DNA of 64,000 bases, from NCBI RefSeq assembly GCF_001625355.1, contig NZ_JSEE01000017.1, positions 1-64,000 of the forward strand, given 5' to 3'. This stretch comes from Marinomonas sp. TW1 (GTDB taxonomy: Bacteria; Pseudomonadota; Gammaproteobacteria; Pseudomonadales; Marinomonadaceae). Shown here one piece after another: positions 1-64,000 of this stretch. Below the pieces are notes generated by a model, which was given only the letters and a program-made list of their open reading frames with translations, was not told the origin of the DNA and made no database searches. Both the position numbers and the translations under genes were made by a program. Each line of letters starts with the position of its first letter. The first letter of the stretch is position 1.

Positions 1-96
1 TTTGAATACATTGAAGTATTTTATAACCGAAAGCGGCGTCATGCATTTTTAGATTACGTAGCGCCAGTTGATTATGAGGCTCAGTATGCCTCTTAA
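1..96 (+). CDS. IS3-family transposase OrfB, C-terminal end only
   Basis: An open frame enters from the left edge and ends with TAA at 94-96, giving 31 residues. It contains the FYNRKRRH motif followed by VAPVDYE, which is the characteristic C-terminus of IS3-family DDE transposases (the integrase-core end of OrfAB). The DDE catalytic residues and the start lie outside the window. The IS enters from the left and seems to interrupt an attC-like site next to the neighbouring gene. The family call is firm; the IS subgroup cannot be given. Confidence 0.85.
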   Translation, partial: FEYIEVFYNRKRRHAFLDYVAPVDYEAQYAS

Positions 97-133
97 TTAT
101 TTTATCCGTTTTATTGTGGCAACCTCACAGCGT
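1..133 (+). mobile_element. Right end of an IS3-family insertion sequence (partial)
   Basis: The transposase end is followed by about 35 bp of AT-rich DNA and then GTGGCAACCTCACA (about 115-131), a plausible terminal inverted repeat ending in CA. The exact boundary is inferred, because neither the left end nor the target-site duplication is visible. Confidence 0.6.
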
Positions 134-168
134 AGCTTTTTGTCGTCCGAATTTATGTATTGTTAGGC
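131..168 (-). other. Truncated attC-like recombination site
   Basis: Directly downstream of the 176-586 gene, the minus strand reads GCCTAAC (plus-strand GTTAGGC at 162-168). This fits the RYYYAAC core of an integron attC site. The expected second half is missing where the IS end begins, which suggests the IS inserted into the site. Core-sequence match only, so confidence is modest. Confidence 0.4.
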
Positions 169-175
169 ATAAAAT

Positions 176-586
176 TCAACTCATAGATTGACATGTAACC
201 CAATATATAACTCCTGGCTCAGGCAATAAATCAAACATCGCATCTAACGTCAGTGGATTGTCACTGGTGTAATAAGAAAGATCAATTATTGGATTATCCG
301 TGGTACCTGCGCCCACTTTAAATACACCAGAGTTTCGTCCTAATTCAGGATAATACCAGCAAGAATAATTATATGCCTTTTCACCAGATGGAACTGATCT
401 GACAATTTTTCCTTGCACTGACTTTTCGTCTCCTGCTAGTAAATGGTTGTAAATTGGCCACGCAGCTTGGTTAGATATAATTTCTCCATCATTAACAAAG
501 AAATTTACAGATAAGTGTTCTGGGAGCCATACCTCATGAGTTGGCGTTTCCCAACGTCCACCATGACCTGAAACGATATAGTTCAT
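176..586 (-). CDS. Small protein with N-terminal SGHG and C-terminal VTC motifs, cassette-like
   Basis: A 136-residue protein with a strong ribosome site (GGAGG about 8 bases before ATG). No signal peptide or membrane segment is seen. The N-terminus reads IVSGHGG and the C-terminus YWVTCQS. A hydrophobic strand ending in His-Gly and a later strand ending in Cys is the layout of caspase-like (clan CD) folds, but the spacing of about 120 residues is longer than usual and this is only an analogy. It also resembles small proteins annotated in databases as putative adhesins; I cannot confirm that. It lies between two attC-like core sites, so it may be an integron-type cassette. Function unknown. 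Confidence 0.75.
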   Translation of the reverse strand: MNYIVSGHGGRWETPTHEVWLPEHLSVNFFVNDGEIISNQAAWPIYNHLLAGDEKSVQGKIVRSVPSGEKAYNYSCWYYPELGRNSGVFKVGAGTTDNPIIDLSYYTSDNPLTLDAMFDLLPEPGVIYWVTCQSMS

Positions 587-613
587 ATTTTGCCTCCTTA
601 AATTAAAGATTTG

Positions 614-674
614 TTTTTCAACGCCTCAAGAAGAAACGACGCTTGCGACTTCCTGATGTAGTTATTTGTTAGAC
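614..674 (-). other. Probable attC-like site upstream of the 176-586 gene
   Basis: On the minus strand a GTCTAAC core (668-674), fitting RYYYAAC, is followed after about 50 bases by GGCGTTGA (618-625). Between them is an imperfect dyad (TCAGGAAGTC against TTTCTTCTTGA). This is the layout of a short attC site. The remaining stretch 675-829 holds no gene that I can support. Confidence 0.45.
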
Positions 675-829
675 AATAATTGCGCTTTATATCTGGGAAG
701 TGCAAAAGATCACTTCCACTGGCTTTATATTAGTAATTCGGCTTTTCTGAGACTTGGCAAAGTAAACGACTTTTTCTGTGTTTCTTAGGAAAGTGACAAT
801 AATAATTAGGGTCAAGAGTTAAATTAAAC

Positions 830-1858
830 TCAAACCACCTCACTCGCCACCACGGTACACCGATACCCTGCTTTGCTGTCGCCGCGTGCGGTGACTTTGT
901 CTATGCTCCAGTTGCCTTTCATTTCCGGTGGGAAGGTGTCGTTTAGGGTGAGGATGCCTTCTACAACGAGTTGGGTTGCCCATACCTAGTCAATAAGAGC
1001 TTCGAGTGTGACGCTGGAGCCTTGGCGTTGGCTTTTGATGAGGTCGTCTTGGCAGGCTTGTTGGGCGCTGGTTGGGTTGTCGTAGCTTTGGCGTAGTTTC
1101 TTATATAGTGCGGTGCCGACTTGTACCGTGTGTTCTTCCCCTGTGTTGTGGTTTGTCCAGTTGGCTTTGACGCCGGTGATGGCGCTGCGGCTGGGTCGGT
1201 CGAGTTGGCAGTTGATGAAGTGACCTTGGCTCGGTGTGTTCTGGCTGGGTACGCCGACGACGACGGGCGGGATGGCTTGCCCTGTGATGGTGTTCACTTG
1301 GCCCCGTTTGGCGAGGACGTACAGGTCGTTGACGGGTTTGGCGATGGCGTCCCGTTCCCGTGCGATGCGGGTTAAGAAGGCGCTGTCGGTTTCGTCGGTT
1401 TGGTCCATGTGCTCGAGGAGGACGCTTTCAAACTCTTTGGCCACCCGTGGGCTGAATCCATGGGGCGTGACGACTTGGCGGAACAGGTCGGCAAGGGTGA
1501 CGTTTTCGAAGGTGCGTGTGCGGCGCTCTTTAAAGCCGGTGGTGTCGTCTACCTGAAACGGCGCGGCGGTGGCCACTATGGTGACGCTGGGCGGAAACAG
1601 TGTCGGCACGATGCGGGTGATTTTGAACTGGCCTTTGTCGATCAGGTTGTCGCCGTAGCCTTCTTGCCACGTGAGCACCGCGCCCTCTTTCGGCAAGCCT
1701 GTTTGCCCTGTGGTGTCGATGTGCAAGGTGAGTTGGTCACTTTGTGTGCCTGCGGCGTCGATGCGCTCCCACGAGGTCAGGCGATTATTGATGATGCGCT
1801 CGCCAGCTCCGCTCACGCGGGCTCGTGGTAGATAGTTGGATGGTTTGTTTAGTCCCAT
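830..1858 (-). pseudogene. Phage late control / tail protein D, interrupted by an amber codon
   Basis: P2 gpD-family protein, a baseplate hub and tail-tube-initiator component related to VgrG-type folds. The start is taken at 1858 (MGLNKPSN) because the longer upstream frame is a shadow of gene X. The frame stops at TAG (986-988) after LEALID. In the same frame, coding-like sequence continues for 51 codons (VWATQLVVEG..., NWSIDKVTARG, ending ASEVV) to a TGA at 830-832. The original codon was probably TGG changed to TAG. The product would lack its C-terminal domain unless a suppressor tRNA reads through. It overlaps gene X and is last in the U-X-D tail operon. Confidence 0.8.
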
Positions 1859-2058
1859 ATGTTGGTTACCGTCTCGGCTGATTTTTCTGGCAAGGTGGGG
1901 ATTTGGATCACAACGCCAGCGGGAAGCACTGGCCCGTAGGCTTCTAAACCGGGGTTGTGTTCGAACAAGGCTTCTTCCGCTTCGTCGTCGTTGCGTTTTA
2001 GGGCGATCCACAGAATGTTGGATATGGTGTCGCCGTCGCGGCTACGGATGGTTGTCAT
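1849..2058 (-). CDS. Phage tail protein X (LysM-like)
   Basis: A 69-residue protein matching the P2 gpX family: a compact LysM-like fold with the phrase DTISNILW near the N-terminus and GVVIQIP near the C-terminus. In P2-like phages X is a tail completion protein encoded between U and D. That order is kept here: X overlaps U by 17 bases and D by 10, so the three are probably translationally coupled. Confidence 0.85.
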   Translation of the reverse strand: MTTIRSRDGDTISNILWIALKRNDDEAEEALFEHNPGLEAYGPVLPAGVVIQIPTLPEKSAETVTNIWD

Positions 2059-2434
2059 TGGCGTACTCTTCTAGCTCTAGGGTGAACGCGAGGACGAAGG
2101 CGGTGCCGTCGTCGATGATCTTGTCTTGCTTCTCTTGCAAGCGTTTGATGGTCCATTGGCCTAGGTTGTTACCGTAGCCATCGGCCAGCACCAAGGGCGC
2201 GCGCTGGTTTTGTAAGGCGCGTAAGGCGTTGAGATTCGCCATGCCATCGCCTTGAAACCACGTGCCTGTGACCGTGATGTTTTCCAACTGTTGGCCCGTG
2301 TTTTGGCTCATGGGCTTTTGACCGTAACGCGCCACCGCGACCCAACCGCCGTCGCTAGTGCGCTGCAAACCCTCGTATGGCGTGCCTTCGCTGAGCGAAA
2401 ACACAAAACCACCGAGCGACATCATCTGACGCAT
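2042..2434 (-). CDS. Phage tail protein U
   Basis: A 130-residue protein of the P2 gpU family, which acts in tail completion. Family features are the N-terminal FVFSLSEGTPYEGLQR and the central NITVTGTWFQGDG and LVLADGYGNNLGQW. It is the first gene of the U-X-D group and has a GGAG-type site before ATG. In P2, U directly follows the tape-measure gene T; here T ends 8 kb away at 10408. A terminator stands just upstream, so this group probably needs its own promoter or antitermination. Confidence 0.85.
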   Translation of the reverse strand: MRQMMSLGGFVFSLSEGTPYEGLQRTSDGGWVAVARYGQKPMSQNTGQQLENITVTGTWFQGDGMANLNALRALQNQRAPLVLADGYGNNLGQWTIKRLQEKQDKIIDDGTAFVLAFTLELEEYANDNHP

Positions 2435-2480
2435 GATTACTCCTTAGATAAAAATGGAAGGACAGAAACGAAAAAGCCCA

Positions 2481-2502
2481 TCAGGGATGGGCTTGGGGGT
2501 GT
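2481..2502 (-). terminator. Intrinsic terminator upstream of gene U
   Basis: The minus strand forms AGCCCATC-CCT-GATGGGCT followed by T5. It ends transcription arriving from the accessory region before U-X-D. Confidence 0.75.
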
Positions 2503-2573
2503 TTGGTTAGGTTTGGTTAAATTTAGAGGTTTAGGGGTGTTGCTTGTCTGAGCCCGAATTTACAAATACTTGA

Positions 2574-2607
2574 AATCAACAGCGCCGACCCCTTGAGTCT
2601 GTTGATT
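2574..2607. repeat. 9-bp inverted repeat downstream of the 300-residue gene
   Basis: AATCAACAG (2574-2582) and CTGTTGATT (2599-2607) are perfect inverted arms around a 16-base spacer. There is no T-run, so it is not a standard terminator. It could be a recombination-site remnant or a protein-binding site. Confidence 0.5.
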
Positions 2608-2631
2608 AACTTGATACATGATGTTCTATCA

Positions 2632-3534
2632 CTATTCACCCGTATGTTGCGCATCGTCACTCTTAGCTTCCGCTTCGCTACTTTCTTTGAGATTATTTAA
2701 AGACTTTTCTATTCTTGAAGCACTTTCTAAAATGGCTAAATTGAGCAACTTCAGATTTTCGCTTGTCGTTTGATCAAGTATTTTTATTCTTGCTTCAATT
2801 ACCTCGGAAGATTTGGCTATTTCTCGTGCGCTATCCGCGATATTTGAATAAACACTTAACACTTCTCGGTGTTTCTCAACAGTTTGGTTGCTATCGATAG
2901 AGTCCTTAGACCAAGTAATGATCAAAATAATAAATCCACTGAGCCCAACAGTTACTGTGTACTTAGCTAATTCACTTAAAAACACTGCCACTCTGCGCTT
3001 TTGTACAGTTTTATTTACGACACACGTCTTAAAATTGCGAAGGTAAGATACCAATATTTTTTGAAATAAGCTTGGTCGCCCATCCAAACAAGTGGACTCC
3101 ATATAAGCCTGAAACATTCTCCAATGCCACTTTGTTTTATGCGCAAGTTTAGCTGGGTTCTTAACCATACCTAAAAGAATACAGTCTTCTGGGTGATTAA
3201 AGTTAGCTGAACCTGCTGGAGCTAAGTAGCATAACACTTGCCCATCATCCGTTCGTTGATACGATAAAGTTGCTCCGTACGCTGTTTCCAATTTCTCGGT
3301 CATTTGGTAGTCGGGTCTCATTTCTATGATTGAATCAAACGGTCGATTGCCATAGAATACATCAACATTTTTTTTACTAAGACCTCCATACCTTCCACCC
3401 GGACTGATACAGAGCGAATACAAGCCATTCAGACGCTTACTCTTAACAGTAGAGTTCCCGTAGGCCAAGAATAACTCTTTTGAACCTTTGGAAAAATTGT
3501 CAAAGGCTGTATATCGGTTTCTACGATCAGTCAT
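2632..3534 (-). CDS. Unknown membrane-anchored protein with C-terminal coiled coil
   Basis: A 300-residue protein of unknown function. The N-terminal ~180 residues look soluble and globular. One hydrophobic segment (about residues 190-208, GLSGFIILIIT) should span the membrane. The remainder is a Glu/Lys/Ser-rich helix predicted to form a coiled coil. GAGGAT precedes ATG at suitable spacing. A GTTAGAT core sequence on the minus strand lies 16 bases upstream, like the start of an integron cassette. Its place in the accessory island suggests cargo rather than a virion protein. A sensor domain coupled to a membrane segment would suit an exclusion or abortive-infection role, but this is a guess. 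Confidence 0.75.
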   Translation of the reverse strand: MTDRRNRYTAFDNFSKGSKELFLAYGNSTVKSKRLNGLYSLCISPGGRYGGLSKKNVDVFYGNRPFDSIIEMRPDYQMTEKLETAYGATLSYQRTDDGQVLCYLAPAGSANFNHPEDCILLGMVKNPAKLAHKTKWHWRMFQAYMESTCLDGRPSLFQKILVSYLRNFKTCVVNKTVQKRRVAVFLSELAKYTVTVGLSGFIILIITWSKDSIDSNQTVEKHREVLSVYSNIADSAREIAKSSEVIEARIKILDQTTSENLKLLNLAILESASRIEKSLNNLKESSEAEAKSDDAQHTGE

Positions 3535-3603
3535 TTAATCCTCATAAGCATCTAACGTCATTCAAAGTATAAACTGCTTAAGCTTCATTACTCATTAAAA
3601 ACC

Positions 3604-3627
3604 AAAAGCCCACAATCGTGGGCTTTT
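3604..3627. terminator. Bidirectional-type terminator hairpin
   Basis: AAAAGCCCAC-AAT-GTGGGCTTTT type hairpin with A and T tracts on both sides. It lies between the 64-residue gene and the 300-residue membrane protein gene. Confidence 0.7.
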
Positions 3628-3676
3628 AAAGCATATTTTGATGTTAATGTGCTTATTCCAATCCCAAAGATTTATT

Positions 3677-3871
3677 TCACTTTAAGACTAGGACATACTT
3701 GTTTTCTGTCGAGTTAAATTCAAACTCAGCAGTAATGTTGTGTAAACTTTTAAGTTCATTTCTAAGCTCATTAAATCGCAATCCTTCGCTATAATCATTA
3801 GCCAAATGAGGTTGTTCGCTCCATAAGTCTTGGATTTTATACAATTCTTGAATAAGTTCGTTTTCAGTCAC
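3677..3871 (-). CDS. Small hypothetical protein
   Basis: A 64-residue acidic protein without membrane segments or recognisable motifs. It is AT-rich, unlike the nearby tail genes. It lies alone between a terminator (3604-3627) and a broken rha copy (from 4029). Probably cargo; function unknown. Confidence 0.5.
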   Translation of the reverse strand: MTENELIQELYKIQDLWSEQPHLANDYSEGLRFNELRNELKSLHNITAEFEFNSTENKYVLVLK

Positions 3872-4028
3872 TTTTTAATCCCTAGCAAATATCTCGTCTA
3901 GTATTTCACTATATTAAGATGGCCAATTTCATCTAACCCAAACTAAACTTATCCCTTTACTCAAATAAAAACAACAACTAAAGCCCACTTTCGCAGGCTT
4001 GCTTTTGTTGACTGAAAAGGCTTACCAC

Positions 4029-4306
4029 TTAGAAGTCGACAAAGTTACGTTGGGCGTAGTCTTTGACGCGGGTGATGTTGTCGTTTACCCAGTCTGGTGT
4101 TTGCAGTCGTGCTATTTGCTGTTGGTACATACGGACGGCTTGAATTAGGTCGATGAGTTCTTTTGATGGAACGACGACGGGGTCGCTTTGTATCTGCATG
4201 GATTTGACGATGTTGTTGAGCAGTTGCCTTCCTTGGAGGGAATGGCTGTCTGTTTCCGCTAGTGCTAGGTTGTCTGTGGTTGTTTTTGCTCGTGGACCTG
4301 TTTGGA
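4029..4306 (-). pseudogene. Broken rha copy A (3' end only)
   Basis: The minus strand encodes the C-terminal part of a Rha protein very similar to the intact gene at 6089-6691, including DWVNDNITRVKDYAQRNF before TAA at 4029-4031. Near 4280 the reading frame breaks: an upstream KQVHEQK segment runs into TAG in one frame while the homologous DNLALAETD continues in another. No N-terminal half is present. A weak hairpin after the stop (3976-4006) corresponds to the terminator behind the intact gene, so the whole gene end was copied. Confidence 0.85.
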
Positions 4307-4541
4307 GTAGATGAAAACTAGATGCTATTTTTCATCTGACCCCAAATATCACGAAGGTGCGTTGTGTGGCTTTTTTGAGTGTGTCGATGCTGCCGTTGAC
4401 CCTGTGTGCTTGCCTAAATTAAAAGGCTAGTTGGGCGATTTGTTGCTGGAGTCAGACGGCGGGGAATTAGCAGGAAAATCAGCGCCACCCTTGATATGAC
4501 TGGGTTTGAAAGGTGGTTGTCTGTTATAAGCTAGCGCTTTG
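4307..4541. other. Non-coding remnant region between rha copy A and the PPOX gene
   Basis: No intact gene. On the minus strand the stretch next to the PPOX stop reads TATAACAAAGCGC (4534-4546), which matches the first half of an attC site overlapping the stop codon; the second half is missing. A short phrase here, TTTTCATCTGACCCCAAA (about 4326-4343), recurs with one change near 9363-9380. The rest looks like decayed sequence. Confidence 0.5.
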
Positions 4542-4991
4542 TTATACACCGTAGGCACGCTTAGCGTTTTTCACTTGGCCTTCTTCTGTAGTGCCGGGTA
4601 CTAAGTAGTACCCAGGTGCAATAATTTGTTTTGTACTCAAAACCTCCACCACGATAATGCCCTTAACTGGAAAGGATTCGCCCGCAAGAGACTGAACCAA
4701 TTCCAATTGTTCGCTGTAAGCAGCACTCTCTGCAGGAATATACTTCGCATGACCTTTAAGTTTAAATCCTTTTTGCTTGAATACATGCACAAAGCTGACA
4801 CAAACAGCTACGTTAGTTTCGATGTTTTTTACGCTTACAGGTGAAGCGATATTAGCTATAACAACTTGAGAGTCACCAAAATGTGTGAATATCTCCTTCG
4901 GTGAGCAATTTGGTGAACCTTCATCGTCAACGGTTGCTAGCCAACAAAGAATACTTTCATCAATCGACTTTTTTACTTCTTCAGTAAGCAT
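4542..4991 (-). CDS. Pyridoxamine 5'-phosphate oxidase-family (split-barrel flavin) protein
   Basis: About 149 residues resembling the FMN-binding split-barrel family: an N-terminal helix, CWLATVDDEGSPNCSPKEIF (the usual strand-turn with LATV and P), and VIANIASPVSVKNIE (the N-I family motif). Such proteins bind FMN, F420 or haem and act as oxidoreductases; the substrate is unknown. ATG at 4991 is preferred over TTG at 4994. The stop overlaps an attC-like half-site and the start lies about 23 bases after a complete attC site, so this appears to be an integron-type cassette. Confidence 0.75.
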   Translation of the reverse strand: MLTEEVKKSIDESILCWLATVDDEGSPNCSPKEIFTHFGDSQVVIANIASPVSVKNIETNVAVCVSFVHVFKQKGFKLKGHAKYIPAESAAYSEQLELVQSLAGESFPVKGIIVVEVLSTKQIIAPGYYLVPGTTEEGQVKNAKRAYGV

Positions 4992-5013
4992 CAAATATTA
5001 ATCCTTTTTGTGT

Positions 5014-5090
5014 ATAACGCCCACATAAAAGGCGGAGCGTCAGCGACGTCCAGCGCAACGTAGTGGAGCGATTTTTAATGCGCTTGTTAT
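5014..5090 (-). other. attC site of integron type
   Basis: The minus strand reads ATAACAAGCGC at 5080-5090 and ends with GTGGGCGTTAT at 5014-5024. The sequence between is an imperfect palindrome (GCATTAAAAATCGCTCC against the complement of GACGCTCCGCCTTTTATG). This is the typical layout of Vibrio- and Shewanella-type attC sites. It overlaps the stop codon of the 5087-5380 gene and precedes the PPOX gene, as expected for two adjoining cassettes read in one direction. Confidence 0.75.
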
Positions 5091-5380
5091 GAGTTGATTG
5101 CTGCATACTTTTGTAAGACCTCCAAAATATCTTGATACATCTTTTCGTCCACGATGTACTCGCCACCGTCCATCCCTTTTGGCAATAACTCAGGATACTC
5201 GGCCCATAGGGGCTGTAATACTTCAATGTATATTTCTCCCATAATCTTTCCTGTTTTCTGGGCATACACTCTGAACTCTTCTTTATCAAGAGTGTCTTGG
5301 AGATTCCGTAGGTGATTATCTACAACACAGCTTGCCATTTGCATGGCCAGTGTTGTTTTTTCAGCGATTTCCCTATTCAT
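5087..5380 (-). CDS. Hypothetical cassette protein
   Basis: A 97-residue protein, mostly helical, without membrane segments or known motifs (MNREIAEKTT..., then repeated acidic and aromatic positions). Its stop codon lies inside the attC site at 5014-5090 and its start is about 12 bases from another core-like ATAAC (5392-5396). That is the spacing of an integron gene cassette. Function unknown. Confidence 0.65.
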   Translation of the reverse strand: MNREIAEKTTLAMQMASCVVDNHLRNLQDTLDKEEFRVYAQKTGKIMGEIYIEVLQPLWAEYPELLPKGMDGGEYIVDEKMYQDILEVLQKYAAINS

Positions 5381-5390
5381 AAATTTTACT

Positions 5391-5425
5391 CATAACAGTT
5401 TAATAGCGCGCATGGGCGTTTAAAG
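5391..5425 (-). other. Partial attC-like sequence
   Basis: The minus strand reads AAACGCCCATGCGCG, then TTAAACTGTTATGAG, just before the start of the 97-residue gene. It resembles the 3' half of an attC site of a lost upstream cassette. No complete partner is visible. Confidence 0.35.
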
Positions 5426-5474
5426 GTTCATTGATACTAAAAGACTTTCTCGTTTCCTACCAGCCAAAACAACT

Positions 5475-5498
5475 AAAGCCCACTTTCGTGGGCTTTTT
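5475..5498. terminator. Terminator behind rha copy B
   Basis: AAAGCCCAC-TTTC-GTGGGCTTT hairpin, followed by extra T residues on the plus strand. It matches the hairpins behind copy A and the intact rha gene. Confidence 0.65.
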
Positions 5499-5518
5499 AC
5501 TGCTTGAAGAGTTACCGC

Positions 5519-5596
5519 CTAGAAGTCTACAAAGTTGCGTTGGGCGTAGTCTTTGACGCGGGTGATGTTGTCGTTTACCCAGTCTGGTGTTTGCAT
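5519..5596 (-). pseudogene. Broken rha copy B (last ~26 codons)
   Basis: About 78 bp nearly identical to the 3' end of the intact rha gene and copy A, ending with TAG (5519-5521). Homology stops abruptly at about 5596, next to the stop of the 130-residue gene. Third copy of the same gene end within 2.6 kb. Confidence 0.85.
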
Positions 5597-5610
5597 TCAA
5601 CTAACTTTAA

Positions 5611-5979
5611 TCACAATTGTCTATTTTCCCATGCTAAAGCAAATTCTTCGGGTGTCGGAGGAATAATGTCAAACCAATCTGTATTAAACACCTTCTCTCT
5701 CTCTCGATGTAAATCACCAACTGTAACAAATCCAGGTCCAGGTAAACCTGTTTCCGAGTTAACGACCAACACAGTCAATGGAGCTAATCCATTCTGACTA
5801 CAATAATGAAGAATATGACCGAGCTGCCTATCTAAAGTGCCAGATCCTTTGTATCCAAGAATATCTGCAACTTCTAAATACGTTGTGATTTTTCGCTCAA
5901 ATGCAAAACCAATCAAAATTTGCCAAATTTGTAACGCTCGATTTTCAAGGCTTACATTCTTAGAGAAATATTTAACCAT
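5611..5979 (-). CDS. MGMT/ATL-like winged-helix protein without catalytic cysteine (tentative)
   Basis: About 122 residues, started at 5979 (MVKYFSKN) because AGAGGA sits well before this ATG. The order TTYLEVADILG, then LDRQLGHIL, then LTVLVVNSETGLPGPGF follows the C-terminal DNA-binding domain of O6-alkylguanine transferases, where TYGEVA-type, RAVG-type and PCHRV segments occur. The PCHR position reads TVLVVN here, so the acceptor Cys is absent. A DNA-lesion or DNA-binding role is possible but unproven. It lies between rha copy B and the intact rha terminator, so it is cargo of the island. Confidence 0.6.
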   Translation of the reverse strand: MVKYFSKNVSLENRALQIWQILIGFAFERKITTYLEVADILGYKGSGTLDRQLGHILHYCSQNGLAPLTVLVVNSETGLPGPGFVTVGDLHREREKVFNTDWFDIIPPTPEEFALAWENRQL

Positions 5980-6051
5980 GATGTCCTCTTTAAAATTTTC
6001 CATTAGTTTATTAATACTAAATTGTTCTTATGGCCACAGCTAGAAAAACAG

Positions 6052-6080
6052 CAACTAAAGCCCACATTGGGCTTTAGTTG
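6052..6080. terminator. Terminator behind intact rha
   Basis: A 13-bp perfect stem (CAACTAAAGCCCA against TGGGCTTTAGTTG) around CAT, 8 bases after the rha stop. It is the longest of three related hairpins behind rha sequences. Confidence 0.7.
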
Positions 6081-6088
6081 CTTGCTGC

Positions 6089-6691
6089 TTAGAAGTCGAC
6101 AAAGTTGCGTTGGGCGTAGTCTTTGACGCGGGTGATGTTGTCGTTTACCCAGTCGGGGGTGCGGAGCTGGGCGATTTGGGTTTGGTACATGCGGATGGCT
6201 TGGATTAGGTCGGTGACTTCACTCGCGGGCAGAACGACTGGGTTGCTGGTTAGTTTCATGGACGACACTATGTTGTTGAGCAGTTGGTACTTGTCCGTTT
6301 CTGCGACCGCGTTGTTGTCGGTGGTGGCAGGAAGGTGCTTTTGCTCGTGGAGCTGTTTTTCCATTTGGTTGAAAGCGTTGATGTAGGCTTCTTTGAATTG
6401 GGCGGCTTTGCTGCCGGTGAAGCCCATGGCCAAGAAGACGAAGCCGTCGCGGGTGATGCGATACGCTCGATCTTGGCGAGTTGCGCCCTTGCCTACTTCC
6501 ACATCAATTATCATCTCCTCAAAATTGAGGGTATGAAAATCTGCACTGCATTCAAGGCTTTCTATTTTGCGCAAAAGGTTGTCATGGCGCTTGTGAAAGC
6601 ACTTGGCAATGTCAGTTGAAGTCGTGGTGATTTGATCGTTGGTGATTTGTACAACGGGTGCGTCAATGCTTGAGATAATATCCATAGCCAT
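6089..6691 (-). CDS. rha: Rha-family phage regulatory protein (antirepressor-like)
   Basis: About 200 residues, started at 6691 because AGGAGG lies 8 bases before this ATG. The N-terminal ~110 residues match the Rha domain (TTSTDIAKCFHKRHDNLLRKIE, then YRITRDGFVFLAMGF and the helix AAQFKEAYINAFNQME). Rha-type proteins of phages such as phi80 and P22 interfere with host regulation and often occupy antirepressor positions. The C-terminal tail (YQTQIAQLRTPDWVNDNI) is shared with the KilA-N protein at 30873-31436. Expression is probably controlled by the C4-like RNA leader directly upstream. Confidence 0.85.
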   Translation of the reverse strand: MAMDIISSIDAPVVQITNDQITTTSTDIAKCFHKRHDNLLRKIESLECSADFHTLNFEEMIIDVEVGKGATRQDRAYRITRDGFVFLAMGFTGSKAAQFKEAYINAFNQMEKQLHEQKHLPATTDNNAVAETDKYQLLNNIVSSMKLTSNPVVLPASEVTDLIQAIRMYQTQIAQLRTPDWVNDNITRVKDYAQRNFVDF

Positions 6692-6748
6692 GTTTGGCCT
6701 CCTGTGTATGAAGTTGACCACCTCGTGAGGTTCGAATCTCAGTAAGGT

Positions 6749-6821
6749 GGTGGGTCTGAATCAGGTTCGAACTACCGCCACAGGAACGGCCAACCCGAAG
6801 GTTGCCCAACAAAGACCCACC
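6749..6821 (-). ncRNA. C4/P4-CI-like antisense RNA, module 1
   Basis: The minus strand starts GGTGGGTC and ends GACCCACC, closing a 73-nt domain. Inside is a UUCG-capped hairpin (CAACC-TTCG-GGTTG), then GGCGGTAGTTCGAACC. The single-stranded GTTCGAA can pair with TTCGAAC in two flanking leader segments (6886-6894 and 6729-6737). Size and layout match the P4 CI RNA (seqB between seqA and seqC) and the C4 RNAs of P1/P7, which repress antirepressor expression. The copy at 31497-31571 keeps the structure with compensating changes. Confidence 0.75.
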
Positions 6822-6843
6822 ATAACAGGCAAATCTCGGCCAC

Positions 6844-6864
6844 AAAAAAACACGCTCTGCGTGT
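6844..6864 (-). terminator. Terminator inside the rha leader
   Basis: ACACGC-AGA-GCGTGT followed by T7 on the minus strand, between the first target segment and the C4-like RNA. In P4-type immunity, pairing of the RNA with the leader promotes early termination; this hairpin suits that role. Confidence 0.8.
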
Positions 6865-7018
6865 TTTAGGCCGCTGTGAAAACGGGGTTCGAATCCCGGC
6901 ACTGGATTTTGCCAGTGCAAGGAGAATGTTAGATCAAGATTCGGGTGGGGTCAATTGCAACATTACCAAAAACCGATATATTGAGTTAACATATAATAAT
7001 TTATAAGGAGATAACTTA

Positions 7019-9262
7019 ATGACTTATGACTTTAGTCAGCTTACTGGAAATGAATTTGAATCTCTATGCAATGACTTGATATCTAAAAGAGAAGATATTT
7101 TTATTGAGAGATTTAAAGATGGAAAGGACGGTGGAATAGATGGTCGATTCCATGAAGCAGATAAAAGTACTGTAATAATACAATCAAAACACTACTTGAA
7201 ATCAGGCTTTAAACCACTCGTTAATAAACTAAAAAATGATGAACTAAAAAAACTAAAAAAACTTAACCCTTCACGATATATAGTTTCAACCTCAGTCCCT
7301 CTCAATCCACCACAGAAGGATGAAATAAAACGAGAGCTAGAGCCATATATCAAATCTACAAAAGACATTCTTGGGGCAACAGAATTAAATTCCTTGCTCT
7401 TACAGTACCCGGAAATAGAAGAAAACACATATAAACTTTGGATAAATAGCACCCAAGTATTAAAAACAATATTTAATTCGAAACAAAACCAAAACAACCA
7501 ATTAAAAATAAATAATTTTCTATCGAAATCAAAACTCTATGTAAGAACAAAAAATCATGAAGATGCCAAAGAAAAGCTAAATAATTTAAACACTGTAGTT
7601 ATAAACGGAAGCCCAGGGATTGGAAAAACAACTCTAGCGCAACAGTTAGCATTAGATTACATTGCAGAAGGATATTCTTTTTGCGTAATTGAAGACGATA
7701 TCAGTGATTTATATAAACAACTAAATACATCAGAAAAGCAAATTTTTTATTTTGATGACTTTCTTGGCGATGTTATTTTCAATTTAAACAATAGTGGAAA
7801 CAGAACACTAAAGTGTATAAATGAATTGAAAGAAGCAAAAAACACTAAATTTATCCTTACAACTCGAACCAACATTTTAAATCAAGCAAAATCAAGTCTA
7901 CCTAGTTACAAGTCAACAAACACTGAATCATATCAGTTTGAAATCCCAATACATTCATTAAGCAGAATAGATAAAGCAAAAATTCTTTATAATCACATTT
8001 GGTATAGTAATTTAAAAAAACCGAAAATTGAAAAGATCTATGAAAATAAGAACTATAAAAAAATAGTAGATCATCGAAACTTCAATCCAAGGTTAATTGA
8101 ATTTATTACAGATGAATATAAAACAAGAGATTTTTTGTCAGATGATTTTTGGACTTATATTACAGATACACTCAACAATCCTAGCGAAATATGGGATCAC
8201 GTAATTCAACATCAACTTACAAAAATTGAAAGGGAGCTAGTGATTTATATTTCTTTGTTCACATCGAGACATATAAGTGAAAATGATTTAGAAAACTTTC
8301 ATTACCTCTCAGCTCATGAAGATCCCACATTTAACGATTTAATAAAAAGTTTGACTGGATCCATTATTAATAGAGAACTAACCGAACAAAGAAAGATTAA
8401 AAATAAAAAAATTATTTTTTACCCTGCATCACACTACACATTATTCGACCCATCTATAAAAGATTATATTTTCAAAAAATACTCTTCTGAGCCATCACTT
8501 ATATCAAGACTAGCTTTAATTAAAAAATCTCCTAATGATATTGAAATAGCATTAAATGGAATGTACAGAAAAACAGCATCCCATGAAAATGAAAAACATA
8601 AAATTCAATTTATAGAAAGCATTTATTCCAATTTAGAAATTGAAAATGAAAATGAAAACTCTTTTAATTGCTATATCCTTAATAAAATTAAAGAGATGAA
8701 CAAAACGGGACTTTATAATGATATAAATTTATCACTTTTCAAAATAGCATTAAAAACAAAATTGAAAAATCTAGACATACATCAAATAAAGACCATAAAT
8801 TTAAATCTAAAAACTATAAGTATAGACTCTTTTAATCCTAACGAATCTGATGATTTTGAAAAATTGATTTTAAATCACAACAATAACATTGAAGACCTTA
8901 AAGAAATATCAAAGTTAATTAATCATTTAGAACCAAATGGAGGTGAACTATCAGGTTTTTTAGAGGATGAGTTCTCCACTTTATTATTTTCAGAAATCGA
9001 ACTAATAGCAGACCAAGAAGGTATCGAAATATATAAAGATGAATATGGCGAATATGATACATCAGAGCTTGAACAGTTAATAGATGAACAATTAAGTGAC
9101 CTAAAATCAAAAAACAATTTACGGAATTATGAGTTTATTGACGATTCAATTTTAGATCGATTTGTAGACGATGATCAATATAATGATGCAAAAAACAGCC
9201 TTTCTAATGATTTTGAGGATAATGATGATTCTGAGATTGATAGTATATTCGAAAGAGAGTAA
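7019..9262 (+). CDS. Restriction endonuclease-fused STAND NTPase (nSTAND3-like), likely anti-phage defence
   Basis: A 747-residue protein. Residues 1-~150 look like an Mrr/PD-(D/E)xK nuclease: NEFESLCNDLI, GGID41G, then Q55-S-K57. Residues ~190-400 form a P-loop NTPase with GSPGIGKTT at about 197-205, a Walker B FYFDDF at about 243-248 and the sensor-like LTTRT near 283. The rest is helical and Asn/Asp/Lys-rich with an acidic tail. The nuclease plus nSTAND order is known from bacterial immune receptors that sense a phage component and then cleave DNA. The gene is AT-rich, opposite to the tail genes, has AAGGAG 8 bases before ATG and a TATAAT at 6992-6997. The target is unknown. Confidence 0.85.
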   Translation: MTYDFSQLTGNEFESLCNDLISKREDIFIERFKDGKDGGIDGRFHEADKSTVIIQSKHYLKSGFKPLVNKLKNDELKKLKKLNPSRYIVSTSVPLNPPQKDEIKRELEPYIKSTKDILGATELNSLLLQYPEIEENTYKLWINSTQVLKTIFNSKQNQNNQLKINNFLSKSKLYVRTKNHEDAKEKLNNLNTVVINGSPGIGKTTLAQQLALDYIAEGYSFCVIEDDISDLYKQLNTSEKQIFYFDDFLGDVIFNLNNSGNRTLKCINELKEAKNTKFILTTRTNILNQAKSSLPSYKSTNTESYQFEIPIHSLSRIDKAKILYNHIWYSNLKKPKIEKIYENKNYKKIVDHRNFNPRLIEFITDEYKTRDFLSDDFWTYITDTLNNPSEIWDHVIQHQLTKIERELVIYISLFTSRHISENDLENFHYLSAHEDPTFNDLIKSLTGSIINRELTEQRKIKNKKIIFYPASHYTLFDPSIKDYIFKKYSSEPSLISRLALIKKSPNDIEIALNGMYRKTASHENEKHKIQFIESIYSNLEIENENENSFNCYILNKIKEMNKTGLYNDINLSLFKIALKTKLKNLDIHQIKTINLNLKTISIDSFNPNESDDFEKLILNHNNNIEDLKEISKLINHLEPNGGELSGFLEDEFSTLLFSEIELIADQEGIEIYKDEYGEYDTSELEQLIDEQLSDLKSKNNLRNYEFIDDSILDRFVDDDQYNDAKNSLSNDFEDNDDSEIDSIFERE

Positions 9263-9280
9263 TTAAAGGCGCCTTACTTG

Positions 9281-9306
9281 AAAAAAAGACACTCTTATGG
9301 AGTGTC
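9281..9306 (-). terminator. Terminator behind the STAND gene region
   Basis: GACACTC-CATAA-GAGTGTC followed by T7 on the minus strand. The same hairpin may also help end the plus-strand STAND transcript, though its T-tract is poor on that side. Confidence 0.7.
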
Positions 9307-9410
9307 CTATTAATATCATTATCATTTCATGCTATTTGGAATCAGATAAAAAACCAATCTATTTTCATCTGATCCCAAACTTATATTTGATTACCCAAAA
9401 TAACAGATAC

Positions 9411-9430
9411 AAAAAAACCGCTACTGCGGG
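9411..9430 (-). terminator. Terminator behind the DUF2335 gene
   Basis: CCGC-AGTA-GCGG followed by T7 on the minus strand, immediately after the stop codon at 9431-9433. Confidence 0.8.
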
Positions 9431-9979
9431 TTATTCTTCAGTGTCTTCTTTAATTTTGCCTTTATCAGGCTTGCTCGCATTAGGGTCAAACGCCCTATTT
9501 TTTTGTCCTAACAAAAAGGCAATAGCGAGAGCAACTAGTACAGTACTTAGACCAATAGGGACTGCTATATGACCTTTGTCAGCAAGATAAACAATTGCCA
9601 ATAAAACCAGTAAAACTACAGTTATTGCTGCATTTCTATTCCACTTAGATTCATTGTACTCATTCTCCTGCGCTTTGGTGATGATTCTTTCTTCCCGCTC
9701 TGCATTTTCACGCATCATTTCAAAGGTTTCTTTGGTGAAGCCTTCATAAACCCTTTCATAGTGCTCTAAATGAGCAGGCGGGGGAAATGGACCTGAATGC
9801 TGTTCTGATCGAACTGCCATCATCACCTTACGGCGTTCTTCAGGATTTTCACGAACAATCCTTTCTACATCTGGAATATCTTCCATGACAACAGATAAAG
9901 GCTCGCTTTCTTTAAGTTTTTCAATCTCTTGATCAACAATTTGGCGATCTTCTTGGGCTTCTTCCTGCCTATCACTCAT
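9431..9979 (-). CDS. DUF2335-family predicted membrane protein
   Basis: A 182-residue protein. The N-terminal half is strongly charged and ends in the DUF2335 signature SGPFPPPAHLEHYERV, followed by a helix rich in Glu and Arg. Two hydrophobic segments lie at about 115-133 and 139-158, with both ends probably on the cytoplasmic side. The family is common on prophages and other mobile DNA, without a settled function. Its ATG overlaps the preceding 69-residue gene by 4 bases (ATGA), so the two are coupled. It sits on the tape-measure side of the T-U island. Confidence 0.8.
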   Translation of the reverse strand: MSDRQEEAQEDRQIVDQEIEKLKESEPLSVVMEDIPDVERIVRENPEERRKVMMAVRSEQHSGPFPPPAHLEHYERVYEGFTKETFEMMRENAEREERIITKAQENEYNESKWNRNAAITVVLLVLLAIVYLADKGHIAVPIGLSTVLVALAIAFLLGQKNRAFDPNASKPDKGKIKEDTEE

Positions 9980-10185
9980 TGGGCTGGAATACCTTTTTTA
10001 ACATTCTTAAGATAAGCGCGACCATCTACAAACTCGGCTTGTTTCTTAAACGCCAAATTAAAGTCGGAGGAAAATCTTTCAGTGGCTCTACGATGGATTT
10101 CACCTTTTTTAGGCACCAATGCCATATAATCTGTCCGAGGAAAAAAGTTTAAAACACTCCCCATTCCTCTTAAGAAATTACTCAT
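9976..10185 (-). CDS. Small basic protein coupled to the DUF2335 gene
   Basis: A 69-residue basic protein (LRGMGSVLNFFPRTDY, then KKGEIHRRATERFSSDF), no membrane segment. It reads into the DUF2335 gene with an ATGA overlap, so the pair forms a small operon behind the inverted-repeat region at 10214-10322. Function unknown. Confidence 0.65.
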   Translation of the reverse strand: MSNFLRGMGSVLNFFPRTDYMALVPKKGEIHRRATERFSSDFNLAFKKQAEFVDGRAYLKNVKKGIPAQ

Positions 10186-10213
10186 ATCACGTACTCCATA
10201 GTCAATTTAATAT

Positions 10214-10322
10214 GCACTAGATAGTGCGAATAAACTGGCAAAACTTTGGGTAACTAGCTACATAATAGACAAAAACGATGGAGCTAGTTATCTACACACT
10301 ATGTGTATTTCGCACTAAAGTG
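10214..10322. promoter_or_regulatory. Nested inverted repeats upstream of the DUF2335 pair
   Basis: Outer arms TAGTGCGAA (10222-10230) and TTCGCACTA (10309-10317) enclose inner arms TAACTAGCT (10251-10259) and AGCTAGTTA (10282-10290). Small palindromes GCACTAGATAGTGC (10214-10227) and CACTAAAGTG (10313-10322) overlap the outer arms. It probably holds the promoter and operator of the minus-strand pair; a recombination site is also possible. Confidence 0.5.
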
Positions 10323-10407
10323 ACGGAGTCGTCAACATATAAATTAACATAATTAAGTGCATTTCTTATTTTTTGAAACATCTAACAACCTACGTATGAA
10401 ACCTTCC

Positions 10408-13374
10408 CTAACTCCCCCGCTTATCCGTCAAGCTCCCATCCGCCCTTGTGACGACGTCCATATTGCCCATCATGCCATGTGCAAATTCGGCTTTGAGTCT
10501 TGCTATCACTTGGTCGCTGACTTGTTGGTCGTAGGCTGGGTTGCCTGTTGGCGTTAAGTGGAGCACTGGCGCGAAGGTCATGCTTTTGTTGTTGTTTTGT
10601 AGCTGTTGGCTTTGCTTGGCGACGGCGTCTGGTGCGGGTTGGTCGGTTTTGTCGTCTGAGAACCATGTGCCAATTTTGCTGCCGATCCACTCGCCTAAAG
10701 AACCGCCACCCATACCGCCCGCGATGGAGCCAACGAGGCCACCAATGGCGGTGCCGATCACGGGGACAACGGAGCCAATGGCCGCGCCTGCTAGGCCACC
10801 TGCGGCGGCTCCGCCCATGCCGCCGAGCATGTCCCCTGCGGTGGCGCCTATTTCGGTGCAGGTGCCGCCAGACATGGCCGAAGCGAGGCTGACGCCTTGC
10901 ATGGCCATGTCGAGTGGTCGGAAGAATCGCCCTGCGCCTTTTAAGCCACTGAGTTTTCCTAACTTGCCCAACCTGCCAAAGCGGCCACCTGCGTTGGCGC
11001 GTTTAGTTGGGCTGTTGCGGTCTGCTATTTGGTTTTCGTAGGCGCGTAGGCCTGCGAGTCGGTTGCTTGTTCGGCTGTTTCCTAGTGTGTTTCCTCTTTT
11101 AGTTGTTCTTGCGCCTGCCCTTCTTGCTACTCTTCCGCCATAGCCCGCGCCTGCGCCGAGGCTGTTGAGTTTGCGGTTTAGGCGATCCAGTGAGCGGGAT
11201 GCTCGGTTGGCGCTTTGGGTGGTTTGGTCTGTGCTTAGGTTGAGTTTGGTTTTGCCAAGGTTGAGTCGGTCACGCCCGTTGCCCAAGGTGAGTTTGGCGA
11301 GTTTGAAGGCGATGGCACCGGCTTTTACGACGGCGATGGCCGCGGCGACGCCAAGCAAGCTGCTGGTGAGTTGCGGGTTGGCTTCGGCAAAGTTGGCCAC
11401 GCTGTCCACCACGGACATGAGCGGCGGCAAGACGGCATCGAGCACGGGCAAGAGTCGGTCGCCCAGTACGATGGTCATGCGGTCGAATTTGGCACCGAGC
11501 ATGGCGAGTTTGTGGCCACGGGTGGCGGCGCGGTTGGCGTATTCGTCGTTGACGCTGTTGGTGCGATCGGCTTGGTTGGCGACTTTGGCAAAGGCGGCGA
11601 CGAGGCCGTTTTTATCGTCGTCCAGTGTGGTGACGAGTTTGGCAACGGCGCCTTTTACTTCTTCCCCAAAGAGCTGCGAAATCACTGCGCCTCGGTCTGT
11701 GGCGTTGACGTCTTGCAAGCCTCGCATGACTTCCACAAGGGTACCTTGGGCGTCTTGCTGCATCATGTCCGCTAGTTCTTCAGCATTGAAGCCGATGCGC
11801 CCCATGGCATCTTGCTGGGCGGCGGTGGCGGCGTAGCCTGATGTGAGTCGTCCGGTGATGTTTTTCAGGGCGGTGGCCGCGACCTCTTGAGTCGCACCAC
11901 CTGCAATGAGGCTGGCAGACAAAGCGGCGGTTTGGTTGTAATTTAAGCCTGCGCCCATGGCGGTGGAGCCTTGGCGTACCATGACGGCGGCAATGTCTTT
12001 TGCCTTGGCGTTCATGTTGTTGCTGAGGTAGTTGGTGCTGTCGGCTAGGTCTAGGGCGTGCTTTTGGGTGAGGCCCATGGCGGCGCGCCATGTGGCGAGT
12101 GTGCTGCCGGCTTCTTCGGCGGATACGTCCCACGCGACGCTCATTTTGGTGGCGGATTCGGCAAATTGTAAGAGTTGGTCTTTTTCGATGCCGGATTGGC
12201 CTGCGGCGGTGACGATGTCGGCGATGCCTTTTTGTTCTACGCCTAGCCGCCCTGCCAGTTTCATCATTTCTGTGCGGTATTGGGCTTCTTCTTTTTGGTC
12301 GGTGAAGTTGACGACTTTTTTGACGTCGGCAAAGGTGTTTTCGTAATCGACGGCGCGTTTGCCTGCCATGATGAGTGGCGCGGCTTTTAGGGTGAGGCCA
12401 ACGGCTTGGCCGATGAGTTCGCTTTTTTGGGCGTTTCTGTCTGCTATGCGCCCTTTTAGGGTTTGGATTTTTTGCAGTTTGGCTTTTTGGCGGTCCAGTG
12501 CCTGGCTGGCTTGGTCGGTTTGTTTGGCGAGTTTGAGTTCTTGTGCGCCAAGTGAATTCATTTTTATGCCAGCGCTGCTCATGTCGCGCTTGAGGCCGCC
12601 TAGTTCTTTGGCTTGTTTGCCGTAGGCGTTGGTAAGCTGGGTGCTTTTGAGTTGGGCGTTTTTGAGCTGGGCTTGTTCTTGTTTGTAGGCTTTTTCGGCG
12701 GCTTTTTTGGCTTGGGTGAGTTGTTGTACCTTGGCGGTGGCGGCTTTGACTTGTTGTGAGTGCGCACCGTAGGCGGCGGCCGCTTTTTGGGCGTTTTGTT
12801 GGGCGTTGGCCAGTTCGATCGCTTGTTGTTTTGCGGCGGCGGCTTTTGCGCTGGTAAGTTGTTTTACTTTGGCGGTGGCGACTTTGGCTTGCTTGGACTC
12901 GGCACCGTAGGCTTTGGCAGCGTTTAGGGCTTGTTTTTGGGCGTTGGCCAGTTCGGCCGAGCGTTGTTTTGTGGCGGCACTTTGGGCTTGGGTGAGTTCT
13001 TTTACGTGTTGTTTGGCTTGGGCTAGCTGTTGTGATTGTGCGCCTTGGGCTTCGGCCAGTTTTATGACGTTGCGCTCGGCTTGGGCTAGGTCTTTGGTGT
13101 GTTGTGCCAGTGCGGCTTTGGCGTTGGTTTGGTTTTGTTTGAGTTGGTTGGTTTGTTGGGCGGCTTGTTTCATGGCCGCGCGGGTTTGGTCTAGGCCTGC
13201 GGTGAGTTTTTTGAAGCGGGTGATGAGGCTTTGTTGGTCGCTTAGGCCTTTTAGGTGTTGGTCGGTTTGGGTGATTTGGTGTTCTAGCTTCCCTGCTGTT
13301 TGGATGATGTTTTTGGCGGGTTTGGTGAATTTGTCGACGGCGGAGAGTGCGATGGAGATTTTGGAGTCAGCCAC
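10408..13374 (-). CDS. Phage tail tape measure protein T
   Basis: A 988-residue protein. Residues ~1-320 are coiled coil, dominated by Ala, Gln and Lys with repeated AKVKQLT and ELANAQ segments. Residues ~330-620 match the phage tape-measure core (GKRAVDYENTFADVKKVVNF, AGQSGIEKDQLLQFAE, AATALKNITGRLTSG). Hydrophobic stretches lie near 660-690 and in a Gly/Ala-rich region near 870-930. The protein sets tail length and helps DNA entry. It follows E/E' as in P2, but U is 8 kb away because of the inserted island. Confidence 0.9.
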   Translation of the reverse strand: MADSKISIALSAVDKFTKPAKNIIQTAGKLEHQITQTDQHLKGLSDQQSLITRFKKLTAGLDQTRAAMKQAAQQTNQLKQNQTNAKAALAQHTKDLAQAERNVIKLAEAQGAQSQQLAQAKQHVKELTQAQSAATKQRSAELANAQKQALNAAKAYGAESKQAKVATAKVKQLTSAKAAAAKQQAIELANAQQNAQKAAAAYGAHSQQVKAATAKVQQLTQAKKAAEKAYKQEQAQLKNAQLKSTQLTNAYGKQAKELGGLKRDMSSAGIKMNSLGAQELKLAKQTDQASQALDRQKAKLQKIQTLKGRIADRNAQKSELIGQAVGLTLKAAPLIMAGKRAVDYENTFADVKKVVNFTDQKEEAQYRTEMMKLAGRLGVEQKGIADIVTAAGQSGIEKDQLLQFAESATKMSVAWDVSAEEAGSTLATWRAAMGLTQKHALDLADSTNYLSNNMNAKAKDIAAVMVRQGSTAMGAGLNYNQTAALSASLIAGGATQEVAATALKNITGRLTSGYAATAAQQDAMGRIGFNAEELADMMQQDAQGTLVEVMRGLQDVNATDRGAVISQLFGEEVKGAVAKLVTTLDDDKNGLVAAFAKVANQADRTNSVNDEYANRAATRGHKLAMLGAKFDRMTIVLGDRLLPVLDAVLPPLMSVVDSVANFAEANPQLTSSLLGVAAAIAVVKAGAIAFKLAKLTLGNGRDRLNLGKTKLNLSTDQTTQSANRASRSLDRLNRKLNSLGAGAGYGGRVARRAGARTTKRGNTLGNSRTSNRLAGLRAYENQIADRNSPTKRANAGGRFGRLGKLGKLSGLKGAGRFFRPLDMAMQGVSLASAMSGGTCTEIGATAGDMLGGMGGAAAGGLAGAAIGSVVPVIGTAIGGLVGSIAGGMGGGSLGEWIGSKIGTWFSDDKTDQPAPDAVAKQSQQLQNNNKSMTFAPVLHLTPTGNPAYDQQVSDQVIARLKAEFAHGMMGNMDVVTRADGSLTDKRGS

Positions 13375-13377
13375 GGT

Positions 13378-13548
13378 TTACCTCTTTTGTATTCCTAGTT
13401 TGGCGGCGGCTAGGTGGTAGCGGCGCATGGCTTCGTCGATGCGCCAGTTTAAGATTTCAGACGGTGGTACGTGGTAAACCAGCGGGATGACGTCGGTTAG
13501 GGTTTCTATGTCTTTGGGTGAAAGTAAGCCGCCGGTTGTTGCAAAAAA
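13378..13548 (-). CDS. Tail assembly protein E' (reached by -1 frameshift from E)
   Basis: The open frame after the slippery site encodes FATTGGLLSPKDIETLTD, then PPSEILNWRIDEAMRRYH and ends at 13378. It has no start of its own in good context and fits the E' extension of P2-like phages. The E+E' fusion would span 13378-14096, about 240 residues. It acts as a chaperone that loads the tape measure into the growing tail. It ends 3 bases before the T start. Confidence 0.8.
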   Translation of the reverse strand, partial: FFATTGGLLSPKDIETLTDVIPLVYHVPPSEILNWRIDEAMRRYHLAAAKLGIQKR

Positions 13549-14096
13549 TCGATGAGTCGCTCTTGCAGTTGGTTCCAGTCTGGCAGGCTGAGGCGTTCTA
13601 GTTCGCTTTGGCTGAAGCCTGTGCAGCTTGAGCTGATGAAGATGGTGCGCTCCCATTCGTTGGTGTGGGTGTCCATTAGGTCGGTGGTGGCAACGGTGGG
13701 CGGTTTGAGGGTGTATTGGGTTTTCTGTTGGCCGCTGTCGCTTTGGATGGGGATGAGTAAGGTTGGCGCGGTGTTGTCGAACTCGCCTTCTATGAGCTGG
13801 CTGGCGGTGTTGTTCATGAGTTCTAGGACGTGGTTTTGGATGCTGGTGTAGTCTGGGGTGACGAGGCTTTTGATTTCTTTGTCGCTGAGGCTGGTGCTGG
13901 CGCTGATGCAGGCACGGATGAGTTGGGTGTCGTTGTCTTTGTGCTGTTGGGACAGTTCGCGGTGCTGGCCCATGGTGAGGGTTTGGCAATGCACGCGGGT
14001 GATGGGTTCGTCTTTGTCGCTTTTGGTTGGCCAAACGAGTGTGTGGGTTGGTGGTTGGAACATAGGGTTTCTCTTTTTTGTGTTGGGGGTTGCCAC
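13506..14096 (-). CDS. Phage tail assembly protein E
   Basis: A 196-residue protein in the position of P2 gpE, between tube FII and E'/T. It begins MATPNTKKRNPMFQPPTH and contains the repeated phrase VHCQTLTMGQHRELSQQHKD typical of tail assembly chaperones of this group. It ends at TAG (13506-13508) in the unshifted frame. A fraction of ribosomes should shift at 13542-13548 to make E+E'. Confidence 0.8.
   Translation of the reverse strand: MATPNTKKRNPMFQPPTHTLVWPTKSDKDEPITRVHCQTLTMGQHRELSQQHKDNDTQLIRACISASTSLSDKEIKSLVTPDYTSIQNHVLELMNNTASQLIEGEFDNTAPTLLIPIQSDSGQQKTQYTLKPPTVATTDLMDTHTNEWERTIFISSSCTGFSQSELERLSLPDWNQLQERLIDFLQQPAAYFHPKT
13542..13548 (-). other. Programmed -1 frameshift site TTTTTTG
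   Basis: The minus strand reads GAT TTT TTG CAA in the E frame. T TTT TTG is the same heptamer known for gpE/E+E' in phage P2, and the -1 frame continues openly into E'. Confidence 0.85.
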
Positions 14097-14150
14097 CTAG
14101 TGGTTTAGGTGGCGCTGTGGTTTGGGATGATCGGTTTTGCTAACGAAGGC

Positions 14151-14657
14151 TTATGGTAAGCCGACGTTGCGGCGGTGGGCGGCCAGTAGGTCACCGTTGC
14201 CAAGGTTGAGGATTTGGGCGTTACGGTCGATTTCGTAGATGGTTTTGCCCGCTTCGGTTTTTTTGTAGGCGCTGACGGTCATTTCGATTTCGTGGTCTGG
14301 CAGTTCGCCCATTTTGCTGGCGGCTTCGGTGACGCCGGTGATTTCCCCTGTGATGCTGTATTTGATGGCGAAGTGGTTGCCGTCTTCATCTTGGTGGGAT
14401 TCGTTGACGTTGACCTGGCACATTTCGCCATCGGCTAAGCCGAAGGCTGACAGCAGGGCTTGGTTGGCGCCTTTGATTTTGTATTTGGCGGTCATTTTTT
14501 CGAGGCCGACCATGATTTCACCGGGAATGAAGGAGCCTCCACGGGTTTCTTGCATGGTTTTTTTGACTTCGGGTGGGGTAAATTCGTCCAGTTCTTTGAT
14601 GAGCGGTTCACCGTTGATGATGGCCATGCGGCTGATGCGGGTGCGTTGTCCTGCCAT
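14151..14657 (-). CDS. Phage major tail tube protein FII
   Basis: A 168-residue protein of the P2 gpFII family. Family phrases are MAIINGEPLIKELDEF at the N-terminus, then RGGSFIPGEIMVGLEKM and the C-terminal EIDRNAQILNLGNGDLL. It forms the inner tube of the contractile tail. It starts 1 base before the sheath stop region and follows FI directly. Confidence 0.9.
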   Translation of the reverse strand: MAGQRTRISRMAIINGEPLIKELDEFTPPEVKKTMQETRGGSFIPGEIMVGLEKMTAKYKIKGANQALLSAFGLADGEMCQVNVNESHQDEDGNHFAIKYSITGEITGVTEAASKMGELPDHEIEMTVSAYKKTEAGKTIYEIDRNAQILNLGNGDLLAAHRRNVGLP

Positions 14658-14658
14658 G

Positions 14659-15828
14659 TTAGAGAACTCCTTCTAGGAATGATTCGACGATGCCTACGTC
14701 TTCGATTAGGTGGTACACCATGTGTTCGTTTGGCGCGTAGCCGTGGTATTTGATGGCGATGTGCCATTCACCGTTGGTGTAGTTTTCGACGTTGTTGAGG
14801 GTTGGGTGCAGGTAAACTTGTGCGCCCATTATGGTTTCGTCGGCCTGTAGGGATTTGAGCCAGAAGTTGAGCTTTTCAATTTCTTGGTTCATGAAGGATT
14901 CGCTGAGGTTACGAGCCATGGCGCGCTGGGCGGTTTTGGCCAGTTTGCGAATGATGGCGTATTCGAGCCCGACTTGTGATACGAAGCGACCCATGACACA
15001 GCGGTTGCCTATGAGTGAGAAGCCTCCCAGTGAGGTGCGGGCAAAGTAGGATAAGCCAAAGCGGTTCATTAGGTCGCCGTTGGTGGCTTTGTCCATGATG
15101 TTGTAGTCGATGGTGCGCGCGGTTCCGTCGATCAGTACGCCCATGCCGCCTTTTGCTGGACTTTCCCATGGGTTGACGCGTGCAAAGCATGTGAGGGCGA
15201 TGGCAGCACCTGAGAAGTAGACGTTGCCTTTGGCGGCTTGGCTGTAGACGGAGACGAACGGGTCGACTAGATAGAATGCGTCGTAGCCTGTGCCTTCGCC
15301 CCCTAGGCTTTTGGAGTATTCGACGGCTTGGTTGTCGTTGGTGTTTGGGCCGTCTCCCACTGGGATGGCAAAGAGGCGTTTGCCCATGGCGGCCATTGCA
15401 TCGGCAACGGGTTTGGTGTTGAACCCTGGTGCGGCAATGTGAGTGGGGACTTCCATGCAGTCGGCTAGGGCTTGGATGCCGGTTCGCTGGCCTGTTGCTG
15501 GGTCAATTTTGCCGAGGATGTTGTTGGTGGTGTCGGCGGTGTCGTTGCCTTCTTCTACGATAATTGCGTAGATGGGAACGGAGACGATGCGCAGGAGTTC
15601 GTAGCAGGTACGCCACAGTGTGCCGCGTTCGTCGCCTGTTGTGTCGAGTTTGGCCGCGGCGGCCATGTTGGCAATGCGGATGGGGGTGTTTTTGGCGTAA
15701 CTTTCATGGGCGTCGGGGGCGGTACCCACGATGCCAATGACAACACCGCCTAATGGCCCCATTGGCGGTGGCGCTGAGTGGGTTTGTACGCTGATGCCGT
15801 TGTGTACGAAGGATGCGATTTCTGGCAT
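14659..15828 (-). CDS. Phage tail sheath protein FI
   Basis: A 389-residue protein of the P2 gpFI family. The N-terminus carries GVVIGIVGTAPDAH, the middle PVADAMAAMGKRLFAIP and the C-terminus AQVYLHPTLNNVENYTNGEWHIAI. It makes the contractile outer sheath, which shows the phage was a myovirus. The start overlaps the preceding 67-residue gene by one base. Confidence 0.92.
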   Translation of the reverse strand: MPEIASFVHNGISVQTHSAPPPMGPLGGVVIGIVGTAPDAHESYAKNTPIRIANMAAAAKLDTTGDERGTLWRTCYELLRIVSVPIYAIIVEEGNDTADTTNNILGKIDPATGQRTGIQALADCMEVPTHIAAPGFNTKPVADAMAAMGKRLFAIPVGDGPNTNDNQAVEYSKSLGGEGTGYDAFYLVDPFVSVYSQAAKGNVYFSGAAIALTCFARVNPWESPAKGGMGVLIDGTARTIDYNIMDKATNGDLMNRFGLSYFARTSLGGFSLIGNRCVMGRFVSQVGLEYAIIRKLAKTAQRAMARNLSESFMNQEIEKLNFWLKSLQADETIMGAQVYLHPTLNNVENYTNGEWHIAIKYHGYAPNEHMVYHLIEDVGIVESFLEGVL

Positions 15829-16031
15829 TAGGCCTCTCCTTTGGTTTTGGTGGCGCTTTTGTTGGCATCGACCGTTGGGGCGATTTTGCCGCTAAGCATG
15901 AGGAAATCGGCTTCGCTGGGAAGCAGCTCGACGCTGTCACCCACTTGGTGCCAATGATGGGTATTTGGGCAGCGGTACGGGGCTTTTACTTGGTATGTTT
16001 GCCGCGTGGTGGCGGGCTTTTTGGTGGTCAT
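15828..16031 (-). CDS. Small hypothetical protein upstream of the sheath gene
   Basis: A 67-residue protein with the phrase YQVKAPYRCPNTHHWHQVG, two His and one Cys close together, then an acidic-helical tail. Small proteins of this kind often precede sheath genes in P2-like tail modules. It is first in the sheath transcription unit, just after a terminator. Function unknown. Confidence 0.65.
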   Translation of the reverse strand: MTTKKPATTRQTYQVKAPYRCPNTHHWHQVGDSVELLPSEADFLMLSGKIAPTVDANKSATKTKGEA

Positions 16032-16047
16032 GGCTTTCTCCAGACGT

Positions 16048-16067
16048 AAAAAAACCGCTTGCGCGGC
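16048..16067 (-). terminator. Terminator between the baseplate/fibre and sheath units
   Basis: CCGC-GCAA-GCGG followed by T7 on the minus strand. The sheath-tube-T unit therefore probably has its own late promoter. Confidence 0.8.
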
Positions 16068-16099
16068 TGGGTGTTTGATTCTTTAAATTGGGGAAATGA

Positions 16100-16387
16100 C
16101 TATTCCGTTGGTAAGGGATAGCGCGCTTTGATTTCAGCTACTTTGTCACGCCACGCTTGCTCGGCTTCGTCCGTTTGGTCGTATTGCCACTCCATGTAGA
16201 GCGGGTCGGCTTCAGACTTATATACATTTTTTCGAGACTCTAAAATAGCAATCTTTTCGTATTTTTTCTGATTCTCCATAAAATCAAAATGACAATAACG
16301 CTGATAAGGTGTGAACAATACCTTTTTTGAATCAATTTCCTCATAAAGCTCTTGGCCATCGTCATTTGGATGTTTATTCATACTCAT
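16100..16387 (-). CDS. Putative tail fibre assembly chaperone
   Basis: A 95-residue protein, AT-rich compared with the sheath genes. The C-terminus EAEQAWRDKVAEIKARYPLP resembles the WRDAV-ARYP type end of phage tail fibre assembly proteins. It lies at the end of the baseplate-fibre unit, as expected. AAGGAG precedes ATG. Confidence 0.55.
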   Translation of the reverse strand: MSMNKHPNDDGQELYEEIDSKKVLFTPYQRYCHFDFMENQKKYEKIAILESRKNVYKSEADPLYMEWQYDQTDEAEQAWRDKVAEIKARYPLPTE

Positions 16388-16397
16388 AAAAATCTCC

Positions 16398-16976
16398 TTA
16401 GATTAAGATATCAGATGCAACAGCTACACCTACAGCAGACATAAGAACAAAATTTACATACACGCCTACATTAATTTCATTAGTTTCAGGCGCCTTAACC
16501 GATAACTCACATCGCCCCGTATTTAAATGCTCTCCCCCTGGATCGGATGACCTTACCACTGAAAGATTAATATAACGGCTTGACGTATTACCAAGATCAC
16601 TTTCTGTCAGACCATAACCTGAAAAAGATACATATTTGGCTACAGCGCCATTTGAACCATGATTTAAATGAAATGCTAAAATTCCATTTGCTGATATATA
16701 TGGAGATAAATTAGTCATCAATACTTTACTTTCACCTGGAGAAAGACTGAAAGATGCCTGTGTTGTCTTTCCGATTAACCTATTTTTTACGCTCACACTA
16801 CTAAAAATAGGGTTTTGATCAGTTAAATACTTATCAAACTCGATTTTGCTTTTTACCAGTTCGTCATCAATCGCCTTCATTTTTCCAGCAACTTCTTCAG
16901 ACAAAGCATTGCTTGCAGCTGTTTGCTCTTGAGAAGCCCGCTTAACAAGCTGTAATTCTTCGATAATATCAGACAT
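16398..16976 (-). CDS. Putative tail fibre-type protein
   Basis: About 192 residues, started at 16976 because GGGAGG lies 8 bases before this ATG. The N-terminal ~50 residues are helical; the rest is rich in Ser, Thr, Asn and Gly and looks beta-structured. Base composition is AT-rich, as for exchangeable host-recognition genes. It overlaps the collar protein by 8 bases. Probably part of receptor binding, but no family was recognised. Confidence 0.55.
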   Translation of the reverse strand: MSDIIEELQLVKRASQEQTAASNALSEEVAGKMKAIDDELVKSKIEFDKYLTDQNPIFSSVSVKNRLIGKTTQASFSLSPGESKVLMTNLSPYISANGILAFHLNHGSNGAVAKYVSFSGYGLTESDLGNTSSRYINLSVVRSSDPGGEHLNTGRCELSVKAPETNEINVGVYVNFVLMSAVGVAVASDILI

Positions 16977-17520
16977 TAACTTCCTCCCAATTACGTATTT
17001 TTTCACTCAACTGCATTTGCGTATGAGCTTGTTTAGTTTGAATTACTTGGCTACGTACAAACGCAACCGTATCCATCATCATTTCTATATCGATGAGTAT
17101 GTTTAGGTTTTCCGTTCCTACCACTACGGTGACGGTGTCACTTGGCAAAGCGCTTAGGTCTAAAGTAATCGGTTGGATGCAATGACCATCTTTGGCTTTG
17201 TAGTTAAGCGTGGTATTGGGTGCAGAAATCACACCTAATAAAGTGCCTGTCTCTAACCAAAAACCCAGTTCTCGGATTGGGTATTCCTGCGGGCCGCTGA
17301 ACTTTGCGACGGCTTGTAATTGTCCTGCACCGGTGTCTTTGTATTCACCGAACTCAACACGCTGAATTTCATTCACCAAAGTAGTCTGATCAGGGTTTGG
17401 AGAATAGGCTCGATCACCCGCTGAGACCCATTTCAAACGGGCTTCTATACCTTTTCCTTTTGCACTAATGCATTCATTTAACCCTTTTCGGGTAATGACT
17501 AAACTAAGGCTGTCACTCAT
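16969..17520 (-). CDS. Short tail fibre/collar protein (gpH N-terminal domain)
   Basis: About 183 residues, started at 17520 (MSDSLSLVITRKG) with AAGGT upstream; the longer frame adds ten residues without a better site. It resembles the N-terminal phage tail-collar fibre domain, with LTRKGLNE-type start, RVEFGEYKDTGAGQL and REIGFWLETG-type segments. Full gpH proteins run to 500 residues or more. Here only the attachment domain is present, with the distal part on separate small genes. Confidence 0.7.
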   Translation of the reverse strand: MSDSLSLVITRKGLNECISAKGKGIEARLKWVSAGDRAYSPNPDQTTLVNEIQRVEFGEYKDTGAGQLQAVAKFSGPQEYPIRELGFWLETGTLLGVISAPNTTLNYKAKDGHCIQPITLDLSALPSDTVTVVVGTENLNILIDIEMMMDTVAFVRSQVIQTKQAHTQMQLSEKIRNWEEVNV

Positions 17521-17530
17521 TTTATGTACC

Positions 17531-18295
17531 TTAAATAATGGCTTTGGCATTCACTTGTGAAATGGTAAAGCTGTATTGGCTTGCTGATGCGGTTATGCCC
17601 AGCTGACCATAACTTTTGATCACGGGAATGATGGCGTGAAGGTTAAGGGGTTGAATGGTTATCGCTGGCGAGATGGCGGCGGCGATGGATAACGACACTT
17701 TCGCTTTCGGCATTGGCCAAATAGCACCACTTGCCTCTGTTTCTTTTACATTGATTGATGGTGCTCGCGCTCCGGCCAACCCTATGCTTGTTTCCACTCC
17801 GAACATCAATGACAGCTCAATGGTGTCACGTTCTGATTTGGTGTCTTCTATGTAGGCCATGAGCTTTTTCGCATTGGCGACATTGACGGGTTTGTTACCC
17901 TTTTCCCATGCAACAATGTCTAAACGATACGGCTCTGTTTTTGGTACTTGTTGGTACCAAGATTTTATCTCACTCAAAAACTCAAACGATTCTAAAGCCA
18001 ACGCTAAGCCAGCTTTCGTTCCGCTAAGCTGGCGAACTTTCCAAGCATTCCCTGCTAAGTTCCGCTTCACTTGCTCTGTATCTTCGGTGTCCCAGATCGG
18101 CACTTGTTTTTCAGCCGCAAGGGTAGAAATTGCCTCGTTTCGTGTTTGTTGTGCATCCAACAATTCTGGGTATGGATGGTCAATCGAGTACAGGGCTTCA
18201 CTTAGGGCAAGTTCTAATGCCCGTTCTAGTGGGCTGCGGTTATCCGGTAAAACGCTATAGGTTTTCAGTGTTGACGGTAATTTGGACTGACTCAA
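17531..18295 (-). CDS. Phage tail protein I (baseplate)
   Basis: A 254-residue protein of the P2 gpI family: LPDNRSPLERALELALSE near the N-terminus, IPWDTEDTEQVKRNL-type helix, and RPYRLDIVAW-type strand. The only usable start is TTG at 18295, inside the end of J (41-base overlap), which indicates coupling. It forms the baseplate wedge with J and W. Confidence 0.82.
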   Translation of the reverse strand: MSQSKLPSTLKTYSVLPDNRSPLERALELALSEALYSIDHPYPELLDAQQTRNEAISTLAAEKQVPIWDTEDTEQVKRNLAGNAWKVRQLSGTKAGLALALESFEFLSEIKSWYQQVPKTEPYRLDIVAWEKGNKPVNVANAKKLMAYIEDTKSERDTIELSLMFGVETSIGLAGARAPSINVKETEASGAIWPMPKAKVSLSIAAAISPAITIQPLNLHAIIPVIKSYGQLGITASASQYSFTISQVNAKAII

Positions 18296-19256
18296 GGTAT
18301 GGCGCCTCGTTGAATTGGCAACGCAAGGGTTGAGTGGGTTGCAGTATGTCGCCTCGATGAGCGCCGGTTGTTTTCAGTAGCACGCTGTACAACATAGACA
18401 GCTCGATGCTGCCACCGAGTCTGTGTTGCTGTTCGGCATAATCTCGCACAGCTTTCTCAGCGGCGACTTTTACCATATCGGCATCAGGACCCGTTCGGAT
18501 ATAAAGCACGGCTTCACATGACCATGTTTTGATGGTTGGTGCTTTAACTTTGAGCAAATCGGTTTCTTGGGCTATGTCGTCCCGCTGCATGTATTGTTGT
18601 GTTGCCGCAATTAATGCCTCTGCAGGGACACCCTTATTTGCATGAGCCAAGATGAAGCAGTCCACTTCCCCTGGTGCAACACGTCGCGCTTGGGCGTCTT
18701 TGGTTTGCCCTGCCATTTCGTGCGGTTCGAATTCGTATGTCACGACAACTTTACTTTGGGTTGGACTTTCAACGGTGACTTTAGGACGTCCGCCCAATGT
18801 CATGGCATTGAATCGATATCCTGATCGTGTACCGGTTGTTGCTAACGCATAGGCGGCTAAATAATAACGGGTGAGTAAGGCTTCGTTGCTTTCAACTTTT
18901 GGCGGCACTGGGGGAAACGCGTTCGGGTCGCCTTCGTCTAGTATTTGCCGCTCTACTCCTAGTTGACTGGCAATGAGGTCCACCATGTCGTCATCTGTGG
19001 CGTACATGCCAAACATTTGTAATGCCTGAGCATTCATTTGTCGAAAATGGCTTTGCAGTATCACTGTGAAAGCTTCGGTGAGCTTAGTCATGAGCTCCGC
19101 TTGGTTTTCAAAGGTTTCCGCTACGGCTTCTACATCGTCTGGCGAATTGGTGTTTAAGTAATCCAGCACATTGTTTTTAATGGTCTGAAATAAGTTATCG
19201 AAACTGGGGGTTTTGATGATCTCAGGTTTAGGCAGTGGATTCTGATGTGGAAACAT
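18255..19256 (-). CDS. Baseplate assembly protein J
   Basis: About 333 residues of the P2 gpJ / Mu gp47 family (SQLGVERQILDEGDPNAFPPVPPK, then RYYLAAYALATTGTRSGYRFNA and PGEVDCFILA). The ATG at 19256 is preferred over TTG at 19271 and has GAGGT upstream. It overlaps W by about 29 bases. It is a core wedge component that triggers sheath contraction. Confidence 0.88.
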   Translation of the reverse strand: MFPHQNPLPKPEIIKTPSFDNLFQTIKNNVLDYLNTNSPDDVEAVAETFENQAELMTKLTEAFTVILQSHFRQMNAQALQMFGMYATDDDMVDLIASQLGVERQILDEGDPNAFPPVPPKVESNEALLTRYYLAAYALATTGTRSGYRFNAMTLGGRPKVTVESPTQSKVVVTYEFEPHEMAGQTKDAQARRVAPGEVDCFILAHANKGVPAEALIAATQQYMQRDDIAQETDLLKVKAPTIKTWSCEAVLYIRTGPDADMVKVAAEKAVRDYAEQQHRLGGSIELSMLYSVLLKTTGAHRGDILQPTQPLRCQFNEAPYLESVQITVNTENL

Positions 19257-19587
19257 CCAGTGGTACCTCAAATTCTATTTTTTTACCCTTCCACTGCCCT
19301 TCAAAGTAAAGAGCAAGGCCATTTGTTAAACGCCTAGCAACGCAGCGTGAAGGTACGAAATCCGTTAAGCCATTTTCGGGTTCGTAAAAGGCTTCGATAG
19401 CAGCAGATTGAAGACGAATTAAGGTACTGTCTGTCATATTCGCGCCTAAGTATTGCCTAACATCACTGCCAAAGTTGGCCCGTTTGACTCGACCCGCTTT
19501 TGGCGTGGTCATCACCTGTGTGATGCGGCTAACGAGCTGTTCAAAGTCTTGTAATGTCCGCCCTGTTTTACGATCAATGCCTATCAT
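19228..19587 (-). CDS. Baseplate protein W (gp25-like lysozyme family)
   Basis: A 119-residue protein of the GPW/gp25 family: MIGIDRKTGRTLQDF, the conserved RVKRANFGSD segment near residue 35, and IRLQSAAIEAF. It seeds sheath assembly on the baseplate. AGGTAGG precedes ATG. It lies between the 65-residue gene and J, as in P2 (V-W-J-I). Confidence 0.9.
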   Translation of the reverse strand: MIGIDRKTGRTLQDFEQLVSRITQVMTTPKAGRVKRANFGSDVRQYLGANMTDSTLIRLQSAAIEAFYEPENGLTDFVPSRCVARRLTNGLALYFEGQWKGKKIEFEVPLDVSTSESTA

Positions 19588-19606
19588 TCGCCTACCTTTT
19601 TTACTT

Positions 19607-19804
19607 TTAAGTGACTTTATAGGTACCTGCAGAAGAACCGCTTACCACAGCCACATCAGCATTTTGGGTGATGTGATTCACAATGCCTTCGGCAAATGCC
19701 AACCACCATTCGTGACCGGCTGCATTATTTGCCAATGGGTCAAATCCCTTTGCCTTCATGGCCGCTTCAATATCTAACGCTAGTTGCTCTGGATTTAATG
19801 CCAT
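19607..19804 (-). CDS. Small hypothetical baseplate-region protein
   Basis: A 65-residue acidic protein with two short helices (NPEQLALDIEAAMKAKGF, then EWWLAFAEGIVNHI) and a short beta tail. It is inserted between V and W. Not recognised as a named family; perhaps a tail accessory protein. Confidence 0.6.
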   Translation of the reverse strand: MALNPEQLALDIEAAMKAKGFDPLANNAAGHEWWLAFAEGIVNHITQNADVAVVSGSSAGTYKVT

Positions 19805-19819
19805 CTAGGTTATCTCCTA

Positions 19820-20500
19820 TCACTTAGCCGCGGTGACGGTGGATGAACAGTCTGCATGCGGTAATCCGGTGATCATGCATTTGTGCGCACCAGTAACGAC
19901 GCCTGTACCGCCATTTAATTTGATGTTTGACGCATCCACTGTGGTATCACCGGAAGATGTCAGTGCGGTTTTGCCCTTAACGTCGACCGTTGCATTTTGC
20001 TCCACGGCGACCACGGCTGAGCCACCGACATTGATACTAAGGTCTCCGACCGATTTAATGGTCATTTGGTGCTTTTGAGTGTGATATGACACGAGTGAAC
20101 CATCGGGATAACAACGCACAATTTCATTCGCGTCCTGACTTGGGGCTGGGAACTTGTCACTGAATAAACCTATCAATGCAACGGTTTGGGTGCCGTTGTG
20201 GCCAGCTCCGTAATTCAGCAATACGGCTTGTTCCCCAAGTGATGGGCAGCGGTAATCTGTGGTCGCGCCTGCTGCAGTAGAAAACCACCGAATGAAAGGA
20301 CTTGTCAACGCACCATGTTGCACGCGAATTAGGGTATTAGACTCATGTATTTCACAGACAAAGCCCAAACGAACCATACTTTGGAGACGTCTTCTTAGGT
20401 CTTCTGTTTCTTCGCTTAGCTCTTCGATTCTATCGAGATAAGGGGTCAACATGTCCCGAACCATGGCTTCAATCAGTTGACGCATTAAAGGCTCCGGCAT
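19820..20500 (-). CDS. Baseplate assembly protein V (tail spike)
   Basis: A 226-residue protein of the P2 gpV family. It has the helix DRIEELSEETEDLRRRL, an OB-fold segment (VQHGALTSPFIRWF, YRCPSLGEQAVLLNYG) and a repetitive beta-helix tail ending GVVTGAHKCMITGLPH. The C-terminal His and Cys residues suit metal binding at the spike tip. It overlaps the preceding gene by 16 bases. Confidence 0.88.
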   Translation of the reverse strand: MPEPLMRQLIEAMVRDMLTPYLDRIEELSEETEDLRRRLQSMVRLGFVCEIHESNTLIRVQHGALTSPFIRWFSTAAGATTDYRCPSLGEQAVLLNYGAGHNGTQTVALIGLFSDKFPAPSQDANEIVRCYPDGSLVSYHTQKHQMTIKSVGDLSINVGGSAVVAVEQNATVDVKGKTALTSSGDTTVDASNIKLNGGTGVVTGAHKCMITGLPHADCSSTVTAAK

Positions 20501-21006
20501 TCGTCTTGGTCGTTTTCATTGGTTGGGTTGGTCGCTATTCGAATGCCGTTTTTAACGATTTCAGGTTGCCAAGTGGATGCTCCGAGGTAGAGCTTTTGCT
20601 CCCAATTCACGACCCATGAATCAAAGCCGCCTTGAGTTTCTTTGCGAAAGTTACCTGGGTAGGCTTCAATGTTGAATGGTTTTTCCACGACGGAACCCAT
20701 TAGCCAAATACCCTTTTCATGAACAAACTGAGATACCGCGATGGCAAACTCTTGTAACTCCATTTGTAGGTTGTCGACTTCTTGCCCCAGCACACAATGA
20801 ATGGCAAATTGCGCTACAACGGGGTAACGGCCATCGCCTACATCGGGCGCTTTTGGCAGCTCTTCGATGTTCAATAAACAGGCTGGCGCCAGTTCGGACA
20901 TCTTTTCGTCTGGGTCGTAGCTTTCTATGGTGACTTTAGGAAAGCGACTTTTTAGCGCATCCGTAATGGCTTGATGTACATCGCTTAAATTGATACTGGT
21001 TGCCAC
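20485..21006 (-). CDS. Putative tail terminator / completion protein
   Basis: A 173-residue protein between the Z-like protein and V. It begins with a helix (LSDVHQAITDALKSRFP) and continues with strands like those of phage tail terminators (DGRYPVVAQFAIHCV, FDSWVVNWEQKLYLG). The position at the head-tail boundary supports this. Family assignment is tentative. Confidence 0.6.
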   Translation of the reverse strand: MATSINLSDVHQAITDALKSRFPKVTIESYDPDEKMSELAPACLLNIEELPKAPDVGDGRYPVVAQFAIHCVLGQEVDNLQMELQEFAIAVSQFVHEKGIWLMGSVVEKPFNIEAYPGNFRKETQGGFDSWVVNWEQKLYLGASTWQPEIVKNGIRIATNPTNENDQDECRSL

Positions 21007-21576
21007 TCATTGCCCCTCAATGTTCATTGCAAAGTGTATTTCTTGCTTGAGTATCTGTTTGAATCGCGCCTCGGCTCTGGCGTGATAACGCTCAATGATG
21101 GGTTGTGCGATCTTATCTATTTCCATGGAGACTGCCTCAATCGGCAATTCTGTCCATTGGCCATCTTGTCGTTTCGTTCGTTTGCCACCAGCGGCATATT
21201 TTCTTTTAAATATGCCGGTGTGACCTGACTTCATTGTGGCGATGAAGGCGCCAATAAAATGATGTTTGCCCACTCTGACACCAAGGTCGGTTTGTTTCGC
21301 TTTACCAAGTGAATAAACGGAAATGGGTGATAAGCCAAACCAAACATTCACCGTTCGCTCACCGTTTTTTAGATAAAAGGTTTTGTAGTAACGTGCCGCT
21401 AAAACCCGTTGCGGTACTGATAGCGCCACACCCAGCTCACGCTTGGTATGGGTTTCTAACCAACGAGCCGTTTTCTTGAGCGTGCGTGTGACCGCTTTCT
21501 GTAACTGACGAACAGATAGCTCGAGCTGCTCTTCTAATTCTGCTATTTCGCTTCCTAGATGGATTTCTAAAATCAT
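21007..21576 (-). CDS. Prophage minor tail protein Z-like
   Basis: A 189-residue basic protein. The motifs LGVALSVPQRVLAARYY and VWFGLSPISVYSLGKAKQT match the gpZ family of lambda-like phages, whose members act near the head-tail junction. It abuts the next gene (1-base gap) within the head-joining cluster. Confidence 0.75.
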   Translation of the reverse strand: MILEIHLGSEIAELEEQLELSVRQLQKAVTRTLKKTARWLETHTKRELGVALSVPQRVLAARYYKTFYLKNGERTVNVWFGLSPISVYSLGKAKQTDLGVRVGKHHFIGAFIATMKSGHTGIFKRKYAAGGKRTKRQDGQWTELPIEAVSMEIDKIAQPIIERYHARAEARFKQILKQEIHFAMNIEGQ

Positions 21577-21577
21577 G

Positions 21578-21931
21578 TCAGCGCCAGTTGTGGTCTTTTT
21601 GTTGGGTCACTTTAAGGAGTAATACCGTTTCAAATTCCCCTTTGTGGAAAGGCAGTACTAGATAATCCACACCATCTATCTGCAGCGTGTCACCTTCTTC
21701 ACACACACATTGGGTTGGTCTAACGCAAAACGTGGCAATCACGGTGTCTAGGTAAATTTGACTCGCTTGCTTTGCCTTTGAATGGGTGTGTATTTCTTTT
21801 TCGATAAAAGAGAACGTCCCTGTCAGTGTGCCGGTTTGCCCGGCTTTAGAGAGCCATGTCGCCTGTATACCAAACAACTCATCAATGTCACTTTTTAAGG
21901 CGTCTAAGTCAGCATGGTGCCTGAGATTCAT
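21578..21931 (-). CDS. Putative head-tail joining protein
   Basis: A 117-residue protein between the capsid gene and the Z-like gene, the place of lambda FI/FII-type joiners. It has a helix (LDALKSDIDELFGIQATW), then strands with two Cys (RPTQCVCEEGDTLQIDGVDY). The strand pattern fits small joining proteins. The function follows mainly from position. Confidence 0.6.
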   Translation of the reverse strand: MNLRHHADLDALKSDIDELFGIQATWLSKAGQTGTLTGTFSFIEKEIHTHSKAKQASQIYLDTVIATFCVRPTQCVCEEGDTLQIDGVDYLVLPFHKGEFETVLLLKVTQQKDHNWR

Positions 21932-21975
21932 AAACGCCTCATGTGATTTTGATTAAGTATTTGGAAGGAGAAAGG

Positions 21976-22965
21976 CTAGTTCGAAGAGAAGATTTCCGCT
22001 AACAAGGAAGGATCGCGAGCGATCGGCAAGTAAATCGCACGAGAGCGAATTTCCAAGCCTTCGTCGTGGTCTAACTCTTTGGTAGTGATGTGACATTCAC
22101 GGGCTTTGGCTGAGCTGGCATGCAGCACATCCGCAGGTGCTCGTAGCATTCCAAATAAGCCTTTGATGCCTACCGGGAAAGATGCGCCTTTGGTGACCAC
22201 TTCATCGGCTTCGTCCGCAATGAATTTGATACCACAAATATTGATTTCACTCGGGTCATCCGCAAAAGCCACCACACGTTTGGCGTGGATTTCTTCGCTG
22301 TAAAATTCCTTGATGCTGTTGTGAGTCAGAATTCGCTCAATCATTTCCTGACCAATGCGACACTCGACACCTTGCAGCGTTAAGTGACCATGCTTTTTGG
22401 CATTATCAACCGTTTGCTTACGAAGGGCTTTTAGCAATGCGGGAACATCCGTGCCTGTATTCCCTAGCTTCAAATCCAACTTGCGCTCTTCTACACCCAG
22501 CACTTTGTGAAGATCCACCAGCACTTTGTTTTTCTTGTTTTTAACCTTGCCCTTTAATGCAGAATAAGCGGTAAAAGCAGCCGTGTAGCGATGGTTGTCT
22601 TTGTGCTTGCCCATGTGACTTTTGACCAGCGCCGCTAACTCTTGTGCTTTGATTTTTTTATCACGCAAAGAAGCAATGCGAGTCAAATCACTTGGCACAA
22701 TACGCGTATCAAACGGGTAACGAATCAAATGTACTGGTACCGCACTTTCGGCATCGTGTTCGTCGATGTTAGGGTTTTGGCCGATTTCACCTGGCATCAA
22801 GACTTGAAGTTGTTGGCCAGACTTCACAATCATGACATTACGATGCTCTACATTTTCCACCGTGAACATTTCCAGCACGGCGGCATCAATGTGAACGGAA
22901 GCATTAAAGCCCGCGGTTAAAGCGACTTGTGAAAATGCCTCGTGATCGAATAATTCTTTTTCCAT
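21976..22965 (-). CDS. Phage major capsid protein E
   Basis: A 329-residue protein of the lambda gpE capsid family. Typical phrases are VPVHLIRYPFDTRIVPSDL and, near the C-terminus, NICGIKFIADEADEV followed by the Gly/Phe-rich core. It forms the icosahedral shell. It follows the protease and a small decoration-position gene, overlapping that gene by one base. Confidence 0.88.
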   Translation of the reverse strand: MEKELFDHEAFSQVALTAGFNASVHIDAAVLEMFTVENVEHRNVMIVKSGQQLQVLMPGEIGQNPNIDEHDAESAVPVHLIRYPFDTRIVPSDLTRIASLRDKKIKAQELAALVKSHMGKHKDNHRYTAAFTAYSALKGKVKNKKNKVLVDLHKVLGVEERKLDLKLGNTGTDVPALLKALRKQTVDNAKKHGHLTLQGVECRIGQEMIERILTHNSIKEFYSEEIHAKRVVAFADDPSEINICGIKFIADEADEVVTKGASFPVGIKGLFGMLRAPADVLHASSAKARECHITTKELDHDEGLEIRSRAIYLPIARDPSLLAEIFSSN

Positions 22966-23300
22966 TACTGTGACCCTTTTTTGATAACGATGAATGCTTT
23001 TTCAAGCTGTTCGGTGATCAATGCCTTCACTGGCTCGGTCACCCCTTCTGGCCACGCGATGTAGAGCGTATTGAATACGCAATTGGCCCAGTACACTTTG
23101 CCGCCGCCCGCATGAATACCGTAGGCGTCACTGCCGTCGTAGTTTTCATCTGATACGGACAAGGCTTCACCTTCTTTGGTCACGATGGCCCACTGTGGTT
23201 GGGAAGCTGCTGCATCGATTTGCTTAATGCACATTTCCCCTTGTTCATGAGCCCAAAGAAGAATCAGCGACTCGGAGACTTTGTTGTGAATCTCTTGCAT
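22965..23300 (-). CDS. Small head protein in the decoration-protein position
   Basis: A 111-residue protein between the S49 protease and major capsid genes, where lambda carries decoration protein D. The sequence does not resemble lambda gpD: it has EQGEMCIKQIDAAAS, IHAGGGKVYWANCVFNTLYI and a C-terminal helix. It may stabilise capsids, but this rests on position only. Confidence 0.55.
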   Translation of the reverse strand: MQEIHNKVSESLILLWAHEQGEMCIKQIDAAASQPQWAIVTKEGEALSVSDENYDGSDAYGIHAGGGKVYWANCVFNTLYIAWPEGVTEPVKALITEQLEKAFIVIKKGSQ

Positions 23301-24409
23301 TACGCTTCCTCAATCAGTTGTAGCATGTCGTAGTCTTCATCCTTGGATGACTCCAACCCGCTGGTTAATGAAATGTCTTCATCCTTTTTCGCGGCGGCTT
23401 CCTTTAGCGCTTTTGCTGCCGCTTCTTCACTGGCGTTGTCTTGAATAAGCTGCCCTGCCATTTCTGGTACTCCGGCGGCTTGGGCAAGCTGGTTAATTTT
23501 CTGGGTCAGCTCTTTATGCGAGCTTTCCTGTGTTTGCAGCGAGGTTTGTAGCGCTTGGATCTGTTCCTTCATATCGGCTGTTTCAGCGTCATGAGTGGCT
23601 TGGATCTCGGCGACAATTCGCTTGTGTTTTGCGTCTGTCATCATGGCGTGGATCTCTTCCTCTGTTTTGATGTCGTCAATTAAACCGTGAGCCAACAGGT
23701 CACGAGCGGTAAAGGATTTCGCTTGAAGGGCCTGCACCTGAGCCGCTTCGATACCTCGGTTTTGTGCCACCAATTGAAAGAAGGCATCGCCTAATTGGTT
23801 AACCATGGTTTGGTGTCGCGCTCGCTCTTCGTCACTCAATGCCAAATGCGGTGAACCGTCGGCTTTGGCTTCGCCTGTGGTGAAATAGGTAATGGTCTCT
23901 TTGTCGTTATGGATTTCACGACGGCCAAAGATCACACCAATGGAACCGGCCATACTGTGAGGGCTGGCATAGAGTTCAGTACAGGCACTGGCTAAGGCAT
24001 AATTGGCCGAGTAAGAGCCACCATTGATGAAACCAATCACCGGCTTAATCGCGCCAATGTCTTTAATCAAGTTCGCCAGATCAAAACAGCCGGATGCTTC
24101 CCCACCGGGGCCGTCGAATTCCACAAAGATGCTCTTCACCCCATCATCGTGAGCAAGGGCATTGAAGCTTTGCCGCAAGTCACGGTAAGACAGGATTTGA
24201 TTGCAGTTCGCGTCTAGTCCATTAAAGCGGTGCGAGGTGGGGCCAAAGATCGACAAGTGACAAAAGGTGTCTGCTCGTCCACTTGTATCGCCGCCCAGAA
24301 ATAAGCTTGGGTTCTGGTAGAACTGATTAAGTAATTCAAAATTCGCTTGATGAGCGTCAATCGTCATCATCATCGGAGCGTTCGTCATCAATTGCAGTAG
24401 ATGGCGCAT
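23300..24409 (-). CDS. S49-family capsid maturation protease with scaffold tail
   Basis: A 369-residue protein of the SppA/lambda gpC family. The N-terminal domain has SIFVEFDGPGGEASG, then GSYSANYALASAC, where the Ser after GSY is the probable nucleophile, and SMAGSIGVIF. The C-terminal ~130 residues are Ala/Glu/Gln-rich coiled coil, like the Nu3 scaffold fused to gpC. GAGGA lies before the ATG at 24409. It overlaps the portal gene by 53 bases. Confidence 0.88.
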   Translation of the reverse strand: MRHLLQLMTNAPMMMTIDAHQANFELLNQFYQNPSLFLGGDTSGRADTFCHLSIFGPTSHRFNGLDANCNQILSYRDLRQSFNALAHDDGVKSIFVEFDGPGGEASGCFDLANLIKDIGAIKPVIGFINGGSYSANYALASACTELYASPHSMAGSIGVIFGRREIHNDKETITYFTTGEAKADGSPHLALSDEERARHQTMVNQLGDAFFQLVAQNRGIEAAQVQALQAKSFTARDLLAHGLIDDIKTEEEIHAMMTDAKHKRIVAEIQATHDAETADMKEQIQALQTSLQTQESSHKELTQKINQLAQAAGVPEMAGQLIQDNASEEAAAKALKEAAAKKDEDISLTSGLESSKDEDYDMLQLIEEA

Positions 24410-25712
24410 CGTGTATTCCTCTTGTTTGTTTGGCGTCTTGACTGCGTTTCACCCCATCGAGGTGTTTGTCCAGTGTCTTACCACGGCTATTGGAGATTTC
24501 TTCCAGCGATGTGATGTCGTTCTGAACTTCGAGCACGAGCGCTTTGGCCGCTTTAAGTGGGTCGATTTCTTCCCATTCTGGCCAAATCCATGTTGGGTTC
24601 AGGTAGGTGTATGGATTCTCAAAGTAGTTGGGTAAGCCGTCTGTGTTGACGAGGTGATAAGCGTCAATAAACCAGCCAAGCACACGGTTAAAAGCAGGGC
24701 CAAGCATGATGTCCCTTAGCTGACCAATCAGCCTACGGTGGTTGATCATGCCCGCGCGAATACTGGAATAGTTCACCTGAGTTAGATCACCTGTCAGCAT
24801 TTCGTAGGTAATACCCAGTAAACCGGCGATCATACGCAGCACTTGATTGTTGTGTTCTTGATAATTACCCGCGATTTCCGCTGGCGATGCGGTCTTAACC
24901 TCTTTCACGCCATTTAGGAACGTCACGCCACCAGCATGATGAACCAATTTACTTGGTGACTTCTGGCTGTTTGGGCCTGTCGCTGTTTGGCTCACTTCGG
25001 CTTCTTTGAGAGCAAAGACCTGTTGCCCTACGCGTTTCATTCGAGATTTGATTTCAACCGTTTGGTTGTCTTGGTATTGCTTGGCAAAGTCGGCCCCTGG
25101 GGAAATCCAAGGTTGGGCGGTACTTTGTGACACATGCACTACATCTCGCAGGTGGATGACATCTTCTGCTGGCAGCCAGTTCACCGAGTCTTCATCAAAG
25201 TCTGGATGGTCTCTTGGCAGTTTGTAAAAAGCGTACTTTTTGATTTTGCCGTTCTTGGCGTACATGATGCCGCCACGAACGTAACTATTAGACCCTGTTA
25301 GCTCCAAATCGATTGCCAAACTCAGCGGACTTACCACTTGGATTTGCAAAGGAATTGGGTGCAAGGTACGTCGACGAACAAGAAAAGCACTGCCGTCTAG
25401 TAACATGGTCATCACGGCTAACGCTTGAACGCCCGCTAAGTTGGTGTTGTCGTAGAAGTCACAATACAGCTCCCATTCTTGAAAGCTTTTGATGAAGGCT
25501 TCGCTGAATAACTCAGGATCAAATACGGGTTTGGCGCCACCACCAATACAGCTGGCACGAAACCGAGACGCGCCCACTCGCAGCAATGGGTTGTTTCGAA
25601 TGAGGTGATGGCTGGCGGTGATCTCTTTTAAAAGATGACTTTCGCTTTTTTCGTTATCATGCAATTCAGCCCCTTTGAATAAGGGGGATTTGGCAACACT
25701 GGAATAACTCAA
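24357..25712 (-). CDS. Phage portal protein (lambda gpB family)
   Basis: A 451-residue protein with family phrases LLRVGASRFRASCIGGG-type N-terminus, WISPGADFAKQYQD and TQVNYSSIRAGMINHRRL. It forms the dodecameric DNA channel of the head. The only plausible start is TTG at 25712, overlapping the gpW stop (TTGA), so it is translationally coupled. The C-terminus is very acidic (DDERSDDDDD). Confidence 0.88.
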   Translation of the reverse strand: MSYSSVAKSPLFKGAELHDNEKSESHLLKEITASHHLIRNNPLLRVGASRFRASCIGGGAKPVFDPELFSEAFIKSFQEWELYCDFYDNTNLAGVQALAVMTMLLDGSAFLVRRRTLHPIPLQIQVVSPLSLAIDLELTGSNSYVRGGIMYAKNGKIKKYAFYKLPRDHPDFDEDSVNWLPAEDVIHLRDVVHVSQSTAQPWISPGADFAKQYQDNQTVEIKSRMKRVGQQVFALKEAEVSQTATGPNSQKSPSKLVHHAGGVTFLNGVKEVKTASPAEIAGNYQEHNNQVLRMIAGLLGITYEMLTGDLTQVNYSSIRAGMINHRRLIGQLRDIMLGPAFNRVLGWFIDAYHLVNTDGLPNYFENPYTYLNPTWIWPEWEEIDPLKAAKALVLEVQNDITSLEEISNSRGKTLDKHLDGVKRSQDAKQTRGIHDAPSTAIDDERSDDDDD

Positions 25713-25942
25713 AATAGCACCTCAACATCAACGCTTTCCATCAGCGGCGTGGTTTGCAAATCGCTGATCATTTGACGCTCTAAAGCACGTAACTCTGACA
25801 AGCTCACTTCCGTGTACTGCATGGCCGTTCGACCACCTTGTGGGTTGGTGTACTCCACTCTCACTTTGCGCTTGCCTTGCACTAGGTCGGTGATGGCTTG
25901 CTGAACGATTTTGAGATTGTCTTCAGTTGAGTAAATCGGCAT
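25709..25942 (-). CDS. Head-tail connector protein gpW
   Basis: A 77-residue protein of the lambda gpW family: IVQQAITDLVQGKRKVRVEYT and the C-terminal helix LSELRALERQMISDL. It joins portal and tail. It lies between terminase and portal as in lambda and overlaps both by a few bases. Confidence 0.85.
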   Translation of the reverse strand: MPIYSTEDNLKIVQQAITDLVQGKRKVRVEYTNPQGGRTAMQYTEVSLSELRALERQMISDLQTTPLMESVDVEVLF

Positions 25943-27876
25943 TAGTAATCTCCATAATCTGACGTTTCGTAGTAATCGCCATAATCGTTCTCTATCACGT
26001 CATCCGTGAGTTTGTGGGCATTCGGATCTATTAGGCCAAGTGGGTCTTGTGGGGATGCATGTTTGATTTCTGGGCGCAGGAAGTCCCACAACCACAACAC
26101 GTACACGAGTAAATCCCATGGTTCGTTACGCTTTTGGTCTGGCTTTTTGTCCCACTTCACATTGCTGCCACTGCCTTTCAGTTCTTCAGCGGTAAGCATT
26201 TGGAAGTAGTTCAGGTCAAATACATCACTCACGGGAAAGTGAATGTAGTTTTTACCGGGGGCTTCGTTATTCAGTCGCTCTGCGGCGCGGTTCTTGAGCT
26301 GATGCACGTTAAGGCTGCGGTACTCACATTTCACCTCGGGGTGCACTTTAAAACTGAGCGTGAATTCTGGCTTGAACTTGGTTTTGGCATTCACTTCACC
26401 ACGAATGGCGAAGATCCAACCTTGATACGGCGCGCAAAACTCCAGCATGGCTTTCCATGCGTGGCCATTACAGTCCATGGCCGCCGCAAACACACCAATG
26501 GATTGCCCATCGGATAAGGTAAATTCGGTTTCCAATTCATGGATGAGGCTTTGTTGCGTACTTGTGTCTTCAGGATCGCCATGAACTTTGCCATAGTGGA
26601 TGGCCCACATTTCACCACGGTCACCAATCGCCCAAAAGTGGTAATCAAACCGGTTCTTTTGGGTATCAATGGTGGCCAGTACGCAGCGCGTTTGCTCAGG
26701 CAGGCTTTCCATTGGCGAGTAGTATTCTCGTCGTTGGTATAAGGTCTCAAAATTATTGAGTTTATGAATTCGCGCGGCATCGGAATATTCGACACCGACC
26801 TTCGTGTTCATGAAGGTCTGCATCTTTCGTGGGTCTTTTTTCGCCTTATCGTATTCAGCGGCAATCGATGGCAACGAGGTATTGGGGTTGTCGTTGTAGG
26901 CTGACCAAATATGAAAACCTGCGTCTATTTTGCCGCGTTCGTTGGTGTCCCCTGGTTCACCACATTTACAGCACAGTGCGCTGCCTGTTTCGTCCCATTG
27001 TTCTGGTACCTGATGAACACCGCAGCATTCAAACTCTCGCGTGGCACGCCATTCGCCCGCTTCCACCATATTGAACTTATGGTGCTCTTCTATCTTGCCG
27101 CTGCAATGGATGCAAACGAAATGAGCGCCTTTGTAATTCTTAGGTGAGTATCGAAAGTGCTCTAACTTTAAGCGCTGCTTAAAACCGCAATGTGGGCAAG
27201 GGACATACAAGTAACGCTGATCGGTTTGCAGAAACTCGCGGGTAATCTTACAGGTACCGGCTTCTTTCGGTGTGGAGCCAAGTACAATCTTACGCTGGCC
27301 TTCACTTTCGGTTCGAGTGATCGCCAAATCAATTGGGTCACCCTCTTTGTCTACGTTATCTGTCCAACCCGATATCTCATCCATGAAAAGATACTTGATG
27401 GTCACCATCCTAAAACTACTGGCAGACGTGGCCCAGACAATGGACAAATCACCACCAAAAAAGCTCTTCTCAGTAGTGGTGTTTTTGCCGTACAACTTTG
27501 ATATCACGGGTAAGCAGTGATTGAACACCTTACCTATTTCTTTCGTTGCAAACTTTTCGGCATCACCCTGAGTATTCTGAACAATCATGATGTTGCTAGG
27601 GTCATTGGAGACCAGCCATGCCACCGACGTATTGATAAAAATGGCATAACCAACCCGAGCACTCTTGGATAAAACGATCTTTTCGATGTAAGGCGATTCC
27701 ATTGCCAAGAGCCAAGCCTTTTGAAACGACTTAGGCGGGTATATCTGAGCATCGGAATTATAGTTTTCCTTGCTCCACGGGATTAGCGGTTTCTTCTTCG
27801 GCGGGGACGTAATGCTTAGAATATTTTTCGAGAATGTTCTCGATAAGCGACGGTAATTCATCATTTCCAAGCTCAT
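25942..27876 (-). CDS. Terminase large subunit (GpA family)
   Basis: A 644-residue protein of the lambda gpA family. The ATPase domain has the unusual Walker A-like KSARVGYA at about residue 67 and the Walker B IKYLFMDEISG. Zinc-like pairs follow (CPHCGFKQ, CIHCSGK; CCKCGE). The nuclease domain has AAMDCNGHAW. It packages DNA into the head. The frame starts at 27876, 119 bases inside the small subunit gene; slightly later ATGs are also possible. Confidence 0.9.
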   Translation of the reverse strand: MSLEMMNYRRLSRTFSKNILSITSPPKKKPLIPWSKENYNSDAQIYPPKSFQKAWLLAMESPYIEKIVLSKSARVGYAIFINTSVAWLVSNDPSNIMIVQNTQGDAEKFATKEIGKVFNHCLPVISKLYGKNTTTEKSFFGGDLSIVWATSASSFRMVTIKYLFMDEISGWTDNVDKEGDPIDLAITRTESEGQRKIVLGSTPKEAGTCKITREFLQTDQRYLYVPCPHCGFKQRLKLEHFRYSPKNYKGAHFVCIHCSGKIEEHHKFNMVEAGEWRATREFECCGVHQVPEQWDETGSALCCKCGEPGDTNERGKIDAGFHIWSAYNDNPNTSLPSIAAEYDKAKKDPRKMQTFMNTKVGVEYSDAARIHKLNNFETLYQRREYYSPMESLPEQTRCVLATIDTQKNRFDYHFWAIGDRGEMWAIHYGKVHGDPEDTSTQQSLIHELETEFTLSDGQSIGVFAAAMDCNGHAWKAMLEFCAPYQGWIFAIRGEVNAKTKFKPEFTLSFKVHPEVKCEYRSLNVHQLKNRAAERLNNEAPGKNYIHFPVSDVFDLNYFQMLTAEELKGSGSNVKWDKKPDQKRNEPWDLLVYVLWLWDFLRPEIKHASPQDPLGLIDPNAHKLTDDVIENDYGDYYETSDYGDY

Positions 27877-28345
27877 TTAAACTGTCAAAAGCGCCCTCAA
27901 TAACTTGCTCAATCGATTTCACCTCTTTGGGAGATAGCTTTAAGCGTTTTTGTAACTGGTTGGGTACGTCTAAAAGCTTCCTTCTGAACATCGAAAGTGG
28001 GCCATTTACCAACTCTAACAAGGCGTCATAAGGCACTAATTCACCGCTTTCACGGCCATTTTGTAGATGGAGTTTTATGGCCGCCTGCTTTTCCTTCTCT
28101 TTTTTCCAATCATCAAGGGTTTTGGGCTGTTTACTGTTTCTACTGGTTCCCCCCGTTTTCCTCCCATTATTCGCTCTCAACTGTCGGAGACTTTCGGACA
28201 GATAATTCACATAAGCATGCACCGATTTTTCGATATCAATTTTGCCTGAATCATCATAAACAATGGCATAGCCTTCTTTTTCATGATTGCGAATCGTCTT
28301 CACATTCACATCTAAAGCAGCGGCAAGCTGTGCTTTCGTAGCCAT
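27758..28345 (-). CDS. Terminase small subunit (Nu1-like)
   Basis: A 195-residue protein. An N-terminal winged-helix segment (KAQLAAALDVNVKTIRNHEKEG) is followed by a charged linker and a helical region (KEKEKQAAIKLHLQNGRESGEL), the order found in Nu1 of lambda. It should bind the packaging site, expected just upstream. It has an overlap with the large subunit gene. Confidence 0.85.
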   Translation of the reverse strand: MATKAQLAAALDVNVKTIRNHEKEGYAIVYDDSGKIDIEKSVHAYVNYLSESLRQLRANNGRKTGGTSRNSKQPKTLDDWKKEKEKQAAIKLHLQNGRESGELVPYDALLELVNGPLSMFRRKLLDVPNQLQKRLKLSPKEVKSIEQVIEGAFDSLNELGNDELPSLIENILEKYSKHYVPAEEETANPVEQGKL

Positions 28346-28646
28346 GAGGGTTTATCCTCTATTCATATGAGTTATGGTCAAATGGGAATGGGTAATAGAA
28401 GCCATATTTTAAAAAATTTCTCTGAGTCCGCGCGTCTATGACTCGCAGAAAAAAGGGCCCTATGTAGAGTACCTTTTACATATAAATCAACAACTTACAG
28501 CATAATCAAAAAACTAACCAAATGATCAAAAATAGCCTCAAAAACAGCATATTTGCACATTTAATGCACAAACAAAGGGTGAGCTATTTTGTTAGCGTTT
28601 TGTGGTTTTTTGGATGAAATGAAAAACGCTCAAATTTAGACAAAAA
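28346..28646. other. Non-coding region upstream of terminase (probable packaging-site region)
   Basis: No gene is seen. An inverted repeat CTGAGTC (28422-28428) and GACTCGCAG (28440-28448) flanks CGCGCGTCTAT. A GGGCCC follows at 28455-28460, then AT-rich DNA. In lambda-like phages cos lies immediately upstream of the small terminase gene, so this is the likely cos region; the nick sites cannot be given. Confidence 0.35.
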
Positions 28647-28817
28647 TCACGATTCGTTGAGAGCTTTTTTTACTTCAGCAACGAGCTTATCATCGAGAGT
28701 ATTCGTGCTCTTTTTTGTCAGGAATTCGGCCACATGTAAGAACACCGAAATTAACACCTTTTCAGTCACCAATTTCGTGAGCATTGTCTTCAAAATCGCC
28801 AATAAAATCGTCGTCAT
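28647..28817 (-). CDS. Small phage protein of the lysis region
   Basis: A 56-residue ORF with GGAGAAG 5 bases before ATG. It is hydrophobic at first (TILLAILKTMLTKLV), then charged (AEFLTKKSTNTLDDKLV). Similar small proteins are common beside phage holins and endolysins, without known function. It is 15 bases from the endolysin stop and is probably co-transcribed. Confidence 0.65.
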   Translation of the reverse strand: MTTILLAILKTMLTKLVTEKVLISVFLHVAEFLTKKSTNTLDDKLVAEVKKALNES

Positions 28818-28832
28818 TTTGCTTCTCCAGAT

Positions 28833-29336
28833 TTAATCTAACCCATATAACTCAGATGGGAAGTTATTGATAAACTCTTCAACCGTTCCAGCACCCAAAT
28901 GAGTGTTGTAATGATCTTTCCAATATTCCCCCAAAGCCGCTATATCATTGGCCTGAGGCATAGACTGAGGTTTACGCCAGTAGTGAACTCGACACATAGC
29001 CACGGCGTATTTCATGTTGCTAATCAGCTCAAGCGGGTCAGGTACTCCACTCACCTCATACACATCATCCGCTTCACCAGACAACAAACCGCGTAAATCA
29101 CTGATAAGCGCTTGTTTGTAATGAATAAAGTGCACCCACAGATCATGATGCGTCGCAGGCTCCATTTGGATAATGCCCAACGCTGGGCCCTTTCCTAGCT
29201 GTTTCAGATAGACTGCACGCGATTCCTGCGTGATCGTTCCCATAACCAACTGATCAGCCGCCAGGCTGTACATGCCAAGGTTTGAAAGTGTGGGAATCAC
29301 AACAAACTCACGCAATTGCTCTAGGTTTAAACTCAT
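28833..29336 (-). CDS. Putative endolysin (transglycosylase-like)
   Basis: A 167-residue protein. Glu38 in GTITQESR, followed by LGKGPALGIIQMEPATHHDLW, fits the catalytic Glu and the G-x-x-Q-x region of lytic transglycosylases seen in phage lysis proteins. It should cleave peptidoglycan at cell lysis. No signal peptide is present, so a holin is needed. It overlaps the holin gene by 4 bases (ATGA). Confidence 0.72.
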   Translation of the reverse strand: MSLNLEQLREFVVIPTLSNLGMYSLAADQLVMGTITQESRAVYLKQLGKGPALGIIQMEPATHHDLWVHFIHYKQALISDLRGLLSGEADDVYEVSGVPDPLELISNMKYAVAMCRVHYWRKPQSMPQANDIAALGEYWKDHYNTHLGAGTVEEFINNFPSELYGLD

Positions 29337-29635
29337 GACAAACCTCGCTTAAATCGATCGATGAATAGCTTTATTGCCTCGTCTCCCATCAAGCCTGCAA
29401 CACCTGCCATAAACCCAGTAAGTGGCCCGCCCATATTGAGAGAAGTACACAAAAAATAGGTCAACATCCCAAGGAAGCCGCCAGTAAACACAGCGATAAG
29501 CATATGAATTAATGAGAATTTCTTTGCTTTGTACTGAAAGTCACGAAGATATTTCACAGCACCACCTAGCACTCCGACCACCACGAAAACTGCAGTTTGT
29601 ATAAGCTCATCGGGCAGGAATTTCATAAAGTGCAT
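29333..29635 (-). CDS. Phage holin (LydA-like)
   Basis: About 100 residues, started at 29635 or 29626, because the longer frame runs back through two terminators. Three hydrophobic segments are seen (LIQTAVFVVVGVLGGAV, SLIHMLIAVFTGGFLGML, GFMAGVAGLMGDEAI) and a basic C-terminus (DRFKRGLS). This is the plan of class I or LydA-type holins, which permeabilise the inner membrane so the endolysin can act. Directly followed by the endolysin gene. Confidence 0.75.
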   Translation of the reverse strand: MHFMKFLPDELIQTAVFVVVGVLGGAVKYLRDFQYKAKKFSLIHMLIAVFTGGFLGMLTYFLCTSLNMGGPLTGFMAGVAGLMGDEAIKLFIDRFKRGLS

Positions 29636-29648
29636 CCAGTCCAGAAAC

Positions 29649-29707
29649 GAAAAAGCCCCGCACATTGCGAGGCCCAGAAATGACAAAGCCCCGCAACAAG
29701 CGAGGCT
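29649..29707 (-). terminator. Tandem duplicated terminators upstream of the holin
   Basis: Two near-identical hairpins: GCCTCGC-AATGT-GCGGGGC followed by T5 (29649-29673), and AGCCTCGC-TTGTT-GCGGGGCT followed by TT (29684-29707). The unit is duplicated with a period of about 35 bp. They insulate the lysis operon from transcription coming from the island. Confidence 0.75.
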
Positions 29708-29816
29708 CTTAATTGTGTTGCCGCCACACACAAGAATGACAGCTTGAATAAACTGTAACGGCTAATTCCTAGGCTCGCAAGCCTCACGCGCGTATTTATC
29801 GAATGTCGTTCTCTTC

Positions 29817-29912
29817 TTATGAAAGCGACATTTTATGGTTAAAGCCTTGTATTTGTTGGGCTAGAGCAAAGCGGTTTAACCACTCAATGGCGGCATGTTG
29901 GCGGTAAATCAC
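29817..29912 (-). CDS. Possible 31-residue peptide or gene remnant
   Basis: A GTG-started frame encoding IYRQHAAIEWLNRFALAQQ and ending at TAA 29817-29819. The composition looks coding, but no clear ribosome site is seen. It may be the end of a decayed gene. Confidence 0.25.
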   Translation of the reverse strand: MIYRQHAAIEWLNRFALAQQIQGFNHKMSLS

Positions 29913-29947
29913 AACTCTTTTTTAAGGAAAACGTTTCATTCAGGCAC

Positions 29948-29968
29948 AAAAAAACCACCCGAAGGTGG
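29948..29968 (-). terminator. Intrinsic terminator
   Basis: CCACC-TTCG-GGTGG followed by T7 on the minus strand, upstream of the small ORF and lysis genes. Confidence 0.8.
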
Positions 29969-30095
29969 AGCAAAAATCTATCAACAATATGAATGCACCT
30001 ATTTTCAATCACAAAAATCGTACAAAAAACAATCGATCAGATCTATTTTATTGGTTATATTTTGATCTACATTAATAATAGGAGCATAAATAATC

Positions 30096-30767
30096 ATGGA
30101 AAATTCAAATAGTACTACCAAGTTCCAAGTATACAATATTAATGGCATTGCCTTATGCGATGCTGAAGGCAACAACCTTAGCCCATTTAAAGACAGAGAC
30201 TACAAAGTGGAAGGCGTTGTGGGCAACGGTGCCATATATGAAGTTAGCAAAGAGGGTTTGCTAACAAATCTACTGGCGACTGTAAGTTCAGATGGCACAT
30301 TTCATATCAATGAAACACGAAATAATAGTGAAAGTCTTATGTGCCGAATTGTCTCATCAGGCTATACATCTATAGACTTCTTAGCCTCTCCGAAGATTGA
30401 AGCGATAAAAGTCAAACTATGGAAACTACACTCACCGCTCTATAACGCACATCAGCCTGATGTAGACTTCATTTGGTGGAAGCGACCTGTAGGCCAAGTC
30501 GGTAGAGAAATAATTTTTCGATCTGATGGAATCATGGCATTAAAGAATAATACTAATGAATGGGAGTTCTCAAGGTATAGAACTACTTATAACGATAATA
30601 GTAGAGGTTTTTCTATTTCATCAAAAAGTTTTACATTTGATAACTCTAGTAACTGGGCACAGGATTCTACTAATCCTACATACAATGTCGATGTAAACAA
30701 AAACCTTATAGAAACCCCACAAGGTTCCTCAGTACCAATGCCAGTTACTTTATATCAATATAATTAA
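30096..30767 (+). CDS. Unknown plus-strand protein beside the lysis module
   Basis: A 223-residue soluble protein with no recognised family. It looks beta-rich with many aromatic and Asn/Ser residues (FHINETRNNSES, DVDFIWWKRPVGQVG, GIMALKNNTNEWEFSRYR). AGGAG lies about 11 bases before ATG. It reads against the phage late genes, is AT-rich and is bounded by terminators (29948-29968 and 30841-30860), all typical of a lysogenic-conversion gene. Function unknown. Confidence 0.7.
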   Translation: MENSNSTTKFQVYNINGIALCDAEGNNLSPFKDRDYKVEGVVGNGAIYEVSKEGLLTNLLATVSSDGTFHINETRNNSESLMCRIVSSGYTSIDFLASPKIEAIKVKLWKLHSPLYNAHQPDVDFIWWKRPVGQVGREIIFRSDGIMALKNNTNEWEFSRYRTTYNDNSRGFSISSKSFTFDNSSNWAQDSTNPTYNVDVNKNLIETPQGSSVPMPVTLYQYN

Positions 30768-30840
30768 ATCTAACCCCATTGATAATAGAACGTTTTATTA
30801 ATTTACAATAACGTAAAGCTTGACCGAAAAAAACTTAAAC

Positions 30841-30860
30841 CAAGGGGCTTTCGCCCCTTG
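30841..30860. terminator. Terminator between the 223-residue gene and KilA-N gene
   Basis: CAAGGGGC-TTTC-GCCCCTTG hairpin between convergent genes; it can serve both. Confidence 0.7.
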
Positions 30861-30872
30861 TTGCTCCCTGCT

Positions 30873-31436
30873 CTAACCCTCCCCGAAGTGTCTTCCTGTG
30901 GCGTTTTTGACGCGTTCGATGGTTTGGTCGACCCATGCGGGGTTGGTTTGGATTTTGGCGAGTTGTTGTTGGTAGTTTCGGATGGTTTGAATCATGTTCA
31001 TGATGTCGGTGGCGGAGACGACGGCGATGCTTTCGGTGATGCCTAGGGATTTGGCGACGTCGTTAATGAGTTTGAGTTTTTCATCGTCTTGGATGGGGTT
31101 GGGTAGGCTTTGTTGCACCGGTTCGGGTTCTGGCGGTTGTTCTGTTTGGGCTTGATCGAAGGCGCGGATGACTTCTAAGTTAAACTTGGGGCTGATCCAC
31201 ATGGCGTAAGCGTAAACCAGTTCTTTGCAGACATAGGTTCCAACGCCCTGTTTTGCTTTAATAGCCGGAATTCCGGCTATTTCAATTTCAGCTAACAGCT
31301 CTTTTGTTTGTTGGTTGTTTAAAAAGTAATTTGGACGATGCTTATTTTCGGCACCAGCCGCTTTATGAAGATCATTAAGGGAATACAATCCGTCGAGTGT
31401 GCGGATGTCTTTTGAAGCAATCATTAAGTGAGCCAT
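30873..31436 (-). CDS. KilA-N-domain antirepressor-like protein
   Basis: A 187-residue protein. The N-terminal ~90 residues match the KilA-N DNA-binding domain (YSLNDLHKAAGAENKHRPNYFL, then GVGTYVCKELVYAYAMWISPKF). The C-terminal part (TIRNYQQQLAKIQTNPAWVDQTIERVK) resembles that of Rha at 6089-6691. KilA-N proteins occur in phage antirepressors and P1 kilA. AGGAGG lies before ATG. Its leader is the second C4-like RNA module, so its expression is probably blocked in the lysogen. Confidence 0.85.
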   Translation of the reverse strand: MAHLMIASKDIRTLDGLYSLNDLHKAAGAENKHRPNYFLNNQQTKELLAEIEIAGIPAIKAKQGVGTYVCKELVYAYAMWISPKFNLEVIRAFDQAQTEQPPEPEPVQQSLPNPIQDDEKLKLINDVAKSLGITESIAVVSATDIMNMIQTIRNYQQQLAKIQTNPAWVDQTIERVKNATGRHFGEG

Positions 31437-31496
31437 CTATGGCCTCCTTTGGGTCATCATGACCACCTAAACTAAGGTCTCAATCTCAATAGAGGT

Positions 31497-31571
31497 GGTG
31501 GGTCAAATAACAGGTTGAGACTACCGCCCAAAGGCACGGCCTAGCCGAAGCTAGCCTGAAACCGACCCACC
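31497..31571 (-). ncRNA. C4/P4-CI-like antisense RNA, module 2
   Basis: Same plan as module 1: GGTGGGTC and GACCCACC close a 75-nt domain with an inner CTAGC-TTCG-GCTAG hairpin and the phrase GGCGGTAG. The pairing segment is GTCTCAA instead of GTTCGAA. Its two leader targets read TTGAGAC (31636-31644 and 31476-31484) instead of TTCGAAC. The inner hairpin also differs from module 1 with both arms changed. Compensated changes at two sites support real base pairing. Confidence 0.75.
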
Positions 31572-31592
31572 ATATAGGCGAATCTCAGCCAC

Positions 31593-31614
31593 AAAAAAAC
31601 ACGCGGAGCGTGTT
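31593..31614 (-). terminator. Terminator inside the KilA-N leader
   Basis: ACACGC-TCC-GCGTGT followed by T7 on the minus strand, in the same place as the terminator of module 1. Confidence 0.75.
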
Positions 31615-31753
31615 CTAGGCCGCTTTGGTAAACGGGGTCTCAATCCCGACACTGGATTTTGCCAGTGCAGGGAAATAGTAGATCAGAAAGGATGAGAGGT
31701 CAACTGGTTACAAAACGCAACATAAAAAGTAAAGATAGCGTAAACACTTAGGC

Positions 31754-31782
31754 TTGAAGTTTCTAAAAAATTTCAGTATAAG
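31754..31782 (+). promoter_or_regulatory. Promoter of the three-gene GTPase operon
   Basis: TTGAAG (31754-31759), a 17-base spacer and TATAAG (31777-31782), followed by a leader of about 120 bases. It reads rightward into the membrane-protein gene, away from the C4-like module. Confidence 0.6.
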
Positions 31783-31906
31783 AGTTAATTAAGGGAGTTA
31801 ATAACCAGTGTTTTAAAGAATTATCACAAGATGAAAAAACATTTCAAGAAACACTATCCTTATTATAAATAAAAATTTATTACTATATAGAATTAAGGGA
31901 TATTAT

Positions 31907-32467
31907 ATGGGTACTTTAATGTGGTATATTAATAATATAATTATTATATTCTCCATAATATTTATATTAATTTTTGTATCCCGAATAATAATTTCAGCCC
32001 CAAACAATACAGAAAAACTAGTAAGAGCATTATCAGCAGGACTAGCAGTATTTATATATACAATAGCTTCTAAGTCAGGCATAGCAATTCCTGATTTGAT
32101 TTTTCAATCTATCGACATATCTGGAGGGTTCTTATTTAAAACTATTAATCTTTTTCTTCCCGGATTTGTTAGCTCTATTATAGTATACTTTTTTTTAAGA
32201 GCAGTCACCAAAGAGAATAGCAACGACAAATCACTATATTTATTAATATTCTTAAGCGTATTATTAACAGTATCACTTATTGATTTACAGGTTTATTCAT
32301 GGAATATCAACTCTAAAAACTCAATTTTTATATTAAATGGCAGTTTCATAACAGGAATAGTTATTAGCATTATCTTTAATTCAAAATATCTAGCCAGTCT
32401 ATCTATTAGTAAAAACAACACAACCCCTTTCAAAAAAGATCAAAAAAAATGGAAGGATGAATATTAA
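31907..32467 (+). CDS. Five-helix membrane protein of the GTPase operon
   Basis: A 186-residue protein with probable membrane helices at about 7-29, 41-60, 80-99, 108-127 and 138-157 and a basic cytoplasmic tail (FKKDQKKWKDEY). No family recognised. It is first in a three-gene operon: 11 bases separate it from the GTPase gene, and all three are unusually AT-rich. In immune operons a small membrane protein is often the killing or anchoring part; that role is inferred only. Confidence 0.8.
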   Translation: MGTLMWYINNIIIIFSIIFILIFVSRIIISAPNNTEKLVRALSAGLAVFIYTIASKSGIAIPDLIFQSIDISGGFLFKTINLFLPGFVSSIIVYFFLRAVTKENSNDKSLYLLIFLSVLLTVSLIDLQVYSWNINSKNSIFILNGSFITGIVISIIFNSKYLASLSISKNNTTPFKKDQKKWKDEY

Positions 32468-32478
32468 AGGAATAAAAA

Positions 32479-33309
32479 ATGTTAAATAAATTAAAAAATA
32501 AATTTAAAGAATTTGAAAAAGAACTTAAAGTGGAAAAAAAACTTAAAGTGGAAAAAGAAAATAGAAATAAAGAGAGAAAAATATTCATATTTGGAGCACC
32601 TCACTCAGGAAAATCAACATTTACTTCTGAGTTAATAAACTATATAGACTTACATGAAGATTTTATTTTAAGAAGGGATCCCATTAATAATAAAAATGGA
32701 GTCATACAAATTTCAGAATGGTGCGACAATCATGAGTGTGGTAAATTCCCATTACAAACACAGAGCGATACGATTATAAAAATTAACATTGAATTTTCAG
32801 AAAAAAATATTAAAGGATTGAATCGTATTGTTCTATATGAAATATCAGGTGAAAAAACCATGCTATTTGATCCTATTCATGATGATAGTGTAATGAGTGG
32901 GAGTGAAAATACAGCCAACGAAATAATAGAGCTCAAAAATTTTCTTGAAAAATCAGACTGTGTTATGATTTTCGCTTCATCAAAACCTGATTCGACTGAA
33001 GAAAAAAATAGAATTCTAAACTTCTTAGAATTAGTAGATAGAACATATCCAAAAAAACCGATTTGCCTTATCCTAACTAAGTTTGATTTAATAAGAGGCG
33101 ATTATAGAAACCCATCAAAAGCATTAAAAGACCTTTATTACTCTACTGCAGAAATTCTATTTTCAAAAGACAACAGTATGGTATTTGATTTCTCTGTTGG
33201 TGTTGTAGGTGTCAGAAAAATATCAGAAGATGAATCAGAAAATTATATATCAAAAAATCAATCAGAAGATTATTTAAAGGAAATTTTTGATTATATGAGG
33301 ACTATATAA
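32479..33309 (+). CDS. P-loop GTPase-like protein of a putative defence operon
   Basis: A 276-residue protein. After a basic coiled N-terminus with a duplicated LKVEK unit, it has the G1 motif GAPHSGKST (residues 39-47), a Thr/Ser-rich switch region with paired His/Cys (WCDNHECGKF), a YEISGE segment (about 118-123) in the place of G3 DxxG, and LTKFD (about 199-203) as G4. The SGE form recalls small GTPases of bacterial conflict systems. It probably binds GTP and switches the system; no target is known. The stop overlaps the next start by one base. Confidence 0.75.
   Translation: MLNKLKNKFKEFEKELKVEKKLKVEKENRNKERKIFIFGAPHSGKSTFTSELINYIDLHEDFILRRDPINNKNGVIQISEWCDNHECGKFPLQTQSDTIIKINIEFSEKNIKGLNRIVLYEISGEKTMLFDPIHDDSVMSGSENTANEIIELKNFLEKSDCVMIFASSKPDSTEEKNRILNFLELVDRTYPKKPICLILTKFDLIRGDYRNPSKALKDLYYSTAEILFSKDNSMVFDFSVGVVGVRKISEDESENYISKNQSEDYLKEIFDYMRTI
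32517..32560 (+). repeat. In-frame 18-bp duplication in the GTPase gene
   Basis: AACTTAAAGTGGAAAAA occurs twice in tandem and encodes two LKVEK units in the N-terminal coiled segment. Confidence 0.7.
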
Positions 33310-34253
33310 TGAATTTTGATATTGAGATATCTACTGATGTTAGTGGTGTATATAAAACAGCGAGTGGAGAAAAAAAAATTGCATCATATGGCAAACCTAT
33401 AAATGAAAAACCAATTGAAATCCAATCAAAACCATCAGTTTTCATTAGAAAATTAAAAAATGAAAATAGTTCAGTAATTGGCATTAACCTTTACAGTACA
33501 GTAATATCAAACGACTCCTGCTTTATATTTAGACAAACTACTGATGGTATAACTCTACCAGGTCATAATGGAAAAGCATGCTCTACAATTACTCTTAAAT
33601 TCCCATCTATTAGATCAAATTACAAAGAATGGATGTATATCCTAGAGAAAACGATTATAAAAGAAATAAATTTCAATGAATTAACTAATATTTTTTTTAA
33701 AAATAAAAAAAATACTCCTGATTTTTTCTTCACTGAAAACAAAGAAAACAAAGAAAACAAAGAAAACAAAGAAAACAAAGACTTTCTTTACAAATCAAAA
33801 AACAGCAACTTGTACTTGTATATTGGCAGTAACATTAAAGACATAATAATTAATACTTTTGATGAATACTTCAATAAAAAAAGTAAAAAACCTTTTATTT
33901 TTCATAGTTACCATAAATCAAAATATACTGAGAACATCATAAAGGAATTTTATATGATCGAACACTATCACCCAGTAAAAACAAATAGAAACAAAACAGA
34001 TAATGAAGAAAGAAATAGAATAATACAAGACTTATCAATAGTACAAGAGTCAATAAAAACTCACTTAAATATAGTCGATACATTCCGTCCATTTTCCGAC
34101 AATAAATCGACGTTACTCCATCACTTAACCAGAAGTAAGGAAATTGAAAAATCTCACTCAGATATTCTAACTCTCTCATTAAGGTCAATAGAAAAATTAC
34201 AAATTCTACAGTCACGTTATTTGAAAGAACTATTTCCCAATGATATTAATTGA
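33309..34253 (+). CDS. Unknown third protein of the GTPase operon
   Basis: A 314-residue protein with no recognised family. Residues 1-~120 look beta-rich (VFIRKLKNENSSVIGINLY, ITLPGHNGKACSTITLKFP). A repeat linker of KEN units follows near 143-158, then a helical C-terminal half (RSKEIEKSHSDILTLSLRSIEKLQ). It may be an adaptor, sensor or effector for the GTPase. It starts within the GTPase stop codon (TAATG), so expression is tightly coupled. Its end overlaps the end of the convergent integrase remnant by 8 bases. Confidence 0.75.
   Translation: MNFDIEISTDVSGVYKTASGEKKIASYGKPINEKPIEIQSKPSVFIRKLKNENSSVIGINLYSTVISNDSCFIFRQTTDGITLPGHNGKACSTITLKFPSIRSNYKEWMYILEKTIIKEINFNELTNIFFKNKKNTPDFFFTENKENKENKENKENKDFLYKSKNSNLYLYIGSNIKDIIINTFDEYFNKKSKKPFIFHSYHKSKYTENIIKEFYMIEHYHPVKTNRNKTDNEERNRIIQDLSIVQESIKTHLNIVDTFRPFSDNKSTLLHHLTRSKEIEKSHSDILTLSLRSIEKLQILQSRYLKELFPNDIN
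33735..33779 (+). repeat. Five tandem 9-bp units in the third operon gene
   Basis: GAAAACAAA repeated five times, encoding ENK units. Gain or loss of a unit keeps the frame and only changes linker length. Confidence 0.9.
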
Positions 34254-35399
34254 TTGTCGTTCTATTACCCCACTCCCCTAGCGCTTTGCGCATCTGTTCT
34301 CTGGAATGGCTGTGCATGTAGCGTTTGTCCAGTCCGTCCCGTTCGTGGTTGAGTAGCATTTCCCCTATTACCCAGTCGATGCCCATGTCTTGCCAGCTGT
34401 CGCGGGCGAGTTTGCGTATGTCGTGGCTGGTGAACTTGATGCCGACGTCGTCGCTGAGGCTTTGGTACCAACGCTCTATGGTGCGCGTGGTAATGGGCTT
34501 GATGCCTTTGACGCTGAATATGTAGGTGCCACGCTTTGGCAGGCTGTTGATGAGGTCCATGGCGTGTTGAGTAATGGGCAAGCGGTGCTCGGTGCCGTTT
34601 TTGGTGTTCTCTGCGGGTAGGTACCATTCCAACATGTTGGACGAAAAGTGCTTCCATTCGGCAAGGCTGGTTTCGCCTTCTCGGGTGGCGTGGAGCAGCT
34701 GGGTCATGAAGAAGACGCGGCGTTGTTTTGGTTGCTGGTTAATGGCGGCGAGTAACACGGGGAGATCGTGGGGTTTGAGTCGTCCTGGTTGGCTGTCGGG
34801 CTGGGAGGTGGTGAAGCTGCTGAGGGTGATGTTTTTGGTGGAGTTGCTGGCAATGAGGCCGAGTTCGTAGGCGCGTGTAAAGGCGGTTTTCAGGGTGCCA
34901 AGCACGCCTTTTATGGTCGACAGGGCGTAGTCGCTTTGCATGGGCATGTAGAGCTGCTTGTACAGTAAGGGCTTGTCGATGTGGTTGAGCCGCACTTGGT
35001 CGAGCTGGCTGAGTAGATGGTTGCCTATGTAGCTGGACGCGGTGGACACGTAATCCGCCGAGTAGGTTTTGTCGGTGTCGATGTGCTGCATGTACCACAT
35101 TAAGACTTCGCCGCCGGTTTGGAAGGCGGACACGGTGAGGCTGGCTTCCCGATCGGCCAAGGCGTTGGCCCGTATGGCGGGGAGCTCGGCAAAGAGGGTT
35201 TTGGCGGTGACGGCGGCCATTTGGCGAGTTTGGTACGCTGGCGCTTTTTGCCTTTGTAGACGACGTCGTAAAAGGTGCCTCCGGTTCGCGCGGCGTTGAT
35301 GTGGAATTCCACGCGGCGCGAATCGTAGAGGTAGCGCTTGTCGGTTTTCAGAGCGGCTTTGATGGTGGTGTCGGTTATCTTGGTGGCGCGCTTGGTCAT
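34246..35399 (-). pseudogene. Second tyrosine integrase, frameshifted
   Basis: The N-terminal piece (from ATG at 35399: MTKRATKITDTTIKAAL, VYKGKKRQRTKLAKW) and the C-terminal piece (VTAKTLFAELPAIRANAL onward) lie in different frames. They join near 35215-35222, where one base appears lost. The C-terminal part keeps the recombinase set: Arg in HATREGE, HDIRKLARDSW, NHE and Tyr in DKRYMHS. As it stands no full protein is made, unless the shift is a sequencing error. It overlaps the upstream gene by 4 bases. It suggests a second, nested mobile element. Confidence 0.85.
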
Positions 35400-35926
35400 G
35401 CAATGGCCTTGGTGCTTTGCTTGTCCCTTACTAGGCTAACCAGCTCTTTTTCTAGCCGCTTAATAAAGCGTTTTCGCCCTTCTGCCACGTTGTTGGCAAA
35501 GGTCTTTTCGCTCATGCTTTTGTGTGCTGGGCCAAGGCGCAGCTCGGCAGCAAAGACGGGCAAGCTTGCCGCGATACGAGCGTTGCTTAGCGGTTTGCCT
35601 TGTGTGGTTTTGCGCCCTTCGGCCAGTACCGCAGCAAATAAGCAAAGCTTTTGCATGCGGGATAAGTCTGCAAATAGCCAAGCAAAGCCTTTGTCTTTGG
35701 CTGACAGCATGCGAATTTGCCGCATCATGGCGGCATTGCTTTCCCCGCCACCTTGGAAGCTTGGTACCACGCCTGTTTGTAATGATTCACAAATTCGCCC
35801 TGTGTTGCCTACGCCTGTCCAACCGGCATCGGCTGAACTGGCAGTCAGGTAGGTGATTTGGTCGTTGATGATCCGCCATCCTAGCGCGCCCAGTGTGTTT
35901 GATTTGTCCCGGTCTAGCCAGCGCAT
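35396..35926 (-). CDS. Hypothetical protein coupled to the integrase remnant
   Basis: A 176-residue protein with AGGAAG before ATG. It contains LSAKDKGFAWLFADLSRMQKL and a basic C-terminal helix (SEKTFANNVAEGRKRFIKRLEKE). It could be DNA-binding, but no family was recognised. Base composition is GC-rich like the integrase remnant, so the two probably arrived together. ATGA overlap with the integrase start. Confidence 0.65.
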   Translation of the reverse strand: MRWLDRDKSNTLGALGWRIINDQITYLTASSADAGWTGVGNTGRICESLQTGVVPSFQGGGESNAAMMRQIRMLSAKDKGFAWLFADLSRMQKLCLFAAVLAEGRKTTQGKPLSNARIAASLPVFAAELRLGPAHKSMSEKTFANNVAEGRKRFIKRLEKELVSLVRDKQSTKAIA

Positions 35927-36026
35927 GTTTTTTTGCTTCCTATATAAAACGTGGTTTGTGGGTTTGGATGTTGTTTAAATGTTTTGCTATGTTAGTAAGC
36001 TCACTTCATAACAAAGGACGTTATTT

Positions 36027-36290
36027 ATGAGATCAGCAACCGAGTCCCGCAAAATGCAACTCCGTCATGAAGCTCAAGCAGAAAAACACTTCCAAATAGA
36101 AGCTTTCGGCGATGAAATCGCAAAACGTGAAAAATACAAAGCACACAAAGGCTTAGACGCCATTCACTTCTACTTAGTCCAGAAATACCAGTGGACTCCC
36201 GCCACGGTTCGTCATCTTTCTTTCGACGACTTAGAATTCTTGTTGAAAGAAGAGAAACATGGCTGGGAGTTCATATTCGAAGAGGATTAA
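36027..36290 (+). CDS. Hypothetical protein, plus strand in the early region
   Basis: An 87-residue charged protein (MRSATESRKMQLRHEAQ, then YLVQKYQWTPATVRHLSFDDLEFLLKEE). The C-terminal helix-rich part recalls small phage proteins with unknown roles. AGGACGTT precedes ATG. It reads against its neighbours and may be expressed separately from the early operon. Confidence 0.6.
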   Translation: MRSATESRKMQLRHEAQAEKHFQIEAFGDEIAKREKYKAHKGLDAIHFYLVQKYQWTPATVRHLSFDDLEFLLKEEKHGWEFIFEED

Positions 36291-36297
36291 CGGCAAC

Positions 36298-36606
36298 CTA
36301 TTCCTGAGTGTCTTCTTTTTTCCAGAAACGGCGCTGGGTTCGCCATAGGTAAGCCTTGAGCCGTTGATGCTCTATTTTTTCGATTTCTTCTGCCGTAATC
36401 TCTAAATTAGGGTGCTTGATCTTTTCCTTTTCAAGCTCCCTTTCCAGCTTTTCAACTTTGTTCATTAAACTTCCCTGCTCCATTCTTGCGTGTATCGCTG
36501 CGGCTCGAAGATGCATCCGATCTGCCACGCCAAAGCGATCCCATAACCACTTTACAAATCGCTGGCTTGGTGTGTTTTCCCAATGTTTGTATTTCTGCTT
36601 TTTCAT
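36298..36606 (-). CDS. Hypothetical helical early protein
   Basis: A 102-residue very basic and charged protein with a central coiled-coil stretch (MNKVEKLERELEKEKIKHP). GGAG lies before ATG. Last gene of the leftward early operon before the integrase remnant. Function unknown. Confidence 0.6.
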   Translation of the reverse strand: MKKQKYKHWENTPSQRFVKWLWDRFGVADRMHLRAAAIHARMEQGSLMNKVEKLERELEKEKIKHPNLEITAEEIEKIEHQRLKAYLWRTQRRFWKKEDTQE

Positions 36607-36622
36607 TATTGGCTCCTGTTTC

Positions 36623-36871
36623 TCAAACCCCCACAGACCGTGGGTAAGCGTTTTTCATAATCTCTGTAATTCGAATGGGGTTGGTGATTTGCTCCCATTC
36701 TTGAAACTCAACATTCACTAACTCCCATAACCCTTCATCATTCACTTTCAGGAAGGCGTAAGCTCCCTTAAAAAAGTAAATGTAATTACAGTCTCGCGGT
36801 GCATCACTCCAGCTCGCAGTCACCTCAGAGCCATCGTCAAAGTGATAGCGAATTAGGTTCTCAGTGCTCAT
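36623..36871 (-). CDS. Hypothetical early protein
   Basis: About 82 residues, started at 36871 because AAGAGG lies before this ATG; it then overlaps the upstream gene by 4 bases. Beta-rich with aromatic residues (IRYHFDDGSEVTASW, YIYFFKGAYAFLKV). Function unknown. Confidence 0.6.
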   Translation of the reverse strand: MSTENLIRYHFDDGSEVTASWSDAPRDCNYIYFFKGAYAFLKVNDEGLWELVNVEFQEWEQITNPIRITEIMKNAYPRSVGV

Positions 36872-37221
36872 GTCACACCTCTTAATAAATCTTTCAACTG
36901 ACAAACTTTTTCACGGCCGACCACTCGGCGGTGCAGTAATTCTTGCTCTGTCAGCTTTTCACCAAAGCTGGGCGCTTCGATGACAACACGCTTGAAACGC
37001 TCACCTCGTTGCCATGCCTTGCACACGTCTTGGTAGATTTTGGTGAAGGCTCGTTTGCCAGCCCCAGTGTCGCGTCGACGCAGTTTTGAGAAACCGACTC
37101 GTCGCCCTGCTTCGAACACCACCGCGTGGCTTGGTTGCCAGTGTGCTAGGTCGTGTGAGTTGCTTGCGGCTTCAAAATACGTCGCTTCTGCGGTTGGGAA
37201 TTCATCAAACAAATCGTACAT
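36868..37221 (-). CDS. Hypothetical early protein
   Basis: A 117-residue protein with a basic centre (RRVGFSKLRRRDTGAGKRAF) and a charged C-terminal helix. Position after the replication gene suggests a role in replication or recombination, but no motif proves it. It lies 9 bases downstream of the O-like gene. Confidence 0.55.
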   Translation of the reverse strand: MYDLFDEFPTAEATYFEAASNSHDLAHWQPSHAVVFEAGRRVGFSKLRRRDTGAGKRAFTKIYQDVCKAWQRGERFKRVVIEAPSFGEKLTEQELLHRRVVGREKVCQLKDLLRGVT

Positions 37222-37230
37222 GGCTCGCTC

Positions 37231-38028
37231 CTACCAGTTGGTATCGTGGATATTCGACAAGCTTTCGCTCACTTGCTGTTTGGCCGAGTGCAGCGGCGGT
37301 GCCGGTCGCCCTGTGGCGAACTTCATGGAATTGCGCATCCACGTTCGCCATGCGGCCACCCAATCCGCCATGGTTGAGCCCTTGGCTCGGTGATGGTCCA
37401 AGAAATTATTGGTCTCAGTTCGCCAGTCGGTGGTGATTTGGTTTTCGGTTAGCCAATCGAGCATTCGCTGGTCAACGAGAAATTCATCAGGAACGCCAGA
37501 AGCCCGTTTTGATTTTTTGCGTTTGGGCGGAACGACCAAAATATCTTTTGAATCTATTTGTGATTCTATTGAAGAATCTATTAGTGAATTGTAGGAATCT
37601 CTTTCAGGGTTAGAGGAAAGAGATTCAGGGTTAGCGGAACCATTTTCAGGGTTAGCGGAACCATTTTCAGGGCTAGAATCGCCTTTGGAATCTCTTTCCA
37701 TGTCCGTTTCTAAGGGTGAATTAGATTCAGGGTTAGGTATTTCAGCCAATCTATAACGATTCACCTTGCCGTATTTCTTCCCATCAAAGTCCGTTGAGTG
37801 GATACCACCACCTTGGGAAATGACTTCGACATAACCAAGTTCAATAAGCTTCTTCATTGAATTGGTCACTGTGCGCTCCGTCATGCCACCCAACTTGGCT
37901 AAGTGCGCCTTGCTGGGGTAGCACTCGCTTTTCTCATTGGCGTAGTTTGCCAGCAAGATCAACACCATCTTGGTTGTACAAGGGAGGTCAACCTTGTAAA
38001 TGGTGTCTGATAGATGCTTAAGGCTCAT
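37231..38028 (-). CDS. Replication protein O-like (helix-turn-helix initiator)
   Basis: A 265-residue protein. The N-terminal winged-helix (TTKMVLILLANYANEKSECYP, then AHLAKLGGMTERTVTNSMKKL) is typical of phage O-type initiators. A low-complexity linker with a duplicated GSANPEN unit follows, and then a C-terminal helical domain (WRTETNNFLDHHRAKGSTMADWVAAW) like DnaT-type loaders. It should bind the phage origin, possibly within its own linker DNA, and recruit host helicase. It overlaps the DUF2786 gene by 4 bases. No separate P-type loader was seen. Confidence 0.78.
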   Translation of the reverse strand: MSLKHLSDTIYKVDLPCTTKMVLILLANYANEKSECYPSKAHLAKLGGMTERTVTNSMKKLIELGYVEVISQGGGIHSTDFDGKKYGKVNRYRLAEIPNPESNSPLETDMERDSKGDSSPENGSANPENGSANPESLSSNPERDSYNSLIDSSIESQIDSKDILVVPPKRKKSKRASGVPDEFLVDQRMLDWLTENQITTDWRTETNNFLDHHRAKGSTMADWVAAWRTWMRNSMKFATGRPAPPLHSAKQQVSESLSNIHDTNW

Positions 38029-38711
38029 GCTATGCCCCCAAGCCTTAATTGCTGTTCTTGCTGATTCGTTGTCGCCTGATTTAACAGCGCTTCGTCACCA
38101 GTCGCCCAACCCAATCTTTTGCAAGCATCAGCCTCTTGACGATTATCTATTTTAGTTTTACGAGCTTTCACATCAGTCATGCCTTTGGTGTACTTGTCGT
38201 GATGACTGTCTACTTCTTTAGGTGCCTTCCGACGACCAAAAACATTCACTAACTTTCGGGAGGCCGACATTACCCAGCCAGTACAAAACTGATCTTGCTG
38301 TTTTGCGTTCGCTCGAAATTTTTTCTTGAAGTCCGCTCTCGCTTTTTCGAGTTGCTGATGCAAGACATCAAATGAGTAAGCGGCTAATTGCGTGTCTGTT
38401 TCTAAGCCAATAAAAGTCGGTATACAAAACCACTGGTATCGATCTCGCTTCACTTTGCAGTCATAGTTAATGACGCAATAGGTTCCAGAAATGGCCATGA
38501 TGGCCGTTAACAAATTCGATTCGTATTCCTTTATATTTTTACGGGGAATGGATCGAACTGAAACCTCAGTGATAGCAAGTTCATCTTCATTGATACTATG
38601 CTTTTTCATCAAAGCCATTGCCTGACGCTTGGCCGTTTCTGCCTCATGCGGGTTATCACTTTGAGACAACGCCAACAGCTTACGAATTTTGTCTTGATGC
38701 CGCTTATCCAT
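38025..38711 (-). CDS. DUF2786-domain protein
   Basis: A 228-residue protein. The first ~40 residues carry the DUF2786 signature (IRKLLALSQSDNPHEAETAKRQA, then MKKHSINEDEL). The rest is a mixed domain with basic helices (RADFKKKFRANAKQQ). The family is frequent in phage early operons; its function is not established. Coupled to the O-like gene by an ATGA overlap. Confidence 0.8.
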   Translation of the reverse strand: MDKRHQDKIRKLLALSQSDNPHEAETAKRQAMALMKKHSINEDELAITEVSVRSIPRKNIKEYESNLLTAIMAISGTYCVINYDCKVKRDRYQWFCIPTFIGLETDTQLAAYSFDVLHQQLEKARADFKKKFRANAKQQDQFCTGWVMSASRKLVNVFGRRKAPKEVDSHHDKYTKGMTDVKARKTKIDNRQEADACKRLGWATGDEALLNQATTNQQEQQLRLGGIA

Positions 38712-38714
38712 AAC

Positions 38715-39155
38715 CTACCCCTTTATCTGCTTCTTACTGTGCTCAAGCACGGCTTCACGAAGATCCATTAACGCCTCGATGGCTTCGGTGATTTCACGCT
38801 GGCATTGCTCTTGTTCGCGCATGGTCAGCTTGCCGTCTTCCATGGATTTATGAATCATCGCCAATACATCGCCGTGTTCTTTACCGGCTTTCAGCACAGA
38901 TTCCAGAATGCCCAGCGGTGCGGCTTGCTTCGCCTTGATGCTTAGCTCCATGCCCATGGCGCGGTAGATGGCGTGATTACCGGTAATGAGTTGCAAGGCA
39001 ACAGACTCCCGCAAAGTCAGCTTGTGGGTCTCTGATTGTGGGTTGGCCTTATTAATCAGAACCTGATGCCCTACTCCCATCAACGGCGCAATAGCTTTCG
39101 CGCCCATCCCAGAGTTATGGACTGTGTCGTATATCGCTTGGTCAATGTGATCCAT
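38715..39155 (-). CDS. CII-family phage regulatory protein
   Basis: A 146-residue protein like the CII family of P2/P22-type prophages of Pseudomonas and relatives: AIYDTVHNSGMGAKAIAPLMG then LINKANPQSETHKLTLRESVALQ, with a helical C-terminus. CII proteins act on lysogeny promoters. It is preceded by GGAG. It lies 3 bases upstream of the DUF2786 gene. Confidence 0.78.
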   Translation of the reverse strand: MDHIDQAIYDTVHNSGMGAKAIAPLMGVGHQVLINKANPQSETHKLTLRESVALQLITGNHAIYRAMGMELSIKAKQAAPLGILESVLKAGKEHGDVLAMIHKSMEDGKLTMREQEQCQREITEAIEALMDLREAVLEHSKKQIKG

Positions 39156-39253
39156 TGTTTTCTCCTGAAATAACTAAACGTACTCTTAACTTGAAGCCAC
39201 GTTTTTAATGTTCTAAATTCGGTATTCCATTACTCAGAAAGCAAGGAAAGCGC

Positions 39254-39553
39254 ATGAATATTGTGATTCTCAAAGAAATCGGTGAGAGCCTTCACGTTAG
39301 TAAAAGACTCCCAAACATTTCTGGCCCAGTGCCCCGCTTCTTAGAAGTTCTTAACATTCCAGAAGAGCAACTAGACCTAAAGGCTCCAGATGGATTTATT
39401 GTTGTCTCTGTTACCTACGAAATTGAGAACAACGTATTAATCCCCACCGTCGACTGTCTTCCCTTCCTCGGTGAAGAATCCATTCCTGACCTAATTAGAA
39501 AATTCAGATGCTATATCTTGGAAAAAGCACCTGAGAAAGACGAGGAGGATTAG
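39254..39553 (+). CDS. Hypothetical plus-strand protein
   Basis: A 99-residue acidic protein, probably mixed alpha/beta (MNIVILKEIGESLHVSKRL, GFIVVSVTYEIENNVLIP). AAGGAAAG precedes ATG. It is encoded opposite to the early operon and overlaps the next gene's end by 4 bases. Function unknown. Confidence 0.6.
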   Translation: MNIVILKEIGESLHVSKRLPNISGPVPRFLEVLNIPEEQLDLKAPDGFIVVSVTYEIENNVLIPTVDCLPFLGEESIPDLIRKFRCYILEKAPEKDEED

Positions 39554-39828
39554 CTCCCCCCATCAGACAGGGGCGGCGTTTCTTTAAAACCCCTGTCTTC
39601 ATTAAAAAATTCAGGCGTAATGGTGAGGTTTGTTATATCTTTCAGGACGGCCTCAACCATTACTTTCGTTTCATATATTTGCTGGCTTACTTGAGTACCT
39701 TGTAATCCGGAGCTTTGAAGCTTTAATCCTGCGGTATGACAAGAATCTCTTAAATGATCCAAAGCCCGAACTACACGTACAGCGCTGGGGCAAATAATGA
39801 CGCGGCGTATCTCTTGTTGTTCACTCAT
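39550..39828 (-). CDS. Hypothetical early protein downstream of cro
   Basis: About 92 residues, started at 39828 because GGAGAAAAC stands directly before this ATG. It contains RRVIICPSAVRVVRALDHLRD and looks soluble. First gene after cro; function unknown. Confidence 0.6.
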   Translation of the reverse strand: MSEQQEIRRVIICPSAVRVVRALDHLRDSCHTAGLKLQSSGLQGTQVSQQIYETKVMVEAVLKDITNLTITPEFFNEDRGFKETPPLSDGGS

Positions 39829-39875
39829 TGTTTTCTCCTGATTCATTCAAACGTGTTCTGGTTGAAAATCGTTCG

Positions 39876-40061
39876 CTAAGCTGATTTGACATAAAGCGCT
39901 GGGTCGTACTTCAACGCGCCATTGGTTAGCTTCTCAATTCGGAGGGCTTGTTTCTCGGGAATCACATCGCCCCATTGAGAAACAGAGCTTTGTGAAATTT
40001 TTAAAAACTCAGCAATCCTTGTCCCGCTACCAAAGTGATCAATCAATCGTTTTTTGAGCAT
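39876..40061 (-). CDS. Cro-like transcriptional regulator
   Basis: A 61-residue helix-turn-helix protein (GTRIAEFLKISQSSVSQWGDVIPEKQALRIEKLT), the size and layout of lambdoid Cro proteins. It is divergent from the CI-like gene, with operator-type sites between them. It should repress the CI promoter and open the lytic programme. Confidence 0.85.
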   Translation of the reverse strand: MLKKRLIDHFGSGTRIAEFLKISQSSVSQWGDVIPEKQALRIEKLTNGALKYDPALYVKSA

Positions 40062-40079
40062 GTTTCGTTCAATCCGGAA

Positions 40080-40167
40080 TTTAAGTTTTCCTAAGTTTAA
40101 TGTCTTAGGAAAACTTAAGTCAAGATAACTTAAGATTACTTACATAGATTTATTTAGGATTCCTTAA
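40080..40167. promoter_or_regulatory. CI/Cro operator region
   Basis: Divergent intergenic DNA with three related 16-bp sites: TTTAAGTTTTCCTAAG (40080-40095), its mirror CTTAGGAAAACTTAAG (40104-40119), and TTTAGGATTCCTTAAA (40153-40168) overlapping the CI start. An extra AACTTAAG lies near 40127-40134. These are the probable binding sites for CI and Cro. Confidence 0.75.
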
Positions 40168-40812
40168 ATGAAAACATTAGGATTACGAATACGCGAAAAG
40201 CGTAATGAGCAGAACATCACTCAATTGCAGCTATCAAAATTAGTTGGAGTTTCTCATGTCACGGTCTCCCAATGGGAAAGCGACACAACCGCGCCGAATG
40301 GGGAAAATCTATATAAGCTTGCTCAGACACTAAAAACACAAGCCAACTGGTTGATATCAGGAATTAATTCTCAACATGAAAGTAATGTGATCGCTCCGCC
40401 TATTCAGCAGAAGATGAAAAAGTTACCTGTTATAAGCCATGTACAAGCAGGCGCTTGGACAGAAGCTATAGATTACAGAGCCCTAGGTGACGAAATTCAA
40501 TGGGAAGAAGCCCCATCTTCAGTAGAGGAAAATGCTTTTTGGCTTAAAGTCATTGGCGATAGCATGACGGCTCAAAATGGTGTTAGCGTCCCTGAAGGTA
40601 GTTTGATATTGGTAAATCCCAACATACCTGCAGAGAATGGAAGTTTAGTCGTGGCTAAGCTGGATGGTACCGATGAAGTCACCTTCAAAAAACTAATGAT
40701 TGATGCTGGCCAAAAATATCTAAAGCCACTAAATCAAAGCTATAATGCAATTGCGATCAATGGCAACTGCCGAATTATAGGTGTAGTTACCGAGTCGAAG
40801 TACAAGTTTTAA
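40168..40812 (+). CDS. CI-type prophage repressor with S24 peptidase domain
   Basis: A 214-residue protein. The N-terminal helix-turn-helix (NITQLQLSKLVGVSHVTVSQWE) is followed by a LexA-like domain. It has an Ala-Gly cleavage candidate (HVQAGAW), the nucleophile Ser in GDSMT (about residue 132) and the Lys in VVAKLDG (about 164). DNA damage with RecA should trigger self-cleavage and induction. It probably binds operators at 40.1 kb and matching sites at 42.7 kb. Confidence 0.9.
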   Translation: MKTLGLRIREKRNEQNITQLQLSKLVGVSHVTVSQWESDTTAPNGENLYKLAQTLKTQANWLISGINSQHESNVIAPPIQQKMKKLPVISHVQAGAWTEAIDYRALGDEIQWEEAPSSVEENAFWLKVIGDSMTAQNGVSVPEGSLILVNPNIPAENGSLVVAKLDGTDEVTFKKLMIDAGQKYLKPLNQSYNAIAINGNCRIIGVVTESKYKF

Positions 40813-41357
40813 ACGGCAAGGTTGAATTGAGGTTTTAGAGTTCTAAGCAGTGTAAAGCAGTCCGTATGTTTGATACCAAAATTGTCGCATACATTCGGCA
40901 CCTTCACTTTTGTAGAATTATCAGGAACTCTTTTCTCATGAGTAACAATACAAACCTCATCCCCCTGAGAAGTTAAAGCCATTGCCTTTGCTATGATCCA
41001 TGGATCTGCACAATTTAAAAAGCTATCTCTGCTTGCTACATTCAAATGAGGTTGAGACATTAAATAGTCGACAATTTGAATGAAGCATTCCTGAGTCTGA
41101 TCATCACTAGTGTCCTGAAAGTGATGATCACGAGCTTTAACCCAGACACTTAACTTATCTTCTTCTTTCTGTTTCTCGCCTGGTTTAGCTTTGGCAGGTT
41201 TAGGTTGTTTCAGTTCATCCTGAATTTCCTTGATTGATACTAAGCGGCTTTCTATTACAGATTGATCAAGGAATGCCCAAAAACCTGAGCAAAAATACAT
41301 ATCATAATATGAGCCTTGCGCTTGTATATATATGTTCGCGTCTAGCATATACAACAT
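40809..41357 (-). CDS. PIN-like toxin (DUF4411 family)
   Basis: A 182-residue protein starting MLYMLDANIYIQAQGSYY, the DUF4411 PIN-type start with Asp6. Later acidic positions fit a PIN fold: Glu in IKEIQDEL, Asp in NCADPWIIAKA, and VCIVTHEKRV. Such proteins are RNases. It overlaps the ImmA/IrrE gene by one base, forming a toxin-antitoxin pair known from prophages. Convergent 4-base overlap with CI. Confidence 0.8.
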   Translation of the reverse strand: MLYMLDANIYIQAQGSYYDMYFCSGFWAFLDQSVIESRLVSIKEIQDELKQPKPAKAKPGEKQKEEDKLSVWVKARDHHFQDTSDDQTQECFIQIVDYLMSQPHLNVASRDSFLNCADPWIIAKAMALTSQGDEVCIVTHEKRVPDNSTKVKVPNVCDNFGIKHTDCFTLLRTLKPQFNLAV

Positions 41358-42484
41358 TAGATACCTAAATCCTTGGCTAAGTTCTTAACATTCAATGGTT
41401 TGGTTCCAAGTAAATGCCCTGCATCTCTAAGAAGCATACGACCACTAAGTGCCTCTGAAACAACAGCACTAGCAAAACTCTTACTTAAACGTGAAATTTT
41501 AGTACGATAGTACGATGGGCCAGAGCTATCAGAACTCTTCTCATAATCGACAACATACTTGCGAATTTCTTGACTATATTCATCTTGAGTAATTAGACCA
41601 AGAGTTAATGCTCTACGAGCAATTACCCATCGACTCACATGAAAGTGATTGGCTATTGCTGCAACATCTAAACGCCAATGCTCGTGCTCCCAAATGTCTA
41701 ACAACTCATTAGCTGGAACTAAAAACTCCGCAGCAACCGCGTTGCACTTAACTTCTTCTTTACGATGATTATTTGGAGATATATCAGATAAGCCGCTTTG
41801 ACCTATCCAAATATGAGCAAGTTCATGTATCAGAGTAAACAATTGTGCCGTTTTTGCATCGGCGCTATTGATGAAAACCACTGGACTTATCTCATCATAA
41901 ATAGCAAAACCTCGAAACTCACTAACGTGCAGAGGTTTACTAGCCCCCCCCAAATCACGCTCCTTCATAACAAGCACACCAAGGCTCTCAATATGATTTC
42001 TTACCGTGCGCTCATAATCGTCCCATTTACCAGTACGTCTGGTGGGAAGTTCTAAGCGAGCCCTCATATCTTTAACAATGTCATCGACTGGGCTATCTGC
42101 CGTAAATTTAGTTTTGAAACTTTTTTCGTGATAGAGATTTTCTAAGCGATATTCTTTATACCAGTCTTGCCTTTCCATCACTGTTCGAATGATAGCAATC
42201 AGTGAAGCACTAGGCTTTTGAACGCCTTTGCCGTCAATTGTACGTAAATCTGGAATTGGAAGTTCTTCTTGCGGCGTAGTTTTAGCAAAGAATAGACCAA
42301 AAGATACAAGCGTACAGTCAGCTAGATTTCTAGCCTGCTTCATAGTTGGAGAATCTTCACCACTCTCCCAAGAAGCCACTTGTTCTTCTTTAACGTTCAA
42401 TCGTTTTGAAAGCTCAGACGCAGTCATTCCTGCACGCTCACGCGCCCAAGTTATATTGGCTGGGTTTATATGTGCTTTGCTCAT
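41357..42484 (-). CDS. XRE/ImmA-IrrE family antitoxin-type protein
   Basis: A 375-residue protein. Residues ~5-60 form an XRE helix-turn-helix (RAGMTASELSKRLNVKEEQVASWE). A zinc peptidase-like domain has HELAH (LIHELAHIWIG) with a downstream Glu-rich helix (NAVAAEFLVP). Proteins of this pair act as regulator and antitoxin for the linked PIN-like toxin; some also cleave phage repressors. The pair sits between CI and the csrA-like operon. Confidence 0.85.
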   Translation of the reverse strand: MSKAHINPANITWARERAGMTASELSKRLNVKEEQVASWESGEDSPTMKQARNLADCTLVSFGLFFAKTTPQEELPIPDLRTIDGKGVQKPSASLIAIIRTVMERQDWYKEYRLENLYHEKSFKTKFTADSPVDDIVKDMRARLELPTRRTGKWDDYERTVRNHIESLGVLVMKERDLGGASKPLHVSEFRGFAIYDEISPVVFINSADAKTAQLFTLIHELAHIWIGQSGLSDISPNNHRKEEVKCNAVAAEFLVPANELLDIWEHEHWRLDVAAIANHFHVSRWVIARRALTLGLITQDEYSQEIRKYVVDYEKSSDSSGPSYYRTKISRLSKSFASAVVSEALSGRMLLRDAGHLLGTKPLNVKNLAKDLGI

Positions 42485-42792
42485 ATCGAATCGACCTAGA
42501 AAAACAATGTTTTAAGTGTAGCTAAGAATACAAAAGAGGATATGTCTGCCTGCTCCTTGGCATCTTGATTGTAGATTAAAACTTAACCTTGTACTGATTG
42601 GCAACAAATAAAGGCGATCAAATTAAATTTAAGCAAAATATTTTTCGGGAAACCAAAAGAAATTTAAGTTTTCCTAAATTTTGCTTGACATAAAACTTAA
42701 GTTTTACTAAATTTTGCTTGACATAAAACTTAAGTTTTACTAAGTTACAACTTAAGCAAACTTAAATAATCAAACCAAAAGGATAGGAAATT
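42485..42792 (+). promoter_or_regulatory. Tandem promoter-operator array for the csrA-like operon
   Basis: A 33-bp unit is duplicated. Each copy has TTGACA (42685-42690 and 42718-42723), a 17-base spacer containing AAACTTAAGTTT, and a -10-like TAAATT (42708-42713) or TAAGTT (42741-42746). The spacers carry CTTAAGTTTTACTAAG-type sites that differ by one base from the CI operators at 40.1 kb; another precedes them at 42663-42678. CI probably silences this operon. Confidence 0.7.
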
Positions 42793-43101
42793 ATGTTAAT
42801 TCTGACTCGACGCATTGGCGAAACCATCATGATTGGCGATGAAATCGAAGTAACGATTTCAGGCATCAAAGGCAATCTAATCCGCATTCGTACCGCTACC
42901 CCCGCCCTACTCACGCAAACTCGCAAGGTTGGACAAGCCATCAACATTGGCGACAACATCAGCGTGGAAATTCTGAGCGTAAAAGGCATGCAAGTTCGCC
43001 TTGGCATTACCGCTCCGCGCAATATTGCCGTTCATCGCGAGGAAATCTACCTCAAAATCAAAGCAGAACTACCTGGCTCTGCCATAAGCTTGGCGCACTA
43101 A
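42793..43101 (+). CDS. CsrA-like protein made of two partial CsrA units
   Basis: A 102-residue protein. Residues 1-~33 match the CsrA start ([20 protein letters not shown]). After a short linker, residues ~38-95 match CsrA again from its first strand to the end ([19 protein letters not shown], then [12 protein letters not shown]-like end with [10 protein letters not shown]). Normal CsrA has about 60 residues. The first unit keeps LTRR but lacks the C-terminal VHREEI; the second has the opposite. CsrA binds GGA motifs in mRNA leaders, so the phage may alter host translation. AGGATAGG precedes ATG. Confidence 0.85.
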
Positions 43102-43155
43102 AAAAATAGGCATGGATGCATTATTTAAAGGCGATTAGCCACACAAGGAGATACC

Positions 43156-43620
43156 ATGAATACCAATCAATTTAACTGGCAAGAAGACCTTGTTGCCGGC
43201 CATGATGAAAACAGTACCCCCATCACCGTTCGTCAGCTTATAGACGCCATAAACGGGTATGAAAGCCTGCACGCTATTGCCTCTATGTCAGACAGCATGC
43301 GGGATAACCTAGCTCGAGCCGCTGCAGAAAACTATCGAGTAAAGCAGCACAACGAAAGCCTGCAGCGCACCGTCAACCAACTTGAGCAGCAGCTCAACTC
43401 TGCCAATGCTCGCATTAGCCAACTTCTAAATGAACACGCAGAATTTGATAACAGCAAAGCCCTAAACATTTTGGCCCAATATGCTGACCCAACATACTGG
43501 CGCAACCCCTACAACCAACATGGCGAGCTAAACACCCAACAAAGAAGCGTCTTCGCCAAAGGTTATCACGGCTATGAACTGGCCATGTCCGTCATCAAGA
43601 CAACGCAACAGGTTGCGTAA
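43156..43620 (+). CDS. Hypothetical protein of the csrA-prtN operon
   Basis: A 154-residue protein with a central coiled coil (QHNESLQRTVNQLEQQLNS) and a C-terminal FAKGYHGYELAMSVI. AGGAG precedes ATG. Related to unnamed phage proteins found near integrases; function unknown. Confidence 0.7.
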   Translation: MNTNQFNWQEDLVAGHDENSTPITVRQLIDAINGYESLHAIASMSDSMRDNLARAAAENYRVKQHNESLQRTVNQLEQQLNSANARISQLLNEHAEFDNSKALNILAQYADPTYWRNPYNQHGELNTQQRSVFAKGYHGYELAMSVIKTTQQVA

Positions 43621-43632
43621 AAGGGGGATGAC

Positions 43633-44058
43633 ATGAGTTTTGCAGTATTTGGTGTTTCAAAAGAACTAGCAGAAAGACAAGCAAAAACACGCCTTGCGAA
43701 AATTGAAAAGGCGGGAGAAAAAGCAGCACAAGAAATGGTCTCAAAATGGAAGTTCGACAGACAATTAAGCAAAGTCGATATTGCAGTAAAAATTCTTGCC
43801 AATATTGGTGAGATTCCAGAAGAGCCCTATCAAAATGCATTGAATGAACTCGTCAGCCAATACATGACAACCCTAACACCAAAGCAGATATCCCCGCTTT
43901 ATGGTGACCCAAAGCGCTGCAATGAGTTCTCCACAATCGCTCGTAAATTTGGCGCCAGTCAAATTGGCTACAAACAATGTGTACGACAAGAAGACCCAAA
44001 GCATGCGGGAAAATTCAAAAGCACGTGGATAGATGTTCCACAACGTCTATTAAACTAG
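43633..44058 (+). CDS. Hypothetical protein of the csrA-prtN operon
   Basis: A 141-residue basic, mostly helical protein (ERQAKTRLAKIEKAGEKAA, GDPKRCNEFSTIARKFGASQIG). Twelve bases after the previous gene. No family recognised; nucleic-acid binding is possible given its charge. Confidence 0.65.
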   Translation: MSFAVFGVSKELAERQAKTRLAKIEKAGEKAAQEMVSKWKFDRQLSKVDIAVKILANIGEIPEEPYQNALNELVSQYMTTLTPKQISPLYGDPKRCNEFSTIARKFGASQIGYKQCVRQEDPKHAGKFKSTWIDVPQRLLN

Positions 44059-44069
44059 GGAGTATTGAT

Positions 44070-44432
44070 ATGAGTTCAAAAACACTTTTTTTACTCATGG
44101 CTGAATTTGAAGGACGAGCGGCTGTAAAACTTGAAGAAGCATTGCACTACACCAACTTCAAAACACTGCATGAGGCCAATAAAGCGGCCAATTGTGGGGA
44201 GCTTCCCATTCCAGCCTTTCGAATGAGCAAGTCACAGAAGAGCCCCTACATCATTCATCTGGAAGATTTGGCCGAGGCATTGGACACAGCGCGCGAAGAA
44301 GCCAAACAACGCGCCTTGCTGCTAAGTGGCAAGGCTCCAATCTCAGAGCGAACAACTAAAAAGCAAAGCCTAATAAAAGAAGGGCCACTGAGACGTGGCC
44401 GACGCACTCAACGAGAGGCTATATCGGCTTAA
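44070..44432 (+). CDS. Pyocin activator PrtN-family protein
   Basis: A 120-residue protein, started at 44070 with GGGAG before ATG. It matches PrtN-type proteins (LMAEFEGRAAVKLEEAL, IPAFRMSKSQKSPYIIHLEDLAEALD). In Pseudomonas PrtN activates pyocin genes; the prophage homologues beside integrases may be excisionase-like or late activators. The last gene of its operon, overlapping the end of the convergent integrase by 14 bases. Confidence 0.82.
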   Translation: MSSKTLFLLMAEFEGRAAVKLEEALHYTNFKTLHEANKAANCGELPIPAFRMSKSQKSPYIIHLEDLAEALDTAREEAKQRALLLSGKAPISERTTKKQSLIKEGPLRRGRRTQREAISA

Positions 44433-45561
44433 TTAAGCCGGCCTCTCCGAGGTTTCTTGCGGGTTCAAAGTCGGCGTATTTATCAAACGCTCCCACTTTA
44501 TTTAGATGCGTGTATCGCGCCAAATTATTCCACGAGCGATGTCCTGACACCATGCTCACTTGCGGTATGGCATAACCCAGCTCAAACAAGTGACTCACAC
44601 CTTCGTGGCGCAGATCATGGAAGGTCAAATCTTCAATATTCGCAGCCACGCAAGACCGACGAAAACCCGAACCAATAGTTGATTCAGCGTACGGAAATAC
44701 TCTAGGCTCTCCATCTTGCCTTGGTTGGCGTTTAATAATCTCGATCGCTCTATTGGGAAGATGCAACAACATATCGTTGCCCTTCTTTTTACGAGGGTGC
44801 TTCATGTCTTTGATCAACACCACACCTTCTGCAAAATCAATATCGTTCCATTCGATACGACAAATTTCACCCAGTCGACGAGTTGAAAAGATAGCGAATA
44901 ATACAACATCGGCCAGTGGGGTTTTAAATACCGAGCTTCTGGACTTCCCATTCCTTTCTCGGTGGACATAATCACAAATACCGATTAACTCATCGAGTGA
45001 TGGCCGACGCGCTCTAGCGGTTGAACGATCGATAATGCCCATCCGATTACCCAGCTCTAATGCGTCGTCTATCTCTTGTAAGTCGATAGCAACTGACCAC
45101 GCCACCCTGGCATACTTTGCCAACACACGAATATAACTGATGTCTTGATTCACTGTAGCAGGTTTGGCGCCATCTTCATGGTACCGCTTACGAAGATACG
45201 CCATTAAATCGGCCGAGGTCATTTCAGACAAAAAGACCTCTTTTAACAGTGGCTCTTTGCTCATTAGCATCATCGTACTGCGTTTGGTTTTGCCAAGTGG
45301 GCTTGGTGCGTCTTCATGTTCAGACACATAACGCGCCATACCCTCAGCAACCGAAAGCTGAACCAACGACTTGCCACTTTCTAACTTGCGCTTAACTTCA
45401 GCTTCACGATTAGCCGCCCATAACTTAGCATTTTTAGAAGCTGATTTTCCTTCAAAACTCGATGCCTCACTAAAAACAACCTTGCCTCCACGAGAAATTC
45501 GAATTTGAGCAACGTGAACAATACTTCCATTTTTTTTAGTTCTAGTTTTAAAAGTTGCCAT
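44419..45561 (-). CDS. int: Site-specific tyrosine integrase (dusA-associated type)
   Basis: A 380-residue integrase. Catalytic residues are visible: Arg in FSTRRLGEICRIEW, HDLRHEG, SGHRSW and Tyr in ARYTHLN. The N-terminal arm- and core-binding domains precede (KTRTKKNGSIVHVAQIRI). Integrases located just upstream of dusA form a known group that inserts into the dusA 5' end. It should mediate integration and, with a helper, excision. Confidence 0.9.
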   Translation of the reverse strand: MATFKTRTKKNGSIVHVAQIRISRGGKVVFSEASSFEGKSASKNAKLWAANREAEVKRKLESGKSLVQLSVAEGMARYVSEHEDAPSPLGKTKRSTMMLMSKEPLLKEVFLSEMTSADLMAYLRKRYHEDGAKPATVNQDISYIRVLAKYARVAWSVAIDLQEIDDALELGNRMGIIDRSTARARRPSLDELIGICDYVHRERNGKSRSSVFKTPLADVVLFAIFSTRRLGEICRIEWNDIDFAEGVVLIKDMKHPRKKKGNDMLLHLPNRAIEIIKRQPRQDGEPRVFPYAESTIGSGFRRSCVAANIEDLTFHDLRHEGVSHLFELGYAIPQVSMVSGHRSWNNLARYTHLNKVGAFDKYADFEPARNLGEAGLIKPI

Positions 45562-45655
45562 ATTAATTTAGAAACCTGTAATTTTATGACATAATCAAAC
45601 GCACTAAATGGTAACGAAGAATAATGTCTGGTATGAAACTAATAACAACGCAAAA

Positions 45656-45688
45656 TGCTACAAAAAAAAATGTAGCAACCTTGTAGCA
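45656..45688. repeat. TGCTACA/TGTAGCA repeats between int and dusA
   Basis: TGCTACA (45656-45662), TGTAGCA (45671-45677) and TGTAGCA (45682-45688), with A9 between the first two. They may be integrase or excisionase binding sites, or a hairpin ending upstream transcription. Confidence 0.5.
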
Positions 45689-45734
45689 TTATATTACCTA
45701 AAAGCCCAAATAACGACCCAAATTGACCCTATAA

Positions 45735-46772
45735 ATGCTAAACGAAACCACAGACATTTTAAGCTCTAAGCCAGTAAAATCAGGCGATACAGTCGATAGA
45801 CGCTTTTCCGTCGCACCCATGATGGATTGGACTACGTCTGATTATCGGGTGTTTGCGCGTACCTTGACGAAGAACACCTTGCTTTATACTGAGATGGTGA
45901 CATCGGGGGCTTTATTAAAAGGCAATAATCCAGAACGTTTTTTACGTTATGACGATTGTGAACACCCTATTGCATTGCAATTAGGCGGTTCCAACGCTAA
46001 AGATTTAGGTCAATGCGCAGCCATGGCGGAAAAGTTTGGCTATGACGAGGTCAATTTGAATGTCGGTTGCCCGAGTGACCGCGTGCAAAACAGTTTGATT
46101 GGCGCTTGTTTGATGGCGCATCCTGATAAAGTTAAAGATGCCATGAAAGCCATGCAGGACGCTTGCAGCATCCCGGTGACCATTAAGCATCGTATTGGCT
46201 TGGATGAACAACAAGATTATAGTGTGGTGCGTGATTTTGTGGGCGACGTGACCACCACAGGGGTTAAGACCTTTATTGTGCATGCACGTAATGCCATTTT
46301 ACAGGGTTTGAGCCCAAAAGAGAATCGTGAGATTCCGCCCCTTAAGTACCATTTTGTACATCAGCTAAAAGAAGATTTCCCTGACCTTGAAATCATCATT
46401 AACGGTGGCATTAAAACCATAGAAGAGTGCCAAACGCAGCTACTAAAAGTAGATGGTGTGATGATTGGCCGCGAGGCGTATCACAATCCTTGGTTATTAA
46501 GCCAAGTCGACCATGCCATCTATGGCAATGCGCCATTGGTCACAAATAGATATCAAGCATTGGAAGCATTTGTGCCTTATGTAGAGGAAAAACTCGCACA
46601 AGGGGAACGGCTGCTTCATTTAACGCGTCATATTCTTGGCATTTTTCAAGGTGAACCTGGCGGCAAACAATTCCGTCGCTATCTTTCCGAAAATGGTCAT
46701 AAAGCCGACGCAAACGTTAACGTATTATTAGAGGCCATTGATTTGGTCAAACATCATCAACACAAAGGATAA
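45735..46772 (+). CDS. dusA: tRNA-dihydrouridine synthase A
   Basis: A 345-residue flavoenzyme that reduces uridines in the tRNA D-loop. Motifs: [45 protein letters not shown] and the C-terminal [17 protein letters not shown]. The prophage integrated at its 5' end, so its present N-terminal ~20 residues and promoter may be phage-supplied. It is 5 bases upstream of tal. Confidence 0.93.
45801..45835 (+). other. Probable prophage attachment site attR within the dusA 5' end
   Basis: Dus-associated integrases recombine in the conserved 5' part of dusA, here the DNA encoding [11 protein letters not shown]. The partner attL was not found in this window. The exact core is inferred. Confidence 0.45.
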
Positions 46773-46777
46773 GAGCA

Positions 46778-47728
46778 ATGAGCAACAAGTTATCTCAGTT
46801 AAAAGAGTTCACGACCATTGTAGCCGATACTGGTGACATCACGGCAATCAAAGACTTTTTGCCAGAAGATGCGACCACTAACCCATCTCTAATGCTAAAA
46901 GCCGCTCAAATTCCTGAATACGCCCCTTTTCTAGAGCAGGCGGTTGCTTGGGCGAAGACTCAGAGCGATGATAAAGCACAACAAATTCTAGACGCCGGCG
47001 ACAAACTTGCGGTTATCGTTGGTACAGAAATCTTAAAATACGTTCCTGGCCGTATTTCTACGGAAGTCGATGCACGTTTGTCTTTTGATAAAGACGCGAC
47101 GCTTGCCAAAGCACGTAAGTTGATCGCTTTGTACGAAGAAGCTGGCGTGTCTCGTGACCGTGTTTTAATCAAAGCGGCGTCAACTTGGGAAGGCATTAAA
47201 GCGGCAGAAGAGCTAGAAAAAGAAGGCATCAACTGTAACCTAACACTGCTTTTCTCTTTTGCTCAAGCACAAGCCTGTGCTGAAGCCGGTGTTTACCTAA
47301 TTTCACCTTTCGTCGGTCGTATTCTAGATTGGTACAAAAAATCAACGGGGCAAGACTACACAGCCGAAACGGATCCAGGCGTTGTGTCTGTGACGGAAAT
47401 CTACAACTACTACAAACAACACGGTTACAAGACAGTTGTAATGGGCGCAAGCTTCCGTAACATCGGTGAAATCGAGCAACTGGCTGGCTGCGACCGTTTG
47501 ACCATCAGCCCAGCGTTGTTAGAAGAACTGAAGAAAGACGAAGGCGTATTAGAGCGCAAATTGGTTCCAACTACCGACGTGAAAGCTGCACCAGCTGCGA
47601 TTTCGGAAGCGGATTTCCGTTGGGCAATGAACGAAGACGCTATGGCGACTGAGAAGTTGTCTGAAGGCATCCGTAACTTCGCGGTTGACCAACGTAAGTT
47701 GGAAGACACTTTGGCTTCTATGCTATAA
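46778..47728 (+). CDS. tal: Transaldolase
   Basis: A 316-residue class I transaldolase of the pentose phosphate pathway, which moves dihydroxyacetone units between sugar phosphates. Motifs: [25 protein letters not shown] with the Schiff-base Lys at about residue 132, and [16 protein letters not shown] precedes ATG, 5 bases after dusA, and a terminator follows. Confidence 0.95.
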
Positions 47729-47756
47729 GACGCGTTGTCGTTCAGTAGTGCTATTC

Positions 47757-47785
47757 TAAAAACGCGGCCTAGGTCGCGTTTTTTA
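47757..47785 (+). terminator. Terminator after tal
   Basis: ACGCGGCC-TA-GGTCGCGT followed by T6; one G-T pair in the stem. Confidence 0.85.
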
Positions 47786-47832
47786 TGTCTGTTCAACGAG
47801 TAACACAGGATAAAACCAGTTAAGATTTAGGC

Positions 47833-48348
47833 ATGATGACAGAATTTGAAAAAATGATTAACGGCGAACACTTCAATAGCCTAGACTTAGCTCTTCGCCT
47901 AAAGCGCGAAGCCGCCCGTCTTGCCTGCGCTAAATACAACGCACATCCTAGTAAAGGCAATCTCAGACACATTACTCGCCTCTTTGCACAGTCTGAACAA
48001 GTCATCATAGAACCCGGCTTTCAATGTGATTATGGTAGCCAGATTTATTTGGGCAAAGGCGTGTACATTAACTTTCAGTGCGTGTTTCTTGATAGCGCCC
48101 CCATCCATATTGGTGACCAAGTGTTAATCGGACCAGCCGCGCACCTGTATACCGTTGACCACCCTCGTGAGGCCGCGGCAAGAGTCGCTGGCGAATGCTT
48201 TGCTCGTCCTATTCATATCGGCAATCGCGTGTGGGTCGGCGGCGGTGCCAAGATCCTACCCGGCATCCGCATAGGAGATGACGCCATCATTGCGGCCAAT
48301 GCGGTCGTCACTCGCAATGTAGCACAAGGTGAACGTTATTTTGGCTAA
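47833..48348 (+). CDS. Maltose/galactoside O-acetyltransferase-like protein
   Basis: A 171-residue left-handed beta-helix acetyltransferase of the LacA/NodL/Maa group: FQCDYGSQIYLGKGVYINFQCVF-like hexapeptide turns, ARPIHIGNRVWVGGG and IIAANAVVTRNV. The catalytic His is likely in YTVDHP. The enzyme acetylates sugars with acetyl-CoA. The C-terminus ends early at GERYFG, where relatives continue with GNPAK-type sequence, so it may be shortened by a few residues. Confidence 0.85.
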   Translation: MMTEFEKMINGEHFNSLDLALRLKREAARLACAKYNAHPSKGNLRHITRLFAQSEQVIIEPGFQCDYGSQIYLGKGVYINFQCVFLDSAPIHIGDQVLIGPAAHLYTVDHPREAAARVAGECFARPIHIGNRVWVGGGAKILPGIRIGDDAIIAANAVVTRNVAQGERYFG

Positions 48349-48516
48349 TTAGCCGCAATTATGACCAAATTGTCACGCTTTCATTCGATAATGGACGAGG
48401 GTCTGAACACTTCATCAAACTAGGTAAGCAATCAGCAATACTAAAGGAAATGCCTTTCCTAGTGCGGTTTCTTTGACTATTTTCTATATACTGATCGAAA
48501 ATTTTCAGGGGGTCAA

Positions 48517-49617
48517 ATGCAATATTGGATCATGCTTTTTATTAGCTTATTATCGCTCAACGGGTACGCCAACGACGTGTCCCGCGATGATCGGCACCTT
48601 AATGTCACGCAAGTTGCCGAATTTGACGGCATACCTTGGGGCATTAGTCTGCTTGATGACCAATTTGCCATCATTACTGTCAAACAAGGTGAGGCCTATA
48701 AGGTCAACCTAAACACGGGTCAAAAGCAGGCTCTCAGCAACCTTCCTAAAGTCGATAACCGTGGTCAGGGGGGCTTATTAGATGTCGCCAAATCCCCCAA
48801 TTACGCGCAAGATGGTTGGTTATATTTTACCTATGCAAAACCGACTGAAGCAGGCTCAGTCACCACCTTAGCAAGAGCTCAGTTAGACAATAACCGCTTG
48901 ATCAATTGGCAAGATTTATTGGTCAGCCGCTCTGCTAGCGCCACCAGCAAGCACTATGGTGGTCGCATTACCTTTGATGATCAGCAACATGTGTTTTTTA
49001 GCATTGGCGATCGCGGTGTTCGCGAAAATGCCCAAGATCTCCGCAATCATGCGGGCAGCATCATTCGCTTAAATCTGGATGGTAAGGTTCCAGCAGATAA
49101 TCCATTTGTTTCTCATGCCAACATACGTAATGAAATCTGGAGTTATGGCCATCGTAATCCACAAGGCTTGTTTTATGATAATAATACCCAGACCCTTTGG
49201 TCGAATGAGCATGGTCCACGCGGTGGGGATGAAATCAACTTGATTCGCCCTGGCGCGAATTACGGCTGGCCGATTGTCTCTTATGGCAAAGAGTACTGGG
49301 GTCCTATCAGCGTTGGTGAAGGCACGGAAAAAGACGGCATTAACAGCCCGATAAAGGTGTACATTCCTTCCATCGCGCCCAGCAGTTTAATCCGATATCA
49401 AGGGCTGTTATTTTCCAACTGGAATGGTGATTTTTTGTCAACGGCACTTGCCTTGAGACACTTAAATAAAATTCACGTTGAAAAAGACGGTTCCACTAAG
49501 GAAACCCGTTATCTTGAAGACTTGAACGAACGTTTGCGCTCCATCGCTCAAGACACTCAAGGCATTCTGTATTTAGGAACCGACTCTTGGAAACTATTAA
49601 AAGTTACCCTTCAGTGA
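48517..49617 (+). CDS. PQQ-dependent aldose sugar dehydrogenase-type protein
   Basis: A 366-residue periplasmic protein with a signal peptide (about residues 1-18, ISLLSLNGYA). It resembles soluble aldose sugar dehydrogenases (YliI family): WGISLLDDQF, DRGVRENAQDLRNHAGSIIRL, YGHRNPQGLFYD, WSNEHGPRGGDEINL and GANYGWP. These form a six-bladed propeller binding PQQ and Ca2+ and oxidise aldoses. GGGGGTC lies before ATG. Confidence 0.88.
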   Translation: MQYWIMLFISLLSLNGYANDVSRDDRHLNVTQVAEFDGIPWGISLLDDQFAIITVKQGEAYKVNLNTGQKQALSNLPKVDNRGQGGLLDVAKSPNYAQDGWLYFTYAKPTEAGSVTTLARAQLDNNRLINWQDLLVSRSASATSKHYGGRITFDDQQHVFFSIGDRGVRENAQDLRNHAGSIIRLNLDGKVPADNPFVSHANIRNEIWSYGHRNPQGLFYDNNTQTLWSNEHGPRGGDEINLIRPGANYGWPIVSYGKEYWGPISVGEGTEKDGINSPIKVYIPSIAPSSLIRYQGLLFSNWNGDFLSTALALRHLNKIHVEKDGSTKETRYLEDLNERLRSIAQDTQGILYLGTDSWKLLKVTLQ

Positions 49618-49632
49618 AAAACACGCTGACGT

Positions 49633-50664
49633 TTACAGAGTGTTAGTCACCACGTTATTTCGCCCTGCTTCTTTGGCCTGATATAAACATTTATCAGCCA
49701 AAGAATACAGGCGCTGAAACGTCTCTGTGGTTTGATTCGAGGTAACCACCCCAATGCTGATGGTATAATGTATTGTATGCCCCTGAAAGACAAAAGGGGT
49801 CTCGTGAACGTATTGACAAAAAGCCTCAGACCAAGACTGACAAGTAAGGCGTGGTAGCCAGACGCAGAACTCTTCGCCGCCTAACCGATACAAACTGCGA
49901 TCTGTCTCACTAAAGGAACGCAGTCGTTCAGCAAAATCCACCAACAAGGCATCGCCAACATCGTGACCGTAGGTATCGTTTACGTCTTTGAAGTGATCCA
50001 CATCGATCAAAACAAATCCCAAGCCGCCAGCTGAGCTGAGCTTACGTTGCAATGCGGCGTTAAATTTCGTATCAATGTTTCTTCGGTTTAATAATCCAGT
50101 TAAAGGGTCTGTGGAAGCAATTTTTCTCAGCGCTTCCAGTATGCGTTTAATCACCATTTCGGCGCCGTGGCTCAAGCCCCAAATAAAAGCATAAGCAAGC
50201 ACTAAATTGATCAGAATGCCGCGCATGTAGCTTTCGTATTCGCCATCAAAACGATTAATAATGATAGCCGAAACCATCACGAGACATACGGCACTGAGGG
50301 ATACAGCAATGCGCCGTCCTAGCATCAAGTAAGACGCAACAGGAAAGATCAGCACCCATACCTGTCGCCCCGAAAACAAGGGTGAAAAGGCGATGGAGGC
50401 GATAATGCCGCTAAAAAGAAAGGCGACATAGAAAAGTACCGACCATTTAAAGAGACGCCAGTGTCTGGGCATAAACCAAACACCAATGGTAAAGGCCAAT
50501 AACACCATTTCCAATAACGCCAGTATGGTTTGACCAACGAACAAATTGAGCACGATCAGAATGGTGCTGGCCGCACCAATAACACACAAAAATCCTTTTA
50601 ATATCACTTCTCGAAAGTGGTCGTCATTGAACCAAAAATTGATCGAAGTAGGTTTTCGGTTCAT
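49633..50664 (-). CDS. Membrane diguanylate cyclase (GGDEF domain)
   Basis: A 343-residue protein. The N-terminal ~170 residues have about six membrane helices. The C-terminal GGDEF domain has ASTDPLTGLLNRRNID, FVLIDVDHFKDVND and the catalytic GGEEF (about residue 258), so it should make cyclic di-GMP. No I-site RxxD was noticed at the usual position. It follows mlaA by 15 bases and may be co-transcribed. Confidence 0.9.
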   Translation of the reverse strand: MNRKPTSINFWFNDDHFREVILKGFLCVIGAASTILIVLNLFVGQTILALLEMVLLAFTIGVWFMPRHWRLFKWSVLFYVAFLFSGIIASIAFSPLFSGRQVWVLIFPVASYLMLGRRIAVSLSAVCLVMVSAIIINRFDGEYESYMRGILINLVLAYAFIWGLSHGAEMVIKRILEALRKIASTDPLTGLLNRRNIDTKFNAALQRKLSSAGGLGFVLIDVDHFKDVNDTYGHDVGDALLVDFAERLRSFSETDRSLYRLGGEEFCVWLPRLTCQSWSEAFCQYVHETPFVFQGHTIHYTISIGVVTSNQTTETFQRLYSLADKCLYQAKEAGRNNVVTNTL

Positions 50665-50679
50665 ATCGGTCGTTCCTCA

Positions 50680-51528
50680 TTACTCCGACCAGCTACTCCC
50701 TGCATTGTCCTCTTGCCAACTAGAATCCTCGTCTCCCCAATTAGAATCGTCTTCGTCACCCCAGCTAGAATCGTCTTCGTCTCCCCAACTAGAGTCGTCC
50801 TCATTTTCCCAACTGCCATCCGCCTGTGTAGAGCGATCAGATTGCGGCTTTTGAGGAATATTGCCATCATAAATTTCATAAGTACGGTTCTGTAAATACA
50901 CATCTCGAATAAAACTGTATCGATCCCCAAAGACCATTGATTCAACATTGAGTAATCGCGCCCGGGTTTCCACTACATCCAACGCTAACAAGCCAAGTCT
51001 TTCATCAGAATTCACCGACAAATAACTGATGCCATCGTCATAGGTCATATCAAACACCCTACCCGTTCCATCTCGCACGGTGGATGGACCGAAGAAAGGT
51101 AAAACAAGATAAGGGCCCGACGACACCCCCCAATAGGCGAGGGTTTGACCAAAATCTTCATCGTATTTTTTTAACCCCATTTCACTGGCAACATCAAAAA
51201 TACCAAACCAGCCGGCCGTACTATTGATAATAAAACGCCAAGTAGACGACGCCGTCTGGTCCCATTTACCTTGTAACAGGTTATTGGAGATGTTGCCGAT
51301 TTCGCCTAAATTGGAAAAGAAGTTACTCACGCCTTTTTGCACTGGCGATGGCGTTACCGCTTTATAGCCTTTTGCTAAAGGCTTGAGCACCGCACCATCC
51401 ACGGCGTCATTAAAGGAAAACATCGCCCGGTTGAACCCTTCCCACGGGTCTTCCTCAGTCGCCGCCCAAACAGATTGAGCCAACATCATGGCTAAGCCAA
51501 ACAACAAGACATTGATACGGTTAAACAT
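50680..51528 (-). CDS. mlaA: MlaA/VacJ-family outer membrane lipid asymmetry protein
   Basis: A 282-residue protein with a signal peptide cut near SVWA. MlaA motifs: DPWEGFNRAMFSFND, VSNFFSNLGEIGNISNNLLQG and YWGVSSGPYLVLPFFGPSTVRD. MlaA removes misplaced phospholipids from the outer leaflet and is normally a lipoprotein. Here no Cys follows the signal, so it is not lipidated. The last ~45 residues are acidic DSSWGDED repeats, absent from the usual ~230-residue protein. Confidence 0.88.
   Translation of the reverse strand: MFNRINVLLFGLAMMLAQSVWAATEEDPWEGFNRAMFSFNDAVDGAVLKPLAKGYKAVTPSPVQKGVSNFFSNLGEIGNISNNLLQGKWDQTASSTWRFIINSTAGWFGIFDVASEMGLKKYDEDFGQTLAYWGVSSGPYLVLPFFGPSTVRDGTGRVFDMTYDDGISYLSVNSDERLGLLALDVVETRARLLNVESMVFGDRYSFIRDVYLQNRTYEIYDGNIPQKPQSDRSTQADGSWENEDDSSWGDEDDSSWGDEDDSNWGDEDSSWQEDNAGSSWSE
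50692..50815 (-). repeat. Tandem repeats encoding SWGDED units in mlaA
   Basis: About five imperfect 21-24 bp units encoding (D)DSSWGDED-type peptides at the mlaA C-terminus. Length variation is likely. Confidence 0.75.
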
Positions 51529-51586
51529 TATTTTTATCCCTGTAAATGGAAATCTAGACTAGGTTTCACATTCTAGCCAATTTTTA

Positions 51587-54500
51587 TTACACCAATTTTT
51601 TGACGTTTTGCCATTGTTTCGCAAGGCGTTTTGCTGAAATAGGTTCTAAGGTTCCTACCGACTGTGCAAACAAAGAAATCCGATACTCTTCTAACATCCA
51701 GCGATACTTCACCAATTCAGGATCGTATAGCGCTTTCTCATCATGAGCTTGTTTCTGCTTATGGTAGGTTTGCCACAGTCCTTCTAACTCAGACACGAAC
51801 TGGTTCTCTTTGTTCAAATGGTTTTGAAAGCGTTCCAAACGCACTTCAATGCCTTTGAAATACCTTGGCAATTGCCCCAACCAGAACAAAGGCGTGTTAC
51901 CAATAAAACCAGGATAAATAAGTTGCCTTAATTGGAACTGAATATCGCCATAGATTCGTGACCATGGCAAAGGAATACTGCCCTTCATGCGTTTCGCGAC
52001 ACCTTGATAAGAGGACAACACACGATGCAACTGTGTGGCCATCTCATTTGCCATTGAAATCAAGTTGCTCTTATTCGTCGTAACACAGTGTTCAAAATCG
52101 TGTTTTGTGCGAGGTAAAGAACGACCATCTAAAAAGACTTTGTCTAAAATGGCGCTGAGCAAATCGTCCAATAGGGCTTCTTTCGGTCCCAAAGGCGAGA
52201 AGATCAACATGGACTCTCTTAGATGCGGTAAGTTCTTTTTCAGGTAGCGCACGTCTTTACTCAACGTCAATTTAAGTAAGGTAATCACCCCTTTTCGGTG
52301 TGCTTCAGTGGCCGTACTTTGGTCATCAAACATTTTCAATGAAACGGTTTCACCTTGAGAGACTAGCGCCGGAAACGCCGTGACGTTAATCCCGGCTTGC
52401 TTAATCTCTTGGCGCTCAGGAATACCTTGCTCCGGCCATTCAGTCAGATCATCCGCTTCATGTGCTTTGGTACCAAACTTAGCAAAACTTTCTTCCACCA
52501 GGTCACTGAATTGACTCTGTAATTCGGCCAAGTCTTTACCGCTGCCTAGCACTTTGCCACGCTCATCCACCACTTCTAATCGCAATGTTAGATGAGACTC
52601 CAGCTTTTCCGCATTCCACTCATTCAATGGAATATCAATCAAGGTTTCACGCTTAATCTGCAAGCTTAATTGCTCAAGTAAATCGCCTTTCTCTTTCGAT
52701 AAATTAGGGTAAATGCGGTCAACAAACTGCGGAATCGGCACAAAGCGACGACGTAACGCTTTTGGCAGCGCACGAATGAGCGCCTCACAACGTTCTTTAA
52801 TGTAGCCAGGCACAGCCCAACCTAAATCTTCAATGCTTAGCTGGCGCAATAACCCCACCGGCACTTTCAAGGTGGCACCATCGGTTGCTTTACCCGGTTC
52901 AAACTTATAATCGATGGGTAGCGCCACACCGTTCAAGCCAAATGTGTCAGGGAAAGCGACCTCGTCCATTACCACTTCTTGATTGATTAGATCTTCTTTC
53001 GTCATCATTAAGACATCAGGATGTGTTTTAACAAAGTGTTCTAAGCTTTTCAGATTGCGAACCGTGTCGGGTAAACGCTGGTCATAGAAGTTAAATACCG
53101 CTTCGTCGTCCACTAAGATATCGCGCTTACGTAATTTTGCCTCTTGTGTTTCTAGGTCATCAATCAGGGCTTTATTGTGTCGATAAAAAGCCTGTTTGGA
53201 GCGCAACTCACGTTCCACCAACCCAGTGCGAATGAAAATTTCACGGGCTTCTTCAGGATTGACATGACCATAATCCATGCGTCGTTTTGGTACGATGATC
53301 AAACCATACAAGGACACCTGCTCATTGGCCATGACTCGCCCTTGATTGGCCTCAAAATGAGGGTCAAGGTACTGACGCTTCACAAACGGCGCGGCGTATT
53401 CTTCAATCCAACCAGGGTCAATACGCGCCACCACACGAGCATACAGCTTACTGGTTTCCACCAACTCTGCTGCCATGACCCATTGCGGTGGTTTTTTAAA
53501 TAACATAGAGCCAGGAAAGATGGACAACTTACGCGAACGACAACCGAGCATTTCTTTGCTGTCGTCCATTTTATTCGCTACCTGAGTAAACAGACCCGCG
53601 AGTAAGGAGCGATGGATGGCTTCATAATTGCGAGCGTCACTGGCTCGGTCTTTAAACCCTAATTGTTTACAGGCGATCATGATTTGACGATGAATGTCTC
53701 GCCATTCTCGCATGCGCATGAAGTTCAAAAACTGTTTTCGGCAGAACTGGCGTAGTTGATTTTGCGATAAAACCTGACGTTGACCTTCATAACGCTCCCA
53801 TAGATTCAGAAAGACGGCGAAATCCGAGTCTTCATCTTTGTCTTGCGCATGGGCTTGATCGGATTGTGTCTTCTTATCTTGCGGTCGCTCCCGCGGATCG
53901 GCAATGGACAAGGCACTGACGATGATCGCCACATCCGCTAACACTCCGTGTCGTTCGGCGGCGATTAGGATTCGCCCCAGTTTGGGATCAATGGGTAACT
54001 TGGCCAGCTGTCGACCGATGGGCGTTAAGCGATCTTTTTTCAGTGCCCCCAGTTCGGTTAACGCTCGGTAGCCGTCGTTTATCATGCGCTTTTCAGGCAT
54101 TTCAACAAATGGGAATTTTTCAACCGCGCCGAGTTTTAAGTTCGCCATTTGCAAAATAACCGAGGCCAAATTGGTACGGAAAATTTCTGGGTCAGTAAAT
54201 TCCGCACGACTGGCAAAATCGGCTTCGTCGTATAAGCGGATACAAATACCATCCGCAACTCGACCACAACGACCTGCCCTTTGATTGGCGCTGGCTTGAC
54301 TAATCTTTTCGATGGGTAACTGCTGCACTTTAGAACGCACACTGTAACGACTGATGCGCGCCAAACCTGGGTCAATCACATAACGAATGCCTGGCACGGT
54401 CAAAGACGTTTCCGCCACGTTAGTCGACAACACAATGCGTCGCCCTGAGTGAGGCTTAAAAATACGCTGTTGTTCACTGGCCGTTAAGCGAGCATATAAA

Positions 54501-55468
54501 GGCAATACTTCGGTCGATCTCAGTTCCGCGCGTCGAAGAATGTCCGCAGTTTCTCGTATTTCCCGCTCACCAGGTAAGAAGACAAGAATGTCCCCTGCTC
54601 CGCGATAACCCGACGCTTTCTCTTCTGCGATCAGTAATTCCACCGCATCCAACACGCCTTGTTCCATACTTTGGTCTTCGTCTAAATCAGAATCCGCCTT
54701 GCTTAGTAACGGCTGATAACGAATTTCCACTGGGTAGGTTCGTCCCGACACTTCAATCACGGGAGCCTTATCAAAATGCTGTGAGAAACGCGCCACATCG
54801 ATGGTCGCCGACGTCACAATCACTTTCAGATCCGGGCGCGCTGCCAACACCTGTTTGAGATAACCTAACAAGAAGTCGATGTTCAAACTGCGTTCGTGCG
54901 CTTCATCTATGATGATGGTGTCGTATTTATACAGGCGTTTGTCTTGCTGGATTTCAGCCAACAAGATACCGTCGGTCATCAGTTTGATTAAGGTATTATC
55001 AGAACTTTCGTCGCTGAACCGAACCTGAAAACCAACCTGTTCACCCAATTCAACATTCAATTCATCGGAAATACGCTCAGCCACACTGCGAGCGGCAATT
55101 CGTCTTGGTTGAGTATGGCCAATGAGTCCAGCTTGCCCACGACCGGCTTGCAAACACATTTTCGGCAATTGGGTGGTTTTACCTGAGCCCGTTTCACCGG
55201 CGATGATCACTACTTGGTGGTCTTGAATGGCTTTGATTATTTCGTCAGCGCGAGCCGCAACAGGCAAACTTTCATCGTAAGTCACGGTCGGCATCACCGC
55301 TAAACGAGCCTGATAACGGGCTCTTGAGGTGTCGACTAAGTCCGTCAGTTCATTAGACAACTTATCGAATGGCTGACCGTCTTTTTGACGCTTTTGAATT
55401 TGCTCTTGTTTACGGCTAATACGATGACGATCTCGCGTCATCACAAGATGATTTTGCATGGTTTCCAA
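51587..55468 (-). CDS. hrpA: ATP-dependent RNA helicase HrpA
   Basis: A 1293-residue DEAH-box helicase, similar in length to the E. coli protein (1300). Motifs: GETGSGKTTQLPK (I), DEAH (II), VTSATID (III), QRAGRCGR (VI). The long C-terminal region (DUF3418) follows. HrpA resolves stalled or collided ribosomes on mRNA. It stands alone, with dyad-rich DNA on its upstream side. Confidence 0.95.
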   Translation of the reverse strand: METMQNHLVMTRDRHRISRKQEQIQKRQKDGQPFDKLSNELTDLVDTSRARYQARLAVMPTVTYDESLPVAARADEIIKAIQDHQVVIIAGETGSGKTTQLPKMCLQAGRGQAGLIGHTQPRRIAARSVAERISDELNVELGEQVGFQVRFSDESSDNTLIKLMTDGILLAEIQQDKRLYKYDTIIIDEAHERSLNIDFLLGYLKQVLAARPDLKVIVTSATIDVARFSQHFDKAPVIEVSGRTYPVEIRYQPLLSKADSDLDEDQSMEQGVLDAVELLIAEEKASGYRGAGDILVFLPGEREIRETADILRRAELRSTEVLPLYARLTASEQQRIFKPHSGRRIVLSTNVAETSLTVPGIRYVIDPGLARISRYSVRSKVQQLPIEKISQASANQRAGRCGRVADGICIRLYDEADFASRAEFTDPEIFRTNLASVILQMANLKLGAVEKFPFVEMPEKRMINDGYRALTELGALKKDRLTPIGRQLAKLPIDPKLGRILIAAERHGVLADVAIIVSALSIADPRERPQDKKTQSDQAHAQDKDEDSDFAVFLNLWERYEGQRQVLSQNQLRQFCRKQFLNFMRMREWRDIHRQIMIACKQLGFKDRASDARNYEAIHRSLLAGLFTQVANKMDDSKEMLGCRSRKLSIFPGSMLFKKPPQWVMAAELVETSKLYARVVARIDPGWIEEYAAPFVKRQYLDPHFEANQGRVMANEQVSLYGLIIVPKRRMDYGHVNPEEAREIFIRTGLVERELRSKQAFYRHNKALIDDLETQEAKLRKRDILVDDEAVFNFYDQRLPDTVRNLKSLEHFVKTHPDVLMMTKEDLINQEVVMDEVAFPDTFGLNGVALPIDYKFEPGKATDGATLKVPVGLLRQLSIEDLGWAVPGYIKERCEALIRALPKALRRRFVPIPQFVDRIYPNLSKEKGDLLEQLSLQIKRETLIDIPLNEWNAEKLESHLTLRLEVVDERGKVLGSGKDLAELQSQFSDLVEESFAKFGTKAHEADDLTEWPEQGIPERQEIKQAGINVTAFPALVSQGETVSLKMFDDQSTATEAHRKGVITLLKLTLSKDVRYLKKNLPHLRESMLIFSPLGPKEALLDDLLSAILDKVFLDGRSLPRTKHDFEHCVTTNKSNLISMANEMATQLHRVLSSYQGVAKRMKGSIPLPWSRIYGDIQFQLRQLIYPGFIGNTPLFWLGQLPRYFKGIEVRLERFQNHLNKENQFVSELEGLWQTYHKQKQAHDEKALYDPELVKYRWMLEEYRISLFAQSVGTLEPISAKRLAKQWQNVKKLV

Positions 55469-55627
55469 AGATGTATCCTAATTGATTAGGGTGTTGGGGG
55501 CGCTGAATAAATGAGGAGGCGCACCGTATTCTATCGATATAGTTGGAAATTCTAACATTAATCCCAATGAAGAGGTTATAGTGAAGCAAATCTACTCGAT
55601 TCATAAAGACGAAATAAGGATAATGCT

Positions 55628-56593
55628 ATGTCTCATCAAGTATTTGAAGATAACTCGCTTACCATCGGCAATACACCGCTTGTACGTTTAAATCGCATTG
55701 GTAACGGCAACATTTTCGCGAAACTCGAATCCCGTAACCCTGCTTTTTCGGTAAAATGCCGCATTGGCGCGAACATGGTATGGGACGCGGAAAAAAAAGG
55801 ACTACTGACTGAAGGCAAGTCCATCGTTGAACCGTCTAGTGGTAACACGGGCATCGCATTGTGTTTTGTCGCGGCTTCTCGTGGCTACCCCATCACCATT
55901 ACAATGCCAGCCAGTATGAGCCTAGAACGCCGTCAAGTTATGAAAGCATTGGGAGCGAACATTGTCTTAACCGAACCAGCCAAAGGCATGAAAGGCGCGA
56001 TAGAGAAAGCGCAAGAAATTGCCCAAGACGACAATTTCGTGCTGTTACAACAATTCGACAACCCAGCCAACCCAGAAATTCATGAGCAAACCACTGGTCC
56101 AGAAATCTGGCAAGACACCAACGGCGACATTGATGTGTTCGTGGCAGGGGTTGGTACCGGTGGCACCATCACGGGTGTGAGTCGCTACATCAAAAACACG
56201 CAAGGTAAAGCCATTACCAGTGTGGCGGTTGAACCCACCAGCTCGCCAGTGATTACTCAAACCTTAAACGGTGAAACACCTACGCCAGCACCTCACAAAA
56301 TCCAAGGCATCGGAGCGGGTTTTGTGCCTAAAAACTTAGATTTGTCGATGGTCGATTTGGTTGAACAAGTAGACAACGACGATGCCATTGCCATGGCGAA
56401 ACGTCTCATGCGTGAGGAAGGCATTTTATGTGGTATCTCATGTGGTGCCGCGGTCGTGGCCGCCGAGCGTTTAAGCCAGCAAGCAGCTTACAAAGACAAA
56501 AAAATCGTTGTTGTATTGCCTGACTCGGGTGAACGTTATCTATCAACCGCCTTGTTTGAAGGTGAATTCAGCGACAACGAATTAGTACAATAA
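55628..56593 (+). CDS. cysK: Cysteine synthase A
   Basis: A 321-residue PLP enzyme joining O-acetylserine and sulfide to cysteine. Lys43 in [14 protein letters not shown] binds [26 protein letters not shown] and [10 protein letters not shown] are typical. The CysK type is indicated by [23 protein letters not shown] precedes ATG and a strong terminator follows. Confidence 0.93.
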
Positions 56594-56633
56594 GCATGTT
56601 CTTTATGCTTATTAGATGATTGTCAGGTCGAAC

Positions 56634-56673
56634 AAAAATCCCCGCTTAGGCTTAGCTTAAGCGGGGATTTTTT
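56634..56673. terminator. Bidirectional terminator after cysK
   Basis: ATCCCCGCTTA and TAAGCGGGGAT stem around 9 bases, with A and T tracts on the sides, between convergent genes. Confidence 0.88.
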
Positions 56674-56720
56674 ATTTTCTCAGACACATCTCAGAAGATG
56701 CTCTGAGCTAGACACTGGGG

Positions 56721-56966
56721 TTAGTGTTTGCGTGGTCCATAGCGAACAATGTCTTTACCATTTTCAAACACGTCACTAGACACCCAACGCCCTAATAAAA
56801 GCTGCTGATTATCATCCAGAACGGCCACAAAAGGACGGCCATTACTGTTGTTGGTCGCCAGCGCCAACCCAGCGACATTGTTTAGCCCCATCCCGCCAGA
56901 TTCAACGGCCAATACAAAGGCTTCCAGCTCTTCTAAAGTACTGATTACTTCATTGTCATTCATCAT
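56721..56966 (-). CDS. Small hypothetical protein
   Basis: About 81 residues from ATG at 56966 (MMNDNEVISTLEELEAF); the longer frame starts with TTG. It looks acidic and soluble (VAGLALATNNSNGRPFVAVLDDNQQ, WVSSDVFENG). No family recognised. Confidence 0.6.
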   Translation of the reverse strand: MMNDNEVISTLEELEAFVLAVESGGMGLNNVAGLALATNNSNGRPFVAVLDDNQQLLLGRWVSSDVFENGKDIVRYGPRKH

Positions 56967-57068
56967 TTTGTTTACTCTGTTACTGTTCAAATGCCGCAAG
57001 GATACCAGTTATTGGCACTCAAATAAAAAGTGGCTGACGATGACGACAGCCAACTGAGTTTGACGGTT

Positions 57069-57878
57069 TCAGGGGGAAGATACTTGGGCGGCCAACGCTG
57101 GACTTTTTATCTGACAGACAACCTCACCACCCTCAAACACGCATAGCTCTCCCTCTTGCATTTGCTGCCAAGTTTCGTCCTGCGTTAACGGCTGAGTTGC
57201 AATCACCGTCACCACGTCTTTATCCGTGGTCACTTCTTGAAAATCCACAATCACATCTTCATCGGACAAACTGGCTTTTTTAAAGGGAGCCCGACGTGTA
57301 ATCCAATGCAGCTTGGTAGTGCAGAAGCAATAGAGTCGTTTGCCATCCGATAACATCATATTAAAGACGCCACGCTCTTTTAACTGCCGCGCCAATTCAG
57401 ATAAGACTTGTGACAAGTTTTCGAGGTCTGGCTCAATATTATCAAAGCGGGACTGCAGCTGCTCAATAATCCAACAAAATGCCCGTTCAGAATCCGTATT
57501 GCCCAAAGGGTGTGTTTTATCAATCGCTAAATCCTCTGCAGACTCCAATTGACCATTGTGAGCATATGACCAAGTCTTACCCCACAATAAACGACTAAAC
57601 GGATGGGTATTGAGCAAACATACCGCGCCGACATTTGCCTGACGAATATGACTAATCACTATGTCACATTTCAGTGACGTATGACTCATCACCTCTGCCA
57701 TGTCTGAATCTGCACTCGGTCTAGGATCATGAATAGCCCACACATCACCATCTCGATACATGGCCATTCCCCAGCCATCTTTATGGGGCCCAGTGCGACC
57801 ACCGCGGGCTCTTAGCCCAGAAAAACTAAAACAAATATCCGTTGGCACATTGGCACTCATGCCTAACAATTCACACAT
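57069..57878 (-). CDS. Class II glutamine amidotransferase (YafJ-like)
   Basis: A 269-residue protein starting MCELLGMSA: the Cys after Met is the Ntn nucleophile. Motifs: GRTGPHKDGWGMA, HIRQAN, NTHPF, YAHNGQL and GNTDSERAFCW. It should release ammonia from glutamine; the acceptor for this family is not settled. 17 bases after the VWA protein gene start region, so possibly co-transcribed. Confidence 0.9.
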   Translation of the reverse strand: MCELLGMSANVPTDICFSFSGLRARGGRTGPHKDGWGMAMYRDGDVWAIHDPRPSADSDMAEVMSHTSLKCDIVISHIRQANVGAVCLLNTHPFSRLLWGKTWSYAHNGQLESAEDLAIDKTHPLGNTDSERAFCWIIEQLQSRFDNIEPDLENLSQVLSELARQLKERGVFNMMLSDGKRLYCFCTTKLHWITRRAPFKKASLSDEDVIVDFQEVTTDKDVVTVIATQPLTQDETWQQMQEGELCVFEGGEVVCQIKSPALAAQVSSP

Positions 57879-57895
57879 GCTCGCTTATTTCACTC

Positions 57896-59743
57896 TTATT
57901 TGGACGCATTCTTACGAATACGTCGATACAACAACACACCCGCCACAATCACCGCCAACCCAGCCACATTTAATGCCGCGTACATAATCCAATCAGTCGG
58001 CGTCATGGCGTCTACTTCATCCATCTCGTCTTTTGTTTCCGTGATGGGTAACTCTGTCGGTTCCGTATCAACCGATTCTTCTACAGGCTCTCCATTTTCT
58101 TCCACTATAGAAATAGCCGGTGCCACCACAACAGGAATGACTTCTCGATTAGTGGAATTGGAAGGCGAAAGTAATAAACTCTTCGCGGCTTGTTCACCGA
58201 CACCAACCGTCGCTCCGGCCTCACCTTGGCGATCAAAGTGCCATTCCGGTGTTTGATATTCAAATCGTAAACCCGCTTGAGTCACGCCAGACAGTTTGGC
58301 ACGTACTATCACATGATCATCAGGCGACACAGGCATGACTTTTTCCCAATACCCCTGTCCGATAAGCGGCATCTCTTCAGTGCGTTTGCCACCTTTTTTA
58401 TCCGTAAACTCCAACATAACATTAGAACGCAATAGGTTGAGTTTTAGGTTCACCGGCGTGGCCGTAAAGGCCACCAGATTTTCGCTCGGCGTCGACCCTT
58501 TAAATTCAATCGCTGGGTGCACGGTGAAGAATTGGCTCAGCTGACGCTTAAAGGTCTGACCATCCACTTCACTAACCAGTTCATAATTGCCCGCTAGACC
58601 AATCCCCGCCAAGCGAATTTTAAATTGATTGTTCGCTTTGGGCACATCATAAGACAAGACTTCTTCTTTTTGCTCTCCGCTCAAACGATATAAGGTCTGC
58701 TTAACACTCACTAACCCCAATAACTGCGGATCCTGCATTAACAAACCGTCTAAAAAGAGACCAACTGAAGAATATATCTCTTCGTTGGTAAAAATGACCG
58801 GCGAAATTTTCGTTGCTCGCGCACTCAAATCAGTAATAACGCGAACACTACTACGCGACAAATCGACATTTTTAACCTGCCAAGTACCAGGCAAAGGATC
58901 CTGCACACTGATTAAGGTGTAATGATCGGCCGCCGACACAGAGACATTAAAGCCCCCTTTAATTGGTAATAACGAGTCATCAGGTAAGATCACTTCTGGC
59001 AACTCGCCTTTTTCATGAAATACCACAAGGGTTAATTCATCAATGGCGTCATCCACCACAAATTGATTACCATCCAAAGGCAATTCGTCTGAAGGAGAGG
59101 CTTGCGAAAAAATGCGGTCGAATGTGTCTAACAAATCCACTGGCACGGCGACTTCTGTGTGAGTCGCATTAGTGCGCAGCGACAAGCTTTCTAATAAGGC
59201 CTTGTCGGTATAACCTGTCATGGAGATGGTATGCAAATGAATGTCTAACAGCTCGAGTTGCTGCGACAATTCATTGAGAATGCGATCACGAGAAGCCTTA
59301 TTCACCGCCTCATCTAAACTGATGTCCACCATGCCATCGGTCACCAGAATCCAATGACGATCAAAGCCCGGCGCTAAACCACCCACATCCGGGGTATCGA
59401 GCAAGAGTTTTATAATGGCTTCAAGGTCGGTTTTAACGTCTTGTGTTAGGTAGCTGTTAACATAACTGGCCACTCTGGCCTTAGTTTGAATATTAACAGG
59501 GGCTTCTGGTACCAGTACTCGTGGCGTTTCACCAAATAACCAAATGCCTAAGGTGGCTTTTTCATCTGGTGCGAGATTGGAAATAAGGCGCAATGCCTCG
59601 GAGGTGAGTTTATCAGGGTCACTGATCAGCATACTGCCAGACGCATCGACAATGACTCGAAATTGCGCGTCAGCTTTCGCAAGAGGCCCCCAAACAGTTA
59701 ATGAGGCCAATAACAACATTGTACTTAACTTCAACCACTTCAC
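57896..59743 (-). CDS. VWA-domain membrane protein (TIGR03503-like)
   Basis: A 615-residue protein. A signal peptide (about 1-24) is followed by a von Willebrand A domain with MIDAS DASGS (IVDASGSMLISDP) and a Thr/Asp later. A long beta-rich region follows, then an acidic Pro/Glu/Thr linker and one C-terminal membrane helix (about 588-606) with a basic tail. It is anchored in the inner membrane facing the periplasm. The resemblance to TIGR03503 is from memory; function unknown. Confidence 0.78.
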   Translation of the reverse strand: MKWLKLSTMLLLASLTVWGPLAKADAQFRVIVDASGSMLISDPDKLTSEALRLISNLAPDEKATLGIWLFGETPRVLVPEAPVNIQTKARVASYVNSYLTQDVKTDLEAIIKLLLDTPDVGGLAPGFDRHWILVTDGMVDISLDEAVNKASRDRILNELSQQLELLDIHLHTISMTGYTDKALLESLSLRTNATHTEVAVPVDLLDTFDRIFSQASPSDELPLDGNQFVVDDAIDELTLVVFHEKGELPEVILPDDSLLPIKGGFNVSVSAADHYTLISVQDPLPGTWQVKNVDLSRSSVRVITDLSARATKISPVIFTNEEIYSSVGLFLDGLLMQDPQLLGLVSVKQTLYRLSGEQKEEVLSYDVPKANNQFKIRLAGIGLAGNYELVSEVDGQTFKRQLSQFFTVHPAIEFKGSTPSENLVAFTATPVNLKLNLLRSNVMLEFTDKKGGKRTEEMPLIGQGYWEKVMPVSPDDHVIVRAKLSGVTQAGLRFEYQTPEWHFDRQGEAGATVGVGEQAAKSLLLSPSNSTNREVIPVVVAPAISIVEENGEPVEESVDTEPTELPITETKDEMDEVDAMTPTDWIMYAALNVAGLAVIVAGVLLYRRIRKNASK

Positions 59744-59792
59744 GTCTGCGAACTCCTTGAATGACTCTGCTGCTATTGACCAACCAATCGGA

Positions 59793-60272
59793 TTAACTTA
59801 TTTCATAAGGTTCGGGCATGCCATGTACCCATTTAATAATATGGGTATCCCAGTCCTCTTCTTTTACCGATTGCTCATTCACAGCATAGTGCTGGACGGT
59901 TAGCCCCTGACGGAGCATTTCTTTATGACTACCAACCACCAAAGGATGCCAGCTTGGCAAGTCTTTGGTTTCGTTTAACACTCGATAACTACAGGTGTCA
60001 GGTAACCAATGAAACTCATCGATCTGATCTGGTGTCAGCGTAATACAGCTGGCCACTTTAGTCTGTCTTGTTTCGTAAACATTACACTGACAACTCGTTA
60101 AATTGAGTTGCTGACAAGATAAATTGGTGTAATACACCTCTTCCGTGTCTTCATCTTGCAACTTTTGCAGGCAACATTTGCCACAACCATCACAAATGGA
60201 TTCCCATTGATCCGATGACATTTGCTCCAATGGCACCGTTTTCCAAAAAGGTTCGTAACGCTTTGCGATCAT
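59793..60272 (-). CDS. ycgN: YcgN-family cysteine cluster protein
   Basis: A 159-residue protein of the UPF0260/YcgN group, with Cys clusters CDGCGKCC, then SCQQLNLTSCQCNVY and SCITLTPDQIDEFHWLPDTC. It probably binds metal or an Fe-S cluster. It lies 2 bases after ycgL, the usual pairing in gammaproteobacteria. Confidence 0.88.
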   Translation of the reverse strand: MIAKRYEPFWKTVPLEQMSSDQWESICDGCGKCCLQKLQDEDTEEVYYTNLSCQQLNLTSCQCNVYETRQTKVASCITLTPDQIDEFHWLPDTCSYRVLNETKDLPSWHPLVVGSHKEMLRQGLTVQHYAVNEQSVKEEDWDTHIIKWVHGMPEPYEIS

Positions 60273-60274
60273 GG

Positions 60275-60568
60275 TTAGTAAACCGCTTCCGTTGGGGTTT
60301 TATAAAGATCCAACAAATAGTCGTCTTTGACTGGCGGCAATTGCAAGTAGAAACCCTTATCACGGATTTCATCCATGACCTTTTGTGCTTCCGCTCGTGC
60401 TAACGTCTTTTCGGGTGTGAGTAGCATCGTCATGGCACTGATGCCTTTGCCAAAACGTTCCATCAACGCATCAGGGACTTTCGATAAGCCTACGGCTTTC
60501 TCTACGAAAAGGTACATGCCTTCTCGCTTCGATGAATGGAACACTTCAATAATCAATCGCTCTTTCAT
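60275..60568 (-). CDS. ycgL: YcgL-domain protein
   Basis: A 97-residue protein matching Ycg[23 protein letters not shown] and [20 protein letters not shown]. Function unknown; conserved beside rnd. Confidence 0.88.
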
Positions 60569-60597
60569 AGTTTTCTCTTGACCATTAATATGATCGT

Positions 60598-61740
60598 TTA
60601 GGACGTTTTAAATTTATCTAAAATTGGGTTCACAATGACATCTTGACGCCAACCTGTCATGGCTGGGTTTTGCCAATCAATGGCAGAACCATCAAATAAA
60701 TGACGCACCACAGGCTCTAACAACTTACGCTTCATCATGGCTTCTGGTGCCACGCCCATGGTTTCGGCTCGACCACGAACAAACGCTTTGACCGCTTTCG
60801 TTAACTCCCCTGCTTGAGAAGATAAAGGCGTTTCCAATGGCATCTGATATTCATCGGCAGACAGCTCTTTCACCATAGCGACTTTCTCAAGAATCGTTTC
60901 TCCATACAAGCGCTGCTGACGGCCCGTAATTTCCTCAACAGTGGAAATGGCTTTATGATGCGTCGGTAGTGTTTTAGCGATCGACCATAAAGTACGATCT
61001 TTCAAAATTTGCCCTTTTGGCACGTCTTCTTTTCGTGCTTGCTCATCACGCCAAATGAACAACAGACGTAACAAGGTTAAACCTTCTGGAGATAAGCGCC
61101 ATGCTGTCTTCACACCCGCCCAGTTTTGCTCTGGATCCGAGTTCATCTGGTATTGCCACTTTAACGTCTCACAATCTTCTAATGCCCATTCGAGCATTTT
61201 CTTGTCTTTTAGGCGCGCGACTTGCATCGGATACACTTTTGCAAGATACACCACATCCAGTGCCGCATAACGTTTTTGCGCATCGGTTAATGGACGCTGT
61301 GTCCAATCTGAGCGGGTTTCATCTTTTGCCACTTCAATGCGTAAATACTCATGAATCAATTTCACATAACTCAATGACCATTGTGCACTGGCGTAGGCTT
61401 CCCCTATTTGAGTATCGTAAAATGGGGTAGGTAAAACGCCCAACAAACGATCAAAGACGTCAAGATCTTCAGAGCAAGCATGAAACACTTTCATAACGGC
61501 AGAGTTCACCATTAGCGCTTTCAATGGCGACCAATCATCAATGCTTAAAGGGTCAATTAAAACTGCCTTCTCCCCTTCACTGATCTGAATTAGACCCGTA
61601 ATCGGAAAATAGGTTGTACGGCGAATAAATTCAGTATCCACCGCAATCACGGGCAATTCAGCCCAATAGTCACACCAACTGGCTAAGGACGCATTGTCCG
61701 CGACCCATACAATATTCAACGCCTCATCATGCTCATTCAT
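60598..61740 (-). CDS. rnd: Ribonuclease D
   Basis: A 380-residue 3'-5' exonuclease for tRNA maturation. The DEDDy set is visible: DTEF near the start, [20 protein letters not shown] and [10 protein letters not shown]. An HRDC domain follows ([24 protein letters not shown]). It is 1 base from recR. Confidence 0.93.
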
Positions 61741-61741
61741 T

Positions 61742-62335
61742 TTAGAGTGTCTTCCGTCCCTCTAACGCTAAGGCCAGAGTATTGCCATCAACGTATTCCA
61801 GCTCACCACCCATGGGCACACCATGGGCAATGCGGCTTACATTAATATTCAATGTTTTGAGTTTTTCCGCAATATAATGACAAGTCGCCTCGCCTTCTAC
61901 TGTGGAATTCGTTGCAATTATGGCTTCTTCTACTTCGTTGTTAACCACCAAGGCTTCCAAACGATCCAGTCCTAACTCTTCCGGCCCGATACCATCAATC
62001 GGAGACAAATGCCCAAGTAAGACAAAATAACGCCCCTGATACGATCCTGCCGATTCAATAGCCACAACATCTGCAGGTGTTTCAACGATACATAAGCGCT
62101 TTTCATCGCGCTCTGGATCCTGACAAATATCACATTCAGACTCTTCCGTTAAAGTACGGCAACTACCACAACGACCGACTTTATCCAACGCTTCGCGCAG
62201 CGCGCTGGCCAATTTATCGGCCCCTTGATGATCACGCTCTAACAAGTACAAAGCCATTTTTTGCGCCGAGCGCGGCCCGACACCGGGCAAACAACGCAAG
62301 GACTCAATCAGTTCCGAAATAAGAGGACTAAACAA
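61742..62335 (-). CDS. recR: Recombination protein RecR
   Basis: A 197-residue protein with the helix-hairpin-helix [19 protein letters not shown], a zinc motif [16 protein letters not shown] and a Toprim domain ([31 protein letters not shown]). It acts with RecO and RecF in loading RecA. In the conserved dnaX-ybaB-recR cluster. Confidence 0.95.
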
Positions 62336-62346
62336 GAGGTCAGCTC

Positions 62347-62676
62347 CTAGAAAGGCATTTTGAAGCCTGGTGGAAGAGACATACCAGCGGTTGCTTCTTC
62401 CATTTTGTTTTTCTGGTTAGTTTCAATATTACGAACCGCATCGTTCATCGCTGCAGCAATCAAGTCTTCCAGCATTTCTTTATCGTCTTCAAACAACGAA
62501 TCATCGATAGAAACACGTTTCACATCGTGACGACCCGTCATCACGACTTTTACTAAACCTGCACCGGCTTGGCCTTCTACTTCCATATTGGCAATTTCTT
62601 CTTGCGCCTTCTGCATGTTTTCTTGCATCTTTTGCGCTTGGCGCATCATGTTGCCCATACCACCTTTAAACATCAT
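62347..62676 (-). CDS. ybaB: YbaB/EbfC-family nucleoid-associated protein
   Basis: A 109-residue protein: [46 protein letters not shown] and the Met/Pro-rich C-terminus. It binds DNA as a dimer. GGAGAG precedes ATG. Lies between dnaX and recR, as usual. Confidence 0.93.
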
Positions 62677-62690
62677 TTCTCTCCAAATTA

Positions 62691-64000
62691 TTAAGCTTTA
62701 ACTTTTACTGAGTCATAAACCAACTGTGCTCCCATCGTACTGGACAAGGCTTGCACAACTGGGTGTGAATTTAAGTGTTGAATCGCAACCTGTAAGGCTT
62801 CAGCACGTTTGCTGGCGGCGAATTCTTCTGCAGTGACCCCTTCGGTCTCTTCTACAGTATCAATGATCAAGGGCACTGGCATGGCGAAAAAATCACTCAA
62901 TGCGCCTTGAATTTGTTCATAACGAACTTGGTTTAGCATGTGCCCGTATTCAAGCGGAACTTGTAATCTAATACCTTGATCACTGGCATCTACCATACTG
63001 GAATTCATCAAAATATTCTGCACCAAGCCTCTCAGAGGTAAGCGCGGCGCCACCAGCCACCAAATTTGCATGGTAAGCTCATTATAATGATTCAACTCAG
63101 GCAATGGCATTCCCAAAGCGGGTTGCGCAATGGTATCCGGCACTTTAGCCAATCTAGGATCGGAGGAATCCTTCTCTGCCAATTCCGGCTCTGCTTCTAC
63201 CACGTCAGAAGCCAGTGCCTCAACGAGGTCCGCCGCGGGGTTAAACGGGTCTGCCACATCGGCAATGGCACGCTCTTCCGCCTCTTCTTCGTCTTCCTCT
63301 TCATCATCAACCGACTCTGACTCCTTATGAGACGCTTCCAGCAAAGATTCTACTCGTGCCGCCGCTCGCTCTGACATTTTAGAGTCATTTTGGCTTGAAT
63401 CAAGTTCAACACTAGAAGCATTAATGTCCTGCTGTGGCGTTTGATGGTCTACTGAAACTTCATTTTCATGCGTCATCACATTAGATGTTTCGACCTCAGC
63501 ATCAGAATCATCAGAACTTACGACTTCTGGATCCTCTGAAGCCAAGATAGGCTCAAGCCTTGCATCCGCTGACTGAGCTTCTGGCGCTTCGGGAGATTGC
63601 GACACAGCCGCTACTGTATCCTCTACCGTCTCATCCATTGTTTCGTGCGTTGGCACGTCTTCCCAAGGAGGACGTTCATCCGCACTGAGATTGGTCGACG
63701 AAGAGGCTTGAACTGACTGCGCCTGCGGTTCACTTTCAACAGCGCCATTAGTAGAGATCGCCTCGGGAGCATCCGGCTCAGCCTCAACATGCTCAGTCAA
63801 AGCCGCGGATGTTAGTGTGTTTTCGGATGAACTGGCCGAGTCAACTTCAGGTGTTTTTTTTTCTACTTCCGCCGCTATAGGCGCTTGCTGAGTCATGGTC
63901 ATCGGCGGCGCAGGGCGGAAAGCAATCAGTCGCAGCATGAGCATCTCAAAACCGGCCCGCGCAGAATGTGCCAAATGCAAATCCCGACGACCAACCAATA
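62691..64000 (-). CDS. dnaX: DNA polymerase III subunit tau/gamma, C-terminal part
   Basis: The frame is open at the right edge. It begins in clamp-loader domain III ([29 protein letters not shown]) and continues with a long acidic Ser/Glu linker. The tau-specific C-terminal domain follows ([35 protein letters not shown]). The N-terminal ATPase part is outside. An A9 run at 63854-63862 should allow gamma formation. Confidence 0.93.
63854..63862 (-). other. Probable dnaX frameshift run (A9)
   Basis: The frame reads GAA AAA AAA ACA. A -1 slip gives AAC ACC TGA, so the shortened product ends two codons later. Its place shortly after domain III matches the gamma/tau switch in other bacteria. Confidence 0.65.

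Follow-up and report, generated by a model that had tools for sequence, protein, structure and literature searches.

RNase P cuts C4 antisense RNA to a mature length of about 77 nt. In P1, the sequence record places this RNA in a leader with the order promoter, a1, b1, C4, a2, b2 and gene start, and the RNA carries two keys, a' and b', with targets upstream (a1, b1) and downstream (a2, b2). P7 differs from P1 by two bases in a' (CTGTCAA in P1, CTGCTAA in P7) and by two bases in the b' loop (TTTCACTAACG and TTTCACAATCG, respectively). The CI RNA of P4, as described in the part of PMC4825925 considered here, is likewise cut from its own transcript and pairs with sites on both sides (seqA and seqC); the likeness to C4 is one of general logic only. 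The same paper reports mutational work on isrK-orf45-anrP in Gifsy-1, and a 2025 review, in the portion drawn on here, lists isrK and C4 apart (PMC12197685). The Group 1 small RNAs of A. baumannii resemble the modules surveyed below in that there are many C4-type RNAs per genome and the a' loop varies; their targets are left open in the sections of that report used here (PMC5320573), whereas the keys described below have matched cis targets.

Two C4-type modules in one Marinomonas prophage

We analysed 64,000 nt of Marinomonas sp. TW1 (NZ_JSEE01000017.1 positions 1-64,000, assembly GCF_001625355.1, forward-strand numbering), and this whole stretch is referred to as the window. Two leaders, both on the minus strand of a Marinomonas-type prophage, consist of an isrK RNA followed by a C4 RNA and then by rha (module 1) or a KilA-N gene (module 2). 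This kind of switch is already known; the presence of two modules with different keys within one prophage distinguishes the window from P1 and P7. We consider it very probable (roughly 0.85) that both modules are C4-type antisense immunity switches and that together they provide orthogonal channels of immunity within a single prophage; direct observation covers the parts and their order, the matched pairing, and its co-variation across some hundreds of modules.

Module 1 begins with a promoter-like site (TTGACC, 17 nt, TAACAT; 6926-6954, from a regex scan with coordinates assigned by hand). It is followed by an isrK-type leader RNA with a terminal intrinsic terminator at 6845-6918 (RF01394, 66.3 bits, cut-off 50), in which target a1 (TTCGAAC, 6887-6893) lies in the loop of hairpin 2 and target b1 (CACAG) lies at 6874-6878. 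The C4 RNA at 6743-6827 (RF01695, 56.8 bits, cut-off 45) contains b' in its P3 loop (TTCCTGTGG, 6778-6786) and a' (GTTCGAA, 6766-6772); by analogy with the C4 ends in the P1 record, the processed RNA would span about 6821-6746. The downstream targets a2 (TTCGAAC, 6730-6736) and b2 (CACAGGA, 6700-6706, overlapping the ribosome site) precede rha (6089-6691, 200 aa; Pfam PF09669, E 5e-27; PHROG anti-repressor and Rha families).

Module 2 has a promoter-like site of the same form (TTGACC, 17 nt, TACTAT; 31675-31703, located in the same way), and its isrK-type leader RNA, again with a terminal intrinsic terminator, lies at 31594-31668 (RF01394, 65.6 bits, cut-off 50) with targets a1 (TTGAGAC, 31637-31643) and b1 (CCAAAG, 31623-31628). 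The C4 RNA at 31491-31577 (RF01695, 53.0 bits, cut-off 45), from which a processed RNA of about 31571-31494 is predicted by the same analogy, holds b' in its P3 loop (TGCCTTTGGG, 31527-31536) and a' (GTCTCAA, 31515-31521). Targets a2 (TTGAGAC, 31477-31483) and b2 (CCCAAAGG, 31446-31453, at the ribosome site) stand before the gene for the KilA-N protein (30873-31436, 187 aa; Pfam PF04383, E 1.6e-21; PHROG transcriptional regulator and anti-repressor families). The sequence has GG at the expected 5' end of the processed C4 RNA. By their family matches, rha and KilA-N belong to antirepressor-class families; they stand directly behind C4, whereas in P1 icd and then ant occupy this place.

On the minus strand, both modules thus run from a sigma-70-like promoter through isrK (hairpin, target loop and terminator), C4, the second target and the ribosome site to the gene. 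The mapped parts bear out the first-pass annotation, which had read from both leaders the succession hairpin, first target, terminator, C4-like RNA, second target and ribosome site, and whose leader coordinates (6692-6925 and 31437-31680) agree with the stretches from isrK to the start codon to about a dozen bases. The C4-like RNAs that it postulated passed the covariance check against the Rfam C4 family at both sites, with the scores given above. Its compensated heptamers, GTTCGAA against TTCGAAC and GTCTCAA against TTGAGAC, have exact upstream and downstream targets in both modules, and the cmscan alignments agree that the arms of the inner UUCG hairpin change between the modules with pairing kept. 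In dinucleotide-shuffled flanks, both module 1 targets arose in 1 of 20,000 trials and both module 2 targets in 5 of 20,000.

A second key had been overlooked earlier: in both modules, the P3 loop b' has two complementary sites, b2 at the ribosome site (7 nt in module 1, 8 nt in module 2) and b1, which follows a1 (5 and 6 nt). The P1 record annotates the same arrangement (b1, b2), and its layout a1-b1-C4-a2-b2 is matched feature by feature, so the initial appeal to P1/P7 C4 logic is supported; P1 and P7 also vary in the same two segments, a' and b', as the window modules. Unlike in P1 and P7, however, the c4-a1b1 model (RF03163) stays under its cut-off of 46.7 bits in both window leaders (34.6 bits, E 3.4e-7, 401 bases searched in module 1; 41.1 bits, E 3.1e-9, 351 bases searched in module 2).

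Predicted mechanism and orthogonality

From these features, we infer transcription, processing, silencing, a sponge step and immunity. The promoter ahead of isrK would give a leader transcript; some transcripts would end at the isrK terminator, and others would read through C4 into rha or KilA-N. The C4 RNA would be cut out of the read-through transcript, and its keys a' and b' would pair with a2 and b2, so that the antirepressor-class gene has its ribosome site hidden. C4 could also pair with a1 and b1 of new transcripts, where termination may be favoured, and free short isrK RNA might soak up C4, releasing the gene. Because the two modules differ in both keys, each C4 would be expected to silence its own gene, plus the gene of an incoming relative if the keys are equal, but not the other module. 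The sequence thus supports C4 immunity in which a single prophage has two specificities, predicted to be orthogonal, and we infer that the two modules would be heteroimmune.

Predicted pairing supports the early suggestion of two RNA specificities, with own targets far better than cross targets: a' is predicted to form duplexes of -6.7 and -7.6 with its own targets and of -2.2 and -0.3 across modules. Predicted b'-b2 energies are -12.6 and -13.6 for own sites and -8.4 and -7.7 across the window modules, and module 2 b' is predicted to reach -11.1 with b2 of a third module. Since the ribosome core is part of the b key, this key is less discriminating than the a key. This shared core and the cross b'-b2 energies would suit a reading in which both modules are real C4 switches but silence each other, b' needing no more than its match at the ribosome site to do so, and are redundant rather than orthogonal. 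We regard this as unlikely: the a' key pairs poorly across the modules, and P1 and P7, with only two bases differing in each key, are nevertheless described as heteroimmune in the review text drawn on here (PMC12197685).

It is also improbable, and somewhat more so, that the modules sit in two different adjoining elements, which would make "one prophage" wrong. On the one hand, the window contains integrase genes at two positions (34246-35403 and 44419-45561) as well as two repressor-like genes, and the left end of the prophage lies off the contig. On the other hand, tape-measure, baseplate, portal and terminase genes lie on one strand between the modules, and there are five viral contigs (9.6 to 51 kb) on which two or three isrK-core leaders occur together. 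Two channels within a single prophage is the reading that we retain.

Matched keys in related modules

The survey found 251 C4 places among the matches listed, a few of them below the cut-off; 246 were fetched with flanks and 5 were not. One of its searches scored only 11 candidates per genome, so its C4 places are a lower bound, and the family-level search covers the same ground as the genus, as the family holds one genus. The 246 related modules come from 68 genomes; the a1 count was made on 244 of them and the b test on 213. With the a' heptamer read from a MAFFT alignment column, an exact downstream target a2 was present in 198 of 246 modules (foreign keys fit 0.31%) and absent from 48, and an exact upstream target a1 was present in 191 of 244 (foreign keys fit 0.57%) and absent from 53. 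The matches are understated because the a' column looks off by one in one small gene cluster (L007, L026, L028), and the counts are not independent because the modules are related to each other. Exact complements to b' of at least 6 bases were found at b2 in 186 and at b1 in 178 of the 213 modules (14.3% and 6.7% for foreign loops). In a separate set of viral contigs, 41 of 42 leaders had an exact a' match and 37 of 42 matched a2 too, compared with 0 of 630 for foreign keys.

In total, 53 different target heptamers were matched exactly on both sides. Since relatives carry many more matched key-target sets, phages seem, judging by these sequences, to use a mix-and-match RNA code that keeps switches apart, and the RNA-keyed heteroimmunity of P1 and P7 becomes a code readable from sequence. 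Relative G035:C23 has all three heptamers of module 1 changed together: 6 of the 21 heptamer bases differ, all compensated, compared with 7 of 244 elsewhere (its rha frame is only 94 aa). Such natural relatives, with changes in the keys but little else, lend themselves to direct tests.

The arrangement with two predicted specificities recurs. Within the genus, 33 of 47 modules have a promoter-like site of the same form (regex scan), and scanning 41 target proteins identified AntA (11), KilA-N (11), Rha (9) and Bro-N (1). Loss of pairing and loss of an intact gene go together: 40 of 41 paired modules, but only 2 of 6 mispaired ones, are followed by a frame of 89 or more codons (Fisher P 0.0004).

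Relationship to isrK and Gifsy-1

As in Gifsy-1, isrK scores above its cut-off in both window leaders, and module 2, like the Gifsy-1 leader, lies upstream of lysis and terminase genes; unlike Gifsy-1, the window has two modules and is without an orf45-type frame reaching the gene. The Gifsy-1 leader contains C4 (69.0 bits) and a1b1 (48.1 bits) matches beside isrK, with the keys ACGCCAA/TTGGCGT. In P1 and Gifsy-1, isrK and the C4 target leader appear to be a single element. The finding joins these two RNA entries and points to another interpretation of the isrK mutants of Gifsy-1.

In the model published for Gifsy-1, supported by the mutational work on isrK-orf45-anrP (PMC4825925), the leader is a cis switch: isrK folds onto downstream RNA, isrK in its free form makes available a small upstream ORF (orf45) translationally coupled to the gene, and a trans C4 antisense RNA has no role. 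The published mutants G28A and G31A map to a1, and C159U and C162U map to a'. In the part of that paper considered here, the a' mutants (484 and 926 units) were more strongly derepressed than the a1 mutants (93 and 218), with the wild type at 4; double mutants with a1-a' pairing restored, but not a'-a2 pairing, still gave 224 and 327 units (PMC4825925). A second target at a2 would lead one to expect that the double mutants remain far over wild type. The cis switch gives no role to a2 and b2, though these are matched in most modules tested. By eye, the frame from the C4 ATG runs for 20 codons in module 1 and for 10 in module 2 before it stops within C4, and an upstream frame from the C4 region to the gene start, as in isrK-orf45-anrP, is absent in both window modules. 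Across the 47 genus modules, the C4 ATG frame stops within C4 in 34 and ends close to the start of the gene in 1. We therefore give the cis switch little credence for the window and prefer the C4 antisense switch. Its simple sponge form does not predict one result of the Gifsy-1 authors, namely that IsrK growth arrest is stronger when STnc1160 is co-expressed (PMC4825925, in the part considered).

Multi-copy genomes and co-resident specificities

Three genomes of another genus have 22, 24 and 36 C4 modules, and 51 of these 82 precede DUF6124-type genes (56 small proteins were scanned individually). Many multi-copy modules precede DUF6124/DUF3077 genes, and at least some lie at ordinary chromosomal sites. 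Such copy numbers, together with the variable a' loop in A. baumannii, could mean that multi-copy C4 RNAs have been co-opted chiefly as regulators of host mRNAs, a role suggested for A. baumannii in the portion of the report used here (PMC5320573). This is very improbable in our view, as matched cis targets explain the variable loop in most modules tested. Moreover, a scan of the window genome, limited to exact a2-b2-like patterns, found matches to key 1 at two places elsewhere, both lacking a C4-type leader as judged by eye, and to key 2 at no place outside its own sites. For C4 RNAs in multi-copy genomes, cis targets can be offered; the A. baumannii work had left this question open (PMC5320573).

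More tentatively, and at rather less than even odds, the C4 leader may be a portable riboregulator whose two-part code (a', b') allows very many orthogonal channels, with isrK as the built-in sponge of each channel. Prophages would stack channels, locking antirepressors separately. Bacteria with 22-36 channels, many before DUF6124/DUF3077 genes and some at chromosomal sites, would therefore have adopted the immunity switch for gene control on a large scale, as a private-key system.

A permutation test gave no support for avoidance of equal specificities within one genome: co-resident keys show no significant excess of difference over random draws. Predicted cross-reactive pairs, observed versus expected, numbered 0 versus 1.31 in genus g1 (P 0.26), 18 versus 17.7 in g53 (P 0.60) and 0 versus 1.08 in g70 (P 0.20). 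Pairs with equal a' numbered 2 versus 3.31, 66 versus 69.9 and 5 versus 7.42, and pairs with equal a' and loop 0 versus 0.42, 1 versus 3.69 (P 0.08) and 0 versus 0.54, in the same order. Among all 1,537 within-genome pairs, a' was shared by 87 and a' plus loop by 1; in the genus, same-contig pairs within 65 kb shared a' in 1 of 13 cases and both keys in 0 of 13. In the viral contigs with several leaders, only five in number, the a1 heptamers are all different.

Organization of the two modules

A cmscan search of the whole window against Rfam 15 gave four matches over the cut-off, all on the minus strand. In the leader of rha (module 1; Pfam Phage_pRha) these are isrK at 6845-6918 (66.3 bits) and C4 at 6743-6827 (56.8 bits), and in the leader of a gene for a KilA-N protein (module 2; Pfam) they are isrK at 31594-31668 (65.6 bits) and C4 at 31491-31577 (53.0 bits). 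The c4-a1b1 model remained below its cut-off in both leaders. The first-pass annotation had proposed C4-like RNAs in these leaders from sequence patterns, and the covariance model now places C4 in each. The heptamers that it had read also held: the a' key of C4 is GTTCGAA in module 1 and GTCTCAA in module 2, each with an exact target on both sides. The first target, a1, lies inside the isrK hairpin loop, and the second, a2, lies 6 or 7 nt 3' of C4; shuffled flanks contained both in 1 of 20,000 trials for module 1 and 5 of 20,000 for module 2. A second key, b', in the P3 loop is complementary to the ribosome site (b2) and to a short site behind a1 (b1). Upstream of each isrK is TTGACC, separated by 17 nt from TAACAT or TACTAT.

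Spread and pairing across relatives

We located C4 in 22 of 48 Marinomonas genomes and in at least 62 of 390 genomes drawn at the level of the order; when 10 genomes picked for their many matches were scored in full, each had 5 to 36 copies. Pairing was examined in 246 flanked modules, which came from 68 genomes (a1 was counted over 244). An exact a2 was present in 198/246 modules, an exact a1 in 191/244, and both in 174/244, while a key taken from another module fitted a2 in 0.31% and a1 in 0.57% of cases. This set holds 73 distinct a' heptamers. Pairing of b' over at least 6 nt was seen with b2 in 186 and with b1 in 178 of 213 modules (14.3% and 6.7%, respectively, for foreign loops). A separate set, viral contigs picked by the isrK core alone, comprised 41 stretches with 43 leaders, 42 of them with enough flank; an exact a' was found in 41 of these 42 and also a2 in 37, and foreign keys matched in 0 of 630 comparisons.

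Two predicted channels in a single prophage

Tape-measure, baseplate, portal, and terminase genes, all on a single strand, lie between modules 1 and 2. The contig begins at the first base of the window and does not include the left end of the prophage, whose right side is closed at 45.6 kb by an integrase gene (44419-45561, minus strand) adjoining a dihydrouridine synthase gene. Because there is a second integrase gene at 34.2 kb (34246-35403, minus strand), some doubt attaches to these borders. Predicted a' duplex energies were -6.7 and -7.6 kcal/mol with own targets versus -2.2 and -0.3 across modules; those for b' with b2 were -12.6 and -13.6 versus -8.4 and -7.7, making b' the less discriminating key. 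A third C4, on another contig of the same genome, has the key GTGGTAT, and its a2 matches at 6/7 positions.

Among 13 pairs of Marinomonas modules within 65 kb on the same contig, a' differed in 12 and the key pair in all 13. Five viral contigs carried two or three isrK-core leaders, and every a1 heptamer was different; of these eleven leaders, four had no exact a2 in the stretch seen, one of them also having no exact a'. Avoidance of equal keys within genomes was not significant by permutation, and with this many keys available, co-resident keys picked at random would mostly differ as well. Among the matches listed in our literature search (titles and abstract starts, with most subscription journals outside its scope), none described a prophage carrying more than one C4 module, each with its own matched key.

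Keys change together, and mispairing accompanies shorter downstream frames

Module 1 and its counterpart on contig C23 of the related genome G035 differ at 6 of 21 heptamer positions and at 7 of 244 positions elsewhere: both targets are TTAGTAC instead of TTCGAAC, and C4 carries the matching complement. The rha frame that follows the G035 module is short (94 aa). One gene type can be found behind differing keys, and one key before differing gene types. Of the paired Marinomonas modules, 40/41 were followed by a frame of 89 codons or more, versus 2/6 mispaired ones (Fisher P 0.0004), one of the six, L026, being partly an alignment offset. All 246 modules showed the same trend when the minimum frame length was set at 59 codons (160/213 versus 16/33 mispaired, P 0.003). 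Two mispaired modules, L020 with an intact gene and L023 with a decayed one, seem to have arisen by recombination, with a1 retaining a different key. At locus L018 (G020:C1:2012989-2014039), two C4 modules with differing keys are 965 bases apart; the first has lost its gene, and its a1 loop, TTAGTAC, is the key of the second.

Comparison with P1, P7, and Gifsy-1

The annotated order in the P1 record (a1, b1, C4, a2, b2) is that of the window modules. The P1 leader scored 68.8 bits with the C4 model and 51.0 with c4-a1b1; its isrK score, 35.1, was below the cut-off. Gifsy-1 has isrK, C4, and c4-a1b1 together, all over their cut-offs. It therefore appears that Rfam lists a single element twice, as isrK and as the C4 target leader. 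Between P1 and P7 there are two base differences in a' and two in the b' loop, with targets changed to match. In Gifsy-1, a C4 RNA with keys ACGCCAA/TTGGCGT lies in the orf45 region (34131-34214), and its a' recurs in Marinomonas modules L025 and L027.

We favor a reading in which C4 would act as an antisense silencer and isrK as its target leader, a partial terminator, and possibly a sponge for C4. The Gifsy-1 mutants (PMC4825925) bear on it. Worked out by hand, the numbering used in that study puts +1 at position 34316 in the Gifsy-1 record, because both orf45 start codons then land on ATG; G28 and G31 would therefore fall inside a1, and C159 and C162 inside a'. With sites so assigned, the reported a' changes derepress most and a1 changes less, and double mutants restoring only a1-a' gave 224 and 327 units versus 4 in the wild type. 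In our own reading, an unpaired a2 would explain these high values. The authors, in whose main text a search for "C4 antisense" and "C4 RNA" gave no match, explain the data by two alternative folds of one RNA. The growth arrest they report was stronger when STnc1160 was co-expressed, which speaks against our reading. The orf45 frame is not kept: by eye, it ends after 20 codons in module 1 and 10 in module 2, and an orf45-type frame ends within C4 in 34/47 Marinomonas modules.

Neighboring genes and modules possibly outside prophages

Divergent from module 1 is a gene for an Mrr-type nuclease with an nSTAND3 domain (7019-9262, plus strand), matching the PADLOC candidate defense protein PDC-S73 (E 4e-205), and divergent from module 2 is a three-gene cassette (31907-34253, plus strand) that encodes a Double-GTPase 1 protein and gives a weak match to a membrane domain; each C4 module therefore adjoins a candidate accessory or defense cassette. 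At 4017-6286, a stretch resembling the rha 3' end occurs in three copies, 80-92% alike, which looks like duplication and trimming of rha-like genes within the tail region. The tape-measure gene contains three 138-base repeats (12691-13104); the other two resemble the first at 76% and 65%.

Five genomes from a different genus in the same order contain 59 modules that precede related small genes; of 56 complete products scanned, 53 matched DUF6124, a name not found in the literature searched, and 8 matched DUF3077. Both targets matched at 6/7 or better in 51/59 of these modules, and all key pairs differ within each genome. The three richest genomes, G190, G289, and G326, have 36, 24, and 22 C4 modules (e.g., L106 and L171), of which the small-gene group makes up 51/82 (19/36, 17/24, and 15/22). 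The genus of the five genomes is probably Pseudomonas. Eight G289 sites were fetched, and ten neighbor proteins from six of them, three belonging to the DUF6124 group, were scanned: no phage family was among the ten, four had no match, and the other six belonged to EamA, CorA, LacI-type, sugar transporter, DUF4432, and Glu/Leu dehydrogenase families.
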